Shown here one piece after another: positions 1 through 64,000 of a stretch of DNA of 64,000 nucleotides. Below the pieces are notes generated by a model. It worked only from the letters and a program-made list of their open reading frames with translations, did no database searches and was not told the origin of the DNA. The stretch's first letter is position 1; each line of letters begins with the position of its first letter. This stretch comes from Magnetococcales bacterium WMHbin3. Lineage in GTDB: Bacteria > Pseudomonadota > Magnetococcia > Magnetococcales > Magnetaquicoccaceae. Position numbers and translations under genes: made by a program. Location: positions 1 to 64,000 of the forward strand of contig PDZX01000017.1 of the NCBI GenBank assembly GCA_002753185.1, written 5' to 3'.

Positions 1-47
1 GTTCATCAAGAATTCCCGCAAGAGCGGCATATCGGGCTGCAATCAAG

Positions 48-3000
48 CTATCGGTCTCCATCCGCTAAATTTATCAACACGAAAGGAAGAAGTCCATGTA
101 ATTTTTTAACGGCTCCTAAGTTGCACGCCAAGTTGCTTGTCGCTTGATCATCCTGGTAGAGGAATAAGCGTTCGGACAATTTCACGGACAACGCTTTCTC
201 CCCCATTGTGAGCAGGAGATTTTGCGCCCGCAAACCGGTCTGACGCCGCTGGCCGGGCCAAACGGAGAGCAACAGGGACTCCGGCCAATCGGGCCAGTGG
301 GGCGGACCGCCAACCAGCACGCGCCCGGCGACCAACGTCTTCTCCTCCTGGGGTTCGCTCCCTTCCAGAAAGTGGAACATACTCCCGACCAGCGGGAAGG
401 CTAGAGGAAACTGAGTCACCTTCAGGCCAGCCTGTTTCAGAGCCATGGAGAAGCGATAAACAGCCAACCAATTGTGGGTTTCCTTAGCCATCTGCTGCCA
501 AGCCTTCTCCAATTGACTCCGACGTTCCGCTTGACGGCTGGCCCGCCAAGCGGCCAACCCCTCATCGGTTAGCTGCCACCATTGCCGTTCCAGGGCCTTG
601 GTGGCTGCTTCCTGCCAATTGGTCACATCCTCCATCTCCAGCAACCCATCGGCCAGGAAGGTTCCCGCCAGCCACAGGCCATTATCGGCATCTTTCAACA
701 GGGCGTGAAGCACGGGGCGCAGTCTCTCAGGGCCGGGAACGGCCACAAGGGCGGCCCACAAGCGCAGGGTTTCCCACCAGTTGTCATGCTCCATCTTATC
801 CTGGCAGGCCTTGATGCGCGGCCCCTCCCCCTCCACGGTGGCGTTCATATGCCAGGCGGAAAGAAATTCCTGAAAGCTCAGGTGGGTGAAAGAGAGGGTG
901 TCGTCGCTCCGTTCGGTGAGTACCCCCGCCGGGCCGGCCAGCCAACTGAGAAAACCGTCCTTTTGAATGGCGCTCCACTTCTCTGGCAACAGGGTGGCCA
1001 GTTCGCTCCAGGGGCGAATCAGGGTGGCCCTGTCGGATTGTTGATAGCCCTTGTCCTGTACCCCGAAGGCCAGGGCAGCGGTCACCCGCATGCGCTTCTT
1101 CCCGGATCTGGGCCGCCAGCGGTGCGGCTCACCCCGCACACCACTGGCCTCCTTGCGATCTGGCAAGGCGGTTAGGAGATTTTCCAAACTCAACTGATAG
1201 AGCTTGTGGCGCTGGACCGGCAAGGGGCTGGAGCGGCTGATGAGCAGCATCATGGTCAGCAGCAGAGCGGTTCGGGAGAGTGCCAGGGCCTCCGGGGTCC
1301 GCTTCAGGGCATCCATGAACTCCTGGATGCGCCGCTCTCCCTCCGGCCCCTGCTCTCCGATGGCCTCCCGATAGAACCGATCCGTCAGCAGACGGATCTC
1401 GCCATCGTCGAGGGGTTGCACGTCCAGCACCTTGAAGCCATCGCTGTGGCTGGGCCGTCCCTCCCCATAAGGGCGGCTGCTCACCACCACCCGCACCCGT
1501 GGGTGGGCTTGCAGGAAAGGCAAAAGGTGGGCGCGGAAGTCGTTGCCCAGATCCCCCAGTTCGTCCCAGCCGTCCACCAGCAGCACCGGGATGGGTCCGG
1601 CTTGGCCGGTGAGATGGTGCCAAAAGGGCTGCCACCACCCCCCCAGCCCATATTCCTTGCACCAGACAGTAAAAAAACCCTCCAGGTTCCGTTTCTCCTG
1701 GGGCGCATTTCCCCAGTGGCGGGCCAGGGCGCGCAGTTCCAGCAGCACCGGAAACACGTTTGCTTGTTGCAAAAGATGGCGGAAGGTCCAACGCATCCAG
1801 GTGGTCTTGCCGCAGCCCGCCACCCCCCGAATCACCAGCCGGTCTTGCAAATGGGGGATCTCTTCGGGGGGATGGACCCGTCCCTGGTCCAGTTTCTCCG
1901 GGTTGTAGTCTTTCCCCAGGCGCAGGGGGACGTACATCCGCTCCAGATTGACCTCGATGGGTTTGCCGTAGGCCCCCCCGGCCTGGGCGGCTCCGGCGTG
2001 GCGCAGGTCCCAGCGATCATAGAGATATCCCAGGCGTTGACGGTATTCCTGCAAAAAAACCGTCACATCCTCGGAACGATTGGCGGGCGTCGCCTGTGCC
2101 CGCAAAGCCAGATGGAGGGGTTGTCGAAAGGGCGAACGCTCGTTGGGGTCGGGGGACCAGGCCCCCAACTCCGACTCCCCGGTCATGGGCCGGTTGGGAT
2201 AATAGGCCAGGGCATTGGCAAGCAATTCACGGTTGCGGATGGTCATCAGCCGGCAGGTATTGGTTGCCCGTTCGACCCCCATGGACCCGGCCCCCAGAAC
2301 GTGGGCCATGCCCATCTCCTGCCAGTTGATGGCCGTGACGTTGCTGTGCTCGTGCTGGTGGCCGTGAAGGATCAACCCCACCCGGCACTCCTCCACCAGC
2401 CGTTTGAGCTGCCGTTCCATCTCCCGATCCGGGCCGTGGTGCAGGGCCACGATGCGAAGGGGACAGTTGGCATCGTCCTCCCGCCACAAGGCCATGAGCC
2501 GGTTGATCTGCAGATGGTCCAAAGCCCCACGATGGTCCTGGTGAGACTCCTGGAAGCAGGAGTCCAAAGCCGCCACCGACACCCCCAGATTGGAAATATT
2601 CCACAACAAGGGACCGTGTTCGCCCTTTTCAACGATCATCCCGGCCTGCGACTCCCCCTGCAACTCACTGACAAACTTTGCATAAAACTGCAATTTCTTC
2701 TCCCGGATCCCCTCCCGGAACGCCTCTTCGGAAAATCCGTCCCCGGCCTCCAATTCCTCGGCGACGCTGCGGCACATTCCCCAGGAAACATCATGATTGC
2801 CAGGGAGCAGCAGCAGATTGGCGCTCTCCATGCCCAGGGAACCGGGCAGGGCGCGCAGAAATTTTTCCGCCAGTTCGTATTCCCTTGGTTTGGCGGCCTC
2901 GGCAATATCGCCGGTGATGATCACCAGCCTCACTTTTTCACCAGTCGGCAACATTTCTTGCACCGATTTGCCCAGCCGAATCGCCACCTTATCCGGATTG

Positions 3001-3071
3001 CGCTCGGCAAAACGGCTCTTCGGGCCGAAATGAAGGTCGGAAAGGTGCAATATGTGCATAGGATCGATCAT
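48..3071 (-). CDS. Metallophosphoesterase-NACHT NTPase fusion, candidate STAND defence protein
   Basis: 1007 residues with two clear modules. Residues 5-245 form a calcineurin-like phosphoesterase: HLSDLHFG (D12, H14), GDI (D55), GNHD (N92, H93), HH (211-212) and GHQH (H236, H238) supply the expected metal ligands. Residues about 410-760 form a NACHT-type P-loop NTPase: Walker A GVAGCGKTT (416-424), Walker B LLVDGWDELG (497-506) and a downstream VSSRPYG arginine motif. The remaining ~250 residues are helical with no family I recognise and could be the sensor. By analogy with bacterial NACHT and Avs proteins, the phosphoesterase would be the effector released when the C-terminus senses a ligand; this is inference. 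Start: ATG at 3071 has AGGGAG 12 nt upstream; ATG at 3059 would also leave the whole domain. No nearby partner gene is seen; the next gene is divergent. Confidence 0.85.
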   Translation of the reverse strand: MIDPMHILHLSDLHFGPKSRFAERNPDKVAIRLGKSVQEMLPTGEKVRLVIITGDIAEAAKPREYELAEKFLRALPGSLGMESANLLLLPGNHDVSWGMCRSVAEELEAGDGFSEEAFREGIREKKLQFYAKFVSELQGESQAGMIVEKGEHGPLLWNISNLGVSVAALDSCFQESHQDHRGALDHLQINRLMALWREDDANCPLRIVALHHGPDREMERQLKRLVEECRVGLILHGHQHEHSNVTAINWQEMGMAHVLGAGSMGVERATNTCRLMTIRNRELLANALAYYPNRPMTGESELGAWSPDPNERSPFRQPLHLALRAQATPANRSEDVTVFLQEYRQRLGYLYDRWDLRHAGAAQAGGAYGKPIEVNLERMYVPLRLGKDYNPEKLDQGRVHPPEEIPHLQDRLVIRGVAGCGKTTWMRWTFRHLLQQANVFPVLLELRALARHWGNAPQEKRNLEGFFTVWCKEYGLGGWWQPFWHHLTGQAGPIPVLLVDGWDELGDLGNDFRAHLLPFLQAHPRVRVVVSSRPYGEGRPSHSDGFKVLDVQPLDDGEIRLLTDRFYREAIGEQGPEGERRIQEFMDALKRTPEALALSRTALLLTMMLLISRSSPLPVQRHKLYQLSLENLLTALPDRKEASGVRGEPHRWRPRSGKKRMRVTAALAFGVQDKGYQQSDRATLIRPWSELATLLPEKWSAIQKDGFLSWLAGPAGVLTERSDDTLSFTHLSFQEFLSAWHMNATVEGEGPRIKACQDKMEHDNWWETLRLWAALVAVPGPERLRPVLHALLKDADNGLWLAGTFLADGLLEMEDVTNWQEAATKALERQWWQLTDEGLAAWRASRQAERRSQLEKAWQQMAKETHNWLAVYRFSMALKQAGLKVTQFPLAFPLVGSMFHFLEGSEPQEEKTLVAGRVLVGGPPHWPDWPESLLLSVWPGQRRQTGLRAQNLLLTMGEKALSVKLSERLFLYQDDQATSNLACNLGAVKKLHGLLPFVLINLADGDR

Positions 3072-3121
3072 GCCGCGACATCACTCCCTGGTGACCAGAA
3101 ACTTCACAGCAAAATGGCGAG

Positions 3122-3127
3122 ATTATA
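3122..3127 (-). promoter_or_regulatory. Candidate -10 box for the phosphoesterase-NACHT gene
   Basis: On the minus strand this reads TATAAT, about 50 nt before the start codon. No good -35 box lies 16-18 nt upstream. An alternative is TTGATT, 16 nt, TAGAAT slightly further upstream. The site is weakly supported. Confidence 0.3.
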
Positions 3128-3269
3128 AATTTTCGAAAAGAATTCTAACTGGTAAAAAGAAAAAATCAAGCTTCTACTCCGGTTGTCGGCCAGGGGCAGC
3201 GGGGAACGCATCCGGTGGATCCATGATCGATACACGTCCATGGGTGACGCGAGGAATTCGCTTATCCTG

Positions 3270-3298
3270 TTGACACCATTCGATTATCCTGGTATCAT
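3270..3298 (+). promoter_or_regulatory. Sigma70-type promoter of pcm-nlpD-pgi-pckA
   Basis: TTGACA (3270-3275), a 17-nt spacer and TATCAT (3293-3298) give 11 of 12 matches to the consensus at ideal spacing. It lies 47 nt before the pcm start, and all four downstream genes are on the same strand with tiny gaps or overlaps. Confidence 0.65.
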
Positions 3299-3345
3299 TT
3301 TTTCTTTTCACCAAAAGAGGTTCCGGTCAACAGGGCACATCCGGC

Positions 3346-4020
3346 ATGAAAATTCCAGAACACGGCATGATCTCACTGCGCGCCCGGCACCGCATGGTCC
3401 AGGAGCAGTTGGAGACCCAGGGGATCCAGGATCCGCGCGTTCTGGCGGCCATGCGGGAGATCCACCGGCATCTCTTCGTGGAAGAGGCCCTGGCCAGCCG
3501 CGCCTACAGCGACGAAAACCTCCCCATCGGCGCCGGCCAGACCCTCTCCCAACCCCTCACCGTGGCCCGCATGACGCAAGCCCTGCGGCTGACCGGCAAC
3601 GAGGAGTGCCTGGAAATCGGCACCGGCTCCGGCTATCAGACCGCCATCCTGGCCCGCCTGTGCCGCAAGGTCTACACCATAGAACGCTTGACGGGGCTGG
3701 CGGATGCGTCCCGCAAACGGCTGCGCCTGCTCGGACTGCACAACATCGTCTGCCGCCAGGGGGACGGCTCGCTGGGCTGGCCGGAAGAACGCCCCTTCGA
3801 CCGCATCCTGGTCACCGCCGGCACCCCGGTGACCCCGGAAAACCTCATCCGGCAACTGGGTCCCAACGGCATCCTGGTGGCCCCGGAAGGGAGCAAGAAC
3901 GCACAAAACCTGATCCGCGTCACCCGCCAGGAGGACGGCTCCATCCGCAAGGAGACCCTGGATCCCTGCTGTTTCGTCCCCCTGATCGGCGCCCAGGGGT
4001 GGCAAAACGAGGCCCCATGA
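3346..4020 (+). CDS. pcm: Protein-L-isoaspartate O-methyltransferase
   Basis: 224 residues, the usual size for Pcm. The enzyme methylates the carboxyl group of damaged L-isoaspartyl residues in proteins with S-adenosylmethionine, starting their repair. The sequence shows the family motif PIGAGQTLSQP (substrate loop), the SAM-binding motif LEIGTGSGYQTAIL and the PFDRILVTAG block. The first ATG is used; a second ATG at 3367 is also possible, and neither has a strong ribosome-binding site. The stop overlaps the start of nlpD (ATGA), so the two are translationally coupled. The pcm-nlpD pairing is conserved widely in proteobacteria, where rpoS often follows; here rpoS is replaced by pgi. Confidence 0.95.
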   Translation: MKIPEHGMISLRARHRMVQEQLETQGIQDPRVLAAMREIHRHLFVEEALASRAYSDENLPIGAGQTLSQPLTVARMTQALRLTGNEECLEIGTGSGYQTAILARLCRKVYTIERLTGLADASRKRLRLLGLHNIVCRQGDGSLGWPEERPFDRILVTAGTPVTPENLIRQLGPNGILVAPEGSKNAQNLIRVTRQEDGSIRKETLDPCCFVPLIGAQGWQNEAP

Positions 4021-4841
4021 GGAAAAAACCGTGGCTGACCCTGCTGCTGCCGACGCTGTTGCTGGGGTGCGCGGGTCCCATCGGCGCCGCTCCTCCCGAA
4101 GCCGCGCCGGCGCGCGTCGCCGTGGGTCCCCCGCTGGCCGGCGATCTGGCGCCCAAACAACGCCAGATGCAACCCGCCAAGGGAGACCACTACGTGGTGC
4201 AACCCGGCGACACCCTGTGGGCCATCGCCACCGCCCATAACCTGGACCTCGAACTGCTGGCCGAATGGAACCGCATCGACAAACCGGAACAAATCAAGTT
4301 GGGCGACCGGCTGCGCATCACGCCACCCCCAACTCCCGCCAGGCCGGGCCGCCAACCCCCCAAAAAACCGATCCTCAAGACGGAACCCCCGGAGCCGGAT
4401 ACCCGCACCCCCCTCGCCAAGCCGGTCCCGCAAGCCCCTCTGCCCCGCGAGTGGCTGTGGCCCCACGAGGGCAGGATCATTACCCGCTTCGGCCCCCAGG
4501 GGCTGCAACGCTCCACCGGCATCGACCTGGAGGTGGCGCCAGGAGACGCGATCCTGGCCTCGGCGGACGGGGTGGTGGCCTACGCGGGAGGGGGGGCGCC
4601 GGGACTGGGGAACATCCTGCTGCTGCGGCACGGCGGACCCTACATGACCGCCTATGGCCATTTGCAGAAGTTTCTGGTCAAGCGGGGCGAAAGCGTCACC
4701 GCCGGCCAGGAGATCGCCAAGGCGGGTCAGAGTGGCATCACTCCCTCGCCGCGCCTTCATTTCGAAATTCGGCATGGCATCCGGCCGGTAAATCCGGTAC
4801 TCTATCTGCCCATTCGTCATCCAACCGGGAAACCACCCTGA
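4017..4841 (+). CDS. nlpD: NlpD-like lipoprotein, LysM plus degenerate LytM/M23 domain
   Basis: 274 residues. The N-terminus is a lipoprotein signal (lysines, hydrophobic stretch, LLLGC lipobox with Cys18). A LysM peptidoglycan-binding domain covers about residues 58-103 (YVVQPGDTLWAIA), a proline-rich linker follows, and an M23/LytM domain fills residues about 145-268. The two catalytic motifs are damaged: the usual H-x-G-x-D is RSTGIDLE and the usual H-x-H is RLHFEIR, so zinc cannot be bound normally. E. coli NlpD has the same loss and acts as an activator of the amidase AmiC at the septum; a similar regulatory role is likely. Start: the ATG inside the pcm stop, giving the lipobox at the right distance. 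Confidence 0.88.
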   Translation: MRKKPWLTLLLPTLLLGCAGPIGAAPPEAAPARVAVGPPLAGDLAPKQRQMQPAKGDHYVVQPGDTLWAIATAHNLDLELLAEWNRIDKPEQIKLGDRLRITPPPTPARPGRQPPKKPILKTEPPEPDTRTPLAKPVPQAPLPREWLWPHEGRIITRFGPQGLQRSTGIDLEVAPGDAILASADGVVAYAGGGAPGLGNILLLRHGGPYMTAYGHLQKFLVKRGESVTAGQEIAKAGQSGITPSPRLHFEIRHGIRPVNPVLYLPIRHPTGKPP

Positions 4842-4846
4842 CCACC

Positions 4847-6139
4847 ATGCACCGGCCAAACTCCGCTCCGACCGCCCTGCTCATCGAGGAACACGGCTTT
4901 CTGACCACGCCGGGTGCGTGCGCTGCGACGCTGCCCCTGTCGGCGGCAACGGACATGCTCGCCACCTGGCGCCGCAAGCCGAAGACACGCCCCGCATTCC
5001 TGCGCCTGCCCCACCTCGACGAGGAACGGGAAAAGGCGCGACTGTGGTCGCGACGGTTCCGGGAACAATCCCGGCGCCTGATCGTGCTGGGAATCGGCGG
5101 CAGTTCCCTGGGGGGGAACATGCTGGTGGCCGCCCTGGCCCCGAATGGCTGGGCGGTGACCTTCTACGACAACATCTGCCCGGAATTCCTGGCCTCGTTG
5201 TACGATACCGACTGGGAGGACGTCACGGTTCTGGCGGTGAGCAAGTCCGGGGAGACCGCCGAAACCCTGGCGCAATTTCTCACGGTGTTGCCGGTCATGC
5301 GCGCGCGGCTCGGCCCCCGCTACCGGGCGCATGCCGCAGTGATCACCGAAAATCCCAACGGGGATCTGGCCGTCATTGCCCGCGACGCCGAAATCCCCAT
5401 CATCGAGCATCCGGCGGTGGGAGGCCGCTTTTCCGCGCTCTCCGTGGTGGGGCTGCTCCCGGCGGTGTTCGCGGGGGCGGACATCGACTCGCTGCTGGCC
5501 GGGGCCTCGACCATGGCCGAGGAGTGCCTGCGCCCCCACCCCCAGGAAAACCCGGCCCTGCGCTACGCCCTGGCGCAAGCCGGCATGTTTCGCGCCGGGC
5601 GCAACCTGACCGTGATCATGGCCTATGGCCAACGACTGGAGAAGATCACCTCCTGGTTTCGGCAACTGTGGGCCGAAAGCCTGGGCAAGCGGGACCAGGC
5701 CGGTGGGCCGCAAGGGTTGACCCCGGTGGATGGACGCGGGGTCACGGACCAGCACTCCCAGTTGCAACTCTATCTGGATGGCCCGCCGGACAAACAGTTC
5801 ACCCTGCTCCACGACCCCGGTCTGGCCACCATGGGCGCCACCATCCCTGGTGATTCCTTTCACCACTTGCCGGCGGTCGCGCCGCTGGCGGGGCGGACCA
5901 TCGGCGAGCTGTTCGCCGCCGAGTTCCTCGGCACCCGGGACGCCCTGATCCATCGTGGCGCGCCGGTGCGGGTGCTGAGCCTCGCCGCCGCCGATCCCTA
6001 TGCCTTGGGAGAAATGATCCTGCTGCTGGAGATGGAGACCGTCCTGGTGGCGGAGCTGTTGGGGGTCACCCCGTTCGATCAACCGGCGGTGGAGGACGGC
6101 AAGCGCCGCGCCCGCACCTATCTGCAATCCATGACCTGA
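4847..6139 (+). CDS. pgi: Glucose-6-phosphate isomerase (short form)
   Basis: 430 residues, shorter than the ~550-residue E. coli type but like the compact bacterial type. It interconverts glucose-6-phosphate and fructose-6-phosphate. Family motifs in order: VLGIGGSSLGG, SKSGETAET (phosphate-binding), VGGRFSALS, LWAESLGK (catalytic glutamate region), GRGVTDQHSQLQLYLDGP and FDQPAVEDGK with the C-terminal lysine. The start ATG lies 5 nt after the nlpD stop, so the gene belongs to the pcm transcript. In an autotroph that fixes carbon through the reductive TCA cycle it would work in the gluconeogenic direction, together with the next gene, pckA. Confidence 0.93.
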   Translation: MHRPNSAPTALLIEEHGFLTTPGACAATLPLSAATDMLATWRRKPKTRPAFLRLPHLDEEREKARLWSRRFREQSRRLIVLGIGGSSLGGNMLVAALAPNGWAVTFYDNICPEFLASLYDTDWEDVTVLAVSKSGETAETLAQFLTVLPVMRARLGPRYRAHAAVITENPNGDLAVIARDAEIPIIEHPAVGGRFSALSVVGLLPAVFAGADIDSLLAGASTMAEECLRPHPQENPALRYALAQAGMFRAGRNLTVIMAYGQRLEKITSWFRQLWAESLGKRDQAGGPQGLTPVDGRGVTDQHSQLQLYLDGPPDKQFTLLHDPGLATMGATIPGDSFHHLPAVAPLAGRTIGELFAAEFLGTRDALIHRGAPVRVLSLAAADPYALGEMILLLEMETVLVAELLGVTPFDQPAVEDGKRRARTYLQSMT

Positions 6140-6149
6140 AAGAGAACCC

Positions 6150-7769
6150 ATGAGCCGAATTCTCACCCATCAGGAGCGCTCCGACGCGGTTCGCGCCCAA
6201 TTGATGAAACTCGGTCTGCGCAACGCCGGGGCCATCCATGTCGATCTGTCGGCCCCGGAGCTGTACGAAATGGCCATCCGCCGCCACGAGGGGCACATCG
6301 GCCACGGCGGCGTGCTGGTGGTGGAAACCGGCCAGTACACCGGCCGCTCCGCCGAGGACAAATTCATCGTGGACGAACCCTCCAGCCGGGACATGGTGGC
6401 CTGGGGCCGGGTCAATCACCCCATCTCCGAAGAGAAATACGACCGGCTGCGCACACGGATCTGCGCCTACTTGCAGGACCGGGAACTGTTCATCCAGGAT
6501 TGCCGCTCCGGGGCGGACCCCAAATATCAACGCCGCATCCGCATGATCTCCACGCAGGCGTGGCAATCGCTGTTCGCCCGCAACCTGTTCATCCATCCGC
6601 GCAATCCGGCGGAGGCGGTGACCTGGCCGGATTTCACGCTGATCAACGCTGGCGGATTCCAGGCCGTGCCCGAAGTGGACGGCACCCGCTCGGAGGCCTT
6701 CATTCTGCTCCATCTGGGCCGCCGGGAGGCCCTGATCGGCGGCACCGGCTATGCGGGGGAAAACAAGAAGGTGGTCTTCACCCTGATGAACTATCTGCTG
6801 CCGTTGCAAGGGGTTTTGCCGATGCATTGCAGCGCCAACCTGGGGGAACAGGACGACGTGGCGCTCTTCTTCGGACTGTCGGGCACCGGCAAGACCACGC
6901 TCTCCACCGACCCCCGCAGGCGCATGATCGGCGACGACGAACACGGCTGGTCGGAAACCGGGGTATTCAATCTGGAAGGGGGATGCTACGCCAAGGTGAT
7001 CCGGCTCCATCCCCAGGCCGAACCGGATATCTGGAACTGCACCCGTACCTTCGGCACGGTGCTGGAAAACGTGATCCTCAACCCGGTGACCCGCCGGGTG
7101 GACCTGGACGACGCCTCGCTGACGGAAAACACCCGTGCGGCCTATCCCCTGCGCACCCTGCCGAAGATCCAGTTCGCCGGTCACGCGGGCCATCCTGCTC
7201 ACGTCATCCTGCTGACCGCCGACGCCTTTGGCATCATGCCCCCGGTGGCCAGCCTGACCACCGAACAGACCATGTATCATTTCCTTTCCGGCTATACTGC
7301 CAAGGTGGCCGGCACCGAACGCGGGGTGACGGAACCGAAGGCCACCTTCTCGGCCTGTTTCGGGGAACCGTTCATGGTGATGGATCCGGTGGTCTACGCC
7401 AACCTGCTGGGCAAAAAACTGGCGGAGACCAGGGCCAAATGCTGGCTGGTCAACACCGGCTGGACCGGCGGGCCATACGGGAGCGGCTATCGCATGCCGA
7501 TTCAGGAGACCCGCGCCATCATCGACCGGATCCTGAGCGGCGAACTGGATCATGTGGAAACCCGGCGCGACCCGGTGTTCGGATTTCACGTTCCCACTCA
7601 TGTCCTCCATGTGGACCCGATGCGTCTCAATCCGCGCCAGACCTGGCACAACCCGGAGGAGTACGACATCATGGCCGCGCAACTGGCGGAACGGTTCCGG
7701 GTCAATTTCGACGAGAAATTCACCGACCGGGTGCCGGCCGCCATTCGTGGCGGCGGCCCGGCCGGGTGA
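6150..7769 (+). CDS. pckA: Phosphoenolpyruvate carboxykinase (ATP)
   Basis: 539 residues, full length for the ATP-dependent enzyme. It converts oxaloacetate and ATP to phosphoenolpyruvate, ADP and CO2. The P-loop GLSGTGKTTLS lies near residue 245 and is followed by DDEHGW, the second kinase motif. Further family marks are the early TGRSAEDKF and the later NTGWTGGPYGSG. AAGAGA sits 7 nt before the ATG, and the gap to pgi is 10 nt. The stop codon is separated from the convergent creA stop by one base. With pgi it suggests a gluconeogenic operon fed from C4 acids. Confidence 0.96.
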   Translation: MSRILTHQERSDAVRAQLMKLGLRNAGAIHVDLSAPELYEMAIRRHEGHIGHGGVLVVETGQYTGRSAEDKFIVDEPSSRDMVAWGRVNHPISEEKYDRLRTRICAYLQDRELFIQDCRSGADPKYQRRIRMISTQAWQSLFARNLFIHPRNPAEAVTWPDFTLINAGGFQAVPEVDGTRSEAFILLHLGRREALIGGTGYAGENKKVVFTLMNYLLPLQGVLPMHCSANLGEQDDVALFFGLSGTGKTTLSTDPRRRMIGDDEHGWSETGVFNLEGGCYAKVIRLHPQAEPDIWNCTRTFGTVLENVILNPVTRRVDLDDASLTENTRAAYPLRTLPKIQFAGHAGHPAHVILLTADAFGIMPPVASLTTEQTMYHFLSGYTAKVAGTERGVTEPKATFSACFGEPFMVMDPVVYANLLGKKLAETRAKCWLVNTGWTGGPYGSGYRMPIQETRAIIDRILSGELDHVETRRDPVFGFHVPTHVLHVDPMRLNPRQTWHNPEEYDIMAAQLAERFRVNFDEKFTDRVPAAIRGGGPAG

Positions 7770-7770
7770 A

Positions 7771-8238
7771 TCAATCCTTGCGCCAGGGCATGATGGGCAC
7801 CGTGGAGATGGAGTTCTTCGGCGACCCCTCGATGATCTTGTCGCTGTAGACCAGATAGACGAGGGTATTGCGTTTCTTGTCGTGGAAACGGACCACGTGG
7901 AGGGTCTTGAACAACAGCGAGGTGCTTTTGGCGAACACCTCCTCCCCCTCCTTGAGGGTCTCCTTGATGTTGACGGGGCCGATCTGACGGCAGGCGATGG
8001 AGGCATTGGAAGGGTCCTCGGCCAGGCCCAGCCCGCCGGAGACCCCGCCCTTCTTGGCGCGGCTCAGGTGGCAGGCCACGCCTTCGACCTTGGGATCGTC
8101 GAAGGCCTCGACGACGATCTTGTCATCGGGACCGAGCATCTTGAAGACCGTATCCACGGTGCCGATCACCTCGCACCAGGCGGTGGCGGGGAGCAATCCC
8201 ATCAGCACGGGGAGCCAGGCAAGATTTTTTTTCGTCAT
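7771..8238 (-). CDS. creA: CreA family exported protein
   Basis: 155 residues. A signal peptide with two lysines and a hydrophobic core ends near ATAWCEV. The mature part matches Cre[23 protein letters not shown], a cysteine pair within VACHLS and IACRQIGP, and a C-terminal PVIMPW-like ending (VPIMPWRKD). CreA proteins are periplasmic and of unknown biochemical function. The start is the ATG before the signal peptide. It lies 35 nt downstream of the amidase gene in the same direction, so the three minus-strand exported-protein genes here may be one operon. Confidence 0.88.
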
Positions 8239-8273
8239 TCTTCGCGTTCCTTGGAAGCAAGTGGGTTGAGGCC

Positions 8274-9017
8274 TCATGGCACGGGGCAATCGAGATTGTT
8301 GAAGGCATTGACCGCCTCCACCACGCCACGGGCCATTTTCTCCCTGGTTTCGGTTTCGAGCAAGCGCAACTCTTCGTCGCGGTGGACGATCACCCCGAAT
8401 TCGATCAGGACCGCCGGCATGATGGTGTATTTGAGCACGACCAGATTGTCGAATTGGTAGACGCCCAGATTTTCGTCGAGCATCGTGTGCCGCCCGCCCG
8501 GCACTTTCTTCGAGTGGTGGTAGGCCGGGGTGAAACCGGCATCGAGAAAATTCCTGCCAACCAGTTTGGCGAATGCGAGGCTTTTGGAATACTGCATGTT
8601 CCCGGTGGAGACCAGCACCGAATAGCCGCGGAACATATCGGCATATTTTTGCGATTTTCCGTTGAACTCCCACGCTTTCAGGAAATTGGGCTGCACCGAA
8701 TCGTGATGGATGGAGAGGAACAGATCGGCCATCTTTTCCTCGGCGATTTTGACCCTTTCCCGCAGGTTGGCGGGATTGACGATGGCGAAGGTGTGGAGGT
8801 AGCCGGCGCGGATCAGTTGATCCTTGATCATGGCGCCCATGACGAGATTGAATTCGAACTCCGGTTTGCCACGGGCGCTGATGGCGCCAGGGTCGAGGAG
8901 GCCATGACCCACATCGACGGCGATGACCAGCTCCTTGCAGGCGCACTCCTGGGCCGGCAGGGAGGTGGGCCAGGCGGCGATCAGGACGAGGAGCAGCGGC
9001 AACAGGATGAGATTCAC
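8274..9017 (-). CDS. N-acetylmuramoyl-L-alanine amidase (Amidase_3)
   Basis: 247 residues. A signal sequence of about 22 residues precedes a zinc amidase domain with [12 protein letters not shown] (first His), a glutamate in the PEFEFNL segment, SIHHDS (second His) and the C-terminal VLIEFGV glutamate motif. It should cleave the amide bond between muramic acid and the stem peptide in the periplasm. The start is a GTG whose bases overlap the TGA of the upstream gene (GTGA), since no ATG is available before the signal peptide. An insertion with [13 protein letters not shown] near the middle is longer than in short AmiC catalytic domains. It is a possible client of the NlpD-like activator encoded 4 kb away; this is inference. 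Confidence 0.87.
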
Positions 9018-9466
9018 TGTCCGGTTTTCACGGGCGCGAGGGGCACGAAACGGTCGCCGTCGATCCAGGGAGCGGCGTTTTCCCGATTCCTGGCTGCGGT
9101 TGGGGTATCGATGGCCTGCAGCCATTCCAGCATGCCCTTTCCCGGTTTGGCGGCTGGCGTGGGATCCCCTGCCATTTCCCGGCAAAGATCGACCATGCGT
9201 TTGGCGGCATGATCGCTGGAGGCCGCCGGGAGATGGCGGGTCAGACAGGTATCGAACTCGCCCCACGCCTCGGTCTCGTCGGATTTGGCGGGAAGAAAGC
9301 GTCGCCGGCACACCTCCTGGAGTCGATCGGCGGCGAATGCGCTTTTGGCTGGCGTGACAAGCGTCAACACGCAGTTCTGGTATTCCGGCGGAGTTGCGGC
9401 CCGCAGCGGGGCAGCGAGCCAAGCGGTCAACAGCGTCACAGGGATGAAAAAGGCGCTCGCGTGCAT
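9014..9466 (-). CDS. Exported protein of unknown function
   Basis: 150 residues from the ATG at 9466; an in-frame TTG at 9496 would add ten residues including two arginines and give a more typical signal peptide, so the start is uncertain. The hydrophobic stretch ends with [11 protein letters not shown], a plausible signal-peptidase site. The mature part is small, rich in charged residues and has four cysteines (NCVL, VCRR, TCLT, LCRE), which could form two disulfides. I recognise no family. It overlaps the amidase gene by four bases and so is probably co-translated with it. Confidence 0.65.
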
Positions 9467-9541
9467 GAGTACCAACCGTCGTGAGGAAGCAGACAATAAA
9501 AACCCAGCATGATTTTTGCAAGCTTGATGCCAGCCAAACCC

Positions 9542-9570
9542 ATGACACGGGCTGGCCGGTTTGCTATAAA
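9542..9570 (+). promoter_or_regulatory. Candidate sigma70-type promoter of the SUMF1-like gene
   Basis: ATGACA (9542-9547), 17-nt spacer and TATAAA (9565-9570) give 10 of 12 consensus matches. It lies 60 nt before the start codon at 9630. Confidence 0.5.
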
Positions 9571-9629
9571 AAGGCGCGTGTCACGCAAGCAGCGGCACAC
9601 CATTCCCACAGGTCACGAGGAGAATTGCA

Positions 9630-10412
9630 ATGCGCATGCTACCCTATTTGCGCGGCTGTCTGACGATCCTGACATTCTGGAGCGGGGCAGCGGTTGGCAC
9701 CGAGCCGCTTCCAACCTTCACCAATTCCATCGACATGGAGTTCGCATGGATTCCGCCCGGTACTTTTCTGATGGGTTCGGATCGTGGCCGGGATCGGGAT
9801 GCCACCCTGCACGAGACGCCGCGCCATCCGGTGTCGATCACCCGCGCGTTCTGGCTGGGCAGGCATGAGGTGACCCAGCGGCAATGGTCGGATGTGATGT
9901 TGTCCAACCCCAGCCATTTCAAGGGCGCGGATCTGCCGGTGGAGCAGGTGGGCTGGGAGGACGCGCAGGAGTTCGTCAAGCGGCTGAACGCCCGCGAGAA
10001 CACCATGCTGTACCGTCTGCCCACGGAGGCGGAATGGGAGTACGCGGCGCGGGCCGGGTTCGAGACGGTGCGCTTTTTCGGCAACGACACCGAGTGGATG
10101 GAGCAGTACGCCTGGTACAGGGAGAACTCCGGCGGCCGCACCCATCCGGTGGGCCGGAAGTGGCCCAACCCCTGGGGTTTGCACGACATGCTCGGCAATG
10201 TGGCCGAGTGGGTTTCCGACTGGTACGGTCAGAGGTCTTATGCCTTGTCCCCCGGCAGCAATCCCAAGGGGCCGAAGGAGGGTTCGATGCGGATCATGCG
10301 AGGCGGGAGCTGGTTCGGGCCTGCCAGCGAGCTGCGCGCGGCGCACCGTCACGAGGAGCCGGGAAATCCGAGCCGCATCGTGGGGTTGCGGGTGGTAAAG
10401 GATGTTCGGTGA
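9630..10412 (+). CDS. Exported SUMF1/formylglycine-generating-enzyme-like protein
   Basis: 260 residues. A signal peptide (about 23 residues, ending near AAVGTE) precedes a single FGE-sulfatase (SUMF1) domain: FAWIPPGTFLMGS, FWLGRHEVTQRQW, LPTEAEWEYAARAG, GLHDMLGNVAEWVSDWY and MRGGSWF are standard family blocks. True formylglycine-generating enzymes use a cysteine pair or copper-binding cysteines near the C-terminus; here that segment (WFGPASELRAAHRHEE) has none, so oxidation of sulfatase cysteines is unlikely. Such cysteine-less relatives are often fused to or placed near regulators or envelope proteins with unknown roles. GAGGAG is 10 nt before the ATG. No sulfatase gene is nearby. Confidence 0.85.
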   Translation: MRMLPYLRGCLTILTFWSGAAVGTEPLPTFTNSIDMEFAWIPPGTFLMGSDRGRDRDATLHETPRHPVSITRAFWLGRHEVTQRQWSDVMLSNPSHFKGADLPVEQVGWEDAQEFVKRLNARENTMLYRLPTEAEWEYAARAGFETVRFFGNDTEWMEQYAWYRENSGGRTHPVGRKWPNPWGLHDMLGNVAEWVSDWYGQRSYALSPGSNPKGPKEGSMRIMRGGSWFGPASELRAAHRHEEPGNPSRIVGLRVVKDVR

Positions 10413-10454
10413 GACTGCCACGCGATTTCATGGAAGAATAAGGCTAAACGTACC

Positions 10455-12416
10455 ATGATAAAAATATACAGTATTGTATTGATGTTCCTTTTCACCCTTG
10501 CCTTGCATGGCTGGGGATCGCTTGTATTGGCGTGGTGTCATGGCAGGGAGCGGCCCTTTCGATTCGCTTATCCGGTCGTCATGGGCATGGCGATTTGGAT
10601 TTTCCTCGGTGCATTTTTGCAGATCATGAGGCTCGCCACCGGTTGGATGATCGATCTGATGGTGGTCGTGGGGTTGGGCATGGCTGTTTGGCTGACCCTT
10701 CTGCCGGCATACCGTGTGAAGGGGTTGGCAGGCCTTGCGCGTTTGCCGCTTCGTTCGAGGCGTCGGGATATTTGGAAGGAATTGTCATATAGTGTCATCG
10801 CCTGCACGGCTCTTTTTTTATTCATCTATTTGACGCCAGAGTTAAGCTTTAATTATGGAGATGATCTCGACACGTATTTCAATATTGTTGTTGGACTAAT
10901 CAACTATGGCACCTTGACAGGGCAACCATTTCATAGTGTTGGCAACTCTGCGGTTGGTGGAATGGCATTCCTGCAAGGATTTTTTGCCGCGCATCTGCCC
11001 ATTGCTTACGTTGGCACCTTGGATCACGTATTCGCCCCCATTTTGGGGTTGATTCTGCTCAAGGAGATTGCCGAAGAATTTGAGGTTCCGTCGCATTCCT
11101 TGCTGGGAGCGATGCTGCTGTTTCTGGTCATCAATCCACAGATCGTCAATGTCTCGGTTGTATACACGGGCGCGGTGGTGGTCATGGGCATGAGTCTGGC
11201 CGCGATACGATTGTTCACGACCTTGGAAACCGCCATATTACGGCAGCAGCTCTTGGCATCCGTGCCCGTGGCGCTTTTTGCGGGAGCATTGCTGCCACTT
11301 AAATTCACATTTGTTACATTCATTGTTATTTTCTTAATCATATCGATAATTATATTATTCAAGAGAAGCTTATCAGTCCGCGATGCCGCTCTAATCGTTT
11401 TTCTGGGGGCGGGTATCATGGTGATGGAGTCTCTGGCCTGGAGTATGCCGTTTCAAGACAAATTGGCGATACTGATGGGTGGGTCCGGGGTCGGGAGCAA
11501 TGAGCCGAGCAACTCGCTCACTTTCAATCTTGTTCGATATACGGTATTTTTGTTTCAAAACAATCAATTATTTTACGGCGGGCAACCCATTTATTACACT
11601 TTAATTGTATTAATGCTTTTTGGCATTGTCATATGGAGTTGGTGGATTTTACGCCGGGACAATGGGCACCGTGGGGTTGCCGTGGTGCTGTTGGCGACAT
11701 GCAGTGCCAGTTTTGCGAGCTATTTTCTCATGGGGCCAATTGCGGGACGAATCGATGATATGGGAACGGCAATCCGGTATGCAATCCCAAATCTGTTAGG
11801 GATTGCGCCTGTTGCAATTATTTTAGTTCAAATATTAACCAAAAATAAAATTAAAAATATTATAATAAATTGTATTTTGGTTATCATATGTATTTCTTTT
11901 GGCGATACCTTAATCAAAAGGATTGCAACATCAGTAAAATACAATCATTGCATATCCTTTCCAGTCGCATCGAATACGGAGTATCGCAAGGGGATTCAAA
12001 CCGTTCTCGATGTCAGTTTCAAGGAAGAGATGCGGCGCATTCAGGCTCACGTACCACCAGGAAAAACCATTCTGGCGGTCACGCCATCAACGTTCCATTT
12101 GGATTTTGAACGTAATCCCATCAAAATTGCCGACACTGGGATCAATAATAAGAACATAACATCCGACAGCTCCACCGAGGATGTCAGGCAGTTATTCCTC
12201 AAGGCAGGCATTCATTCCCTGATTTTAAAATTCAGAGGTTTTGGTGTAAAGGATATTCAATATTTTAAAAGACTTATCAATTCTATCAATCCAGATACTC
12301 AAATTTGGTACACATCCATCATACGCATCTTAACAGCCATGATTGAACTCAATAAGCTTTTTGCACATAAAATTATTGGTGATTTTGTCGTCATTGATCT
12401 GACAACGCCCCTGTAA
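10455..12416 (+). CDS. Large multispan membrane protein, possible GT-C glycosyltransferase
   Basis: 653 residues with about 11-12 hydrophobic segments in the first 480 residues and a soluble C-terminal region of about 170. A hydrophilic loop after the third or fourth helix has YGDDLDTYF, an acidic motif placed as in the first periplasmic loop of GT-C glycosyltransferases, which use lipid-linked sugar donors; this assignment is inference from layout alone. Base composition is clearly more AT-rich than upstream, like the cluster that follows, so the gene probably belongs with that accessory region although it is on the opposite strand. It converges with the SGNH hydrolase gene with a 20-nt gap. 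Confidence 0.6.
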   Translation: MIKIYSIVLMFLFTLALHGWGSLVLAWCHGRERPFRFAYPVVMGMAIWIFLGAFLQIMRLATGWMIDLMVVVGLGMAVWLTLLPAYRVKGLAGLARLPLRSRRRDIWKELSYSVIACTALFLFIYLTPELSFNYGDDLDTYFNIVVGLINYGTLTGQPFHSVGNSAVGGMAFLQGFFAAHLPIAYVGTLDHVFAPILGLILLKEIAEEFEVPSHSLLGAMLLFLVINPQIVNVSVVYTGAVVVMGMSLAAIRLFTTLETAILRQQLLASVPVALFAGALLPLKFTFVTFIVIFLIISIIILFKRSLSVRDAALIVFLGAGIMVMESLAWSMPFQDKLAILMGGSGVGSNEPSNSLTFNLVRYTVFLFQNNQLFYGGQPIYYTLIVLMLFGIVIWSWWILRRDNGHRGVAVVLLATCSASFASYFLMGPIAGRIDDMGTAIRYAIPNLLGIAPVAIILVQILTKNKIKNIIINCILVIICISFGDTLIKRIATSVKYNHCISFPVASNTEYRKGIQTVLDVSFKEEMRRIQAHVPPGKTILAVTPSTFHLDFERNPIKIADTGINNKNITSDSSTEDVRQLFLKAGIHSLILKFRGFGVKDIQYFKRLINSINPDTQIWYTSIIRILTAMIELNKLFAHKIIGDFVVIDLTTPL

Positions 12417-12436
12417 GAGCGCGTAATTGACCTGAT

Positions 12437-13777
12437 TCACTGCCTGCTTGACAAAATACCCTTCCTTGACACGTCCTGGATAATGGCATGCGCGATGCGT
12501 TCCTTGGCTTGTATCTCATAGTGAATGGCATCCTTGTTGTAGACCTGCGCGACATCTGGCAAATCATGTAACACACCGGTGATATTGACGAAAGCGCCTT
12601 GATATTCATCTGCCAAGGTTTGATACATTTGCTCTATCTTGGCATAAAGTGGTTCAGTCTTGACGACATATGGACCTCCAAGGCGGGTGAACTGTCTTGC
12701 CACCCGATAGAGATTCATGGAGAAAAAGTTAATGTTAGGATAATAGAGATGCGGGGACGCATCATGCGGATAATATTTATCAAGTAATACAGGCTGCAGA
12801 TAAGCCGCGAAGCGGATCTTGCGAATGGCCGTCACGCCATGAAAGTCAAGCAGGGAATCCCGGAACGATTTAACCAGGGTATCTTGCATCTTTTCGTCCA
12901 GCACGACGATGTTGGTCTCACCCAGCTTGCGGATATCGTCCAAGGAGGGTGGCGGTTGCAACTGTTTACGCATCAGGGAGAGGAACGTCTTCAGGGAATA
13001 CGGGATGACCAGGGCGAGCTGATTGACGGAGAAATCGTACAATTGCATGGCCAGGACCGCCCCCAATTGGCGCAGTTGCGTGGCAGGTTCGTTCAACTTG
13101 CGCAGGTCGGTATCCAGATGCTGGTGGTAACCATGGTAGTGGCTGTACCAAATCTGAGCTTGCTGTGATCGATATTCCTGATAGCTAAAAATTCGAGTCC
13201 AGACATCGTTCGCGCCATCCAGGGTCAAGACAAGATCGGGTCTCTTGGCGCCGATCCGTTCCAACATGGGGAGAATCCAGTCGGTCAGATAGATGTATTC
13301 ATTAAACGTCGTGTAGCCCATGTGACCGGCGTTCAGGACCACCAGTTCCTGCGCGATTTTCTCCTTCTGAGCATATTTTTTGAGATATTTCGGCCAATTG
13401 TCGCCGACTGTCGTGGAGCCGCCAAAGGTTACGATGAAAAATTTATTATGAGTATCATTAGCATCGCCACCATACCACTCCAAATTGTCGGTCACCCGGA
13501 AACCGAGCACGGGATCGAACGGAAAGGTGAGATAGCCGCCCGTGCGTTGCATGGGCAAGGAACGGGGAAACTCCTTGCGAATCTCCTCGGCACTCATGCG
13601 CAGTTGTGCCGGGAAGCGATCCATGAGGTGATAGGGTTCGTTGAAATGCTGCTGCTGCGGCTTGGCAACCGTCAGCAGCAGGATCACGGAGAAGGTTTCC
13701 AGAACGAGAAGGCCGAATCCGATACCGAACAGCCAAGGCGCCAGCCATTGGGCGGCACGCTTCAATAGGACCATCAT
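12437..13777 (-). CDS. Membrane-anchored SGNH/GDSL hydrolase
   Basis: 446 residues. One N-terminal membrane helix (about 12-38) is followed by an SGNH domain facing the periplasm. Block I is TFGGSTTVGDN (nucleophile Ser121), block II NAGHMGYT, block III GANDVW and block V KDAIHY near the C-terminus, which provides the Asp-x-x-His pair. Family members remove or transfer acyl groups on glycans, lipids or glycopeptides. Start: an upstream TTG extends the frame, but GGAGAG fits the ATG pair at 13777/13774. It is the last gene of the long minus-strand run; a role in deacylating or acylating the cluster product is a guess. Confidence 0.82.
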   Translation of the reverse strand: MMVLLKRAAQWLAPWLFGIGFGLLVLETFSVILLLTVAKPQQQHFNEPYHLMDRFPAQLRMSAEEIRKEFPRSLPMQRTGGYLTFPFDPVLGFRVTDNLEWYGGDANDTHNKFFIVTFGGSTTVGDNWPKYLKKYAQKEKIAQELVVLNAGHMGYTTFNEYIYLTDWILPMLERIGAKRPDLVLTLDGANDVWTRIFSYQEYRSQQAQIWYSHYHGYHQHLDTDLRKLNEPATQLRQLGAVLAMQLYDFSVNQLALVIPYSLKTFLSLMRKQLQPPPSLDDIRKLGETNIVVLDEKMQDTLVKSFRDSLLDFHGVTAIRKIRFAAYLQPVLLDKYYPHDASPHLYYPNINFFSMNLYRVARQFTRLGGPYVVKTEPLYAKIEQMYQTLADEYQGAFVNITGVLHDLPDVAQVYNKDAIHYEIQAKERIAHAIIQDVSRKGILSSRQ

Positions 13778-13805
13778 GTGCTCTCCAGGCAATCAGATCA
13801 GGATG

Positions 13806-14543
13806 TCATGGCAGAAAAAATCGAGGTTTCGTGGGCCCGGTATAGCGGTTCGGGTCGCCATAATCGGCAAAACGATCCGTGAATTGGAAATAAGGCAAGG
13901 CAAAGAGCAGCTCGTTCATCACCACCCGAAAGAGATGAAAACGCAACGCCCAGTCCGCAGTGACTTCATAAGGCTCGGAAACGGAGACAATGGGATTGGC
14001 GACTTCGCTGACCAGACATTTCCTGACCCGCAGACTCTGATCCGTGGAGGTGACGAAAATGACCTTGTTCCAGTCGAACTCCTTGTGCGTCTTCATCATG
14101 TGCAACATATTATCATAATAAAGATCTCGTCCGAGTATTGCATCCTGAACGATGATATCCTGTTCCGGAACACCATAGAGCATAAGCTGCTCTTTCATGG
14201 CCTTGGCGATGGTTTTGCCGCCCGTTCCTTCGATTTCAACGCCGCCAAAGGCGATAATTTTGCCAACGCGCCCTTCCCGATAGAGTTGCAGACCCTTTTG
14301 CAGACGGATCAAACTGGAGATGCACATCATGCCGTTCTTGGTTGGAAAGGGAAAATTGGACGACATGACCACCACCGCTTCACCATGTTCTGGCAATGGG
14401 TCATTGGAGTAAGTCAGATGATGCATGAATGCATTCAACGGGGAAAAGAGAATCAAAATTAACATCAGGTTGGCGGACAGAGAGACGATAACGACTCTTC
14501 TGAATAAGGTGCGCATCCTCCAGGGTGGGGAAAAATTGAGCAT
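13806..14543 (-). CDS. DUF218 (YdcF/SanA/ElyC-type) membrane protein, copy 1
   Basis: 245 residues. One N-terminal transmembrane helix (VIVSLSANLMLILILF) precedes a DUF218 domain: EAVVVMSS, the LQKGLQLYREGRVGKIIAFGG block, GVPEQDIIVQD and VIFVTSTDQSLRVRK. Relatives (ElyC, SanA, YdcF) act on envelope or polyprenyl-linked precursor metabolism, but a reaction is not established. The ATG at 14543 has GAGG five nt upstream, better than the ATG at 14561. A second, similar gene lies at 22840-23484 in the same run, with shared segments LQLYREG and GVPEQ. Confidence 0.82.
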   Translation of the reverse strand: MLNFSPPWRMRTLFRRVVIVSLSANLMLILILFSPLNAFMHHLTYSNDPLPEHGEAVVVMSSNFPFPTKNGMMCISSLIRLQKGLQLYREGRVGKIIAFGGVEIEGTGGKTIAKAMKEQLMLYGVPEQDIIVQDAILGRDLYYDNMLHMMKTHKEFDWNKVIFVTSTDQSLRVRKCLVSEVANPIVSVSEPYEVTADWALRFHLFRVVMNELLFALPYFQFTDRFADYGDPNRYTGPTKPRFFLP

Positions 14544-14584
14544 ATGGTCCTCGCTGGTCATTTATACCAAGAATCAGCCAACCG

Positions 14585-14890
14585 TCAATGAGTGGCCCGG
14601 TAATAGGAATAGAAGATGATGAGGGAATAGGTAATAACAAAAGTGTACAACCATTCCCTCATAATGGCGCCGATCCACCCCATGAGCTTGCCCGCAGGCG
14701 TGGATGAGTGTATAATTGTGATGCCTTTGAAGAACTGATAGAGCAGGGTAAGCAGCATGCCCACAGCGCCACAATACATGGCAATACGAAACAAATGCAA
14801 CGGCGAGTCAATAGTATACCACCTGGTAATCAAATAAACCAAAAAATAAGCAACAATACCTCCAGCCACTCTAAGAGCAATTACATTCAT
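14585..14890 (-). CDS. Small membrane protein of unknown function
   Basis: 101 residues with three hydrophobic segments (about 5-22, 33-52 and 75-93), so most of the chain is membrane. The ATG at 14890 has GGAG six nt upstream; the longer frame upstream has no membrane or coding character. I recognise no family; size and layout resemble small EmrE- or GtrA-like helpers of lipid-linked sugar transport, but no motif supports that. It lies 41 nt from the neighbouring DUF218 gene. Confidence 0.55.
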   Translation of the reverse strand: MNVIALRVAGGIVAYFLVYLITRWYTIDSPLHLFRIAMYCGAVGMLLTLLYQFFKGITIIHSSTPAGKLMGWIGAIMREWLYTFVITYSLIIFYSYYRATH

Positions 14891-15141
14891 CCTAATCTCC
14901 GGTTTTGTATTATACGAAAGAGTCTCGATACACTTCGGGCAACATGTCCACGGGCATCCCATGTGGCTCCACGCGGTGCACGACAGGGTCATAAAGAGCA
15001 AGTCAGCCGATTCCACATCCTCCGCCACGCATCATGGCATGCAAAAAGCCCGTCATGCCCTTGTAACACTCAGCCAACCTACTGAACATAGAGTGAACCC
15101 GCGCAACTTGTCAAGGTTTTCGTCGCATTGCCGTCCATGCG

Positions 15142-15166
15142 AGGGCCGGCAAAAGATGCCGGCCTT
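15142..15166 (-). terminator. Hairpin after the B12-type radical SAM gene
   Basis: GGCCGGCA (15144-15151) pairs perfectly with TGCCGGCC (15157-15164) around a 5-nt loop, 9 nt past the stop codon of the radical SAM gene on the minus strand. There is no T run, so it is either a weak terminator or a 3'-end stabiliser. The remaining bases from 14891 to 15174 hold no gene I can support. Confidence 0.4.
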
Positions 15167-15174
15167 GCTCCTGA

Positions 15175-16740
15175 TCATCGATCTGTCATAATCATTTTAT
15201 ACTTTGCTGTAAAATTTTTCATTTTCTCATGCACAGCGATTAAAAGATAACGCATCGCCCAATTCTTTCTATTGAGAAATACGCGTGAAATGACCTGCAC
15301 GATCCTGCCGGCAATGTGGTGGTGCGGGATCCATTCGATATGGTTGTTCAAGAAATGCACCACATTTCCAGGAAGGACTCCAATGCATTGCATCAGATTG
15401 ATATATTTTCCATAAATGATTCTATGTTCAGGCAAAAGCTGATAATCTTCAAAGAAAAACAGGCCATCATCGATTTTTTGCCTGTCTTGTTCTTTGATGT
15501 TTCCACACTCGATCGCGGAATCGATGATTTTGGTGCCTGGGAGATACTGGAGCCAATTGATGTTGACGTATGTTGGTCCCCAATCCGCATACCTGTCGAT
15601 CGACTCCTTGATATGATCGAATGTCTCGCCTGGCAACCCGAAAATGTGATCAATGCCAATTTTGATCTCTCTTTCTTTTGCTGCCTGGATCATGCTGGCG
15701 ATCTGCACATTGGACTCCTTTCGCTTGAGAAGGGTTTGCCGCATGTCATCACTGCCTGTCTGCACACCAACAGAAATAACTTTTGTATTTATATCTTTGA
15801 GTAAATCAAGAGAGCGATTATTTAATAGTAATGGATGAGTATCGCACTCCAGAGGCAGATTGATCTCCTTTTTGTAGAGTTTAGCGAATTCCTGCAGCCA
15901 ACTTGGGCGTGCCGTGAATAACTCGTCAATAAAATGGATACATTTCACAGGATAGGCACGAGTCACGGCAACCAGTTCCTCAATGACATTGGCAGGGCTT
16001 CTGGCTCTGAGATGTTTTCTTTCTTCGTGATAGATCTCGTGCAGTGGTTCATTAGAACAAAATGTGCATTTGAAGGGGCAACCGCGCGAGGCGGATATTA
16101 GATATCTTGTGTAGCACAGGGAATTTTTACTAAAATAATCGCTCTTATCCGGAAATGGCAGATTATCAAGGTCATGAATGTATGGCCTTACCGGATTGCT
16201 GAAAACCAGGCCATTCTTGCGATAGCACAAATTCCTGACTTGGTGGAACCTTTTTTGCCCATTGAGTTCTTCGAGCAGTTCCACGATTGCCGCTTCGCCC
16301 TCGCCAATAATTGAAAAATCGACAGAGGGATTTGCCAATAATTTTTCTTTAACCAGTGTCGCGTGAGAACCGCCAAACAAAGTGATTATATTAGGATTTA
16401 AATTTTTAAGACGCCCTGCCACCTGCAGGTAGTAGGCAATATTGAAAGTATATACCGAAAATGCAACGACATCCGGATCGAGCGAAAGTATTTCCTTTAT
16501 CCCTTTTTCCAACCGATCCGAATAATTTGGCCTCCTGATGAAAGCATCGCTGTATGTCGGTTCATAGATAACTTTTGCATTGAATCCATTGCGATTTAAA
16601 ATGCTTTTTAAAATCTGAACACCTAAATTCTCCAACGAAAGATCATAAAAAACTATTTTTGATATCATGGCATATGGCACTCCACAAAGCTCGCGTTGGG
16701 CAGGCAATCCGGCGTCAAGGTATCGGTTGTCGGCAGACAT
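15175..16740 (-). CDS. B12-binding-type radical SAM enzyme, copy 1
   Basis: 521 residues. Residues about 26-160 form a Rossmann-like cobalamin-binding-type domain (LSLENLGVQIL, VVAFSVYTFN, TLFGGSHATLV, IIGEGEAA). The radical SAM core follows with CPFKCTFC (C221, C225, C228) binding the 4Fe-4S cluster, then FIDELFT and the GIDHIFGLPGET block. This BchE/HpnJ/P-methylase class methylates or rearranges unactivated carbons, often in lipids, pigments or natural products. The substrate is not shown by the sequence. The first ATG is at 16740; an ATG at 16668, just before the conserved domain, is equally plausible. It is separated from the rest of the run by the IS inserted upstream of it. Confidence 0.85.
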   Translation of the reverse strand: MSADNRYLDAGLPAQRELCGVPYAMISKIVFYDLSLENLGVQILKSILNRNGFNAKVIYEPTYSDAFIRRPNYSDRLEKGIKEILSLDPDVVAFSVYTFNIAYYLQVAGRLKNLNPNIITLFGGSHATLVKEKLLANPSVDFSIIGEGEAAIVELLEELNGQKRFHQVRNLCYRKNGLVFSNPVRPYIHDLDNLPFPDKSDYFSKNSLCYTRYLISASRGCPFKCTFCSNEPLHEIYHEERKHLRARSPANVIEELVAVTRAYPVKCIHFIDELFTARPSWLQEFAKLYKKEINLPLECDTHPLLLNNRSLDLLKDINTKVISVGVQTGSDDMRQTLLKRKESNVQIASMIQAAKEREIKIGIDHIFGLPGETFDHIKESIDRYADWGPTYVNINWLQYLPGTKIIDSAIECGNIKEQDRQKIDDGLFFFEDYQLLPEHRIIYGKYINLMQCIGVLPGNVVHFLNNHIEWIPHHHIAGRIVQVISRVFLNRKNWAMRYLLIAVHEKMKNFTAKYKMIMTDR

Positions 16741-17061
16741 AACTTTTCGGCTGACATGAGAGCATTTACGATGGGTTGATTATATGTTCTGACGTTTCAC
16801 CGATTTTTTTGCCGCCAAAAAGCGGTCAAATACATCTTTGTTAATAGAAATAATTTTAAATTTATTATATCATACTAATATTACCGTGCCATCAGTCTAT
16901 CGGATACAGCAATAAAAAAATTTAATCGATGCTTGGCTCACCAAGCAAAAAATTCAAAATTCTTATTTGAAATCAATAAAATATCCGTGAACATGGCTCA
17001 CTTTTGGTGTATGCTTCATGGTGCAACCCGTTGAGAATACATCCAAAAGGAGCCATGTTCG

Positions 17062-18558
17062 ATGTTCATTCTACGTCCTTTGCTCGCACCTTTCCAGTCC
17101 GCTTTTTCCAGAACCTCTCTGGGCCAGGAGCGCGCCTCTTGGTTTATCAAGACGCTTCTGGCGGTCATTGTGCCATGCTCATCCGCCATGACCTCGAATC
17201 TCCTGCGCTCCCTGCAAACCTTGTTTGGTTTGGATGTGACCCAGCGACGATTCTACATCTTCATGGCGTCGCCCAAACTTCCTGGCAACGTCTCTGGCTG
17301 ATCCTTTGGCAAATGATCCCATCCCCCCTGACCAATGGTCGGCTGGTGCTGGCGTTGGACGACTTCATCAACCCAAAAACCGGCAAGAAAGTCTTCGGCT
17401 GTGCAACCTTCTTCGACCATGCCGCCAAAGCCAACCAATCCCAGTACCCATGGGCACAAAATGTGGTATGCCTGGGATTACTCAAGCAAATCAAGGAACG
17501 TTGGGCCTGTCTGCCCTTGGCGTCACGTTTCTACCTGCCCAAGACTTCCATCGACCAGAAAACCATCAACGCCACCAAGGGCAAGCAAACAGTGCCGTTC
17601 CAGAACAAACTCGACCAAGCTGTCGCCATGCTGGTGGAAGTAGCAAACTCCTTTACCAATGCCACCATCCTGGTCGTGTGTGACAACTGGTTCGGCAATG
17701 ATGGCCTGCTGAATCCGGCACGCAAAGAACTCGGCTCCAGATTCCACATGCTCTCCAGGCTACGTTCCAACACCGTCGTTCACGCACAGCCGGAACCAAA
17801 AACGAAACCTCAGAGGGGACGACCTTCCAAGTACGGCATACGCCTCGGTTCCATCAGCGAGTTGGCCGCACGCTACCGGGATGAGGCCCAGGAATACTCT
17901 GTCCAGATCTACGGCAAACAACGAACTATCCTGGCGTACTCGTCCGTAGCCATGTTGCCATGTTGCCATGTTGCCATGTTGCCATGTTGCCATGTTGCCA
18001 TGTTGCCATGTTGCCATGTTGCCATGTTGCCATGTTGCCATGTTGCCATGTTGCCATGTTGCCATGTTGCCATGTTGCCATGTTGCCATGTTGCCATGTT
18101 GCCATGTTGCCATGTTGCCATCTCTCAAGGGCATGGTTCGCATCGTTTGGGTCTATCGGCGATCCCAGTGGGTGGCCCTCTTCACCACCGATCATTCTTT
18201 AACCGTCGTCGATATCGTTCAACTCTATGCTGCCCGTTGGAAGATCAAGGCCAGCTTCAAGGAACTCAAGCAGGAAATCGGAAGCCGATGCAGCCAAACG
18301 CGCAATGCCCATGCCGTGACAAACCACATCAATTTCTGCATGATGGCCATGTCCCTGGTCTGGATCTACGCTGCCATGCTGGCCAACATGCCCCAGCGAC
18401 GCCATGCCATCAAAGGACACGACAGTTTCGCATTCTCTGATGTCCGGCGCACTATCGCCGAAGCCATTCTGTCGGAAGATTTTGCACGGGTTTTCACTGT
18501 ACCACAGAATCCTGTGCGAAAATGGCTGACAACAGCATTGCTCAACTTGGCCGCGTAA
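17062..18558 (+). pseudogene. DDE transposase (IS4/IS701-like), broken by two frameshifts
   Basis: The start ATG at 17062 has AGGAG nine nt upstream. The first 70 residues (ending FMASPKLP) run in one frame, then a one-base loss near 17280 shifts to a second frame that continues with WQRLWLILW, LALDDFINPKTGKK (first catalytic Asp region), VVCDNWFGNDGLL (second Asp) and on to position 17950. There, 21 copies of an 8-bp repeat interrupt the gene, and the C-terminal part (YRRSQWVALFTTD, YAARWKIKASFKELKQEIG with the catalytic Glu) resumes in the first frame up to 18558. With a single repeat copy the middle and C-terminal frames join exactly (SSVAMLPSLKG), so the repeat arose by expansion of a native site. 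Confidence 0.8.
17951..18120 (+). repeat. Octanucleotide tandem repeat, 21 copies of CATGTTGC
   Basis: 170 bp made of 21 perfect units plus CA, with no sequence variation. Because 8 is not divisible by 3, each copy gained or lost changes the reading frame of the host transposase; all reading frames stay open through it, reading an eight-residue repeat (MLPCCHVA forward, MATWQHGN reverse). The lack of any base change among copies points to recent or ongoing slippage. Confidence 0.97.
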
Positions 18559-18613
18559 TCCAAAACAACCAAAAAATGGTGAAGCCTCAGTATACGTTGA
18601 CATAATCACGATG

Positions 18614-19636
18614 TCAAGGACATTTTTTTTGTTCTGGATCTGGTTTATTTTGCATACAAAGGCTTGATATCGAAACGCCAGAAATAAGTATATATAAGTA
18701 AACAACAACACTTGTCACAGCCAAAAGAATCTGATCAATTATTCTAAGTACAATTGAGATGGTTGCTGACACTTCCTTGTCGACTCCAAGAAACATCAAG
18801 ACAACGATCCACCCCACTTCCAATATTCCCAAACTATTTGGAGTGATCGAAAACAATATTATTGCATGAATCACAGGATAGGCAATTATAAAGAGCAATG
18901 GATGGATATCGACATCCATTGCCTTAATGGTAAGATAGTATCTAATTATTGGAGCAAGGTAGACGGCAATTGAGTAGACTAGTATGAGTGCGAAATTTTT
19001 TTGATCGAGATATTGTGCCATTGATTCATATAGATCATTTTTATCGGCTATTTCCCTTGGCTTTATTGATATTCTTGCAATAGTCATCTGAATGTTTATT
19101 ATGAAGGCTGAAATTGCAAGACACACATATGATCTTGCATTATACAAAATGACAAGAACGAACACGATACCGAGCAAACAAAATAGAATATTCAAAATAA
19201 CTGGCTCTATGTTAAAAAGCAGGATCACACCCGGTAACAACAAGATGCCAGGAATGGCAAGGTTCAAAATTTGTTCAATAAAAACAATGATAGCTGCATT
19301 TTTCCATGTCGTATTGCCGCCATTTTTAATCATCAGGGCCTTGGTACCCATGGCGCCAATGTTGGGTATCAATAGACTGGAAATAAATGCGGCGAGATAG
19401 GAAAGGCGCAAAAAATGTTTCGGCCATGATATTTCCGGGAGGGAGGAGGATACAATCAATTCCCAACGAATCATGCCAACAAAAATAACTATAAAATGTA
19501 ATAATGCAAAAATAAATAGATCAAAAATTTTGATTCTTTGAATATTAGTCAAGAAGGTGGTCCATGAGACATCGAGCGTATATAAACAGCCATAAATAAT
19601 CAACACCCCAACAAACAATGCAATAATTTTTTTCAT
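18614..19636 (-). CDS. UPF0104 / lysylphosphatidylglycerol synthase TM-like membrane protein, copy 2 of a tandem pair
   Basis: 340 residues, about eight membrane helices, AT-rich. The C-terminal TPNSLGILEVGW segment and the central IVFIEQILNL segment match the flippase-like UPF0104 family (MprF membrane part, AglD, HpnL). Members are thought to move lipids or lipid-linked compounds across the inner membrane, and often sit in lipid or glycan biosynthetic clusters. The start overlaps the stop of the upstream paralogue by four bases (ATGA), so both are made together, possibly as a complex. It ends about 30 bp from the right end of the IS. Confidence 0.82.
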   Translation of the reverse strand: MKKIIALFVGVLIIYGCLYTLDVSWTTFLTNIQRIKIFDLFIFALLHFIVIFVGMIRWELIVSSSLPEISWPKHFLRLSYLAAFISSLLIPNIGAMGTKALMIKNGGNTTWKNAAIIVFIEQILNLAIPGILLLPGVILLFNIEPVILNILFCLLGIVFVLVILYNARSYVCLAISAFIINIQMTIARISIKPREIADKNDLYESMAQYLDQKNFALILVYSIAVYLAPIIRYYLTIKAMDVDIHPLLFIIAYPVIHAIILFSITPNSLGILEVGWIVVLMFLGVDKEVSATISIVLRIIDQILLAVTSVVVYLYILISGVSISSLCMQNKPDPEQKKCP

Positions 19637-20625
19637 TTGGATCTGGTCAGCCCATCTGGTTGACTGTTTGAGGGGTTGAAGGCAACCAGCTCGATCAATC
19701 CTAGCAGGATGATGGCAACATTAGAAAAAATACGCATACTCACCACGAAGACAACAATGTCGCTGTCTGGCGAGCCGGATATCCCAAGCAAGGCATACCA
19801 TCCCATCTCGCCCACCCCCAGTTGCCCCGGAATCATGGTAAGTATACCAATTAGCAAAGTAATCGAACTGGAGCAAAACAGAATAAAAAAGTCGATATTG
19901 AGGTTCATGAACCAGACGATCAAATAAAGCCGAACCGCGATCACGACATGACGTATTAATGCTGCCATAATACTATAAAATGCCGCTTGATCTGATAAAG
20001 TGAAATTCATATCAAACTTAATTTCATTGGCAGCACTTTTCCTGTAGGGAATACGATGAAATAAGGAAATAAGACAGGCGTAACCATGGCCGACCATTTG
20101 AAAAACTATTCTATGATATCGTGAAAATATTATAACGAGAAAGATTGTTGAGACACTGGCAAGCCAGATTGCCGTTTCGCGACTGCCAATTCTAAAAAAA
20201 ATAATAATTGATGGAATTATATAAATGATAATTGATAACAAATTGGTTATCTGATCAATTAATACAGTATAAATACCCACCTGCATCGCCACATTATTGT
20301 GCTTTCTTAAACCAACACTTCGAATAAAAATATTGCTGACGGCTTGCGGTATAATCAATCCCGCAATATAACTTATAGAAATATGTCCATAAAGAGCACG
20401 CACAGAAATATTTTTGATTTCAGGATACAGACCGTGGATAATGATGGACCATTTGATGGCCGACAGAAGATACATCAGAAATGTAAAAAAAATCACTCCA
20501 AGTAATGTTTGCCATCCGCCTTCCCGCATATGTTCCAAGACATCATGCCAACTAAAATCCGCAATATGAAAAAAAATAACAACCAAACCAAGGCCAATAC
20601 TGAGTGAAACCAGTTTTTTAACCAT
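19633..20625 (-). CDS. UPF0104 / lysylphosphatidylglycerol synthase TM-like membrane protein, copy 1 of a tandem pair
   Basis: 330 residues with about eight hydrophobic helices. Family marks are AIKWSIIIHGLYP, VSNIFIRSVGL, TVLIDQITNL and MIPGQLGVGEMGW, the last being the UPF0104 C-terminal signature with its conserved glutamate. It is divergent from its tandem neighbour in sequence but shares the same layout, as after an old duplication. The gap to the upstream radical SAM gene is 19 nt. A transport or flipping role for the cluster product is inferred from the family. Confidence 0.82.
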   Translation of the reverse strand: MVKKLVSLSIGLGLVVIFFHIADFSWHDVLEHMREGGWQTLLGVIFFTFLMYLLSAIKWSIIIHGLYPEIKNISVRALYGHISISYIAGLIIPQAVSNIFIRSVGLRKHNNVAMQVGIYTVLIDQITNLLSIIIYIIPSIIIFFRIGSRETAIWLASVSTIFLVIIFSRYHRIVFQMVGHGYACLISLFHRIPYRKSAANEIKFDMNFTLSDQAAFYSIMAALIRHVVIAVRLYLIVWFMNLNIDFFILFCSSSITLLIGILTMIPGQLGVGEMGWYALLGISGSPDSDIVVFVVSMRIFSNVAIILLGLIELVAFNPSNSQPDGLTRSK

Positions 20626-20644
20626 CAGTCACGCATCCCGTAAA

Positions 20645-21991
20645 TCACGCGCCTCTCGAACCGCTCATGGGTTCTTGTGGTTCCTTGTGCATTTCCGGGT
20701 ATAGCACAACCTGGTTTTGCGTCTCGTACTCAATCAGTGCTTCACGAAATTCCTCGATCTTCAAGTGTGCCTTGCCCTCCATTGCCGGATAATAGATATT
20801 CATGAAATCCTTGTCCTGCGTCAGAAAGCATGGCTGAAATCGGCTGAACGGGGTCTGTTTCAGTGCGCGTTCCCGAATGGAGGCCAGCGACTCCTCCATG
20901 ACGTTGCCAAAATAGATATGCATGAGCGCACAATGGATCACATCCCCGTATGGCGTGAAATTGAGCACTTCCTTGGTGCCGGGACATCCCCCGCGCTTGC
21001 CCACGTGCACCGTTTCCGTGTCATGATGCAGATGGGCGAATCCATAAGGGGCGATGATATGACGAAATGCCTTGAAATCATCATCATCCAGCATCAGTGC
21101 CCGATCATCCTTGAAGTTGCCGACCGCCTTGGCGAAAATCAGATGCAACAGAATATGCTCTTCTTCCGCAAACTCGAGCAGTTTCAGCAATCCGTCCGTA
21201 TAAAGATTCTTTTTGTGCACGACGGTATTAATGATCGGCTTGATCCCGTAGCGTTTGCACAATTCGATCCCCTTCATGGCACGGGCGAAGGAGTCCCGCT
21301 TGCGCCGGAAAAGATCGTGCAACTCCGGCACCCCATTGTCGATGCTGAAGGCGACCACCGTCACTCCCAACTCGGCACACCGCCTGGCCCGCGGTTCGTC
21401 GAACAGATAGCCATTGGTGGTGATGTTGATGTGATTCCATCTGGGTTTGCATGCCTCAATTATCTTGTCCCAATTCTTTTTGACAAACGGCTCTCCACCT
21501 TCGATGCCAAAGGCCGTCGCACCCAGTTTCATCGCCTCCTTGACCACCCGTCGGTAATCCTCCACATCCATCTCCCTGCGTGTACTGCGCTCCTGTAACT
21601 CCTTGCACAGGCAGTGGCTGCAATCGAAATTGCAATGGAACGTGGGACAGAATTCGCAGCCACGCAGAATGTGCTTGTCGATCTTCAGGATGGCATAGAT
21701 CTTCGCAAGGATCATGTTGCGCGCCAGACGCACCAGAAACAGCGGTTTGCTGAAGTGCAGGCCATATTTGAACAGCTTGTGATAGATCCGCGCCTTCTTC
21801 AACCAGGGGGGAGTCTGGCGGATGACGCGAATTTCCTTCAATTGACTTTGCCTTTCCGACTCTGCCAAAATCTCGCGAACACGTTGGGCCTCGACCGGGT
21901 CGGGATAAAGGGAGTCGATCATCCCTTCGATCTGCGTATCCTCAGGAGGCTGTGGTCCACATTTCTGCGTGCTGTTGCGTTCTGCCAACAT
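20645..21991 (-). CDS. SPASM/twitch-type radical SAM enzyme, paralogue A
   Basis: 448 residues from the ATG at 21991, which has AAGGG six nt upstream and begins one base after the stop of the SDR gene. An N-terminal region of about 115 residues without known domain precedes the radical SAM motif CNFDCSHC (C120, C124, C127), with extra cysteines close by in GCEFC and HCLC. The core carries IEGGEPF (SAM contact) and ITTNGYLFDE; the C-terminal GGCPGTKE, YGDVIHC, FGNV and PCFL positions suit one auxiliary Fe-S cluster. It aligns through nearly its whole length with the gene at 27759-29066. The substrate is unknown. It is closer to HpnH/SPASM enzymes in layout than to B12-type ones. Confidence 0.85.
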   Translation of the reverse strand: MLAERNSTQKCGPQPPEDTQIEGMIDSLYPDPVEAQRVREILAESERQSQLKEIRVIRQTPPWLKKARIYHKLFKYGLHFSKPLFLVRLARNMILAKIYAILKIDKHILRGCEFCPTFHCNFDCSHCLCKELQERSTRREMDVEDYRRVVKEAMKLGATAFGIEGGEPFVKKNWDKIIEACKPRWNHINITTNGYLFDEPRARRCAELGVTVVAFSIDNGVPELHDLFRRKRDSFARAMKGIELCKRYGIKPIINTVVHKKNLYTDGLLKLLEFAEEEHILLHLIFAKAVGNFKDDRALMLDDDDFKAFRHIIAPYGFAHLHHDTETVHVGKRGGCPGTKEVLNFTPYGDVIHCALMHIYFGNVMEESLASIRERALKQTPFSRFQPCFLTQDKDFMNIYYPAMEGKAHLKIEEFREALIEYETQNQVVLYPEMHKEPQEPMSGSRGA

Positions 21992-21992
21992 G

Positions 21993-22817
21993 TCAATCCC
22001 TTGGATATCCATTGATGATTTTATGGTTGTTCCTGGCAATGACCTTGCGGAGCAGGCCAGGCGCAAAATAGCTGAGTTGTTGACCTATAAAATCCTTGAA
22101 TGTGCTCAAATTTACTTCGCTCTTGTTCTGTTCGATGGCGCTCAGAATCGTGTTCGCGACAAATGCCGGATCCCGTCCATGCTCGCCCGTGGGCTTCGTA
22201 TAGCCTGGTATGCGATCATCCACCTGCGTGTTTTTCCAATAGTTCGAACGAAAACTGCCAGGCCTGATCAGCAACGTCCTTACGGGTTTGCCTGTCAATT
22301 CGATCTGCAGACTCTCGTGGACGGCGCCCAGGGCGGATTTGGATGCCGCATATGGCGAAACGCCGGGAAAGGCGTGATACATGATGGAACTCATGATGTT
22401 GCCGATCACCCCCTTGCCCTGGCGTAACATGTCGGGCAGGACGCATTGCATCAAGGCAACCGGCGCCAAAAAATTGGCGCGCATGCTTCGTTCGTAAAGT
22501 TCCACGGGGATGTTCTGCACGAAGCCCGCCACCTGGTAACCCACATTGTTGATCAGAATGGTGGGGGCCTTGCCGACATCCTGCTTGATTTGCGCATACA
22601 GGGTCGGAATCCGCTCCACCATTTCCAGGTCCAGTTCATAGGGATATGGTGTGCCTCCGCGTTGCGCCACCTCCTTGGCCACATCCCCGAGCCGGTCGGG
22701 CGAACGGGCCAGCATGATCACGCCGGCCTTGCGCGCTGCCGCCTCCAGCGCCAGGGCGCGACCAAGGCCGGAAGTGGTGCCTGTCACTAATAAAACTTCA
22801 TCTTGCCAGGGATACAT
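21993..22817 (-). CDS. Short-chain dehydrogenase/reductase
   Basis: 274 residues. TGTTSGLG (13-20) binds the dinucleotide cofactor, INNVGY is the structural motif, and SSIMYHAFPGVSPYAASK holds the catalytic Ser, Tyr and Lys. After the fold a tail of about 60 residues is not typical of small SDRs. It probably oxidises or reduces a hydroxyl or keto group on the cluster product, possibly a lipid, since DltE/long-chain SDRs have the same size. It ends one base before the start of the downstream radical SAM gene and so is co-translated with it. Confidence 0.87.
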   Translation of the reverse strand: MYPWQDEVLLVTGTTSGLGRALALEAAARKAGVIMLARSPDRLGDVAKEVAQRGGTPYPYELDLEMVERIPTLYAQIKQDVGKAPTILINNVGYQVAGFVQNIPVELYERSMRANFLAPVALMQCVLPDMLRQGKGVIGNIMSSIMYHAFPGVSPYAASKSALGAVHESLQIELTGKPVRTLLIRPGSFRSNYWKNTQVDDRIPGYTKPTGEHGRDPAFVANTILSAIEQNKSEVNLSTFKDFIGQQLSYFAPGLLRKVIARNNHKIINGYPRD

Positions 22818-22839
22818 CTCGACCCCGCCTCAGTTGTGA

Positions 22840-23484
22840 TTAAATATAACCGCGCAAACGGAAATAGACGATCGCCAGAAATTCCCGCGTGATTTCCCGG
22901 AACAGCAAAGGGCGTTCCGCCATGGTGTAGGCATGGTATTGATAGGGTTCCGTAGCCACAACCCGTCCTTTCACGTCCATTTTATCCAGAATCTTGCGCA
23001 CCCGGTAGGTGTGATAGGAGGATGTCACGAAAATCGCCTGATCGAAATCGAAACGGTGTTTGAACTCCGTCACCAGATGGCGCAGATCGTTGTAGGTGTT
23101 CATGGTCTGATCGTCCACTAATATCGCCTGCTCCGGAACCCCATGTGAAAGCCACTCCTCCCGCATGGCCTGGCAGGTTGACATGGGATATCCTTCATGA
23201 CGATATCCTCCCGCGCAGATGAGGAACGGCGCATAACCTTCCCGATAGAGTTGCAGCCCCTTTTTGACACGGGACAGTGAGTTCATCCCCGGTTGTCCGT
23301 TGCGGTACATCTCGCATGGCAACACCACGATGGCCTGACTGGCACGCGGGGCCTCGCTGAAATTCAGCACATGGTAAAGCCCCTCCGCTATCGGGGTGAC
23401 CAGAACCATTATTACAAACATATTGATGCCAAGGCTGCCAATCAATAGATATTTTTTAATATTATTGTAATTTTTCAAGTACAT
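22840..23484 (-). CDS. DUF218 (YdcF/SanA/ElyC-type) membrane protein, copy 2
   Basis: 214 residues. One N-terminal helix (LLIGSLGINMFVIMVLV) and a DUF218 domain: QAIVVLPC, LSRVKKGLQLYREGYAPFLICAGG, SHGVPEQAILVDD, TYNDLRHL and AIFVTSSYHTYRVRK. It resembles the product of 13806-14543 throughout, including a terminal YFRL/YFQF segment. Its first 23 bases overlap the 3' end of the upstream B12-type radical SAM gene. Two DUF218 copies in one cluster suggest two steps or two handled intermediates. Confidence 0.83.
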   Translation of the reverse strand: MYLKNYNNIKKYLLIGSLGINMFVIMVLVTPIAEGLYHVLNFSEAPRASQAIVVLPCEMYRNGQPGMNSLSRVKKGLQLYREGYAPFLICAGGYRHEGYPMSTCQAMREEWLSHGVPEQAILVDDQTMNTYNDLRHLVTEFKHRFDFDQAIFVTSSYHTYRVRKILDKMDVKGRVVATEPYQYHAYTMAERPLLFREITREFLAIVYFRLRGYI

Positions 23485-24901
23485 ATCTATTTACAGTCAC
23501 CTTGAAGGCATTTTGGATTTCCAGTTTGTATTTGGGCTTCAGATATACGAGAAACACCAGCAAATCCCACAGAAAACGCAACCCTTTGAGCTGCAGCCCG
23601 CGGGTGAGGTACTTGCGAATCTGATACCGGCGCATCCGGCCGTAGAGGGCGTGAATCTCTTGCAGCGTGGCATGTTTGGACCTGATCACGGGAGTTGAAT
23701 ACATCACCTGTGAACGTTCCAGTTGCTCTTTCTCGATCAGGTTTTCCTTGACGCACAGATCCTTGATTTCCGTTCCTGGCAGGGGCATGAGAATGGAAAA
23801 CATGATGGTGTCCGCATCGATCTTGCGCGCCAGTTCCAGACTGGCTTCCATCATTTCGATGGTCTCAAAGGGCGCGCCAATGATGAATTGACAGGAGAGC
23901 AGCAACCCGGAGCGTTTGATGATGTCAACCGCCCTGTCGATTTGCTCCCGGCTCATGCGGCGTTTGTAGACGTCGTTGCGAATGGCGTCATCGGCGGCTT
24001 CGATGCCCATGCCCACCTGGTAACAACCCGCATCCTTCAGCGCCCGAATGACCTCTTCGGTGACCAGATTGGCGCGCACACTGCACGTGAAACGAATCTT
24101 GCGATGATATCCCCGCGCAATGTATTGGCGACAGAATTCGAGGGTCCATTTGCGGTTCAGAATGAAAATATCGTCAATGAAATAAATGTATTTGAATCCA
24201 CGTGACGCGTAACGGTCAATGGCGGTTTGCACCTCATCCAGGACGCTCTCCACGCTGCGTTGGCGCACGTACTTGCCGGTCATGGTTTTCTTGAGAATGT
24301 GATTGCTGCAATAGGTGCACGAATAGGGGCAGCCGCGACCGGACATCAGAGTCAGATGATTGTTATTGAATAAAAAATAGGTCTCGAGATCGTATTGACT
24401 CCAGTCCGGAAAGGGGAGGATATCCAGATTCTCCAGCAAGGGTCGGGCGGCATTCCTGACCACCGTGCCGTGCTCCTTGAACCAGATGCCGGCTATGCCA
24501 TGGCAATTCAACCCCTGGTCGAGTATTTCACGCAGCGCGAACTCTCCTTCTCCTGTGCAAATGATGTCCACCTCCGGATGGCGAATCACATCTTCCGGGT
24601 CGAGAATGACATGGACGCCTCCGAAAATAATGGGGAGATTCCAGGTCTGCTTGATGAAACGTGCGATGCGAAGGGATTGCAGAACATCGAACGTCATCAC
24701 GGAAAAACCAACCAGATCATAGTGATGACCATCGAGACGCACGTGCAGTTGGTGCTGCCAGTTCTCCTTGTGAAAGGTCAAATCCACAATCTCCGCGCGA
24801 TGAGAACTGCACTCATTGATGAATGTGGCAAGCGCGGCCATGTTCAGGTTGGGTGATCCCACCCGACCTTCGATATTGGGGACAATCAGTAATATGTTCA
24901 T
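23462..24901 (-). CDS. B12-binding-type radical SAM enzyme, copy 2
   Basis: 479 residues. The N-terminal 140 residues are a cobalamin-binding-type domain (ILLIVPNIEG start, LVGFSVMTFD, IIFGGVHVILDPED, IICTGEGE). The radical SAM core starts with CPYSCTYC (C191, C195, C198), followed by YIYFIDDIF, VGMGIEAADD and MPLPGTEIKDL, all typical of the BchE/HpnJ-like group. Its C-terminal ~90 residues contain a hydrophobic stretch (FLWDLLVFLVYLKP) that could lie on the membrane, consistent with a lipid substrate; this is inference. The stop lies inside the DUF218 gene. It shares architecture but only moderate similarity with copy 1 at 15175-16740. Confidence 0.86.
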   Translation of the reverse strand: MNILLIVPNIEGRVGSPNLNMAALATFINECSSHRAEIVDLTFHKENWQHQLHVRLDGHHYDLVGFSVMTFDVLQSLRIARFIKQTWNLPIIFGGVHVILDPEDVIRHPEVDIICTGEGEFALREILDQGLNCHGIAGIWFKEHGTVVRNAARPLLENLDILPFPDWSQYDLETYFLFNNNHLTLMSGRGCPYSCTYCSNHILKKTMTGKYVRQRSVESVLDEVQTAIDRYASRGFKYIYFIDDIFILNRKWTLEFCRQYIARGYHRKIRFTCSVRANLVTEEVIRALKDAGCYQVGMGIEAADDAIRNDVYKRRMSREQIDRAVDIIKRSGLLLSCQFIIGAPFETIEMMEASLELARKIDADTIMFSILMPLPGTEIKDLCVKENLIEKEQLERSQVMYSTPVIRSKHATLQEIHALYGRMRRYQIRKYLTRGLQLKGLRFLWDLLVFLVYLKPKYKLEIQNAFKVTVNRYVLEKLQ

Positions 24902-24907
24902 GCAATT

Positions 24908-25549
24908 TCAATCTTGCGTGCCTGCGCGACGTTCGAAAAGTAGCAGCCTGGACGTGTCCATGATCAATGGCTGATTCCTGATGACGGAAAAGCCATGCCG
25001 ATCAAAACAATCAATAAAATCACGCATACGATAATTATATTCCCATACGATCTTGTCCCCGCGAACGAGATACGTGACCGAAAAAAGCAGCCGCCCCAGA
25101 AACGTGTCGTGATTGGGCTGCATGATGAGTACGTATCGAGTGCTCAGGCGCATCAAATGGCGGGCAAACGGTTCAAAATCGAGAAAGTGTTCCAGCATTC
25201 CTTCGCTGGCCACCAGGTCGTATTGCCGGGTCTCCTCCTCCACCTTGCACACCTTGGCGTTGAAGCCCTTCCTTTTGCAGGCGGCTATGGAGTGCAAGGA
25301 GACATCAATGCCCATGTAATCCAATTTGGCTGCGTGAAACAAACCGAGCAGATGGCCCCAGCCACATCCGGTATCCAGTGCGGATTTGATCCCTTTCTGA
25401 TGTTGCAGAAAATCGATCGCATCCTGCAGGGCGCGCATGCGGATCGGTACGAAAATGCGCCCGACAAAGGTCAGTTTCTGCTCTTCGGACCAGTGTTCAT
25501 CCCAAACCTCGTAAAGCTTTTCGGCGCCATGGGGAGCATTTTCGTTCAT
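24908..25549 (-). CDS. SAM-dependent class I methyltransferase
   Basis: 213 residues. ALDTGCGWGHLLGLF is motif I of the class I fold, and GIDVSLHSI and DLVASEGMLEHF are motifs II and the post-II region of the UbiE/Methyltransf_11 type. The end LLLFERR is the usual last strand. It could methylate an O, N or C atom of a small molecule. Gaps are 6 nt to the downstream gene and 9 nt to the upstream radical SAM gene, so it is inside the operon. No strong ribosome-binding site is seen before the ATG. Confidence 0.85.
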   Translation of the reverse strand: MNENAPHGAEKLYEVWDEHWSEEQKLTFVGRIFVPIRMRALQDAIDFLQHQKGIKSALDTGCGWGHLLGLFHAAKLDYMGIDVSLHSIAACKRKGFNAKVCKVEEETRQYDLVASEGMLEHFLDFEPFARHLMRLSTRYVLIMQPNHDTFLGRLLFSVTYLVRGDKIVWEYNYRMRDFIDCFDRHGFSVIRNQPLIMDTSRLLLFERRAGTQD

Positions 25550-25558
25550 GATTCTGAC

Positions 25559-26674
25559 TCACTGCATCGGAGGTGAAATGGTCGGTCGCGCGGTTCCGGT
25601 CGGGTAATCCCGCAACTCTTCAAAGACCTCTTCCGCCCGTATGGGATAGGATTCGGCGTTGTAGGTCTTGGAGAGGTAGCGTGAAATGAAGGTTCGATCC
25701 TCGGCAGGGGGGCAACCGTTGAAATTTTTCTTGAAATAATGAATATGGCGCGCCTTGACCAGAATATCCTCCAGGGCCTCTTTTCTGACATTGCCCAGGG
25801 AGATGTGGATCGTGTTGCAAGGCAGGACATCGCCGTAAGCGGTGATGGCGATCACCTCATCGATGGCGGGACAGCCCCCGCAACGATTGCCATAATTATC
25901 TCGTTTCAGGAACGGATACTGTTTGTGCAGCTCCAGCATGCGTTGCACATCGTATTCCGAAATGAGCGCATCCTCTTGGCCTTGCAGTGCCCCCAGGGGA
26001 ACGGCGGCCTTGAATGCCACCCGAATCCGGTGCTCGATGGCATATTCCACCAGTTTCTGAAAATTATCCGTGCGGGTGAAATCCCGATGAATGAACATGG
26101 TGAAATGATAGGCCATGCCCAATTTTTCGCAGATGGCCATGGTATTCATGACACTCGCATGGACACCGGTTTGTCCCCGTTGTTCGTCATGTTCCTTGGG
26201 ATTCCAACTGTCCAGGGAAACATTGATCTTGTCGATGCCCAGTTCCATGTAGCGGCGCACCTGTGCCTCCGTAATGCCCCATCCATTGCTGGCCAATGTG
26301 ATGTAGGTCCTTTCCGGCCGGCAGGCCTTGACCAGTTCCTCGAATTCATGGGAGAGACGGCTCTCTCCGCTCACGAAGTCGAACGAGAGTGCGCCGAGGC
26401 GCAAACACTCTGCAATTACCTGTTTTTTTTCTTCCAACGTCAGCATGGGGTCGCCTGAGTTGTTGAAATTTTTTTCATAACAATGTTTACAACTTAAATT
26501 ACATTTGTAGTGGGTATGAAATAAAACAGAACGAATCGGCCTCCGAAGATCTGATGGGGCGAACAGCACGCGCAATGCATAACGTAGCAAAAATAAAGGT
26601 TTATTTTTGATCAGCCCTGGTGTGACCAAAATCAGCCTGTTATTGAGTTTTTGTAAAAATAATGGTATCTGCAT
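25559..26674 (-). CDS. Radical SAM/SPASM-like enzyme
   Basis: 371 residues. CNLSCKHC (C58, C62, C65) binds the radical SAM cluster; FVSGESR, ITLASNGWGI and INVSLDSWNP are core strands. The C-terminal RCGGCPA, YGDVLPC, SLGNV and NGCPP cysteines suit one or two auxiliary clusters. An N-terminal amphipathic or hydrophobic stretch (LFLQKLNNRLILV, LFLLRYALRVLF) is shared in kind with both large paralogues and may touch the membrane. It is a third, more distant member of the SPASM-like set here. AGGAG lies seven nt before the ATG. The 89 nt to the next upstream gene are the largest internal gap in this part. Confidence 0.85.
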   Translation of the reverse strand: MQIPLFLQKLNNRLILVTPGLIKNKPLFLLRYALRVLFAPSDLRRPIRSVLFHTHYKCNLSCKHCYEKNFNNSGDPMLTLEEKKQVIAECLRLGALSFDFVSGESRLSHEFEELVKACRPERTYITLASNGWGITEAQVRRYMELGIDKINVSLDSWNPKEHDEQRGQTGVHASVMNTMAICEKLGMAYHFTMFIHRDFTRTDNFQKLVEYAIEHRIRVAFKAAVPLGALQGQEDALISEYDVQRMLELHKQYPFLKRDNYGNRCGGCPAIDEVIAITAYGDVLPCNTIHISLGNVRKEALEDILVKARHIHYFKKNFNGCPPAEDRTFISRYLSKTYNAESYPIRAEEVFEELRDYPTGTARPTISPPMQ

Positions 26675-26763
26675 GCAACTTCTCCTGCTACCCTGATTTT
26701 ACGACTTCTGCTGCGGCCTCGGTTCCCAAACCGGATCGTGCCGGTCAACGTCATTGTGCCCGA

Positions 26764-27735
26764 CTACCGGGCTGGCGTCCCCATGGCGGTACGCGAGGCC
26801 TTGCGAATCGCCTCCCGCCAGTCGCCGATCGTGTACCCCAACTCGGTACAGGCCTTTTGTGAGGTGTAATACATCTTGCGCGACACCACATCCCCGGTGT
26901 CCCGGTTGACCGGCGGAACCCGTCCCAAAGCACCAAACACCACTTCCACTCCCCAACCCATCACTGGAAGCAGGAATCCAGGCAAGGGTATCTGCGGCGC
27001 CTTGCCGCCCGTGGCCCTGGCGATCTCCTCGAAATAATCCTTGAAAAGCACATTGTGTCCGCCCAGCAAATAACGCTGGCCGCTACGCCCCTTTTGCCCG
27101 CACAGGTAAAGTCCGTTCACCAGATCGTCCACATCGGCCAGACAGACCCCTCCGGGCGGATACAGTTTCATCCGTCCCTGGGAGATGGCCACGAAATTGT
27201 TTTTCTGTGTTGGCTTCATGGCATGTCCGCCAACGACATTTCCCGGACAGGCGATCACGATGTTCGCGCCCTGGGATACCTCCTGGAGCACCAACTGATC
27301 CGCCTGATACTTGGAGGAGCCATAAGGATCGTGCTGCCGGTTGAATGGCAGGGTTTCGTCCGCGACCTGTCCGCGACCAGGACTGCCCACCGCAGCAATC
27401 GAGCTGACATGCACCAGCCTTACCCCACGCTTGCGCGCCAGACGGGCGATCCGTTGCGCGCCGTCCACATTGATGGCCTGGCGCTGCGCCTCGTCCCTTG
27501 GCAGGGGCGAGGTGCAGGCCGCCAGGTTGAAGACCACATCACTTTGGGCAATGCATTGATTCAGACGCGCTTCGTCGCCGATCTCCCCAACCTCCGAATG
27601 GAACGGTATGGAGGCTAGATTTTCCAGCGACGAGGAGGCGCGATGATAAACCGTCACCTCCTCGCCGCGTCTGGCGAGATAGATCGCGAGGTTGCTGCCG
27701 ATGAACCCGTTTCCGCCGATCAGCAAGTTACGCAT
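26764..27735 (-). CDS. NAD-dependent epimerase/dehydratase (HpnA/dihydroflavonol-reductase-like)
   Basis: 323 residues, extended SDR. LLIGGNGFIGSNLA binds NAD(P), VSSIAAVGSP and YGSSKYQAD hold the catalytic Ser and Tyr-x-x-x-Lys, and CPGNVVGG plus DVDDLVNGLYL are typical of the HpnA/3-beta-HSD branch. It would oxidise or epimerise a nucleotide-linked or lipid-linked sugar or a sterol-like hydroxyl. The ATG at 27735 follows GAGG; an in-frame TTG that would overlap the upstream stop is less likely. It lies 23 nt after the radical SAM paralogue B gene. Confidence 0.85.
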   Translation of the reverse strand: MRNLLIGGNGFIGSNLAIYLARRGEEVTVYHRASSSLENLASIPFHSEVGEIGDEARLNQCIAQSDVVFNLAACTSPLPRDEAQRQAINVDGAQRIARLARKRGVRLVHVSSIAAVGSPGRGQVADETLPFNRQHDPYGSSKYQADQLVLQEVSQGANIVIACPGNVVGGHAMKPTQKNNFVAISQGRMKLYPPGGVCLADVDDLVNGLYLCGQKGRSGQRYLLGGHNVLFKDYFEEIARATGGKAPQIPLPGFLLPVMGWGVEVVFGALGRVPPVNRDTGDVVSRKMYYTSQKACTELGYTIGDWREAIRKASRTAMGTPAR

Positions 27736-27758
27736 TGCCCTCAAGCCCTCTGTCCCGA

Positions 27759-29066
27759 TCAATTGTTCCGCAACTCGGGATAGACGACTTTGTTGTTCTT
27801 CTCTTCGTAGATGCGCAGGTCATCGCGGAACTCCTGCACCGTGAAGTGCGGCTTTTTCTGGAGCAGCGGATAGTAGACGTTCATGAAGTCGCGGTCATCC
27901 GCGAGGAAGCAGGCGTGATAATCGCCGAACGGAGTCGTTTTGAACGCCTGCTCGCGGATCTCCTTCAGCGGCTTCTCCATCACGTTGCCAAGATAGATGT
28001 GCATGTTGGCGCAGTTGAGCACGTCCCCGTAGGGGGTCATGTTGATCATCTCCTTGGTGCCCGGGCAACCGAACTGTTTGCCGTAGTTGTAGTTCAGGTG
28101 CCGTTGCACCCAGGTGTACGGATCGATGACCTTATGGTAATTGGCGATATCCTCATCGGACATCATGACATCCTTGTCCTTGAAGTTGCCGACCCCCTTG
28201 GCGAACAGGGTGTTGATCAGCAGTTGCTCGCGCTCGCTGAATTCCAAAAGCTCACGCCAGTGATCCGTGTAGAGGTTTTCTCTGTAGACCACGGTGTTGA
28301 TGATCACCTTGATGCCGTACTTGCGGCAAAGCTTGATGCCTTCCATCACCTTCTGGAAGCTGCCGTAGCGCATGCGGAAGAGGTCGTGCAGTTCGGGAAT
28401 GCCGCTATCCAGGCTGAAATTGATGGTATCCACGCCCAGCTCGGCGCATTTCTTGGCCTTGGCCTCGTCGAACAGGAAGCCGTTGGTCGAAATGACGATA
28501 TGGTTGTAGTGGGACTGGCAGGCCTCCAGAATTTCCGCCCAGTACTGCGAGACGAAGGGTTCGCCCCCTTCCAGGCCGAAGGTGACCGCGCCCAGATCCA
28601 TGGCCTCCTGGGTTACCCGTTTGTAATCCGGCGGCTCCATCTCGCGGCGGGTTTTGCTCTCGTCCAATCGGATGCACAGGCAGTGCTGGCAACGGAAGTT
28701 GCAGCGATAGGTCCCGGCGTACTCGATGCCGCGCAGAATGTATTTCTTGATGCCGAATGTATTGTAGATCTTGCCCATCAGAACATTGCGGGCCAGCCGG
28801 AACGGATAGAAGGGTTTTTTCCAGTGAATGCCGTAGCGGAAGCGCAACCGCCACAGGTTGATGAACTTCTTGACGGGATCCACCGAACGCACATGCTTGA
28901 CCTCGCGCCGGTTCGTCTGTTCGATCGCCTCGTCGAGCAGCTTGTTGACCTTGACCTGCTGGGCCGGATCCTTGAATACATGCTTGATGTTGGCGCGCAT
29001 AGTCTCCAGCACGCTCGGGTTGTCAATCTTGGTTTCCTCGAATTTTTCCGGTATCAAATTTTCCAT
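27759..29066 (-). CDS. SPASM/twitch-type radical SAM enzyme, paralogue B
   Basis: 435 residues. Like paralogue A (20645-21991) it has about 118 N-terminal residues before CNFRCQHC (C122, C126, C129), the unusual LEGGEPF SAM-contact motif, STNGFLFDEAKA, LDSGIPELHDLFR and a C-terminal GCPGTKE, YGDVLNC, LGNV, ACFL set. Long identical blocks (CAELGV, PELHDLFR, YGIK.IINTVV, TPYGDV, MHIY.GNVME) show it is a duplicate of A with a kept function class. It is the first gene of the minus-strand run. AGAGAG lies before the ATG. It is less AT-rich than the later genes. Confidence 0.86.
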   Translation of the reverse strand: MENLIPEKFEETKIDNPSVLETMRANIKHVFKDPAQQVKVNKLLDEAIEQTNRREVKHVRSVDPVKKFINLWRLRFRYGIHWKKPFYPFRLARNVLMGKIYNTFGIKKYILRGIEYAGTYRCNFRCQHCLCIRLDESKTRREMEPPDYKRVTQEAMDLGAVTFGLEGGEPFVSQYWAEILEACQSHYNHIVISTNGFLFDEAKAKKCAELGVDTINFSLDSGIPELHDLFRMRYGSFQKVMEGIKLCRKYGIKVIINTVVYRENLYTDHWRELLEFSEREQLLINTLFAKGVGNFKDKDVMMSDEDIANYHKVIDPYTWVQRHLNYNYGKQFGCPGTKEMINMTPYGDVLNCANMHIYLGNVMEKPLKEIREQAFKTTPFGDYHACFLADDRDFMNVYYPLLQKKPHFTVQEFRDDLRIYEEKNNKVVYPELRNN

Positions 29067-29660
29067 AAGTCACTCTCTATCGTATCCTGATGGTTCTTGC
29101 TAAAAAGCCCCCGCCACGCAAAAAAAATTGGCCACCAGCCAACGCGCGCATTGCGAAATTCCGGTCCCAAGGATATTGCCAATGGCATCGGGCAAAGAAA
29201 GCCGGATGCCGGATGGAACCCCCAGGATGGCCGCAGTCCCCAAGACGGTGCGGTGCTCGCGCATGTGCATCGTTATGGCGGTGCGTTCTATCTCACATGT
29301 TTGACCTTAACGAAAGCATCTTAAACCCATTCCAGATTTCCGCAAGGCTTTTATCAAAAATATTTTCCAAAATTTTCGAGCACTTGGCACCAAAAATGCT
29401 TGACACACAAAGGCGCTACCCCAGGTCACGCCATCCACATCAATGCATTGCAGGTTGCATGACTTGGGACGCTCATGCCATGCCCACTTTGAAAGGTTGT
29501 CAACTTAATTTTTCAAAAGGAAAATTTGATAATGGTCGCGGTCTCTGCCCGAAGTGCCGCCCCCTGCCAATAATGCAACTCACACCAAAACATTAATGCA
29601 AAACTTGCCACAAAACTGCGCATGGCGGCAGGCTGCCGCACCGCCGCCGCCAACCCACTT
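29067..29660. other. Intergenic region upstream of the radical SAM run
   Basis: 594 bases between the start of radical SAM paralogue B and the stop of the YczE-like gene. A 168-residue plus-strand frame spans most of it but has no ribosome-binding site or protein-like character. A minus-strand TTGACA (29498-29503) has only a weak -10 (TGGCAT) at 17 nt. The region should hold the promoter of the long minus-strand run; I cannot place it firmly. No RNA gene is apparent. Confidence 0.4.
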
Positions 29661-30368
29661 TCAATGCACCTGCTGCATAATCCCATGATTGGGGATGTCC
29701 AGATATTTGGCATTCATCAGCATGAATGGCTGAATGAACGGCCCCACCAGGAACAGGAACAATACCGTCGTCACCCCCATGGGTCCACCCAACACCCAGC
29801 CGGTCGAGAACAACACAATCTCCAGGGTCATCTTGGCGCGGAAGAACGAGTGGCCCCACTTCTCGATCATGGTAATGGCCACCAGGTCCATGATGCGAAT
29901 GCCAATGCCACTCATGATGATCAACGAGGAGGCGTACGCGCAGATCAACAGCGAGATCACATCCAGGCCCACGGCGCTCAGGTTGAGGGTATATCCCCAT
30001 ACATCCACATCGATGACCGGCATCGCCTCGATCGTGTATTGCTCCACATGCAGGGCGTTCCAGAAGTCCAACAAAAAGCCCACCGCCGAGGTGCTCACGA
30101 ACGGCGTCATCGGCGGCAGCTTCCGGTTCCACAGCATCCACCAGGTGAGAAAAAAGATCGCCAGCAGCGAGGAACAGACACCCAGTCCGACGCCCAGATG
30201 CTTGTTCATCCCGATCACCAGCACATCCAGCGGATCCGTCCCCAGTTCGGCGTCAATGAACCCCTTGGCGCCAAAGGAGAACATGATCAGGCCGACACAG
30301 TAATAGATCAATTGATAACGGTATATCGTCATCTCCTGATTAAAATATTGCTTGAGCAGATCGTGCAT
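29661..30368 (-). CDS. YczE/YyaS/YitT-like integral membrane protein
   Basis: 235 residues with five or six hydrophobic segments. The start MTIYRYQLIYYCVGLIMFSFGAK, the GTDPLDVLVIGM segment and the GIGIRIMDLVAI segment resemble the YczE/YitT membrane family, whose members have no established transport substrate. The C-terminal part FLVGPFIQPFML completes the fold. It lies upstream of the radical SAM run on the same strand but 594 nt away, so membership in that operon is doubtful. Confidence 0.7.
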   Translation of the reverse strand: MHDLLKQYFNQEMTIYRYQLIYYCVGLIMFSFGAKGFIDAELGTDPLDVLVIGMNKHLGVGLGVCSSLLAIFFLTWWMLWNRKLPPMTPFVSTSAVGFLLDFWNALHVEQYTIEAMPVIDVDVWGYTLNLSAVGLDVISLLICAYASSLIIMSGIGIRIMDLVAITMIEKWGHSFFRAKMTLEIVLFSTGWVLGGPMGVTTVLFLFLVGPFIQPFMLMNAKYLDIPNHGIMQQVH

Positions 30369-30702
30369 ACCAAAAACAACCCCCTTGTGTGTGGCGACAA
30401 CAGAAATTGGAATGGCAACAGAGAGGAATTTTTACTTTTTCTTGATAAGCCGAATTTGTATCACATTAACACAAAAAAAACCGAAATGTCCATCATAAAA
30501 TGCACATTTCACGCACTGGCTTCCGAAGAGAAAATATGCACATTACATGCCAATAACATCCACGCCCCGTCCTAATCTGACAATCCATGGTTAATGCAAC
30601 CCTTGCAACCCGATGAAGCTTGAGGCATCCTGGAGGGTGGAAGGCGCCAGGCGCGCTCGACTTTGTTCAGGCAACGACCCCCTTGCAAGGAATCCGATAC
30701 CC
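30369..30702. other. Divergent intergenic region
   Basis: 334 bases between the divergent YczE-like gene and the LsrF-like gene. The left half is AT-rich (30420-30500) and suits promoters in both directions, but no spacing-correct -35/-10 pair stands out. An in-frame extension of the LsrF-like frame back to 30613 is not protein-like and was not used. Confidence 0.4.
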
Positions 30703-31578
30703 ATGGCCGATACCGACGATTTGCGCGATACCCACGAATACCACCTCGATACCCCGCAACGGGCAACGCCGTTCCCCCTCAAAGGGTGCGACTCCCTGGA
30801 CTGGGGGATGAAGAACCGGCTTTCGAAAATCTTCTCCCCGCAAACCGGCCGCACCGTGATGCTGGCGGTGGACCACGGCTACTTCATGGGGCCCACCACC
30901 GGCCTGGAACGCATCGATGTCACCATCAACCCCCTGCTGCCCTACGCCGACACCCTGATGTGTACCCGTGGCGTGCTGCGCGCCCTCACCCCGGCCACCT
31001 TCACCAAGGGAGTCTCCCTGCGCGCCAGCGGCGGACTGGGCATCCTCAAGGAACTCTCCGACGAACGGATCGCGGTGGACATCGAGGACGCCCTGCGCCT
31101 GAACGTGGCGGCCATGGCGGTCCAGGTCTTCATCGGCGGCGAGTTCGAAACCCAGTCCATCCACAACATGACCCGCCTGGTGGACCAGGGGCTGCGCTAC
31201 GGACTGCCGGTCCTGGGGGTCACGGCGGTGGGCAAGGAGCTGGTTCGAGACGCCAAGTACATGCGTCTGGCCACCCGCATCTGCGCGGAACTGGGCGCCA
31301 CCTTCGTCAAGACCTACTACGTGGCCAAGGGGTTCGAAACCGTCACCGCCGCCTGCCCGGTGCCCATCGTCATTGCAGGAGGCAAGAAACTGCCCGAACA
31401 AGACGCCTTGACCATGGCCTACAATGCCATCCAGCAAGGGGCGGCGGGCGTGGACATGGGCCGCAACATCTTCCAGTCCGAGGCCCCGGCCGCCATGATC
31501 CAGGCGGTGGGCAAGGTGGTCCACGAAGGCTTCACCCCCCAACAGGCCTACGCGTTCTATCAGGACCACAAGCAATGA
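30703..31578 (+). CDS. LsrF-type aldolase/thiolase (DhnA/class I aldolase family)
   Basis: 291 residues. Similarity to LsrF is evident from the very start ([23 protein letters not shown]) through [37 protein letters not shown] and [11 protein letters not shown] to [12 protein letters not shown]. Lys203 in VKTYY is the Schiff-base lysine, at the same number as in E. coli LsrF. LsrF cleaves the phosphorylated AI-2 quorum signal product; without other lsr genes here the true substrate may be another phosphorylated keto-sugar. AAGGA lies 11 nt before the ATG. The stop overlaps the next start (ATGA), tying it to the bifunctional aldolase/dehydrogenase. Confidence 0.88.
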
Positions 31579-33632
31579 ACAATCGCTGGTCGGACGTGGA
31601 GGCCGCCCGCTGGCGGGACGACCTGGAAATCCGCACCTATGCCAGCCGCCTGCTCGGCGCGGAAAAGGGACTGGTGTTGCACGGCGGCGGCAACACCTCG
31701 GTCAAGGGGAGCATCCGCGACCTGCTGGGCAATACGGTCCCGGCCATCTTCGTCAAGGCATCGGGGTGGGACCTGGCCACCATCGAACCGGCCGGCCATT
31801 CGGCCCTCGACCTGGAGGCGTTGCGCAAACTGATCGCCCTGCCCCACCTGGACGACGCGGCCATGGTCAACGCGTTGCGCACCCGCCTCTTCCAGGCCGA
31901 CGCGGCCACCCCCTCCATCGAGGCGTTGCTGCACGTTTTTTTACCACATAAATTCATCGACCACACCCACGCCGACGCCATTTTGGCCCTCACCAACCAA
32001 GAAAACGGGGAAAAGCTGGTCCGCGAGGCCCTGGGGGAGAACATCGCGATTCTGCCCTATGTCCACCCCGGTTTCGCCCTGGCCAAGGCGGTGGTGGATC
32101 TGCATGACCGCACGCCGGGGTGCCGCGCCATGGTGTTGATGCATCACGGCCTGATCACCTGGGGCGCCACCGCCAGGGAATCCTATGCGGCCACCATCGA
32201 TCTGGTCTCCCGCGCCGATGCGTTCATCGCCCAGCGTTCCCGCGCCCCCAAGGCCCTGCGCCGTGTCACCACCGTCGCCGCAGCCCGCGAGCGCTACCTG
32301 ACGCTGGCCCCGCTGTTGCGCGGCAAGCTGGCCATCCCCACCGGCAACGCGGATCATCCCTGGCAGCGGTTCGTCCTCTCCCCGGTCATGACCCGCGAGG
32401 CCATGAACCTGGTCGATTCCGAACAGGGACGGGAGCTGATCCTCACCCCGCCCCTCACCACCGATCACCTGATCCGCACCAAGGCACTGCCTCTTTGGAT
32501 CGATGACCTGGACGCCATCGGCCCGGCGGTGGAAGGGTATCGCCAGGCCTACCAGGAGATGTTCGCGCGCCACGCCGATCCCAGGCAACGTCTCACGCCC
32601 CACGACTCCTCCCCCCGCGTGATCCTGCTGCCCGGGGTCGGGGCGGTGTGCGTGGGACGCGATGCCACGGAAGCCGAACTGGTAAAAGACATATTCCTGC
32701 AAACCGTGCAGGTCAAGAATCAGGTCGCGGCCATGGGGGGCAGCTACCAGGGCCTGGGCGAGGCGGATCTGTTCGCCATGGAGTACTATCCCCTGCAATT
32801 GGCGAAGCTGGCCAACCGCAAGGAATCGCCCCTCTCCCGGACGGTCGCCCTGGTCACCGGAGCGGCCGGGGCCATCGGCTCCGGGATCTGCCGGGAGCTG
32901 TTGCGCAACGGCTGTCATGTGGCGGCCTCCGATCTGCCCGGCGAGGCGTTGAACTCCCTCTTTGTCCAGTGCAACGATGACCATCCGGGACGCGTCCTGG
33001 CGGTGGGCATGGATGTCACCTCCCCGGAGGCGGTGGCCGCCGGGTTTGCCCAGGTGGTGGAAAAATGGGGCGGGGTGGACCTGGTGATCCCCAACGCCGG
33101 CCTGGCCCATGTCGCCTCCCTGGAGGAGCTGAAGCCGGCCATGTTCCAGAAATTGCAGAAAGTGAACGTGGATGGCACCCTGCTGGTCCTGGCCGAGGCG
33201 GCGCGTCTGTTTCGCAAGCAGGGGACCGGCGGGGACGTGGTGATGATCTCCACCAAGAACGTCTTCGCTCCGGGCGCCCGTTTCGGGGCCTACAGCGCCA
33301 CCAAGGCGGCGGCCCACCAACTGGCGCGCATCGCCAGCCTGGAATTGGCCGAAATCGGCGTGCGGGTCAACATGGTGGCCCCGGACGGGGTCTTTTCCGA
33401 CGGGGAACGTCCTTCCGGGCTGTGGGCCGAGGTGGGACCGGATCGCATGAAGGCGCGCGGCCTGGATGCCGACGGGCTTCAGGAATACTATCGCAATCGC
33501 AATCTCCTCAAGGCCCGCATCACCGCCACGCACGTGGGCCGGGCGGTGCTCTACTTCGCCACGCGCCAGACCCCCACCACCGGGGCCACGCTGCCGGTGG
33601 ATGGTGGTCTGCCGGACGCCACTCCCCGATGA
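31575..33632 (+). CDS. Bifunctional class II aldolase / short-chain dehydrogenase
   Basis: 685 residues. Residues 10-260 are a class II aldolase/adducin domain with zinc ligands HTH (H130, H132) and LMHHG (H190/H191) and the GGGNTSVK loop. From about residue 418 an SDR domain follows: VTGAAGAIG (cofactor), [15 protein letters not shown] and YSATKAAAH (catalytic Tyr and Lys near 573). This RhaD/YuxG-like architecture cleaves a ketose-1-phosphate such as rhamnulose-1-phosphate and oxidises or reduces the aldehyde product. Together with the LsrF-type protein it would break down a phosphorylated deoxysugar or similar compound. The start is coupled to the upstream stop. Confidence 0.92.
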
Positions 33633-33639
33633 GCGCGGC

Positions 33640-36600
33640 ATGCTCCCCCGTCACCCCAAAGCCAGGGCATTGCTGGAAAGCGGCCTGTTCAACGATCTGA
33701 CCCGCTTCGCGGAGCTGGAGTCCCGTCTGCTGGCCATTCCGGACCCGGAGTGGCGGCAGGCGGCCTTCGCGCTGCTGGCCGAGGGGGTCTTGAGCGCCCG
33801 CTCCCCGCATCGGGCCGTGGAGGTATGGCACGCGGGCCATGTGCCCATGGAGGCGCGGAAACGCTGGAGCCTGCCGGAAGCCTTGCCGGACGCGGACGGA
33901 TGCTTTCGTTCCCTGGAAGGGGAGGTGCATGTTTTTCACCTGTTGCTGGTCGAGGAGCGGGAGAAAATCGGCTCGGAGGGGACGGCCCGTTTCGCCGGCC
34001 TGGCGGCGCAAACCCTGCAGCCCCTGCTGTTCACCAACGCCGACCGCCTGCCCGTTGCCTGGAAGCGTTCCCCCCCATTCCAGTGCATCCGGGGGGTGGA
34101 CCTGGATCGTCTGGAGCCGCGTTTCTTCCAGCAATTCCGGCGTTGGCTGCAAGGGGCCGGGGCGGCGGTGGAGCGTCCGCTCATCCCGCCGCATCATGCC
34201 GCCGCGTTGGAGAAGATCCAGGCCCTTCTGACAGCCGGGGATCAGGCCGCCTTGACCCTCTCTCCCGGCAACGAACCGGAGCTGTTGGCCTTGCGCCTCA
34301 TTCAGCGGCTGGGGGGGCGCCGAACCGTGCTGATGCTGGTTCCGGATGGCGAAACGCTCTTGCACGTGGTGCGCGCCTGGCGTGCCCACGCCGGGTGGGG
34401 GGATCTGGCGGTGTTGCAGTTGGCTGGCGAAGGAGAGCTGACCCATCCGGAACCCGATTTTCCCGTCACCCGTCATCCGGACGGGGTGCGCCGGTTCTTG
34501 AGTTGGTCCCATGCCGGAATACGGGTGGTTCTGGCCAGCAGGGCAGCCGTACCGTTATTGCGTCGCGCTTTGCCCGGTTTTCCGCAGCCCGATCTGCTCA
34601 TCGGTTTGGAGACCCTCGACGACCTGCTCCCCGCCGGCAAGCGCTGTTTTCTCCAATCCCCTGGCGCCCGGCCCGCCGGGGAGATCCTGCCCCTGCCCCG
34701 CCCCTGGCAACTGCTGCTGTTGCCGGTTTCCGCAGCCTCCCTCGATGGTGTGATCGCGGAAATTTTCGCCTGGGTTGCCCAACAGGAGTCGATTCAGCGC
34801 GTTCATCTGTTCGTGCCCGATGGCGCGGAAGTATCGCCACCGGACTCCTGGGAGTGGCTGCGTCCCACCCGCGATCAACTAAAAGATAGGATTGCCCTGG
34901 ATTTTTTTTCAATAATTTTTTTGCAGGCCAAGCGGGGGGTGATGGTACATGCCGCAACGGCACCGCCGTTTTGCCCAGCAGCCGACCTGGTCATCCTGAC
35001 GGCCCCGCCCAAGGCCGGGCAACTCGGCGCGCTGCTCACCCCCATTCTGACACCCGCAACCGGTCCCGGCAGTCTGTTGATCCCGGTGGTGCTGGAGGAG
35101 GATGGCTTCGGAGAAAACAGGCTGTTGCAGGAGACCTTGCGGGGCTTGCTGGAGCTGGACACGGCCTTTTCCGAAACGGTTCGTGCCGTCATGGAGGGGT
35201 GGGGCCGGGAGGAGCGTCGCGACGACGAGCCGTTGACCAGACGGTTGCGGGTCCTCTCCCCCGCCTGGGAGAGGCCGATTCTGGAGGCGTGCCTGGCGCA
35301 TCTGGGGGACCCCTGGGACCGACGGTTCGGCGAGTTGCAGGCCTATCGGCGGCAACACGGGGATTGCGCGGTGCCCGTGGTCTTGCCGGAGCGGCCGGAA
35401 CTGGCGGAATGGGCGGCGCGGCTGCGCAAGGCCGGACCCGATCCCTTGCCCATGGCGCGGCTGGCGCGGCTCGAGGAGATCGGCTTCGTCTGGGACCTGG
35501 AGGCCCATGCCTGGGACCAGGAGTGCAAGCGGCTGGAGCGGTTTGCCGCCATTCATGGCCATGCCCGCATCCCGGAGCATTACGACAAGGATCCGCGCCT
35601 GTCGGAGTGGTGCAACCGGCAACGGCAGATGTGGCGCAGGGAGCGGCTCGCCCCGGAGCGGATCGCCCGCTTGCATGCCATTCGTTTCGTCTGGGATCTG
35701 GAGGAGGCGGCCTGGGAGGATGCCTTTTCCCAGTTTTTGCAATTCAAGAAGTGGCGGGGGCATGGCAAGTTGCCCAACCACCATCCAGAGGATGTGGCCT
35801 TGGGAAAATGGGCGGAGCGTCAGCGCCGGGAATGGTCACTGCAAAAACTGCAACCGGCGCGGCAGGAGCGCCTGGCAGAGGCGGGTTTCGTCTGGGACCT
35901 GGAGGCGGCGGCCTGGGAGGCGTTTTTTCTCCAGTTGCAAAACCATCATGAGCGGCATGGTCATGGCCGGGTGCCCAAGGAGTGGCCGGAAGATCCTGCG
36001 TTGGCGGTGTGGGCCGAGGAGCAGCGGCGCTTGCGCGAGCGGGGGACGTTATCCGATGATCGGCGGGCACGCATGGATGCGCTGGGTTTCGTCTGGGATC
36101 TGGAGGCATGGGAGCGGGAGGAGCGTTTTGCCGAACTGGCGCGCTATCGGGAACGGCATGGTCATGTGGAGGTGGTGGAGCCGTGTCCGGAGTTCCCGTT
36201 GTTGCCCGCCTGGGTGCATGCCCAGCGGCGCGGATGGTTGAAGGGGAGTTTGCCGCCGGGGTGGGTAGAGCGTCTGGATGGCGTGGGATTTGTCTGGGAC
36301 CCGGTGGAGAAGCGATGGAACGACGGCTTCGCGGCCTTGAACGCATTTCTGACCGGGCAGGGACATTTTCATATTCCCAGTGAGTGGCCCCCCTTCCCGG
36401 AGCTGCCGGAGTGGGTCAAGACGCAACGCGCCGCCAGGGAAAAGGGGCGCATGCCTGCGGACAAGCTGGCCCGTCTGCAGGCGATCGGGTTTGTCTGGGA
36501 TGCGCGGGAGGCGGCCTGGGAGGAGCGTTATCTGGCCCTGGCGCGGTTTCGCGAGCGGCGCAATCACTGTCTGGTGCCCGCGCAATGGAGCGGTGATCCG

Positions 36601-37308
36601 GAGTTGGCGCGCTGGGTGGAGCTGCAGCGTCGGGAGTATCGGCATGGCAGGCTGCCGGAGGAGAAAATCGCCCGGCTGGAGGCGTTGGGTTTCCTGTGGG
36701 ATGCCAAGGTGATCTTCTGGGAGGAGATGTATGCCGCGCTCACCGAATATCGTGAGCAGCATGGGGATTGTCTGGTGCCGGAGGGGTATGCCGTGCAGTC
36801 GCAGTTGGCGTGGTGGGTGGCGGCGCAGCGCAAGGCGCGGGTGGCCGGGCAGTTGGAGGAGGATCGCATGCGTCGTCTGGATGCGATCGGTTTCGTTTGG
36901 GATGCCCAGGAGGCCGACTGGCGGGAGTCGTTGCGTGCCTTGGAGGGGTTTCGGGAGCGTTTCGGTCACTGCGTGGTTCCCGCCGATTGGCCGGAGGATC
37001 CGCGTCTGGCCTCCTGGGTGGTCACGCAGCGCAATGCCCGTCTCAAGGGTCATCTGACCCGCGAGCACGAGACGGCCCTGACCGCTTTGGGAATGATCTG
37101 GGATCCCAGGGAGGCGGTGGCCGAGGAGATGATGCAGCAACTGATCGCCTTCCGCACCGCGCACGGTCATTGCGAGGTGCCGTTGGATCAGCCGGACCAC
37201 TCCCGACTGGGTTTGTGGTTGCAATTCCAACGTCAGGCGCGCAAGGACGGGACTCTGGATGCCACCCGCCTGCAACGCCTGACCGCGATCGGGGTGGAGT
37301 GGAAATAA
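33640..37308 (+). CDS. Giant protein with degenerate helicase-like region and ten Helicase-Associated repeats
   Basis: 1222 residues. Residues about 190-540 have the rhythm of an SF2 helicase pair (TVLMLVPDGETLLHVVRAWR, VVLASRAAVPLLRR, DLVILTAPPK), but the P-loop position reads SPGNEPEL and no DExH box is present, so ATPase activity is unlikely. From residue ~557 to the end there are ten tandem Helicase-Associated (HA) domains of about 66 residues, each with F..HGH..VP, a W-V-x-x-Q-R helix and a closing GFVWD. In actinobacterial and other helicases HA domains bind nucleic acid. The start ATG lies 7 nt after the aldolase stop with only a weak GAG; upstream in-frame ATGs fall inside the SDR. 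Confidence 0.8.
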   Translation: MLPRHPKARALLESGLFNDLTRFAELESRLLAIPDPEWRQAAFALLAEGVLSARSPHRAVEVWHAGHVPMEARKRWSLPEALPDADGCFRSLEGEVHVFHLLLVEEREKIGSEGTARFAGLAAQTLQPLLFTNADRLPVAWKRSPPFQCIRGVDLDRLEPRFFQQFRRWLQGAGAAVERPLIPPHHAAALEKIQALLTAGDQAALTLSPGNEPELLALRLIQRLGGRRTVLMLVPDGETLLHVVRAWRAHAGWGDLAVLQLAGEGELTHPEPDFPVTRHPDGVRRFLSWSHAGIRVVLASRAAVPLLRRALPGFPQPDLLIGLETLDDLLPAGKRCFLQSPGARPAGEILPLPRPWQLLLLPVSAASLDGVIAEIFAWVAQQESIQRVHLFVPDGAEVSPPDSWEWLRPTRDQLKDRIALDFFSIIFLQAKRGVMVHAATAPPFCPAADLVILTAPPKAGQLGALLTPILTPATGPGSLLIPVVLEEDGFGENRLLQETLRGLLELDTAFSETVRAVMEGWGREERRDDEPLTRRLRVLSPAWERPILEACLAHLGDPWDRRFGELQAYRRQHGDCAVPVVLPERPELAEWAARLRKAGPDPLPMARLARLEEIGFVWDLEAHAWDQECKRLERFAAIHGHARIPEHYDKDPRLSEWCNRQRQMWRRERLAPERIARLHAIRFVWDLEEAAWEDAFSQFLQFKKWRGHGKLPNHHPEDVALGKWAERQRREWSLQKLQPARQERLAEAGFVWDLEAAAWEAFFLQLQNHHERHGHGRVPKEWPEDPALAVWAEEQRRLRERGTLSDDRRARMDALGFVWDLEAWEREERFAELARYRERHGHVEVVEPCPEFPLLPAWVHAQRRGWLKGSLPPGWVERLDGVGFVWDPVEKRWNDGFAALNAFLTGQGHFHIPSEWPPFPELPEWVKTQRAAREKGRMPADKLARLQAIGFVWDAREAAWEERYLALARFRERRNHCLVPAQWSGDPELARWVELQRREYRHGRLPEEKIARLEALGFLWDAKVIFWEEMYAALTEYREQHGDCLVPEGYAVQSQLAWWVAAQRKARVAGQLEEDRMRRLDAIGFVWDAQEADWRESLRALEGFRERFGHCVVPADWPEDPRLASWVVTQRNARLKGHLTREHETALTALGMIWDPREAVAEEMMQQLIAFRTAHGHCEVPLDQPDHSRLGLWLQFQRQARKDGTLDATRLQRLTAIGVEWK

Positions 37309-37322
37309 CGCCATGCGAGATA

Positions 37323-37359
37323 CGCCTCCACGGGAGAGACGGACTCTCCCGCAGAGGCG
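37323..37359. terminator. Two-part hairpin between convergent genes
   Basis: CGCCTC-CA-CGGGAGAG pairs with CTCTCCCG-CA-GAGGCG around a 5-nt loop: 14 perfect pairs with a symmetric 2-nt internal loop. It lies 15 nt after the HA-repeat gene stop and 10 nt after the ppk2 stop on the other strand, so it can serve both. No T run follows on either side. Confidence 0.6.
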
Positions 37360-37368
37360 GACAGCATG

Positions 37369-38307
37369 TCAACCGTGATACTTGTAAGGCACCCAGGTCT
37401 GCTCGTCGATGGGGGGACGCACGTAGCCGGAGGACTTCTTGCGCGGCGGCAGCTTCAGCGGATCCTTGAGGGTCAGCAGATCCTCGTAGGGAATCTGACT
37501 CAGCAGGTGGCTGATGCAGTTGAGACGGGCATGGGTCTTGATGTCCGCATCCACCACATACCAGGGGTTCTGCTTGGTGTCGGTGTAGGAGAACATGGCA
37601 TCCTTGGCGCGGGAGTATTCTTCCCAGCGCATGCGGGACTCCAGGTCCATGGGGCTGACCTTCCACTGCTTGGTGGGATCCTTGGTGCGGCTCAAGAAAC
37701 GCTTTTCCTGCTCCTTGTCGCTCACCGAGAACCAGTACTTGATGAGAATGATGCCGGAACGAACCAACATGCGCTCGAATTCCGGGCAGGAACGCAGGAA
37801 TTCACGATATTCGTCATCGGTACAAAACCCCATCACCCGCTCCACCCCGGCGCGGTTGTACCAGCTGCGGTCGAACAGGCACATCTCGCCCGCACCGGGC
37901 AGATGGGGCACATAGCGCTGGAAGTACCACTGGGTCTTCTCCCGCTCGGTGGGAGTCCCCAGGGCCACCACCCTGGCGATGCGGGGGCTTAGGGGTTCGG
38001 TGATCCGCTTGATCACCCCACCCTTGCCTGCGGCATCCCGTCCCTCGAACAGGACCACCACCTTCAATCCCTTGACCTTGACCCACTCCTGCAGCTTGAC
38101 CAGTTCGACATGCAGTCTGGCCAGTTCCTTGAGATAGTCGGCCTCGCTTATCTTGGCGACCTTGCTTTCCTTTTTCACTTTGCCTTCTCCATCGGAAGAG
38201 GCTTCCGCCTCCTTGTCGTTTTTGACCTTGGCGGCCTTGGGTGGTTTGGCCTCCTTGGCTTCGGGGGCCGCGAGTTCCTCGGTTGGTGCGTTTTCTTGAT
38301 CCGTCAT
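37369..38307 (-). CDS. ppk2: Polyphosphate kinase 2
   Basis: 312 residues. A charged, lysine- and alanine-rich N-terminal tail (about 50 residues) precedes the PPK2 domain. Walker A FEGRDAAGKGG (about 87-97), PTEREKTQWYFQRYVPHLP and DRSWYNRAGVERVMGF (lid and Walker B) are class I PPK2 marks. The enzyme moves phosphate between polyphosphate and nucleoside diphosphates; single-domain class I members mainly use polyphosphate to make ATP or GTP. Start: the ATG at 38307 has AGGAG six nt upstream, better than the upstream in-frame ATG at 38343. Polyphosphate granules are common in sulfur-oxidising and magnetotactic bacteria; that link is inference. Confidence 0.93.
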   Translation of the reverse strand: MTDQENAPTEELAAPEAKEAKPPKAAKVKNDKEAEASSDGEGKVKKESKVAKISEADYLKELARLHVELVKLQEWVKVKGLKVVVLFEGRDAAGKGGVIKRITEPLSPRIARVVALGTPTEREKTQWYFQRYVPHLPGAGEMCLFDRSWYNRAGVERVMGFCTDDEYREFLRSCPEFERMLVRSGIILIKYWFSVSDKEQEKRFLSRTKDPTKQWKVSPMDLESRMRWEEYSRAKDAMFSYTDTKQNPWYVVDADIKTHARLNCISHLLSQIPYEDLLTLKDPLKLPPRKKSSGYVRPPIDEQTWVPYKYHG

Positions 38308-38395
38308 GCTGATCTCCTCTGCAAAATTGGAACATTTTCTCATTAATCAGAGATGGCCTGTATATCATCAATATCCATGCATCGCCAGACACAAT

Positions 38396-39646
38396 CTATC
38401 CCGCCCCCTCCCTCGCGCACCGCTCGATGGCCTCGATCCGTTGCAAAACGGGCGGATGGGAGTAGTGGAGAAACACATGGAACGGATGCGGCGTCAGGTG
38501 GGTCAGGTTGTTGGCGGCCAGCTTCTTCAAGGCTGCGGCCAAGGCGCCCGGATCGGTCAGGGTGGTGGCCGCGAAATGGTCGGCGGCGTATTCGTAACGG
38601 CGGGTCAGGGATTTCATCGCCGGACCCAGCAGCAGATCCAGCGGCACGACCAGCAGCATGAAGAAGATCAGTCCGCCGTGCAGGGTGAGATGCTCCATGT
38701 AAAAGGCCTTGTGCAGGTCGGGCATCCCCATGGCGATCGCCAGAATCTGGGACATGATCCCCAGATAGAGCACGGCGAAGAGCGTCATTTTGGGGATGTG
38801 GCGCAGGCGGGCATGGCCCACCTCGTGAGCGAGCACCGCCACCACCTCCGGCACGCTATGTCTGGCGACCATGGTGTCGAACAGCACGATCCGCCGCCGC
38901 GCGCCGAAGCCGGTCACGAAGGCGTTGACCTTGGTGGAGCGGCGCGAACCATCCATCTCGTAGACATTGGACGCGGGAAAACCGACACCGCGCAGATAAT
39001 CCAGAATGGCTCCACGCAACGGTCCCTCCGGCAGGGGCACGAACCGGTTGAACAGGGGCATCAGCCAGGTGGGCGCGAGGTACTGAACGAAGACCAGAAA
39101 CACGGTCGCCGTTCCCCAGCAGGCCAGCCAGGCCCATTGCCCCGCGTACTGAAAGAAATACAGCACCGCGATCAGAAAGGGACCGCCCAGCACCAGGGAA
39201 AGCAAAAAGCTCTTGGCCTTGTCGCCGACGAAGGTGGCGATACTGGTCCGGTTGAAGCCGTGCCGCGCCTCCACCAGAAAGGTGCCGATGATCTTGAAAG
39301 GCAGGGCGATCAGCTTGGCCAGGAGAAACAACACGCCGATGTAGATCGCCCCGGAACCGAGTATCCCCAGTTTCCAGGCGCCGATCACCCGCTCCAGCCA
39401 GGGAAAGCCGCCCATGAACCACCAGACCAGCAACATCGCCAGTTTGAACCCGGAGGCGGTCAGATCCAGGATGGTCCGGTCCCGGATATAGGCCCTGGCC
39501 CGGTCCCAGGCCGCCTGGTCGATCACGTCGGCGAACCGTTCCGGCGGATGCGCGGCGAGGGCGCGCAGGTTGAGCGCGCCGGCGGTCACGTCCAGTCCGA
39601 AGCTCGTCAGCATGGCGAGCAGAATCAAAAGACCCAGCATGGTCAT
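38396..39646 (-). CDS. M48 family zinc metalloprotease (Ste24-like)
   Basis: 416 residues with six to seven membrane helices. [13 protein letters not shown] (near residue 275) provides the two zinc histidines and the catalytic Glu; the third ligand is in [11 protein letters not shown] (near residue 348). The N-terminal FVDVIDQ-like segment and the ARHGFNRTS motif before the catalytic part match the CAAX-protease/Ste24 group rather than HtpX, which is shorter. In bacteria such proteases act in membrane protein quality control. The ATG at 39646 follows GGGGG at 7 nt. It is divergent from glyQ. Confidence 0.88.
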
Positions 39647-39675
39647 GGGCAAACCCCCAACCCTTGCGCGAGGAA

Positions 39676-39704
39676 TTGACACTTGTGCCGCAAGGAGGGA
39701 TCAT
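39676..39704 (+). promoter_or_regulatory. Sigma70-type promoter of glyQS
   Basis: TTGACA (39676-39681), 17-nt spacer and GATCAT (39699-39704). It ends 34 nt before the glyQ GTG start, leaving a short leader with the AAGGAG site. Confidence 0.55.
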
Positions 39705-39738
39705 CTCTCATTCTTTCACGAGCCACAAGGAGCGGACA

Positions 39739-40626
39739 GTGACTTTCCAAGAACTCATTCTATCCTTGCACCGATACTGGTCGAACCGGGGGTGCGCCAT
39801 TTTGCAGCCCTACGACATGGAGATGGGCGCCGGGACCTTTCATCCGGCCACGTTTCTGCGTTCCCTGGGGCCGGAACCCTGGAACGTCGCCTATGTGCAG
39901 CCCTCGCGCCGGCCCAAGGATGGCCGTTACGGCGAAAACCCCAACCGGTTGCAGCGTTACTATCAGTTTCAAGTCATATTAAAACCTTCTCCGGACGACA
40001 TCCAGGAGATCTATCTGGATTCGCTCTCCGCCATCGGCATCGATCCGGCGGCCCACGACATCCGCTTCGTGGAGGACGACTGGGAGTCTCCCACCCTGGG
40101 GGCCTGGGGCCTGGGCTGGGAGGTGTGGCTCGACGGCATGGAGGTGACCCAGTTCACCTATTTCCAGCAGGTGGGCGGACTGGATCTGCCCCTGGTCTCC
40201 GGCGAACTGACTTACGGGTTGGAGCGTCTGGCCATGTACATTCAGGGGGTGGAGAACGTCTACGACCTGATCTGGACGCCCGGCGTCACCTACGGGGATG
40301 TCCACCGGCAGGAGGAGGCCGATTTTTCCCATTATAATTTCAGCGGGGCCAACGTGGAGCAGTTGTTTTCCCTGTTTTCCACCTTCGAGGCCGAGGCATT
40401 GGCCCTGGTGGAGCGCAAGCTGCCCGGTCCGGCCTACGATCAGGTGATCCGCGCCTCCGCCGCCTTCAACCTGCTGGACGCCAGGGGGGCCATCAGCGTC
40501 ACCGAGCGCGCCCGCTACATCGGTCGGGTGCGCAATCTGGCCAAGGTCTCCGCCGAGGCGTTCGCGGCGCAGCGGGAGGCATTGGGTCATCCGCTCATCA
40601 AGCAACAACCGGGAGAAGCGGCATGA
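39739..40626 (+). CDS. glyQ: Glycyl-tRNA synthetase alpha chain
   Basis: 295 residues, normal for GlyQ. It carries the class II catalytic core that activates glycine and charges tRNA-Gly as an alpha2beta2 enzyme. [51 protein letters not shown] and [14 protein letters not shown] are near-invariant in the family. The start is a GTG with AAGGAG six nt upstream; the upstream in-frame ATG at 39664 lies before the promoter-like sequence and adds a non-conserved tail. The stop overlaps the glyS start (ATGA). Confidence 0.97.
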
Positions 40627-42716
40627 GCGCGCTGTTGTGGGAGATCGGCTGCGAGGAGATCCCCTCGCGCATGCTGCCGGAGGCGGTGGCGCAACTGGAG
40701 ACCGCCGTGCCGGAGGCCCTGCGCCAGGCCGGATTGTGGGACGACGCCAGCGTGGTCGAATGGTGTCATGGCACGCCCAGGCGCCTGGTCATCGCCATCG
40801 CCGGGTTGCGCGAGCGGCAGATCGACCGGGTTGAAGAGCGGCGCGGCCCCCCCCTGGAACGGGCCTTCGATGCCCAGGGCAATCCCACCCCCGCCGCCGA
40901 GGGGTTCGCCAGGGTGTGCGGGGTGAGGGTGGCCGATCTGGAGCGGCTCGATACCCCCAAGGGGAGCTATCTGGCCTGCACGCTGCGCGCTCCGGGGGCT
41001 GAGGCGCGGCTCCTGCTGCCCGATCTGCTGGCCGGGATCCTGACCCGTTTTCCCTGGCCCAAGTCGATGCGCTGGGGGAGCGGACAGATGCGTTTCGTGC
41101 GTCCCGTGCGCTGGATGGTGGCGCTGCTGGATGGGGAAATCATTCCCGTGACCACAGTGGACGGCCTGGTGGCCGCCGACGCCACCCGTGGTCATCGTTT
41201 CATGGCGCCGGGTCCTTGCGTGGTACGCAACGCCGGGGCGTATCTCGCGGCAATTGCGCGTGGCCGGATCATGCTCTCCCTGGATGAGCGCAAGCGGACC
41301 ATCTGGAGCGGGGTGGAGCGGCTGGCCGCACAGGCAGGGGGCCGCGCCAATCCGGATGAGGGGTTGTTGACCGAAAATGCCGGTCTGACCGAGTGGCCGG
41401 TGCCCATGCTGGGTCGTTTCGATCCCAAATACCTGGAGATCCCGCCGGAGGTCCTGACCACCTCCATGAAGCATCATCAGAAATATTTCCCGGTGCGGGG
41501 CCTGGACGGCAAACTGTTGCCGAATTTCGTGGCCGTGGCCAATCTGGAGGTGGCCGATCCGTCGGTGCTGGTGAAGGGTTACGAGCGGGTGTTGCGCGCC
41601 CGGCTGGAGGACGCCGCCTTCTACTGGCGCGAGGACCGGCGCACCCCTCTGCCGGAACGTTTTTCCGCCTTGAGGACGGTGGTGTTTCAGGCCAAATTGG
41701 GCACCTTGCACCAGAAGGCGGAGCGCATGGCCAGGCTGGCCGGTCATCTGGCCGAACGGGTTGGCGAGTCGTCCGAATTGGCGGTCAGGGCCGCCACCCT
41801 GGCCAAGTGTGACCTGGTGACCGGAATGGTGGGCGAGTTTCCGGAGTTGCAGGGGATCATGGGGGGCTATTATGCCCTGCATGCCGGGGAGGATCCTGGG
41901 GTGGCGCAGGCCATTCGGGACCATTACCGGCCTCAGGGTCCGTCGGACGCCTTGCCCGATACCCTTTTGGGAAGGATCGTCTCCATGGCCGACAAGCTGG
42001 ACACCCTGACCGGATGTTTCGCCATTGGCCTGGCGCCCACCGGGACCAAGGATCCTTTCGCCTTGCGGCGTGCCGCTTTGGGGGTGATTCGCATGGTTCT
42101 GGACGGCGAGGGGCTGCGTCTGCCCCTGTTGGAGACCGTGCGGGTCGCGCATGACGCCTATGCGCCAGGGGTGTTGGAGCAGGATGCCGGGAGTGTCGGC
42201 GCGGCGATTTTGGATTTCTTCTATGGCCGGCTCAAGGTCTATTTGCGGCAAAGTTTCGATCATGATCTGGTCGATGCCGTGCAAGTGATGGAAAATGACG
42301 ATTTGCGGGATGTGGTGGACCGGGTGCGCGCGTTGGCCGGATTCAAGCGGTCGGATCCGTTCGCCTCCCTGGTGGCCGCCAACAAGCGGATCGTCAACAT
42401 CCTGGACAAGGCGCCGTTGGCGGATCGTCAGGCAGAGGTGGAACAGGGCGCATTGACCCATCCGGCGGAACAGGGCTTGTGGGCCGAGTTGACCCGCTGC
42501 TCCGGCCAGGCCGCATCGTTTGTCGAGGCGCGGGATTATGGCGCGGCCCTGGCCACCCTGGCCACCTTGCGCGAATCCATCGATCGTTTCTTCGACGAGT
42601 TGCTGGTGATGGATCCCGACACCGCCACGCGCCGCAATCGTCTGGCCTTGCTGCGCATGATCCGGGAGAGTTTTGGCCGGGTCGCGGATGTCAGCCGGCT
42701 GGAGTTGCCGGCATGA
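40623..42716 (+). CDS. glyS: Glycyl-tRNA synthetase beta chain
   Basis: 697 residues, full length. It starts with [15 protein letters not shown] as in other GlyS proteins and continues with [35 protein letters not shown] and the HD-like region [19 protein letters not shown]. The beta chain binds and recognises tRNA-Gly. The C-terminal anticodon-binding part (KRIVNIL, LLVMDPD) is intact. It is translationally coupled to glyQ, and its stop overlaps the first codon of the following broken gene. Confidence 0.97.
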
Positions 42717-43214
42717 CCCATGCGTCGTCGGATTCCCTCTATCACCGCTTCTTCGCTCACCCGGAGATGGTCGCCGACCTGCTGCGCGGATTTCTGGAAC
42801 CGGCCATGCTGGCGGAACTCGATCTGGACCACCTGAAACGCCACAACACGTGGTTCAAGAAGCGCCCGGACAGCCAGGCAGCACCCGGACGGCCCACTGG
42901 TGAAACAGTTGTTCCGCGAATTGTTGCTGGCCGGATTGGATCGCCTCGATGTGGATCCCTTGCCAGCCATCCCCGACGATCTTCAGGAGGTGGTGATCAT
43001 GTTGGCGGCGCGTGTCGAGAAGTGGGCACAGGATTACAAGCAACAAGGCCTACAAGAAGGCAAGGCCGAAATATTGCTCCAACTGCTCCAAGAGCGCTTC
43101 GGCCTGGTGCCGGAGGCCGTTCGAAAAAAGGTGACGTCCGCCAATCCGGACGACATCAATGCCTGGGCGCGCAAAATCTTCAGGGCCGACTCGTTGCAGG
43201 CGCTCTTTCAATGA
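42713..43214 (+). pseudogene. Remnant of an Rpn-family recombination-promoting nuclease/putative transposase
   Basis: The N-terminal fragment (LYHRFFAHPEMVADLLRGFLEPAMLAELDL) is the usual beginning of Rpn/PD-(D/E)XK transposase-like proteins. The conserved nuclease core that should follow is missing: after about residue 60 the frame breaks near 42880 and a second frame carries the normal C-terminus (KQLFRELLLAGLDRL, WAQDYKQQGLQEGKAEILLQLLQERFG and a DUF4351-like end). About 150 residues have been deleted and the remaining halves are out of frame, so the gene is dead. Its start overlaps the glyS stop by four bases. Confidence 0.75.
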
Positions 43215-43282
43215 GCGTTATCACGAGAGGATGCGCAAATTGACGTTCCTGTGCGTTGCGGATGGGTTGCGCGCCTGGCCAC

Positions 43283-43708
43283 TCAATGCAGGGTCTTCAG
43301 ATAGGCGATGAGGTCCTTGCGGTTGCCCTGACTTTTGATGCCGTCGAAGGCCAGGGGATGGTCCTTGGATTGTTGCGCCATTTTGGTGCGCGGGATGAAG
43401 GAAGCCGGATCGGAGAGCCAGCGGTCGAGATGGGCCTCGTCCCAGAGGAAAGGGGACTCCTCGGCCAGTTTCCGGAAGGCCGGACTGAAGGGATAATCCA
43501 CCACCCCGGCGGGCCGGTTGACGATTTCCCACAAATAGGGTCCCTTGTCGTGCTTGCGGCTCGCCGTCATGTCGTGACAGACGCCACAGTTGTTCTCCGC
43601 CAGACGCTTGCCCATTTCCGGGTCACCGCTCCAGCGCTGGAAGGCCATGCCCCCCAACAAGGCCAGCAACGCCACCATGATCAAGGAGAGGACATGTCCG
43701 ATCTTCAT
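43283..43708 (-). CDS. Membrane-anchored or periplasmic class I cytochrome c
   Basis: 141 residues. A single N-terminal hydrophobic segment (LSLIMVALLALLGGMAF) serves as signal or anchor. CGVCH binds haem c, and the methionine in IPRTKMAQQ is the likely distal ligand, as in cytochrome c2/c550-type proteins; YLWEIVNRPAG matches the loop after the haem site. It would carry electrons in the periplasm, for example from sulfide dehydrogenase to an oxidase. The start overlaps the stop of the upstream GGDEF gene (ATGA). Its presence downstream of fccAB suggests a sulfide-oxidation electron acceptor; this is inference. Confidence 0.87.
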   Translation of the reverse strand: MKIGHVLSLIMVALLALLGGMAFQRWSGDPEMGKRLAENNCGVCHDMTASRKHDKGPYLWEIVNRPAGVVDYPFSPAFRKLAEESPFLWDEAHLDRWLSDPASFIPRTKMAQQSKDHPLAFDGIKSQGNRKDLIAYLKTLH

Positions 43709-45540
43709 TGTCCGTTGACCTCGGAATCCATGCCGGATTGATACCTCAAATAGTGATTCCTGCCCGCCTTCTTGACGGCATAAAGGGCAAGATCGGCCTT
43801 TTTCAGCAATTGATCGGGTTGGTCGCCATGCTCCGGAAACAGGCTGATACCGATACTGCATCCGATCCGGCACTCATTGTCACGCAGATGAAAGGGAATT
43901 TGCAAGCCGTCGATGATTTTTTGCGCGACGAAGCCGATGGTTTCCGGCGGCAGTTGGTCGTCGGAGAGGATGACGGTGAATTCGTCCCCCCCCAGACGCG
44001 CCACGACGTCGCTTTCCCGCAGACAACCGCGAATGCGCTGCGCGGCCTCGGTCAACAGCAGGTCGCCGATGTCGTGACCGAAGCCGTCGTTCACCGCCTT
44101 GAAGCGGTCCAGGTCCATGAACATCACGGCCAGAGCACCGTTGCGCCGGCGGGCGCGCGCCAGGGCCTGCTGCAGGAAGACCTGGAACAGACGCCGGTTG
44201 GGCAGGCCGGTCAAAGGATCATAATGGGCCAGCCGCTCCAGACTCTGTTGCGCCTGCATCTGCTCGGTGACATCGATCCCGGTGGCGATGAGGTTCTTCA
44301 GACGGCCATCCGCCTGGAGCAGATAGGTGAGGGTCCACGAGATGACGCGCGGTTCCTCTCCGACGCCGAACCAGCGACAGACAAAGGCCACCGTGGCGGG
44401 ATCCGCGACGGTGGCGAGGATGGTCTCCCTGACCTTGGCCTCATCCTCCTCCGGAGTCCACGCCGGATCCCAGAACGGCCTGTCGCGGGTCTCCTCCTGG
44501 GTGTGCCCGGTCAGAAACTCGCAGGCGGCATTGAACAGAACGATCGAGCCGTGCGGATCGAGAACCGCCACCAGGGCGGAGGTGGTCTCCAGGATGGCGG
44601 CGATGAACTGCCGCTCCTCGTGCAGGGCCTGTTCGGTGCGGCGATGGCGGATGATCCCGGCCAGGGTGTTGGCCAGGGTGGCCAGCAGGGCATCCTCCTC
44701 CGGGGTGCGGACATGGCCGCTGGCCACGTAGAGATTGAGTACCCCCAGCAATTTGTCCTGGTAGAGGATCGGGGTGCAGTAATGGCCATGGGGGCGAATG
44801 CCGTCGAAGGAGACCGTGTGGTCGGCGTCCAGATCATTCTTGAAGACGATCTCGCGCCGTTCGGCCGCCAGGCCGCACAGGCACTGTCCCAGCTTCAGGC
44901 TGCCGCAGGCCGCCAGCAGCGGCCTGGCCAGATTGCGCTGGGCGGCCAGCTCCAGGCGTTGGGTTTGCGCGTTCCACAGGTGGATGGACCCCTTGTACTC
45001 CACGGCCAGCCAGGGAATGGTGAGAATGATGTCCAGGGCCACCGTCAACTGCTTCTGGAGCGGCAGCGGCTCCAGCGAGGTCTCCAGCAGGGCGCTGATG
45101 GCCAGCCTGGACTGTACGGCCTTCAGGTCGCGCTTGACCTCCAGGGCCAGATCCTGTTGCACCTGGATTCGCTCCATGTGGCTGCGGATCCTGGCCCGGA
45201 TGATCGTGGGGCGGTAGGGCTTGGAGATGTAGTCCACTGCGCCGAGGGACATGCCGTATGCCACGTCCTCGGAGTCGCTCTTGGCGGTGACGAAGATGAT
45301 CGCGATATCGCGGGTGGCGGAGTGGCGCTTGAGCCGCTGACAGACCGCATAACCGTCCATCACCGGCATCATGACATCCAGAAGGATCATGTCCGGCATC
45401 CAGGCGGCTACCTTGTTCAGGGCTTCCTGACCATTGGCGGCGATCCGGAGTTGGAATTCCTCTGACAGCAACTCCTGCAAAATGTTGATGTTGATCGGTT
45501 CATCATCGACGATGAGGATCTTTTTGCGGGAATCGTTCAT
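43705..45540 (-). CDS. Response regulator with GAF, PAS and GGDEF domains (diguanylate cyclase)
   Basis: 611 residues. A receiver domain (8-125; KILIVDDEP, phosphoacceptor Asp in ILLDVMMPVMDG, KPYRP) is followed by a GAF domain (about 160-300; LGVLNLYVA), a PAS domain (about 315-440) and a GGDEF domain (about 450-605; HYDPLTGLPNRR, LGGDEF near 516). The RESD motif five residues before GGDEF is an intact inhibitory site, so it should make cyclic di-GMP under product feedback. No histidine kinase is next to it. The ATG at 45540 is used; an ATG 15 nt upstream is also possible. It lies between fccB and the cytochrome gene on the same strand, but after a strong terminator. Confidence 0.92.
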   Translation of the reverse strand: MNDSRKKILIVDDEPININILQELLSEEFQLRIAANGQEALNKVAAWMPDMILLDVMMPVMDGYAVCQRLKRHSATRDIAIIFVTAKSDSEDVAYGMSLGAVDYISKPYRPTIIRARIRSHMERIQVQQDLALEVKRDLKAVQSRLAISALLETSLEPLPLQKQLTVALDIILTIPWLAVEYKGSIHLWNAQTQRLELAAQRNLARPLLAACGSLKLGQCLCGLAAERREIVFKNDLDADHTVSFDGIRPHGHYCTPILYQDKLLGVLNLYVASGHVRTPEEDALLATLANTLAGIIRHRRTEQALHEERQFIAAILETTSALVAVLDPHGSIVLFNAACEFLTGHTQEETRDRPFWDPAWTPEEDEAKVRETILATVADPATVAFVCRWFGVGEEPRVISWTLTYLLQADGRLKNLIATGIDVTEQMQAQQSLERLAHYDPLTGLPNRRLFQVFLQQALARARRRNGALAVMFMDLDRFKAVNDGFGHDIGDLLLTEAAQRIRGCLRESDVVARLGGDEFTVILSDDQLPPETIGFVAQKIIDGLQIPFHLRDNECRIGCSIGISLFPEHGDQPDQLLKKADLALYAVKKAGRNHYLRYQSGMDSEVNGQ

Positions 45541-45577
45541 CGAGCCGGCACCCATTCTGGTACGGTGGTCAACGAAA

Positions 45578-45605
45578 CAAGGCGGGGCATGATCGCCCCG
45601 CCTTG
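45578..45605 (-). terminator. Rho-independent terminator of the fcc operon
   Basis: CAAGGCGGGGC and GCCCCGCCTTG form an 11-bp perfect stem with a 6-nt loop, 27 nt after the fccB stop. On the minus strand the stem is followed by TTTCGTT. It separates fccB from the downstream GGDEF gene. Confidence 0.75.
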
Positions 45606-45631
45606 CAAGGTCACTGTACCGGGCTGGCGGA

Positions 45632-46912
45632 TCAGCCGAACGTGTCGGCCATGATGCTCTGATACCAGCTTTCGTTGTACAGCGCTTCCTGCTTGCGTAC
45701 GAAATCCTGGGCCTTGCCATCGGAAACGCCGCCAGCAACTTCGACAATTTTTCCTTCGTGCAATTTGTATACCCCAGCCACAGAAATGCCATACTCCGGG
45801 CTGATCAGACTGTAGCAGGTATTGACATAGGAGGGAATCCCCACCGGCTTGCCGTTGAGCTGATTCACCACCGCCGCCGCACACACCTTGGCCTCCGAAT
45901 TGGCGGCATAGCCCGACTTGGGCAGGCCCGGCGCCACGCAGGCGTCGCCGATCACATGGATGTCCTTGTGGATCTTGGACTCGAAGGTCTCCAGACTGAC
46001 CGGGCAGAACCCCTTGTCATCGGTCAGTCCGGCCTTTTCGGCAATCGCCCCGGCCTTGTTCGGCGGGATGATGTTGATGCAGGAACTCTTGAATTCCGCC
46101 ATGTCGGTATAGACCGTCATGGCCTTGGCATCCACGCGGGTGATCTTGCCGCCCTGTGCGGCCGGGATCCATTCGATGAGGCTGTTCGGGGTTTCGTAGC
46201 CGTACAGTTTCTGCCATCCACCGGTGAACAGGCCCTGCTTGGAGAACTTGTCCTTGAAATCGAGGATGATCACCTTGGACTTGGGCTTGTTCTTCTGGAG
46301 ATAGTGCGCCACCAGGCTGGCCCGTTCGTAGGGGCCGGGCGGGCAACGATAGGGATCCGGCGGGGCCACCATGATGAAGGGTTCGCCATCCGGCAGGGCG
46401 GCCAGTTGGCTGGCCAGTTGCGTGGTCTGCGGGCCGGCGAACCAGGCATGGACGATCTTTTTCTGGGCCTCGGCATCGTACCCCTCGATGTCCTTGAAGC
46501 CGATGCCGGGAGAGACGATCAGCTTGTCGTACTCGAAGCTCTTGCCGCCGGCCGTGCCCACGGTCTTCTTGGCCGGGTCGATGGCGTTCACCTGGTCGAT
46601 CACCACGTTCACGCCGTGCTTCTTGAGTCCGTCGTAACCCCACTTCTGCACCTCCAGCTTGCGGAAGCCGGCGATGATCCAGTTGGAGAGCGGACCGGAG
46701 TAGTAATCCTTGTTCTGTTCGATGAGGGTGACCTGGATGTTGGGATCCGACATGCGGATGTACTTGGCGGCAATGGAGCCGCCGTAGCCGCCGCCGATCA
46801 CCACCACCCGCTTGGGGGCCGACCAGCCGCGCCGGGCGGGCAGGGTAACCATCCCCAACGCAGCGATGCCGCCGGTCAGTTTGACAAATCCTCTACGCGT
46901 GATATTCGACAT
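45632..46912 (-). CDS. fccB: Flavocytochrome c sulfide dehydrogenase, flavoprotein subunit
   Basis: 426 residues from the ATG at 46912 (AGGAGG 8 nt upstream; the ATG two codons earlier is only 2 nt from it). A twin-arginine signal (TRRGFVKLTGG) exports the folded flavoprotein. VVVIGGGYGGSIAAKYI binds FAD, and RCPPGPYERA and NTCYSL carry the two cysteines of the redox disulfide that attacks sulfide. GDACVAPGLPKSGYAANSEAK is the C-terminal FAD motif. The enzyme oxidises sulfide to sulfur or polysulfide in the periplasm and passes electrons to the cytochrome subunit encoded just upstream. Confidence 0.95.
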   Translation of the reverse strand: MSNITRRGFVKLTGGIAALGMVTLPARRGWSAPKRVVVIGGGYGGSIAAKYIRMSDPNIQVTLIEQNKDYYSGPLSNWIIAGFRKLEVQKWGYDGLKKHGVNVVIDQVNAIDPAKKTVGTAGGKSFEYDKLIVSPGIGFKDIEGYDAEAQKKIVHAWFAGPQTTQLASQLAALPDGEPFIMVAPPDPYRCPPGPYERASLVAHYLQKNKPKSKVIILDFKDKFSKQGLFTGGWQKLYGYETPNSLIEWIPAAQGGKITRVDAKAMTVYTDMAEFKSSCINIIPPNKAGAIAEKAGLTDDKGFCPVSLETFESKIHKDIHVIGDACVAPGLPKSGYAANSEAKVCAAAVVNQLNGKPVGIPSYVNTCYSLISPEYGISVAGVYKLHEGKIVEVAGGVSDGKAQDFVRKQEALYNESWYQSIMADTFG

Positions 46913-46939
46913 AGTCATGGCCTCCTTGGACCCGGCTGA

Positions 46940-47635
46940 TCACTTCTTGCTGGCGTAAAAATGGGCGACATCTTCCAGTTCCTGCAGCGAGAGCTTCTCG
47001 ATGGCCCTCTGCATCTTTTCCGGCTGCGGGATGGTTAGATGCTGATTTTTGAAATCCTGCATCTTGATCAGGAGATAATCCACCCATTGCCCGGCCATGC
47101 GCGGGGTATCCTCGTCCTGGGTCAGCCCGTCGTCCTCGTGGCACTTGCTACACTTTTGCGCATCCACCAGTTTCTTGCCCTTCTTGGCCTTCGCGGCGTC
47201 CACCTTGGTGGCCATCACGGAGTTGGCATGGCTGACCGAGTCACCCCACTTGGCCTTGGCGAGATGGTCGGAGATCCGTTTGGTCTCCTCTTCCGTGTAT
47301 CCCTTGGCAATGCGGCCCATGATGGTGGACGGACGCTTGCCGCTCTTGAAGTCGGCCATGATCTTCTGCAGATAGGTGGTCGGCATGCCGGCGATGGTGG
47401 GCATGCTGGGTCCGGCCGAAACGCCATTGGTGCCATGGCAGCCGGCACAGGTGTTGGCCAGTATGGCGCCATCCGCGGGCGGCGCGGCGATGGCGGCAGC
47501 CTTGGCGGCCTCCTTGGCGGCCTTTTCGGCGTCCGCCGCCGAGGGTGCGTCAGCCGCCTGGGCGACAACCGCAAAGGTCGTCCCGGCCAGCAACCCACCT
47601 GCGACGATCAACATGTGGAGCTTTTTCAGTTGCAT
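46940..47635 (-). CDS. fccA: Flavocytochrome c sulfide dehydrogenase, dihaem cytochrome subunit
   Basis: 231 residues. A signal peptide ends at AQAADAP, then an alanine- and lysine-rich linker of about 25 residues leads to two cytochrome c domains with CAGCH and CSKCH. FKSGKRPSTIMGRIAKGYTEEE and MQDFKNQHLTIPQPEKMQ are the methionine-ligand regions of the two domains. The protein takes electrons from FccB and hands them to a soluble cytochrome c. GGAGG is five nt before the ATG, and fccB follows after 27 nt. The alanine-rich linker is longer than in the Allochromatium enzyme. Confidence 0.93.
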   Translation of the reverse strand: MQLKKLHMLIVAGGLLAGTTFAVVAQAADAPSAADAEKAAKEAAKAAAIAAPPADGAILANTCAGCHGTNGVSAGPSMPTIAGMPTTYLQKIMADFKSGKRPSTIMGRIAKGYTEEETKRISDHLAKAKWGDSVSHANSVMATKVDAAKAKKGKKLVDAQKCSKCHEDDGLTQDEDTPRMAGQWVDYLLIKMQDFKNQHLTIPQPEKMQRAIEKLSLQELEDVAHFYASKK

Positions 47636-47691
47636 GGTTTCCTCCGCTTGATTTTGTAATTGGCAAACAGCATTCGCATTGGAGATGGCCG

Positions 47692-48273
47692 TCAGAACTC
47701 TCCCTTGGCAGCACCAGCCATCAGTTTCTTGATCACGTCACGAATCCGCAAGGCCTCCTTTCTCAATTCGGGTGGCAGTTGTCTCCCGCCATGAATCATC
47801 ATGTCCAGGTTCATCGAATGGAGCCACAATTTGCCGTTCTTGTCCCGCACCAGCGCGATGCGGCAGGGCATGAACGCGGTATAGGCGTCCCGATATTCCG
47901 CCATCATCTTGCCCACGCTCGCGTCGCAGAACGACAGGAATTCGATGTGCCGGTACGGTTGGCCGGTAATGGCCTCCACCTGCTTGTAGAATTTGGCTTC
48001 GCCCACGAACAGGAAATTGTTGGCCGACGCCAGGCTCTTCAGGGATTCCTTGACATCTTCCGGGCTGAGGTCCGGATTTTCCACCGGAACCGACCAGGTC
48101 ATGGCCTCGCCGGGATCCAGGGTGGTCAGCAGCCGACCGGCGAAATCCGTGTACATCTCCCGCCAGCCGGGATCCATTTGCGCCAGGATCGGGGACATCT
48201 TCGCGTACCCGTATCCCCCTCCCAGGAGCACCACCAGGCCAAGCACGGCCAGAATATTTCTGATTAGCCCCAT
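47692..48273 (-). CDS. DUF302 family membrane-anchored protein
   Basis: 193 residues. One N-terminal helix (NILAVLGLVVLLGGGYGYA) anchors a periplasmic DUF302-like domain (SVPVENPDLSPEDVKESLKSLA, FVGEAKFYKQV, HIEFLSFCDASVG, YTAFMPCRIALVRDKNGKLW). DUF302 proteins are common near sulfur oxidation genes and may bind small ligands or haem, but no reaction is known. It is the first gene of the DUF302-fccA-fccB transcript. GGAGG is six nt before the ATG. Confidence 0.82.
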   Translation of the reverse strand: MGLIRNILAVLGLVVLLGGGYGYAKMSPILAQMDPGWREMYTDFAGRLLTTLDPGEAMTWSVPVENPDLSPEDVKESLKSLASANNFLFVGEAKFYKQVEAITGQPYRHIEFLSFCDASVGKMMAEYRDAYTAFMPCRIALVRDKNGKLWLHSMNLDMMIHGGRQLPPELRKEALRIRDVIKKLMAGAAKGEF

Positions 48274-48641
48274 CTGTAACCTCCGTTACGGTTGAGTGAC
48301 GTGACAAACTGTTGCGTAGAGAGGATGAAACGCGAGCGTGGCTTCTGTCAACCTTTTAATTTAATGCCCATTAATTGTTTGTTTATAATATTATAATATT
48401 CTAATATTTTTATAATTGTTGTTCAGCCTGTATAGAACAATTTTTAAGTGTTATTTTTACTGTTAAAAATTATTTTTAAAAACAATAAACTAATAGAAAA
48501 ATAGCCGAATAATGCCAAGGAGATCTCCCATGCAGGTTGCCGCAGAAGGCGGCCATGGGGTTGAGAATGATTTTATTGTACATATTTTTCACGCTAATAA
48601 AAAGGGGAAAAAATTTTTTTAACATGATGTTAATGTACACT
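48274..48641. other. AT-rich intergenic region upstream of the fcc operon
   Basis: 368 bases between the DUF302 start and the Nudix stop. From 48352 to 48480 the sequence is extremely AT-rich with stretches such as TTATAATATTATAATATT, far from the local average. A minus-strand TTGACA (48346-48351) lies about 75 nt before the DUF302 start but has no good -10, which would fit an activator-dependent promoter. No gene is evident. Confidence 0.45.
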
Positions 48642-49088
48642 TCACCCATACCAGGGCTGCGCGACACGCCCCAAAAAGGCCGGGACAATGGGCGCACCGC
48701 GCAGGAAAGGGACAAGGGCAGAGCCGATGGCCGGGTAGAGCGAAACCTGTTGCAGCGCGTCGGCGTCCAGCCAGCAGAGCCTGCTGGCCTTGACCTGGTC
48801 GGGATTGAGTCTGGGGGAGGTGTTCTGGCAGGCGAGACGAAAGGCGAGGTGCAGGGTATGTTTGTCTCCGGCGAGGGTCTCGGCGGAAAAAAGCAGCTCG
48901 CCCGGTTGGACGGCGAGGTCGAGTTCCTCGGCGAACTCACGGACCAGGCAGTCGAGGATGGCCTCGCCTGGCTCGAGATTGCCACCTGGCAGGTTATGGC
49001 GGTCGTGACCTTCGTACTGGTAGAGGAGCGTCAGCAGGCGATGTTCGCGCACCAGCAACCCGCAGGGGCGGATGGTGGTCCGGATCAT
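48642..49088 (-). CDS. Nudix hydrolase
   Basis: 148 residues. The Nudix box is perfect: GGNLEPGEAILDCLVREFAEEL fits G-x5-E-x7-R-E-U-x-E-E-x-G/L, which binds the metal and pyrophosphate. Such enzymes cleave nucleoside diphosphates linked to another group; the substrate cannot be told from sequence. The start overlaps the stop of the cysteine-cluster gene upstream by four bases. The end RVAQPWYG is unusual but in frame and followed by a normal stop. Confidence 0.9.
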   Translation of the reverse strand: MIRTTIRPCGLLVREHRLLTLLYQYEGHDRHNLPGGNLEPGEAILDCLVREFAEELDLAVQPGELLFSAETLAGDKHTLHLAFRLACQNTSPRLNPDQVKASRLCWLDADALQQVSLYPAIGSALVPFLRGAPIVPAFLGRVAQPWYG

Positions 49089-49969
49089 GTCCGGGGGGTG
49101 CCGGCGGCCTTGCGTTGGGCCAGTTCGGCCAGTGCCTGGGGTTGCAGGGGGATCTTCCGGTCGCCGAACAGCACGGTCTTGAGCCAGTCGCAGGCGAAGT
49201 CGATCATGGCCTCGTCGTCTTCCACGAGGCGGGTCAGGGTCTCCTGGTCCACGGTGTAACGCTGCAGGAAGGAGGATTCGAAAACGAAACGGCGGAAGGC
49301 GTCCGGGTTGGTGGAGGCCATGTAGAAGAATTCGGACATCTGCACCGAGGTGGAGACCCCGTCGCCGGCGGAGCGGCGCTTGAGGATCAGCTCCATCCAG
49401 CCCTGATTGCGTGCATCATACCCGTCCGAACCCTGGTCCGCGCGCCACTCGCCGATGGTCCAGGAGCGGCTCTCCTGGTGGCCATGACAAAAGGATTCCT
49501 TGATGAGATAAAAAAATTCATCGGTGGCGCTGGCGTTCTCTTCGCGCATGAGGGCCAGGCCGATGGGGTAGTAGCGGCAGGCCACCGGGCGGTCGGAGTA
49601 GACCGAGCACCCTTCGGGGGTATTGAAGGGACATTTGCCCGTCTCTTCGTGCATGCGCATGAGGGGAACCGGGAGTTGGCCCTTGGCGAGGGTGTAGGGG
49701 GTGGCGTATTCGAAGAGGAAGGCCTCGGCGGTGAGGTTCAGGCGCCGGCGCAGGCGCAGGATGTCGTAGGGGGTGAGGATGATCTCGATTTGGGAGCAGC
49801 AGGCGTTGAAGCAATCGATCTCCGGATGGCAACGGAAGCAGAAGCGATCCGTCGTCCCCATCTTGACGGGGTGCAGGATGTTGCGCACCTCGCGGGGCAT
49901 GTCCCGCATGGCCTGATCCAGACCCAGGGCCTGATCGCGCTCGAAATGGGAGGAAGGATTATCCGACAT
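49085..49969 (-). CDS. YkgJ-family cysteine cluster protein
   Basis: 294 residues. FCFRCHPEIDCFNACCSQIEI is the N-terminal YkgJ motif, and KCPFNTPEGCSVYSDRPVACRYYP follows near residue 115, giving the conserved eight-cysteine set that probably binds zinc or an Fe-S cluster. Function of the family is unknown. The C-terminal 130 residues are helical and specific to long members. It shares an operon with the Nudix gene and lies after the G8/C8 hairpin that ends the adk-hppA-apr transcript. In genomes with aprBA such long YkgJ proteins may be linked to sulfur metabolism, which I cannot verify here. Confidence 0.83.
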   Translation of the reverse strand: MSDNPSSHFERDQALGLDQAMRDMPREVRNILHPVKMGTTDRFCFRCHPEIDCFNACCSQIEIILTPYDILRLRRRLNLTAEAFLFEYATPYTLAKGQLPVPLMRMHEETGKCPFNTPEGCSVYSDRPVACRYYPIGLALMREENASATDEFFYLIKESFCHGHQESRSWTIGEWRADQGSDGYDARNQGWMELILKRRSAGDGVSTSVQMSEFFYMASTNPDAFRRFVFESSFLQRYTVDQETLTRLVEDDEAMIDFACDWLKTVLFGDRKIPLQPQALAELAQRKAAGTPRT

Positions 49970-49988
49970 CGAAGAACCTCATGAGGAT

Positions 49989-50010
49989 GGGGGGGGATCG
50001 CTCCCCCCCC
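49989..50010 (-). terminator. G8/C8 hairpin after aprA
   Basis: Eight G (49989-49996) and eight C (50003-50010) flank a 6-nt loop, 13 nt past the aprA stop on the minus strand. It is a very stable stem without a T run and probably ends or protects the aprA mRNA. Confidence 0.55.
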
Positions 50011-50022
50011 AATGGCATTGCA

Positions 50023-51987
50023 TTACTTGGCGACCAGGTCCTTGTGGGCGCGCTTGAACACGGACCACTCACCGGTGGTCGGTTCGATGCGGCTGTTGAC
50101 GAAGCACTTCCAGTTCTCTTCGTCCACGAAGTTGTAGTCCATATTGTAGTAGAAACCGGGATAACGGGTCTCCTTGCGGAACAACATGTGACGCAGATGC
50201 GCCTCGCCGGCGAAGATGCGGTGATAGTTCTCCCAGGCGCGCATCAGCTCGTGCAGATCGCGGGCCATCATCTTCTCGGAGTCCTTCTTCAGCTCCGTCA
50301 GCTTGCGGACGGCGATCTCCATCATGGTGACGTTGGTGGTGTACATGGTGCCAACACCCGCCACGTACTCGTCCATGATCTTCTGCAAGCGGGCCTGCAA
50401 CATGCGCGGGGTGATGTAGTGGGGATTGACCTCCTCCATGGTGCTGTAATCCTTGTGCTCCATGTAGGTGCGCACCGGCTTGTAGATCTCCTCGGCCAGC
50501 TCGGCGGCGTTCTTGCCCAGCGACGGCTTGAAATCCTTGTGATCCAGCGTCCAGGCCAACACCGACTTGATGGCGATGCGACCCTCGGCATGGGAACCGG
50601 AGGAGAACTTGTGACCGGAAGCCCCAACACCGTCACCAGCCGTGAACAGACCCTTCACGGTGGTCATGCGGTTGTAGTTCTTCTGACCCTGGGGCGGATC
50701 CTCGCCCGGCTTCGGCGGATGCTCGCCCCACTGCCATTCCGGCGGGGCCAGATCCGACGGACCCGTGGTCCAGATGCCGCAGCAGCCGGAGTGCGAACCC
50801 AGGAAGTACGGCTCGGTCGGCATCAGCTCGGAGGGGGTGTGCTCCGGCTCGATGTTCTCGCCGGCCCACACGCCGGCCTGCCCGATGCACATGTCGAGGA
50901 AATCCTCCCAGGCTTCGGCTTCCAGATGCTTGATCTTCTTCTTGGCCTCCTTGGGACCGAACTCCTCCTCGTAGGAGGCGGCCAGGGCCTGCAGGGCCAC
51001 GTCCGTGCGCATCATGATCGGACCACGGCCCTCGCGCATCTCCTTCATCATCAGGTGATTGCGCAGGCAGGTGGCGGGGATCTTGGCCAGCCCGTAGGGG
51101 GGATAGTCCTTGAGCAGCTCCTTGTTGGTATCCATGTAGACTTCGTTGCGGCCATTGGTGGCCTTGGCCTTGAAGAGCAGGAACCAGGCGCCCACCGGGC
51201 CGTAACCGTCCTTGAAGCGGGCCGGCACGAAACGGTTTTCCATCATGGTCAGCTCGGCGCCCACCTGGGCGGCCATGGCATAGGTGGAGCCGGCGTTCCA
51301 CACCGGATACCAGGTACGGCCCATGCCCTCGGCCACGGAGCGGGGACGGAAGACGTTCACCGCACCGCCGGCCACCAGCAGGATGGCGTTGGCGCGATAG
51401 ATGTAGATCTTGTCTTCACGATTGGAAAAACCCACCGCGCCGGCGATGCGGTTCTCTTCGTTGGTGTCCAGCAGCAGCTTGACGATGAAGATACGCTCCT
51501 GGATGTTGTCCATGCCCAGGGTCTTCTTGGCCGCCTCGGCGACGATGGTCTTGTAGCTCTCGCCGTTGATCATGATCTGCCACTTGCCGGAGCGCACCGG
51601 CTTGCCGCCCTGCTCCAGGCTCTTTTCCTCGTCGCCGGGCTGCTTCCAGATCGGCAGGCCCCACTCCTCGAACAGATGGACCGAGTTGTCCACGTGACGG
51701 CCCACGTCGCAGCACAGGTCGTCGCGGGTGACGCCCATCAGGTCGTTGGCCACCATGCGGGCGTAGTCCGCCGGATCCTGGCCGCCCAGATAGGTGTTGA
51801 TGGCCGACAGGCCCTGGGCCACGGCGCCGCTGCGCTCCATGGAGGCCTTGTCCACCAGACGGATGCGGGTGCCGGCGGGCGCCCAGCGCATCACTTCATA
51901 AGCCGCGCCGCAGGCGGCCATGCCACCACCGATGATCAGGATATCGGTGTCGATTTCGACGATATCGGGATTCCCAAAGCTTCCCAT
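50023..51987 (-). CDS. aprA: Adenylylsulfate (APS) reductase, alpha subunit
   Basis: 654 residues, the expected size. ILIIGGGMAACGAAYEV binds FAD, and GDGVGASGHKFSSGSHAEGRIA is the conserved active-site region; WEDFLDMCIGQAGVWAGENIEPEH and HMLFRKETRYPGFYY are AprA signatures. Working with AprB in the cytoplasm it interconverts APS with sulfite and AMP. In this setting (fccAB, reductive TCA, no dissimilatory reductase seen) the oxidative direction is more likely. Start: ATG at 51987 with AGGAG 10 nt upstream; the frame extends to a TTG at 52008. It follows aprB after 59 nt. Confidence 0.96.
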   Translation of the reverse strand: MGSFGNPDIVEIDTDILIIGGGMAACGAAYEVMRWAPAGTRIRLVDKASMERSGAVAQGLSAINTYLGGQDPADYARMVANDLMGVTRDDLCCDVGRHVDNSVHLFEEWGLPIWKQPGDEEKSLEQGGKPVRSGKWQIMINGESYKTIVAEAAKKTLGMDNIQERIFIVKLLLDTNEENRIAGAVGFSNREDKIYIYRANAILLVAGGAVNVFRPRSVAEGMGRTWYPVWNAGSTYAMAAQVGAELTMMENRFVPARFKDGYGPVGAWFLLFKAKATNGRNEVYMDTNKELLKDYPPYGLAKIPATCLRNHLMMKEMREGRGPIMMRTDVALQALAASYEEEFGPKEAKKKIKHLEAEAWEDFLDMCIGQAGVWAGENIEPEHTPSELMPTEPYFLGSHSGCCGIWTTGPSDLAPPEWQWGEHPPKPGEDPPQGQKNYNRMTTVKGLFTAGDGVGASGHKFSSGSHAEGRIAIKSVLAWTLDHKDFKPSLGKNAAELAEEIYKPVRTYMEHKDYSTMEEVNPHYITPRMLQARLQKIMDEYVAGVGTMYTTNVTMMEIAVRKLTELKKDSEKMMARDLHELMRAWENYHRIFAGEAHLRHMLFRKETRYPGFYYNMDYNFVDEENWKCFVNSRIEPTTGEWSVFKRAHKDLVAK

Positions 51988-52046
51988 GTTACGGATTCTC
52001 CTATGCAATCAGGTCAGTATTCTTGTTTGTGGTCAACAGCAGCCGG

Positions 52047-52481
52047 TCACGCGCCCACGACGGGCAGATCGGCCTGCAGCTGATTGAAGAACCCGGGATC
52101 GTTCAACTTGGAGAAGTCCGGGGTGGGCTTGCCGGCATAGGGATCGATGGATCCTTCCGCCGTGGTGCGGATCGGGAACTTGAACCGCTTGACGTTGCCG
52201 TTGCGGAACTGAATCGTCCACATGATGGAGTCGGAACCACGCAGCGGAATGACCGCACCGCCCATGGGCACGATGTCGGCATAGGCGCGCACTTCGATGG
52301 CCTGCTGCGGGCAGATCTTGACGCAGGAGTAGCACTCCCAGCACTGATCCGGTTCCTGGTTGTAGCCCTTCATGCGGGCTTTATCCAACTTCATCAGGTC
52401 GTTGGGGCAGATGTACATGCAGGCGGTCCGGTCCTGACCCTTGCAGCCGTCGCACTTGGCTTGGATGACAAAACTTGGCAT
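52047..52481 (-). CDS. aprB: Adenylylsulfate (APS) reductase, beta subunit
   Basis: 144 residues. Two 4Fe-4S clusters are bound by CDGCKGQDRTACMYICPND and CWECYSCVKICPQ, the AprB arrangement with its extra loop between cysteines. The C-terminal tail (residues 105-144, GSIDPYAGKPTPDFSKL) wraps around AprA in known structures. It passes electrons between the FAD of AprA and a membrane complex (Qmo or AprM), neither of which is encoded in this window. GGAG is six nt before the ATG. Confidence 0.96.
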   Translation of the reverse strand: MPSFVIQAKCDGCKGQDRTACMYICPNDLMKLDKARMKGYNQEPDQCWECYSCVKICPQQAIEVRAYADIVPMGGAVIPLRGSDSIMWTIQFRNGNVKRFKFPIRTTAEGSIDPYAGKPTPDFSKLNDPGFFNQLQADLPVVGA

Positions 52482-52540
52482 AAAACTCTCCCGTCTCAAA
52501 ATTGGGTGGATAATGAAACTACATCACTTTCCTGCTTGAC

Positions 52541-54577
52541 TCAGACAATCAGGCTGACGATCAGCAAAGCCACGATATTGGTGATCTTGATCATGGGATT
52601 GACCGCAGGACCAGCCGTATCCTTGTAGGGGTCGCCCACCGTGTCGCCGGTAACCGCCGCCTTGTGGGCATCGGAACCCTTGCCACCGTGATTCCCCATC
52701 TCGATGTACTTCTTGGCGTTATCCCAGGCGCCGCCACCCGTGGTCATCGAGATGGCCACGAAGATGCCGGTGATGATGGTACCCATCAGCACGCCACCCA
52801 GGGCCTGCGGTCCCAGCAGGAAACCGACCAGCAGGGGACCCAGCACCGGCAACAGGGAGGGCAGGATCATTTCGGAAATGGCGGCCTTGGTCAACATGTC
52901 CACCGCCTTGGAATAGTCGGGCTTGCCGGTCCCTTCCATGATGCCGGGGATCTCACGGAACTGACGGCGCACCTCGATCACCACGCTGCCGGCCGCGCGT
53001 CCCACCGCTTCCATGCCCATGGCCGCGAACAGATAGGGCATCAGACCGCCGATGAACAGACCCACGATCACCATGTGGTCCGAAAGATTGAAGCTGATGC
53101 CATGGATGTATTTGTCCAGGGCATGGGTGTAGTCCGCGAAGAGCACCAGGGCGGCCAGACCGGCGGAACCGATGGCATACCCCTTGGTCACCGCCTTGGT
53201 GGTGTTGCCCACGGCGTCCAGGGGATCGGTGATGTCGCGAATCTCGGAGGGCAGATCGGCCATCTCGGCGATGCCGCCGGCGTTGTCGGTGATGGGGCCA
53301 TAGGCATCCAGCGCCACGATGATACCGGTCATGGAGAGCATGGAGGTGGCGGCCACGGCGATGCCGTACAGTCCGGCCAGGTCATAGGCGGCCACGATGC
53401 TGGCGCACACCGCGAGCACCGGAGCGGCCGTCGCCTTCATGGAGAGTCCCAGTCCGGCGATCACGTTGGTGCCATGGCCGGTCTCGGAGGCCTTGGCCAC
53501 ATCACGTACCGGGCTGAACTCGGTGGCGGTGTAGTATTCGGTGATCATCACCATCGCCGCGGTCAGCACCAGGCCGATCAGCGCCGCGCCATACAGCGCC
53601 GTGATGCTGTGTTGCCCGTTGCCGCTCATGATCCACTTGGTAATGGGATAATAGACCACCGCCGCGATGGCGCCGGAGACGATCAGGCCACGATAGAGGG
53701 CGGTCATGATCTTCCTGCCCTCGAGGTACTTGACGAAATAGACGCCGATGATCGAGGCGATGATGGAGGCGCCGCCCAGAACCAGAGGATAGACCACCGC
53801 GTTGCCGAACTTCGGCAGCAGCAGGGCGCCCAGCAGCATGGTGGCCACCACGGTCACCACATAGGTCTCGAACAGGTCGGCGGCCATGCCAGCGCAGTCG
53901 CCCACGTTGTCGCCCACGTTGTCGGCGATCACCGCCGGGTTGCGCGGGTCATCCTCCGGGATGCCGGCCTCGACCTTGCCCACCAGGTCGGCGCCCACGT
54001 CCGCGCCCTTGGTGAAGATGCCGCCGCCAAGCCGCGCGAAGATCGAAATCAGGGAACCGCCGAAGGCCACGCCCACCAGCGGGTGCATGATCTGCGCCAT
54101 GCTCTCCCCGGCGCCAGCACTCTTGAGCAGCATCAAGAAGAAGATCGCCACGCCCAGCAGGCCAAGCCCAACCACCAGCATGCCGGTGATGGCGCCACCC
54201 CGGAAGGCAACCTGCAACGCCGCATCCATGCCTTTCTTGGCGGCTTCCGCCGTGCGCACGTTAGCCTTGACGGAGATCCCCATGCCGATGAAGCCAGTGG
54301 CCCCGGACAACAACGCGCCCACCACAAAACCGAGGGCCGTGGCCATATCCAGGAACAGGGCCATCAACATGAACAGCACGCCACCCACATAGGCGATCGT
54401 GGTATACTGGCGCCGCATGTAGGCACGCGCGCCCTCCTCCACGGCTCCGGAAATCTGCTGCATCCGCTCCGAACCCGCCGGAAGTTCCAGAATCCACGCG
54501 CGTGACAACCATCCGTACACCACCGCCCCCAGTCCACACAATATGGACAGGTACAACGCCTTCATCGACATATCCAT
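52541..54577 (-). CDS. hppA: Membrane-bound pyrophosphatase (K+-independent H+-PPase)
   Basis: 678 residues with about 16 helices. [23 protein letters not shown] is the substrate site, and [22 protein letters not shown] and DNAGGIAEM are further invariant acidic motifs. [19 protein letters not shown] carries Lys where K+-dependent enzymes have Ala (GNTTAA), so it should be the K+-independent proton pump type known from R. rubrum. It couples PPi hydrolysis to proton export, or makes PPi from the proton gradient. Start: ATG at 54577, before the first helix; ATGs at 54571 and 54565 are alternatives. It lies between adk and aprB (gaps 76 and 59 nt). Confidence 0.95.
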
Positions 54578-54653
54578 CGGCCCGAACCCTTTCTCCAAGA
54601 GATAGTTTCTGCAGATCCGCCCCGTGCGGATCACCTGGTATTCACATGTCCAT

Positions 54654-55295
54654 TCAACCGATGATGGCGCAGAGCGCGCCAAACACCGTATTCATTTCCT
54701 GCATGCCATCCACGGTCTCGATGCCGCCCTTGCCGCGATAGAAATTCAACACCGGAGCGGTCTGCGCGTGATAAACCGACAGACGGTTGCGCACCGTCTC
54801 CTCGGTGTCGTCGGCGCGAGTCACCAGGGCGCCGCCGCAGTGATCGCACGCCTCCGGGGAGGCGGGTTTCTTGAATTGGATGTGATACCCTTCGCCACAT
54901 TTGCCGCAGGTCCGGCGTCCGGTGATGCGCGCCACCAAAGCCTCGTCATCGGCCGTGATGTCGATGACGTGGTCGATGTGCAGATTCCGTTCGCGCAGCA
55001 TGCCGTCCAGGGCCTCCGCCTGGGCCACGGTACGGGGAAACCCGTCCAGAATGAACCCGTTGGCGCAATCCGCCTCGGCAATACGATCGCCGATGATCCC
55101 GACCACGATGGCGTCGGTCACCAGTCCGCCGCTCTCCATGGCGGCCTTGGCCTGCAACCCAACCGGCGTGCCGGCCTTCACCGCGGCGCGCAGCATGTCG
55201 CCGGTGGAAAGTTGAGGAATGGCGTATTTTTCCGCGATTCTGCGTGCTTGCGTGCCCTTTCCGGCACCGGGGGGACCCATGAAGATCAGGTTCAT
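54654..55295 (-). CDS. adk: Adenylate kinase
   Basis: 213 residues, long form. P-loop [11 protein letters not shown], the AMP site [11 protein letters not shown] and DGFPRT are intact. The LID carries CGKC and CDHC, a four-cysteine zinc site found in many bacterial long-form enzymes. It equilibrates ATP, ADP and AMP. AGGAG lies six nt before the ATG at 55295. Placement ahead of hppA and aprBA suggests that AMP supply to APS reductase, and recovery of ADP, are coordinated. Confidence 0.96.
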
Positions 55296-55466
55296 GCACA
55301 ACTCCTAAGGATGCGAGCGGGTGGGAATGGTGTGTCGGAAGATTTAATAAAAAAAACCTTATCAAGCCTAATTCAATTTTGTGTCTCAAAAATTATTCTA
55401 TGATATTCTCCCCGCGATGTCCACGGAAAATCGCTTCACCCGTAAAAAAAAAACGCGCCACCAGCA

Positions 55467-55751
55467 TCAGCCACCAGGGTGCTCCCGCGCATGGGGGCGC
55501 AGGCGGGCCAACACCTCCCCGTCCACCCCGGACGGAACAGGGGCCACTCCCGCCAACCAGTCCAGCAGGTCCACGTCCGGGTGGTGCAACAACGCCTCCA
55601 GACGCATGCAATCGTCATCGCTCAGGGTGGTCAATTCGGCTTCCAGAAAGCGGGCCATCAGCCGTTCCATTTCGGCCATGGAACGGCGGCCCGCATGATA
55701 GATCAGTTTGCGCTGCGCGGGGGTTGCGGGGAGGGGAAGCCGCGGCAGCAT
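55467..55751 (-). CDS. sdhE: FAD assembly factor SdhE (CptB family)
   Basis: 94 residues. KLIYHAGRRSMAEMERLMARFLE matches the SdhE/YgfY N-terminal helices with a variant of the RGxxE motif (the Gly is Ser here), and DDDCMRLEALLHHPDVDLLDWL the second half. SdhE helps covalent FAD attachment to succinate dehydrogenase and fumarate reductase flavoproteins, one of which lies at the right edge of this window. The ATG at 55751 is preceded by GGAG at 9 nt. A proline- and arginine-rich tail of about 15 residues is not typical. It follows the pentapeptide-repeat gene with a 4-nt gap. Confidence 0.78.
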   Translation of the reverse strand: MLPRLPLPATPAQRKLIYHAGRRSMAEMERLMARFLEAELTTLSDDDCMRLEALLHHPDVDLLDWLAGVAPVPSGVDGEVLARLRPHAREHPGG

Positions 55752-55755
55752 GGTC

Positions 55756-56391
55756 TCATTCTCCGTCGAACACGACCAGTTCCAGGTGCCAGTCCCGCCC
55801 CGAAACGGCCTCACCCTCCCAGGGGGGCTTGCCGTAAAAAAGGGCGCCATCGGTACAGACATGATGATAATTGGCGTGATGCAGATTGGTCTTGCGGAAG
55901 TCGGTCTCCCGCAGGTCCGTGGAGACGAAGCGTGCCCCTTCCAGGGAGGATTCCCGCAGACTCCCTCTGGAGAGGTCGGCGCTGGTGAAATCCACCCGTT
56001 CCAGATTGCACTGCAAAAACTGGGTCTTGACCAGACGGGCGTTGCGAAAATCCGTGTCGGGCATCTCGCAGATCAGAAAGGATCCCGCCGTCATGTCGGC
56101 CCCGGCAAAGGTGACCGCCTCCATCACGCTCTTCTGGAACAGGGCATGCCCCAGTTTGGCGTGCTTGAACGAGACGCGGGTCATGCGGCATTCGATGGCA
56201 TGCATATGGTCGAGCATGCAGCCATCCAGTGTCACGTCGGTCAGGGAACCCCCGGAAAAATTGATCCCGGAGAGGTCCATGCCCGACAGATCGATCCCTT
56301 CCAAATCCGCGAAAGTCAAATCCGCGTCCACCAGCGAGCCGTCTTGTCCGCAGGCGTCGATCAGGGAAGTAAGGTCGGTAAAGCGTTGCAT
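55756..56391 (-). CDS. Pentapeptide-repeat protein
   Basis: 211 residues from the ATG at 56391; no good ribosome-binding site is seen and an in-frame GTG at 56454 would add 21 residues. Residues about 20-180 follow the A(D/N)Lxx pattern (VDADLTFADLEGIDLSGMDLSGINFSGGSL..., ADMTAGSF, ADLSRGSLRESSLEGARF), which folds as a right-handed quadrilateral beta-helix. Such proteins bind gyrase or serve as adaptors; no specific role is shown. The last 30 residues leave the repeat pattern (WHLELVVFDGE). It lies just upstream of sdhE on the same strand. Confidence 0.8.
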   Translation of the reverse strand: MQRFTDLTSLIDACGQDGSLVDADLTFADLEGIDLSGMDLSGINFSGGSLTDVTLDGCMLDHMHAIECRMTRVSFKHAKLGHALFQKSVMEAVTFAGADMTAGSFLICEMPDTDFRNARLVKTQFLQCNLERVDFTSADLSRGSLRESSLEGARFVSTDLRETDFRKTNLHHANYHHVCTDGALFYGKPPWEGEAVSGRDWHLELVVFDGE

Positions 56392-56517
56392 TTTATTCAA
56401 GCGGAACGATTCGAAAAGATCATTAAGGGGCACCAGCCAAAGGCAATTTAACACGCACCAGACCTGCCCGCCAGAGGAAATCCGGCAAGATCGTGAAATT
56501 TCCCGCAGCGCCTGCGA

Positions 56518-56814
56518 TCAGGCCCGCAACCCCTCGACATACTCCCGCAAAACCCGCAGACATCCCGCGTCAAGAGTCGGACTCTGGACATTCTTGGCCA
56601 GGCCGATACAGCCCTCCACGTCAGCGCGCACCTGACCGGCGACGACGGCCTGCCGCAACCCGATGGACATCTCCTGTGCCAGGTTGTTCAACGGACACCC
56701 CAGCCTCACCACCTCCACGCCCCACTCCCGGACCGCCTGGTCCATGACGTGCAACAACCCATCGACGCAATGTTTTCCCGCTTGACAAACGACACGGAGT
56801 GTGATAGTCATCAT
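56518..56814 (-). pseudogene. Remnant of a TetR/AcrR-type regulator, C-terminal part only
   Basis: 98 residues. HVMDQAVREWGV, RLGCPLNNLAQEMS, AGQVRADVE and CLRVLREYVEGL are the order of blocks in the ligand-binding half of TetR proteins of the GCPLxNLAQE type. The helix-turn-helix half is absent and the core appears shortened between the blocks. The leader and promoter of leuA occupy the place where the N-terminal half should be encoded, so the gene is probably dead. A short expressed protein cannot be excluded. Confidence 0.55.
56782..56810 (+). promoter_or_regulatory. Promoter of the leuA attenuator transcript
   Basis: TTGACA (56782-56787), a 17-nt spacer and TAGTCA (56805-56810). It lies just upstream of the leader-peptide ATG at 56818, so the mRNA would begin near or at that codon, as in short or leaderless attenuator transcripts. 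The -10 box matches only partly. Confidence 0.5.
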
Positions 56815-56817
56815 CCC

Positions 56818-56913
56818 ATGAACCGCTACCTCTCCCTACTCGCGACCCGACTGCCCCTGCTACGACTGCCGTGGCCAGGCGTTGACTCGTGGTCCAGGGA
56901 AAACGAACGGTAA
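56818..56913 (+). CDS. leuL: Leucine-rich leader peptide of the leuA attenuator
   Basis: 31 codons, ATG to TAA: MNRYLSLLATRLPLLRLPWP then GVDSWSRENER. Seven codons are Leu (positions 5, 7, 8, 12, 14, 15, 17), including two of the rarer CTA. Starved of Leu-tRNA, a ribosome would stall between 56830 and 56870, before the GACTCGTGG segment (56884-56892) that competes for the terminator. No similar peptide is known to me beyond the general class of amino acid leaders; identification rests on codon content, position and the RNA structure. Confidence 0.8.
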   Translation: MNRYLSLLATRLPLLRLPWPGVDSWSRENER

Positions 56914-56990
56914 GAGGCTGTCCGGGGAAAGCCCCGATCATCCCGATCCTTTTCAAGGCCATGAGTCGCAAGACTCGTGGCCTTTTTTTT
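56884..56990 (+). promoter_or_regulatory. Leucine attenuator: antiterminator and terminator
   Basis: The terminator stem is GGCCATGAGTC (56957-56967), loop GCAA, GACTCGTGGCC (56972-56982), then T8 (56983-56990). The leader coding region contains a copy of the 3' arm, GACTCGTGG (56884-56892), able to pair with the same 5' arm and so prevent the terminator. With leucine present, the ribosome reads on to the stop at 56913 and masks the copy, so transcription ends; with leucine lacking it stalls upstream and the antiterminator forms. A small CGGGG/CCCCG hairpin lies between them. Confidence 0.8.
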
Positions 56991-57074
56991 CGTGCCTCCC
57001 GGCACCTCTCACCCAAGGGAGCAACCAGGATGAATCCACAGCGTGACCTGCCACAACCCCAACGACTGCCATAC

Positions 57075-57111
57075 GGCCGCCAGCAAATGGCCCGATTGGG
57101 CATTGGCGGCC
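57075..57111 (+). promoter_or_regulatory. Hairpin in the leuA 5' region
   Basis: GGCCGCCA (57075-57082) pairs with TGGCGGCC (57104-57111), and inside it AATG..CCC pairs with GGG..CATT. It lies between the attenuator and the leuA start and within a 46-codon frame (57030-57170) that begins behind AAGGGAG and ends by overlapping the leuA start codon. Its role is not known. Confidence 0.4.
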
Positions 57112-57163
57112 GTGGTTGGCACTCGACCCATTGCGTTCACCGACCTCCAGGGAGTTTACAGCG

Positions 57164-58819
57164 ATGTTGAATACCGCCCGCATTGCCGACAAATACCGTC
57201 CGGCCCCCCCCATGGTTCTTCCTGCCCGGCGTTGGCCGGATCAGGTCATCCGCAAGCCCCCCATCTGGTGCGCCATCGATCTGCGCGATGGCAACCAGAG
57301 CCTGCCCGTCCCCATGAACGCGGCACAAAAACGCCAACTGTTCCGGACACTCGTGACCTGCGGCATCCGGGAGATCGAGGTAGGGTTCCCGTCGGCATCC
57401 CAACCCGAATTCGACTTCGTGCGCAGTCTCGTCCAGGAGCGGGCGGTTGCCGATGACGTGACGCTCATGGTCCTCGCCCCGGCCCGCCAGGAGCACATCC
57501 AGCGCGCCTGCGCGGCCCTGCACGGGGCACGGACGGCCATTCTCCATCTCTATCTCTCCACCAACCCGGCGCAACGGCGGCTGGTGTTTGGACTGGATCG
57601 CGCCGGGGTGATCCGCATGGCGGTGCAAGGGGCCAAATGGGCGATGGAGGAGACCGCACGCCACCCCGAAACCCAATGGACGCTCCAGTTCTCCCCGGAG
57701 AGCTTCTCCGCCACCGAACCGGAATTCGCCCTCGCGGTCTGCGAGGCGGTCTGCGAGATTTGGCGGCCCACCCCGGAAAACAAGGTGATCCTCAACCTCC
57801 CCGCTACCGTGGAGGTGGCCACCCCCAATCGCTACGCGGATCAGATCGAGTGGTTCGGCGATCATCTGACCTGCCGGGAGGCGGTGATGCTCTCGGTCCA
57901 TCCCCACAACGACCGGGGCACCGCCGTGGCCGCCGCCGAACTGGCCCTCATGGCGGGCGCGCAGCGGGTGGAAGGCGCCCTGTTCGGCAATGGCGAGCGC
58001 ACCGGCAACGTGGATCTGATCACCCTGGCCCTCAATCTCCACACCCAGGGGGTGGATCCGGGATTGCGTTTTGCCGATATCGACGCCGTGACGCGGGAAT
58101 ACGAACGTTGCACCGGCATGCGGGTGCCCCCGCGCCATCCGTATGCCGGAAGCCTGATCTTCACCGCATTTTCCGGCTCCCATCAGGACGCCATCCGCAA
58201 AGGGTTGGCCGCCTGGAAGGAAACGGGCGGCATCTGGGAAGTACCCTATCTGCCATTGGATCCGGCGGACCTGGGACGCAGCCGCGAGACGGTGATCCGC
58301 GTCAACTCCCAATCCGGCAAGGGGGGAGCGGCCTTCGTGGTGGAACGGGCCACCGGGATGACCCTGCCCCGTGCGCTGCAAGTGGAATTCGCCCTCCTGG
58401 TGCAGCGCGCCTGCGAGGCGAGCGGACGGGAATTGATCCCGGAGGAGGTGATCGATCTCTTCCAGGCCACCTATCAACCCCCCGCCGCCAAGGCGATGCT
58501 GCGCAAATGGCGCATGCGCGAGATCGCCCCCGGACGTACCCGCATGGCATTGCGGCTGCTCTGGCGGGGCGCCGACTGGAAAGGGGAAGGCGAGGGCAAC
58601 GGCCCGGTGGACGCCGCCATCCGGGGGATGCCGGGCGAGTGGCGACTGCTCCATTACGAGGAACACGCCCTGACGCCCGATGCGTCGGCACGGGCGGCGG
58701 CTTTCGTGGAACTGGCCGACAGCGCCGGTGGCCGCGCGTTCGGAGTCGGCTGCGACGCCAATATCGTCACCGCCTCGCTCCTGGCCATCCTGGCCGCAGT
58801 TCACCGCATCGCGCCATAA
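57164..58819 (+). CDS. leuA: 2-isopropylmalate synthase
   Basis: 551 residues, the long LeuA type 2 branch. It condenses acetyl-CoA with 2-oxoisovalerate, the first committed step of leucine synthesis. AIDLRDGNQSL (metal and substrate), EIEVGFPSASQPEFDF, HPHNDRGTAVAAAEL (metal-binding His-x-His) and FGNGERTGNVDL are diagnostic; a regulatory LeuA-dimer domain fills the last ~130 residues and normally binds leucine for feedback inhibition. Start: ATG at 57164 with AGGGAG 9 nt upstream; an upstream in-frame ATG at 57116 adds a non-conserved tail. Expression is controlled by the leucine attenuator. Confidence 0.95.
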   Translation: MLNTARIADKYRPAPPMVLPARRWPDQVIRKPPIWCAIDLRDGNQSLPVPMNAAQKRQLFRTLVTCGIREIEVGFPSASQPEFDFVRSLVQERAVADDVTLMVLAPARQEHIQRACAALHGARTAILHLYLSTNPAQRRLVFGLDRAGVIRMAVQGAKWAMEETARHPETQWTLQFSPESFSATEPEFALAVCEAVCEIWRPTPENKVILNLPATVEVATPNRYADQIEWFGDHLTCREAVMLSVHPHNDRGTAVAAAELALMAGAQRVEGALFGNGERTGNVDLITLALNLHTQGVDPGLRFADIDAVTREYERCTGMRVPPRHPYAGSLIFTAFSGSHQDAIRKGLAAWKETGGIWEVPYLPLDPADLGRSRETVIRVNSQSGKGGAAFVVERATGMTLPRALQVEFALLVQRACEASGRELIPEEVIDLFQATYQPPAAKAMLRKWRMREIAPGRTRMALRLLWRGADWKGEGEGNGPVDAAIRGMPGEWRLLHYEEHALTPDASARAAAFVELADSAGGRAFGVGCDANIVTASLLAILAAVHRIAP

Positions 58820-58834
58820 AAAGGCAAAAAAAAA

Positions 58835-58870
58835 GGCGTCCCTTCTTCACTGTGGAGGAAGGGACGCCTC
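58835..58870 (-). terminator. Rho-independent terminator of the korAB transcript
   Basis: AGGCGTCCCTTC and GAAGGGACGCCT form a 12-bp perfect stem, 14 nt past the korB stop. On the minus strand it is followed by TTTTTTTT. In the plus direction it may also end the leuA transcript, though no T run follows there. Confidence 0.85.
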
Positions 58871-58883
58871 GACTGCCCGGAAA

Positions 58884-59762
58884 TTACGGACGGAACAGAT
58901 CCACGACCTTGTTCAGGTCATAGTCGGCATGTCCGCCGACCAGCTTGACGATGGCATCCAGACGCTCATCCATGGTGTCGCGCTGCACCTGGTACAAAAG
59001 ACCCATGGGACGATGACCTTCCGTGTCGCCACGCGCCAGTTCCATGGCAGCGGCGAGGTTGGTCACGTCGTGACCCTCCGGAATCTCCCTCATCAGGTCA
59101 CGATAGTACTGGATCGTGTCGATGTGGTTGTAACTGGTACACTGGGAGTAGATGTTGACATAGGAAAATCCCTTGTGCTCCATGGCGCCCTTGATGAGGT
59201 CCGCGCATACCTTGGGCTTGCCGGCGAATGCCTGCCCGACGTAGGTGGCCCCGTAGGTGAGCATGTAGAGCAACGGATTCATCGGATCGTCCGGTCCGCC
59301 ATAGGGAGTGGTGTAGGCCTTCAACTCCCGGCGCGAGGTGGGGGAGTACTGCCCCTTGGTCAGGCCGTAGATGCCGTTGTCGAACAGGATGTAGGTCAGA
59401 TTGATGTTGCGGCGGGCCATGTGGGGCATGTGGCCGCCACCAATGGCGAAACCGTCGCCGTCACCGCCGGTGATCACCACCATCTGGTCGGGGCGGGCGA
59501 GCTGGGCGCCGGTGGCCACCGGTCCGGCCCGGCCGTGCAGGGTGTGCATCTTGTAGGAGTTGAGAAAATACGGCGTGCGGGAGGAACAACCGATGCCCGA
59601 CACGTTGATCAGGTTGGTGGTGTCCACGCCGCAGTCGGCGAGGGCGCGCAGGATGGCGTTCAGGATGCCGTGATGGCCACAACCGGGACACCAGACGACA
59701 TTCACGTCGGACTTGTACTCCTTGGGCGAGAGTTCTTTCTTGTGCAGGGCTGCGGTAGACAT
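58884..59762 (-). CDS. korB: 2-oxoglutarate:ferredoxin oxidoreductase, beta subunit
   Basis: 292 residues. WCPGCGHHGIL and SGIGCSSR, with a later cysteine in IYSQCTSYN, give four cysteines for a 4Fe-4S cluster, and GGDGDGFAIGGGHMPHMAR plus ILFDNGIYGLTKGQ bind thiamine diphosphate. With KorA it makes 2-oxoglutarate from succinyl-CoA, CO2 and reduced ferredoxin in the reductive TCA cycle (or the reverse). The ATG shares one base with the korA stop (TGATG), with AAGGAG 8 nt upstream. It ends with the terminator at 58835-58870. Confidence 0.94.
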   Translation of the reverse strand: MSTAALHKKELSPKEYKSDVNVVWCPGCGHHGILNAILRALADCGVDTTNLINVSGIGCSSRTPYFLNSYKMHTLHGRAGPVATGAQLARPDQMVVITGGDGDGFAIGGGHMPHMARRNINLTYILFDNGIYGLTKGQYSPTSRRELKAYTTPYGGPDDPMNPLLYMLTYGATYVGQAFAGKPKVCADLIKGAMEHKGFSYVNIYSQCTSYNHIDTIQYYRDLMREIPEGHDVTNLAAAMELARGDTEGHRPMGLLYQVQRDTMDERLDAIVKLVGGHADYDLNKVVDLFRP

Positions 59763-61480
59763 CAAAGGATCTCCTTCACTTTATCGACGATCATCGAGGG
59801 GTTGAACGGCAACCCGCCGCAGATGGTGTGGGAAATGGGCCTGAGGGAAGTCTCGGCCCGGATGAAATGGGCGAGTTGTCCCTGGAAGTTCACTTCCGGC
59901 ACGAGGATCTTCTTGCAGGTCTTGCCAAAGGCCTCGTATTCCTGGATGGGCATGGGCCACATCAGCTTGGGATAGAACCCCTTGACCTTGAGTCCCTCGG
60001 CGCGCAGACGGGCCACGGCCTCGCGGGCGACGCCGATGGTGCTGCCCCAGGTGATGATGCCCACGTCGGCATCGCCGTCGCCGTCCACTTCCGTGGGCTT
60101 GTAGGTGGTGGCCAGGATCTGGATCTTGTCGTGGCGTTTGCGCTGCATGGCCTCGTGGTTGGCGGGAACCCACGAAGGCGCGCCATTGGCCCCGTGCTCC
60201 AGGCCGGTGGCGATGTACTCGCCCCCCGGTGTACCGGGATCGGTGATCGGCGAGATCAAGTCATCGGTCATGATATAGCGCAGGAACTTTCCTTCGCCGT
60301 TCCACCGCTTGCGATAGACATGCTTGTAGTCCTCCGGCCTGGGGGTGGGGACGGTCTGGGTGGAAAAGGCCAACGAACCGTCGGAGAGCAGCAGAACCGG
60401 ACACTGGAACTGCTCCGCCAGATTGAGGGCATCCACGGTCATGTCGATGCAGTCCTTGACGTCCTCCACCGACAGCACGATGCGCGGGGCATCGCCGTGG
60501 GCGCCGTGAATGGCCAGGAAGAGATCGGACTGTTCGTGCTTGGTGGGCAAACCCGTGGAGGGACCGCCCCGCTGCACATCCACCACCAGACAGGGGATTT
60601 CGCCCATGAAGGCCATGCCCAACAGTTCACTCATCAGCGCCAGGCCCGGCCCGGAGGTCGCGGTCATCGACTTCTTGCCGGCATAGGAGGCGCCCAGCAC
60701 CTGACCAATGGAGGCGATTTCGTCCTCGGCCTGCACCAGGGTGCCCGCCCGCTTGGGCAGGTGGGTGGCGACGAACTTGGCGATCTCGGTGGCCGGGGTG
60801 ATGGGATAGGCGGAAAAGAACTCCAGCCCGCCCATAATGGCGCCCATGCCCACGGCGTCGTTGCCCGCGATGATGATGACATCCTTTTTGCCCTGGGCAT
60901 CGGCCATGCGCCAGGAATCGACCTTTTTGTGGGCCAGCCCCAACTCCTTGCCCTTATCGAAGGCCTTGAGGTTAAAATTGAGGATTTCTTCACCTTTTTT
61001 CTTGAATTTCTTGGTGAGAACTTCCTTCAGGGTGGCTTCGTTGAGGTTGAACAAAACGGACAAGGCGCCCATGGCCACCATGTTCTTGGAGCGATAGGAG
61101 CCAAGCTCCTTGGCGGCCACGGACATGGGAATCTGGTAGACCGTCACCCCTTCCGGGATGGTGTCGATTTCCAGGTCGCCGCCGGGGGCGTCGTAGACCA
61201 GGCAGGTGCCGGGCTTGAGGAGATGCTTGTTGACTTCGTAGGCTTCGCCGTTGAAGGCGCACAGCACGTCGAAGCTGTCACCCTGGTTGTAGACCCGATC
61301 GGAGCTGACGCGGATCTGGTACATGCAGTAACCGCCCCGGACCTCGGCGGGGAAGGTCTTGAAGGTGTAGACCTCCAGTCCCGCGCGGGCACAGGCCGCG
61401 GCGATGAAGTCACCGGTGGAGACGACGCCCTCGCCCCCTTCCCCGGCGACCCGGATGATCATGTCATTGTCTTTTGCCAT
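59762..61480 (-). CDS. korA: 2-oxoglutarate:ferredoxin oxidoreductase, fused gamma-alpha subunit
   Basis: 572 residues. The first ~190 are the gamma-type domain (IIRVAGEGGEGVVSTGDFIA, RGGYCMYQIRVSS), fused to the alpha part with FFSAYPITPATEIAKF (the YPITP motif), GASYAGKKSMTATSGPGLALM and DVQRGGPSTGLPTKHEQSDL. The C-terminal FYPKLMWPMP motif is also typical. This two-subunit form is the kind used by reductive TCA organisms. AAGGAA precedes the ATG by 7 nt; the gene follows sucD after 46 nt. Confidence 0.94.
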   Translation of the reverse strand: MAKDNDMIIRVAGEGGEGVVSTGDFIAAACARAGLEVYTFKTFPAEVRGGYCMYQIRVSSDRVYNQGDSFDVLCAFNGEAYEVNKHLLKPGTCLVYDAPGGDLEIDTIPEGVTVYQIPMSVAAKELGSYRSKNMVAMGALSVLFNLNEATLKEVLTKKFKKKGEEILNFNLKAFDKGKELGLAHKKVDSWRMADAQGKKDVIIIAGNDAVGMGAIMGGLEFFSAYPITPATEIAKFVATHLPKRAGTLVQAEDEIASIGQVLGASYAGKKSMTATSGPGLALMSELLGMAFMGEIPCLVVDVQRGGPSTGLPTKHEQSDLFLAIHGAHGDAPRIVLSVEDVKDCIDMTVDALNLAEQFQCPVLLLSDGSLAFSTQTVPTPRPEDYKHVYRKRWNGEGKFLRYIMTDDLISPITDPGTPGGEYIATGLEHGANGAPSWVPANHEAMQRKRHDKIQILATTYKPTEVDGDGDADVGIITWGSTIGVAREAVARLRAEGLKVKGFYPKLMWPMPIQEYEAFGKTCKKILVPEVNFQGQLAHFIRAETSLRPISHTICGGLPFNPSMIVDKVKEIL

Positions 61481-61526
61481 TGAAGAGTTCCTTTTTTGCT
61501 TGTGTTAATAAAGCCGATTCACCACC

Positions 61527-62399
61527 CTAGCCGTTGAGCGCCCGTTTGACAACGATGCCCATTTCGGCTGGAGAGCGAGCGATATGGACGCCGGCCTGCT
61601 CGAGGGCGGCGAACTTTTCGGCGGCAGTGCCCTTGCCGCCAGAAATGATGGCTCCGGCATGGCCCATGCGCTTGCCCTTGGGGGCGGTGGCCCCGGCGAT
61701 GAAAGCAGTAACCGGCTTGGTCATGTGCGCCTTGATCCAGGCGGCGGCCTCCTCCTCGGCGGTGCCGCCGATTTCGCCGATCATGATCACGGCCTCGGTT
61801 TGCGGGTCGTTCTGGAACATGGAGAGGCAGTCGATGAAGTTGGTCCCGTTGATGGGGTCACCACCCAGCCCGACGCAGGTGCTCTGTCCCAGTCCGACGG
61901 CGGAGGTCTGGGCCACGGCCTCGTAGGTGAGGGTTCCGGAGCGGGAGACCACGCCCACATTGCCGACCTTGTGAATGTGGCCGGGCATGATGCCGATCTT
62001 GCAGGCCCCAGGGGTGATCACGCCGGGGCAGTTGGGTCCCACCAGCCGGGTGTTGCGTCCGGACAGGAACCGCTTGACCTTGACCATGTCCAGCACCGGG
62101 ATCCCCTCGGTGATGCAGACCACCAGGCGCACGCCGGCGTCGGCGGCTTCCATGATGGCGTCCGCCGCGAACGGCGGGGGGACGAAGATGACCGAGGCGT
62201 CGGCGCCGGTCTCCTTGACCGCGTCCGCCACGGTGTTGAAGACCGGACGGTCCAGATGCCGGGTGCCGCCCTTGCCGGGGGTGACCCCGCCGACCAGTTG
62301 GGTGCCGTAGGCGATGGCCTGTTCGGAGTGGAAGGTGCCGTTGGCCCCGGTGAAGCCCTGGCAAATCACCCGTGTATTCTTGTCAACCAGAATGCTCAT
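61527..62399 (-). CDS. sucD: Succinyl-CoA ligase, alpha subunit
   Basis: 290 residues, the normal size. [28 protein letters not shown] at the start binds Co[20 protein letters not shown] is conserved, and [14 protein letters not shown] holds the phosphorylated active-site histidine. With SucC it makes succinyl-CoA from succinate, CoA and ATP (reductive direction), feeding KorAB. AAGGAG is 9 nt before the ATG; the gap to sucC is 14 nt. Confidence 0.97.
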
Positions 62400-62413
62400 G
62401 GATCAGCTCTCCT

Positions 62414-63574
<1,161 letters not shown>

Positions 63575-63671
63575 GCTCTATCTCACCAGTGTGCTCCAAC
63601 GGTCAAAGTCGAACGAGCGAGGGACGAAACGCATCCCCCAACCAAGGCAAACAACAGCCGATGCAACCCTA

Positions 63672-64000
63672 TCAATAATGCGGCACCCTGCCATAACCGG
63701 GCAACAGCCTGGGAGCGATGCGTTCCCTGGGGACACTCATGGCCGCCAACTCCTCCAGGAAGGGTTCGAGGTGGCCGATGCCGGGATTGCGCGCCTCGCC
63801 GCTCGATGCGGCGAAGCGGGCGGCGGCGACTCCGGCGCGGCGTCCGAAGACCAGGATCTCCAGAAGGGCGTTGCCCATCAGGCGGTTGTGGCCATGGATA
63901 CCGCCGGTCACCTCGCCGCAGGCGTAGAGTCCGGGCATATCGGTCTTGCCGTCCTGCCAGATGACCACCCCGCCGTTCTGGTAGTGGAGGGTGGGGTAGG
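63672..64000 (-). CDS. Fumarate reductase/succinate dehydrogenase-type flavoprotein, C-terminus (partial at window edge)
   Basis: 109 residues; the gene continues past the window. YPTLHYQNGGVVIW and MPGLYACGEVTGGIHGHNRLMGNALLEILVFGRRAG are the C-terminal FAD-binding and substrate motifs of the FrdA/SdhA/L-aspartate oxidase family. The remainder (PFLEELAAMSVPRERIAPRLLPG) does not match the usual FrdA tail and is short, so it may be a soluble thiol- or NADH-linked fumarate reductase rather than a standard SdhA. Next to sucCD and korAB a fumarate-reducing role in the reductive TCA cycle is the best guess. Confidence 0.75.
   Translation of the reverse strand, partial: YPTLHYQNGGVVIWQDGKTDMPGLYACGEVTGGIHGHNRLMGNALLEILVFGRRAGVAAARFAASSGEARNPGIGHLEPFLEELAAMSVPRERIAPRLLPGYGRVPHY

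Follow-up and report, generated by a model that had tools for sequence, protein, structure and literature searches.

What does a long run of radical SAM genes make in a bacterium of the order Magnetococcales, and is its product a lipid, as an earlier note on this DNA suggested? The question was followed up in a window of 64,000 nt (the whole stretch of DNA analysed) and in related genomes. In our judgement the chances are about even that the cassette makes and exports an unusual cell-surface glycoconjugate, whose lipid-linked sugar, possibly heptose-derived, is remodelled by radical SAM enzymes.

Gene content and boundaries of the cassette

The 14 minus-strand open reading frames claimed for 12437–29066 are all there with the span as given, and the claimed enzyme classes match the domains found by Pfam and NCBIfam profile searches. 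The run encodes one SGNH/GDSL protein, two DUF218 proteins, two B12-binding radical SAM enzymes, three radical SAM enzymes with a SPASM match, two LPG_synthase_TM (UPF0104) proteins, one SDR, one epimerase-type SDR, one methyltransferase and one small membrane protein without a Pfam family. The SPASM matches of g7 and g12 exceed the Pfam cut-off, and that of g14 reaches 21.4 bits against 21.5. Each of the five radical SAM proteins has the CxxxCxxC motif. The gaps, however, are not very small throughout: g4 and g5 are separated by 1,873 bp, which hold a plus-strand transposase-like ORF and a tandem array. The unit is also wider than claimed, and runs from the membrane protein at 10455–12416 through the YczE-like gene at 29661–30368. 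Low-GC DNA spans the same interval, with GC of 0.36–0.61 within the cassette versus 0.60–0.68 in the six outside genes measured. The GC of the 10455–12416 gene is 0.45, like the cassette, and that of the gene on its other side is 0.645. The features are as follows.

10455–12416, plus strand: 653-aa polytopic membrane protein of an orphan family, putative GT-C-like transferase, with a DD motif and a soluble C-terminal domain
12437–13792, minus strand: g1, SGNH/GDSL hydrolase with an N-terminal hydrophobic segment (PF13472 35 bits, cut-off 32.9); listed start TTG, with ATG at codons 6 and 7
13806–14561, minus strand: g2, DUF218 (ElyC/SanA/YdcF-type) membrane protein (PF02698 39.6 bits, cut-off 27.6)
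14585–15028, minus strand: g3, small membrane protein of no reliable family (no Pfam match; weak ammonium-transporter matches of 18 and 16 bits against cut-offs of 343 and 657); the real start may be the ATG at codon 47
15175–16740, minus strand: g4, B12-binding radical SAM enzyme (PF02310 64.5 bits, PF04055 81.5 bits; GC 0.42); best NCBIfam model ApyD, 122.7 bits (cut-off 750), with HpnJ at 117 of 577.6
17004–18440, plus strand: DDE_5 transposase-like ORF (PF13546 68.7 bits), which splits the run between g4 and g5
18614–19636, minus strand: g5, UPF0104/LPG_synthase_TM flippase-like protein (PF03706 83.5 bits, TIGR00374 65.7; HpnL 20.7 bits, cut-off 195.65); lowest GC, 0.36
19633–20625, minus strand: g6, second UPF0104 flippase-like protein, overlapping g5 by 4 bp (PF03706 81 bits, TIGR00374 55.6; HpnL 34 bits, cut-off 195.65; also a weak MprF match)
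20645–22066, minus strand: g7, radical SAM enzyme with a SPASM/twitch-type C-terminus, paralogue of g14 (50%)
21993–22817, minus strand: g8, short-chain dehydrogenase/reductase (PF00106 119.9 bits)
22840–23484, minus strand: g9, second DUF218 protein (PF02698 70.1 bits)
23462–24901, minus strand: g10, B12-binding radical SAM enzyme; best NCBIfam model HpnJ, 165.3 bits (cut-off 577.6); nearest solved chains 9ccb and AprD4 6fd2
24908–25549, minus strand: g11, class I SAM methyltransferase (PF13489 47.3 bits)
25559–26674, minus strand: g12, radical SAM enzyme with a SPASM-type C-terminus (PF04055 60.7 bits, PF13186 29.3 bits)
26764–27762, minus strand: g13, HpnA-like extended SDR (HpnA 211.3 bits, cut-off 367.65); listed start TTG, with ATG at codon 10
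27759–29066, minus strand: g14, radical SAM enzyme with a helical N-terminal domain and a SPASM/twitch-type C-terminus (HpnH 54.2 bits, cut-off 225.05), the most conserved cassette gene among those examined
29661–30368, minus strand: YczE-like membrane protein, upstream neighbour of g14 (NF052291 67.3 bits, cut-off 205)

The 4.60-Mb genome has 45 Radical_SAM matches, from which 0.16 would be expected in the stretch of the gene run. The clustering exceeds chance (Poisson P(≥5) = 8e-7, rising to about 2e-4 when the number of comparable stretches is allowed for), and these values serve as a guide only, because operon genes are not independent. All five radical SAM proteins were checked against radical SAM subgroups, as the earlier note had proposed, and each scored below every cut-off among its best 25 NCBIfam models, with top scores of 16–33% of the model's cut-off. 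By these profiles the enzymes appear to fit no named subgroup.

An acidic DD/DxD motif in the first large loop is a mark of GT-C enzymes. The 10455–12416 protein is polytopic and carries such a motif in that loop (positions 136–137); together with the soluble C-terminal domain, this suggests a putative GT-C-like transferase. D137 is invariant and D136 nearly invariant in the family alignment of 10 sequences, and simple hydropathy gave 10–13 hydrophobic segments in 7 full-length homologues. The protein has no Pfam or NCBIfam match, and none in Pfam even at E ≤ 10. The family profile found three weak matches in the PDB, none convincing (best E 0.097 over 40 residues), and the fold model, with a pLDDT of 35.8, was useless. 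The family is present in 8 of 48 genomes of the order and in 8 of 398 genomes of the phylum, all 8 within Magnetococcales.

Probable cassette exchange across Magnetococcales

In the closest relative, G001, both flanks are kept in the same order as in the window genome, G000, and a different, smaller radical SAM cassette of five genes (UPF0104, SPASM, two B12-radical SAM, DUF218) lies between them. The left flank reads PCMT, PGI, PEPCK, amidase, FGE and the 653-aa protein, then the cassette; the right flank reads aldolase, the 31941 gene and a helicase-associated gene. Between the two genomes PCMT, PEPCK and aldolase are 94–96% identical and the other flank genes 57–89%, with a 57% identical counterpart of the 10455–12416 protein at the same place. 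This slot swap is known from one species pair, and the other genus members in which PEPCK and aldolase were both found have them on different contigs.

The g14 gene was found in 9 of 48 order genomes (E ≤ 1e-80) and in 9 of the 398 in the phylum sample. The radical SAM cysteines and C334, C352 and C386 are invariant in all 13 aligned sequences of its family. Its identity is 76–77% to G036 and G021, which belong to another family, versus 40–51% within the genus (G001, G003); PEPCK is 77–96% identical within the genus and 64–67% to the sister genus. The YczE-like gene lies on the g14 strand, 594 bp upstream of g14, and in G003 and G036 its homologues (82% and 77%) likewise stand immediately before the g14 counterpart, on its upstream side.

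The earlier note treated the genes as a linked set, and this is borne out. Of 48 order genomes, 7 have g13 (E ≤ 1e-30), and each of these also carries g14, which is present in 9 (hypergeometric P = 5e-7, or 2.6e-6 once the window's own genome is left out; neither value takes account of genome relatedness). YxxxK and GGxGFIG are kept in 6/6 aligned sequences of the g13 family. Radical SAM, B12-radical SAM, DUF218, UPF0104 and methyltransferase genes also recur jointly in relatives. Homologues of g9 (34–38%) stand in the g14 loci of G001, G033, G037 and G041, and homologues of g11 (39–47%) occur in G021, G033, G037, G041 and G003; contig C252 of G003 carries homologues of g8 (49%) and g12 (41%), and contig C243 a 39% homologue of g2 cut by the contig end. 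Conserved co-occurrence of all 14 families, the check suggested earlier, was not found in any relative locus examined. The g3 gene does not appear in the 19 relative loci tabulated (of 22), and g1 has a homologue in 1 of 47 other genomes only (G003:C252, 45% identity, E ≤ 1e-12).

Separation of the genes in relatives, which had been named as speaking against a single pathway, is seen in part, for g13 and g14, which lie on different contigs in G021, G036 and G045; in G021 and G036, however, the g13 locus is a radical SAM cassette in its own right. The g13-bearing contig of G045 shows no further cassette gene. The cassettes across the order are mosaics. That the cassette is horizontally exchanged and occupies a variable slot seems to us an evenly balanced proposition.

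Sugar, lipid and peptide readings of the product

Sugar-type genes (of glycosyltransferase, sugar-aminotransferase or sugar-kinase type) occur in loci with g14 or g13 in 7 of the 8 g14-carrying relatives. A GT2 gene with DUF2304 is in the g14 locus of G021, G036 and G033. The g14 or g13 loci also hold DegT (G033, G041, G037, G045, G021, G036), an HddA-like (heptose-kinase-like) GHMP kinase (G021, G003, G036) and a NodU-like carbamoyltransferase (G041, G003). In G045 a PfkB-cytidylyltransferase fusion begins 47 bp past g13. The best matches of the relatives' GT2 are the polyprenyl-phospho-GalNAc synthase PpgS and AglJ, both below cut-off, and the sugar-type scores are far under their cut-offs (HddA 145 of 600, PpgS 94.8 of 370). 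FkbM and acyltransferase genes are found in the relatives' loci too, with acyltransferase_3 near g14 in G021, a type also known in sugar acylation. Since neither the window cassette nor the five genes that take its place in G001 include a recognisable glycosyltransferase, DegT or GHMP kinase, the sugar substrate is proposed rather than read from these genes.

The lipid product suggested by the earlier note is weaker than the sugar reading, because sugar-type genes accompany g14 or g13 in those seven relatives. In the lipid account, radical SAM enzymes act on unactivated acyl or isoprenoid carbons of a non-hopanoid membrane lipid, which UPF0104 proteins flip. We consider this unlikely, although it would agree with the top NCBIfam models of g13 (HpnA) and g10 (HpnJ), the flippase-like g5 and g6 with their weak HpnL and, for g6, MprF matches, and the absence of a recognised glycosyltransferase from the window's 14 genes. 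Against it, FabF, acyl carrier, cyclase, prenyltransferase and acyltransferase domains are all absent from the 14 genes, the scores for the hopanoid classes and for the TIGR04072 lipid class fall well short of the cut-offs, and the relatives' cassettes come with sugar-type genes, G021's acyltransferase_3 notwithstanding.

It is less probable still that the SPASM enzymes modify a peptide (RiPP) or a soluble, aminoglycoside-like specialised metabolite that is then exported. The Foldseek ranking of the g14 model, with SkfB, PqqE and SuiB at the top and viperin, MoaA and BlsE also high, does not favour sugars, and SkfB and SuiB are RiPP maturases. Three SPASM-type enzymes, the ApyD scores of the B12-radical SAM proteins (122.7 and 137.3 bits), and nearest solved chains that include AprD4 (aminoglycoside) and BlsE (cytosylglucuronate) point the same way. 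An RRE domain has a wing; the g14 model has a helical N-terminal domain, in which no RRE-like wing was seen, and its strands begin at residue 113. No conserved peptide ORF was found beside g14 in the gap to the YczE-like gene (594 bp in the window versus about 60 bp in G036 and G003), and peptidase and ABC transporter domains are absent from the 14 genes.

Insertion of the transposase may have divided the operon or shut it off. The transposase-like ORF is interrupted at 17949–18121 by 173 bp of exact GCCATGTT tandem repeats (8-bp unit); past the array, homologous-looking transposase text resumes by eye in another frame. A decaying island, whose window copy makes nothing now, would account for the transposase and array between g4 and g5, the mosaic content, and a whole gene set common to no relative locus examined. 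This is improbable: none of the 14 reading frames is broken, the radical SAM cysteines are kept, and minus-strand promoter-like matches lie between the transposase and g4 (16892–16864, 10/12) and at the 3' end of g5, directed at g4 (18617–18589, 11/12), within a total of 29 such matches that is not clearly above the 23.5 (sd 5.6) of shuffles.

That the region is a former hopanoid (hpn) island now lacking its cyclase is very improbable, despite the resemblance of g4 and g10 to HpnJ, g13 to HpnA and g5 and g6 to HpnL, since every hpn model score is under cut-off and, in agreement with the earlier note, G000 (93% complete) has no squalene-hopene cyclase candidate (0 for PF13243). Among the 48 order genomes, 7 give weak matches, of which the best scores 29.2 bits and 3 exceed the cut-off of 26.1.

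Proposed pathway, related systems and significance

We return to the surface-glycoconjugate reading. The pathway that we infer, including its catalytic steps, substrate, flipping direction and GT-C assignment, would start from a sugar, perhaps heptose-derived, on a nucleotide or polyprenyl/phospholipid carrier. The g8, g13, g7, g12, g14 and g11 proteins would epimerise, reduce, dehydrate or methylate this sugar, and the B12-radical SAM enzymes g4 and g10 would methylate or rearrange unactivated carbons. The UPF0104 proteins g5 and g6 would flip the lipid-linked product, and the GT-C-like 10455–12416 protein would move it onto an envelope acceptor. The DUF218 proteins g2 and g9 may regulate the flux of carrier-linked glycan, and the SGNH protein g1 may trim or add acyl groups in the periplasm. 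UPF0104 and HpnA-like proteins occur in lipid pathways too. Against this reading, all sugar pointers come from relatives, with family scores far below cut-off, and the GT-C assignment derives from motifs only. According to published work, HpnJ converts the lipid-linked amino sugar BHT-glucosamine to the cyclitol ether (PMC12583986), and ElyC, a DUF218 protein, is reported as an inhibitor of phosphoglyceride-linked ECA synthesis (PMC8609368).

Several known systems are comparable. The hpn islands share the B12-radical SAM, SDR 'sugar epimerase' and UPF0104 classes, and their HpnJ rearranges a lipid-linked amino sugar; they differ in that the cassette scores 11–57% of the curated HpnA, HpnJ, HpnH and HpnL cut-offs, G000 is without a cyclase candidate, and relatives of this system carry sugar-type genes. 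Variable O-antigen or capsule-type loci are alike in that the contents change between constant flanks (one pair), in low GC and in between-family mosaic exchange, and the relatives' cassettes resemble them in GT2, DegT, GHMP kinase, FkbM, carbamoyltransferase and acyltransferase. Unlike these loci, the window cassette is radical SAM-dominated and has central-metabolism flanks and no recognised Wzx/Wzy/nucleotide-sugar operon; no Wzx or Wzy match was found among the proteins scanned (the window's 14 genes and part of the relatives' genes), which have UPF0104 instead. Polyprenyl-phosphate-sugar systems with a PpgS/AglJ-type GT2 and a GT-C acceptor enzyme are alike in the GT2-DUF2304 of three relatives' g14 loci, and a polytopic DD-motif protein adjoins the window cassette; the window cassette differs in having no GT2, and its membrane protein belongs to an orphan family confined to the order in the sample searched. 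As a parallel to the O-antigen or capsule-type loci, a plasmid block that combines a radical SAM gene with a glycosyltransferase has been published for Brachyspira hyodysenteriae (PMC4267127). Ladderane-type FASII clusters with radical SAM enzymes, in Kuenenia and Desulfotalea (excerpts of PMC2649909), likewise have several radical SAM genes and SAM methyltransferases in one cluster, whereas the window's 14 genes have no FASII genes or synthase domains and score 100.4 and 114.6 bits for TIGR04072 (cut-off 360).

We put forward more tentatively, as a rather doubtful extension, a new glycoconjugate system of Magnetococcales: stacked B12 and SPASM radical SAM enzymes would rework a lipid-linked sugar derived from heptose, proteins of a new GT-C-like family would deliver it to the cell surface, and the locus would be swapped between lineages as O-antigen loci are. 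By analogy with HpnJ on BHT-glucosamine, its chemistry may be C-methylation, deoxygenation or ring rearrangement.

No description of Magnetococcales envelope glycans was found in literature pairing Magnetococcales with lipopolysaccharide. With this locus come several radical SAM subgroups that are uncharacterised and for which a candidate class of substrates can be defined, an orphan membrane-protein family (10455–12416) as a candidate glycosyltransferase, and a context for the HpnA, UPF0104 and DUF218 families, whose roles are unexplained. A further lesson is that, where a cyclase is absent, HpnA-, HpnJ- and HpnL-like matches should not be taken as hopanoid or lipid genes. If the surface-glycoconjugate reading is true, bacteria of the order Magnetococcales would rely in large part on radical SAM chemistry to diversify their surface sugars.

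Gene content and extent of the cassette

The assembly that holds the window is 4.60 Mb in 157 contigs and 93% complete, and the window lies on contig C113. The following features are considered.

48-3071: protein of 1007 aa that matches both calcineurin-like phosphoesterases and NACHT-type NTPases
10455-12416, plus strand: 653-aa membrane protein
12437-29066, minus strand: fourteen genes, g1 (12437-13792) to g14 (27759-29066), namely SGNH (g1), DUF218 (g2, g9), small membrane protein (g3), B12-radical SAM (g4, g10), UPF0104 (g5, g6), SPASM-type radical SAM (g7, g12, g14), SDR (g8), methyltransferase (g11) and HpnA-like SDR (g13)
17949-18121: exact tandem array of the 8-bp unit GCCATGTT (173 bp, 21.6 copies) within a DDE_5 transposase-like ORF
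29127-29143, minus strand: hairpin followed by a T run, between the YczE-like gene and g14
29661-30368, minus strand: YczE-like gene
33466-37308: protein of 1280 aa matching the helicase-associated (HA) domain ten times; its counterpart in the close congener G001 is 85% identical

The 14 minus-strand ORFs were confirmed, and the enzyme classes named in the earlier note were backed by Pfam. With five radical SAM genes, the 16.6-kb stretch is well over the genome-wide density. The very small gaps attributed to the run do not hold throughout. A 1,873-bp gap (16741-18613) carries the plus-strand DDE_5 transposase-like ORF and so splits the run into a 4-gene and a 10-gene block. Past the GCCATGTT array within this ORF, homologous-looking text resumes in a different frame; the array may be contingency-locus-like.

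GC content was 0.36-0.61 across the 14 genes and 0.60-0.68 in the six outside genes measured (PGI, PEPCK, amidase, FGE, aldolase and the 31941 gene). The 653-aa protein gene (0.45) and the YczE-like gene (0.54) both group with the cassette interior. The unit is larger than 12437-29066 and takes in these two genes; the original observation is real, yet incomplete. The YczE-like protein scored 67.3 bits against a family cut-off of 205; its counterparts in G003 (82% identical) and G036 (77%) are encoded immediately upstream of the g14 homologue. The hairpin at 29127-29143 is possibly an attenuator; terminator-like matches across the region numbered 16, not above shuffles (mean 19.4).

Distribution, mosaic structure and exchange

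Homologues of g14 (E<=1e-80) were found in 9 of 48 genomes of the order, the window's own counted. The phylum sample of 398 genomes, in which only a few candidates were scored per genome, likewise gave 9, every one from this order. The HpnA-like g13 (E<=1e-30) was found in 7/48 order genomes, and all seven were also g14-positive (P = 5e-7; 2.6e-6 without the query genome, by a statistic that ignores shared ancestry). G021 and G036 carry the g13 homologue on a different contig from g14, as part of a second radical SAM cassette. In G045 its surroundings include histidine-biosynthesis and unrelated genes but no further member of the cassette. At this G045 locus (L062:9564-12082) the HpnA-like gene (78% to g13) is 47 bp ahead of a PfkB-cytidylyltransferase fusion, whose domain order is that of HldE-type ADP-heptose enzymes; the neighbour may hint at a heptose substrate. 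Within 12 kb, contig C252 of G003 by itself holds homologues of g1, g8, g11, g12 and g13, a carbamoyltransferase gene and two B12-radical SAM genes. No exact end overlap (16-300 bases) was found between C252 and C243 of the same genome, so they were treated as two contigs.

Conserved co-occurrence of all 14 families, by which a single pathway was to be checked, did not emerge, since the full set was found in no relative locus examined. Of 22 loci, 19 were tabulated (L031, L032 and L033 are omitted; one of those included belongs to the window's own genome), and g3 was seen in none; a g1 homologue was found in 1 of 47 other genomes. B12-radical SAM genes of the same general type were common, being present in 37/48 order genomes (E<=1e-35), and no close g10 orthologue was found in the 48, the best being 38%. 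Gene calls in the relatives are rough, being from a custom codon-usage caller that placed the HpnA-like gene of G003:C252 on the wrong strand and overlooked the G021 homologue of g11; tblastn revealed both faults. The cassettes are mosaic, yet their genes are linked.

In G001 (PEPCK 96%), the flanks on both sides keep the window order, but the 653-aa protein (57%) is separated from the aldolase (94%) by a different 5-gene cassette. It comprises UPF0104, a SPASM radical SAM (41% to g14), two B12-radical SAM (28-30% to g10) and DUF218 (34%). This slot comparison is confined to the G000 (window genome)/G001 pair, because in those other congeners that yielded both genes, PEPCK and aldolase are on separate contigs.

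The g14 identity to other families was 77% (G036), 76% (G021) and 71-73% (G041, G033, G037, G045), whereas inside its own genus it was 48-51% (G003) and 40-41% (G001). PEPCK behaved in the opposite way: its identity was 77-96% to six congeners but 64-67% to six sister-genus members. This points to the spread of g14 by horizontal exchange. Homologues on named Magnetococcales MAG contigs reached 74% and 73%; two other named loci were distant (32%, 24%).

The 653-aa family was found in 8/48 order genomes, five of them g14-positive (P = 0.003; 0.011 without the query genome), and in four of these five (G000, G001, G037, G041) the homologue is inside the g14 locus. This orphan polytopic family, which has a DD motif and whose C-terminal domain is soluble, was found in 8/398 phylum genomes, all Magnetococcales; several carriers have radical SAM or SGNH genes close by. 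Its fold model, built from two sequences, was unusable.

Radical SAM enzymes and alternative readings

For each of the five radical SAM enzymes, all 25 NCBIfam models listed scored under their cut-offs. A CxxxCxxC motif and three further invariant cysteines (g14 C334, C352, C386) are common to g14, g7, g12 and ten relatives, a pattern like that of a reduced SPASM or twitch domain. In the g14 model (pLDDT 70.6) the radical SAM barrel is preceded by a helical N-terminus, and the Foldseek neighbours are SkfB, PqqE, SuiB, viperins, MoaA and BlsE. These fold matches are generic to SPASM/twitch-type radical SAM enzymes and do not indicate a substrate.

The chief rival to a surface glycoconjugate is a membrane lipid as the cassette product, close to the lipid or lipid-linked pathway of the earlier note. 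For g10, the nearest solved chains are 9ccb and AprD4 and the nearest family is HpnJ. According to the available part of PMC12583986, HpnJ converts BHT-glucosamine to the cyclitol ether, and HpnA and HpnL have no established function. The lack of a cyclase noted earlier was borne out: squalene-hopene cyclase gave 0 candidates in the window's genome (93% complete), and 7/48 order genomes match weakly (<=29 bits). The hopanoid reading was rejected because the cyclase is missing and the scores against hopanoid models are low. A ladderane reading was rejected on domain content, NCBIfam scores and comparison with the accessible portion of PMC2649909. Anti-phage defence was rejected, as the only matches that PADLOC gave for the 10/14 proteins scanned were generic to radical SAM (pVip <=62 bits; PDC-M51A <=71 bits).

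No published description of such a cassette was found by title or abstract start, nor literature joining UPF0104 and radical SAM, in coverage mostly outside subscription journals. For DUF218 with radical SAM, only a Mycobacterium genome comparison was found. The nearest match found in print (PMC4267127, available part) concerns a Brachyspira plasmid that carries a radical SAM gene together with a glycosyltransferase. The DUF218 protein ElyC is a reported inhibitor of phosphoglyceride-linked ECA synthesis (PMC8609368, in part), and the available part of PMC11898649 contains no DUF218 or SGNH link.

Sugar-type neighbours and the proposed product

Sugar-type genes were found in the g14- or g13-bearing loci of 7/8 relatives with a g14 homologue. 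GT2 with DUF2304 adjoins g14 in G021 and G036 and is ~3 kb off in G033; G003:C252 begins with a DUF2304 gene. A DegT aminotransferase is present in G033, G041, G037, G045 and the second loci of G021 and G036. GHMP kinase and a second GT2 are each present in G021, G003 and the second locus of G036, and the carbamoyltransferase in G041 as well as G003:C252.

The best GT2 family matches were the polyprenyl-phospho-GalNAc synthase PpgS (94.8 bits; cut-off 370) and AglJ (80.9; cut-off 325). The GHMP kinase best matched the heptose kinase HddA (145 bits vs cut-off 600), and its nearest solved chain is D-glycero-D-manno-heptose 1-phosphate kinase. The nearest solved chains of the DegT protein are scyllo-inositol transaminase and perosamine synthetase. 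These remote matches all point to sugars or cyclitols.

GT2, DegT, GHMP kinase and carbamoyltransferase are absent from the window and G001 cassettes, and neither cassette has a recognised glycosyltransferase or sugar-activation gene. This is the main weakness of the glycoconjugate reading, and the substrate class therefore rests on relatives and remote homology. A variable surface-glycoconjugate cassette is the best-supported reading of these sequences. In such a cassette, the radical SAM enzymes would remodel a sugar, the UPF0104 proteins would flip the product and a putative GT-C-like protein would transfer it.
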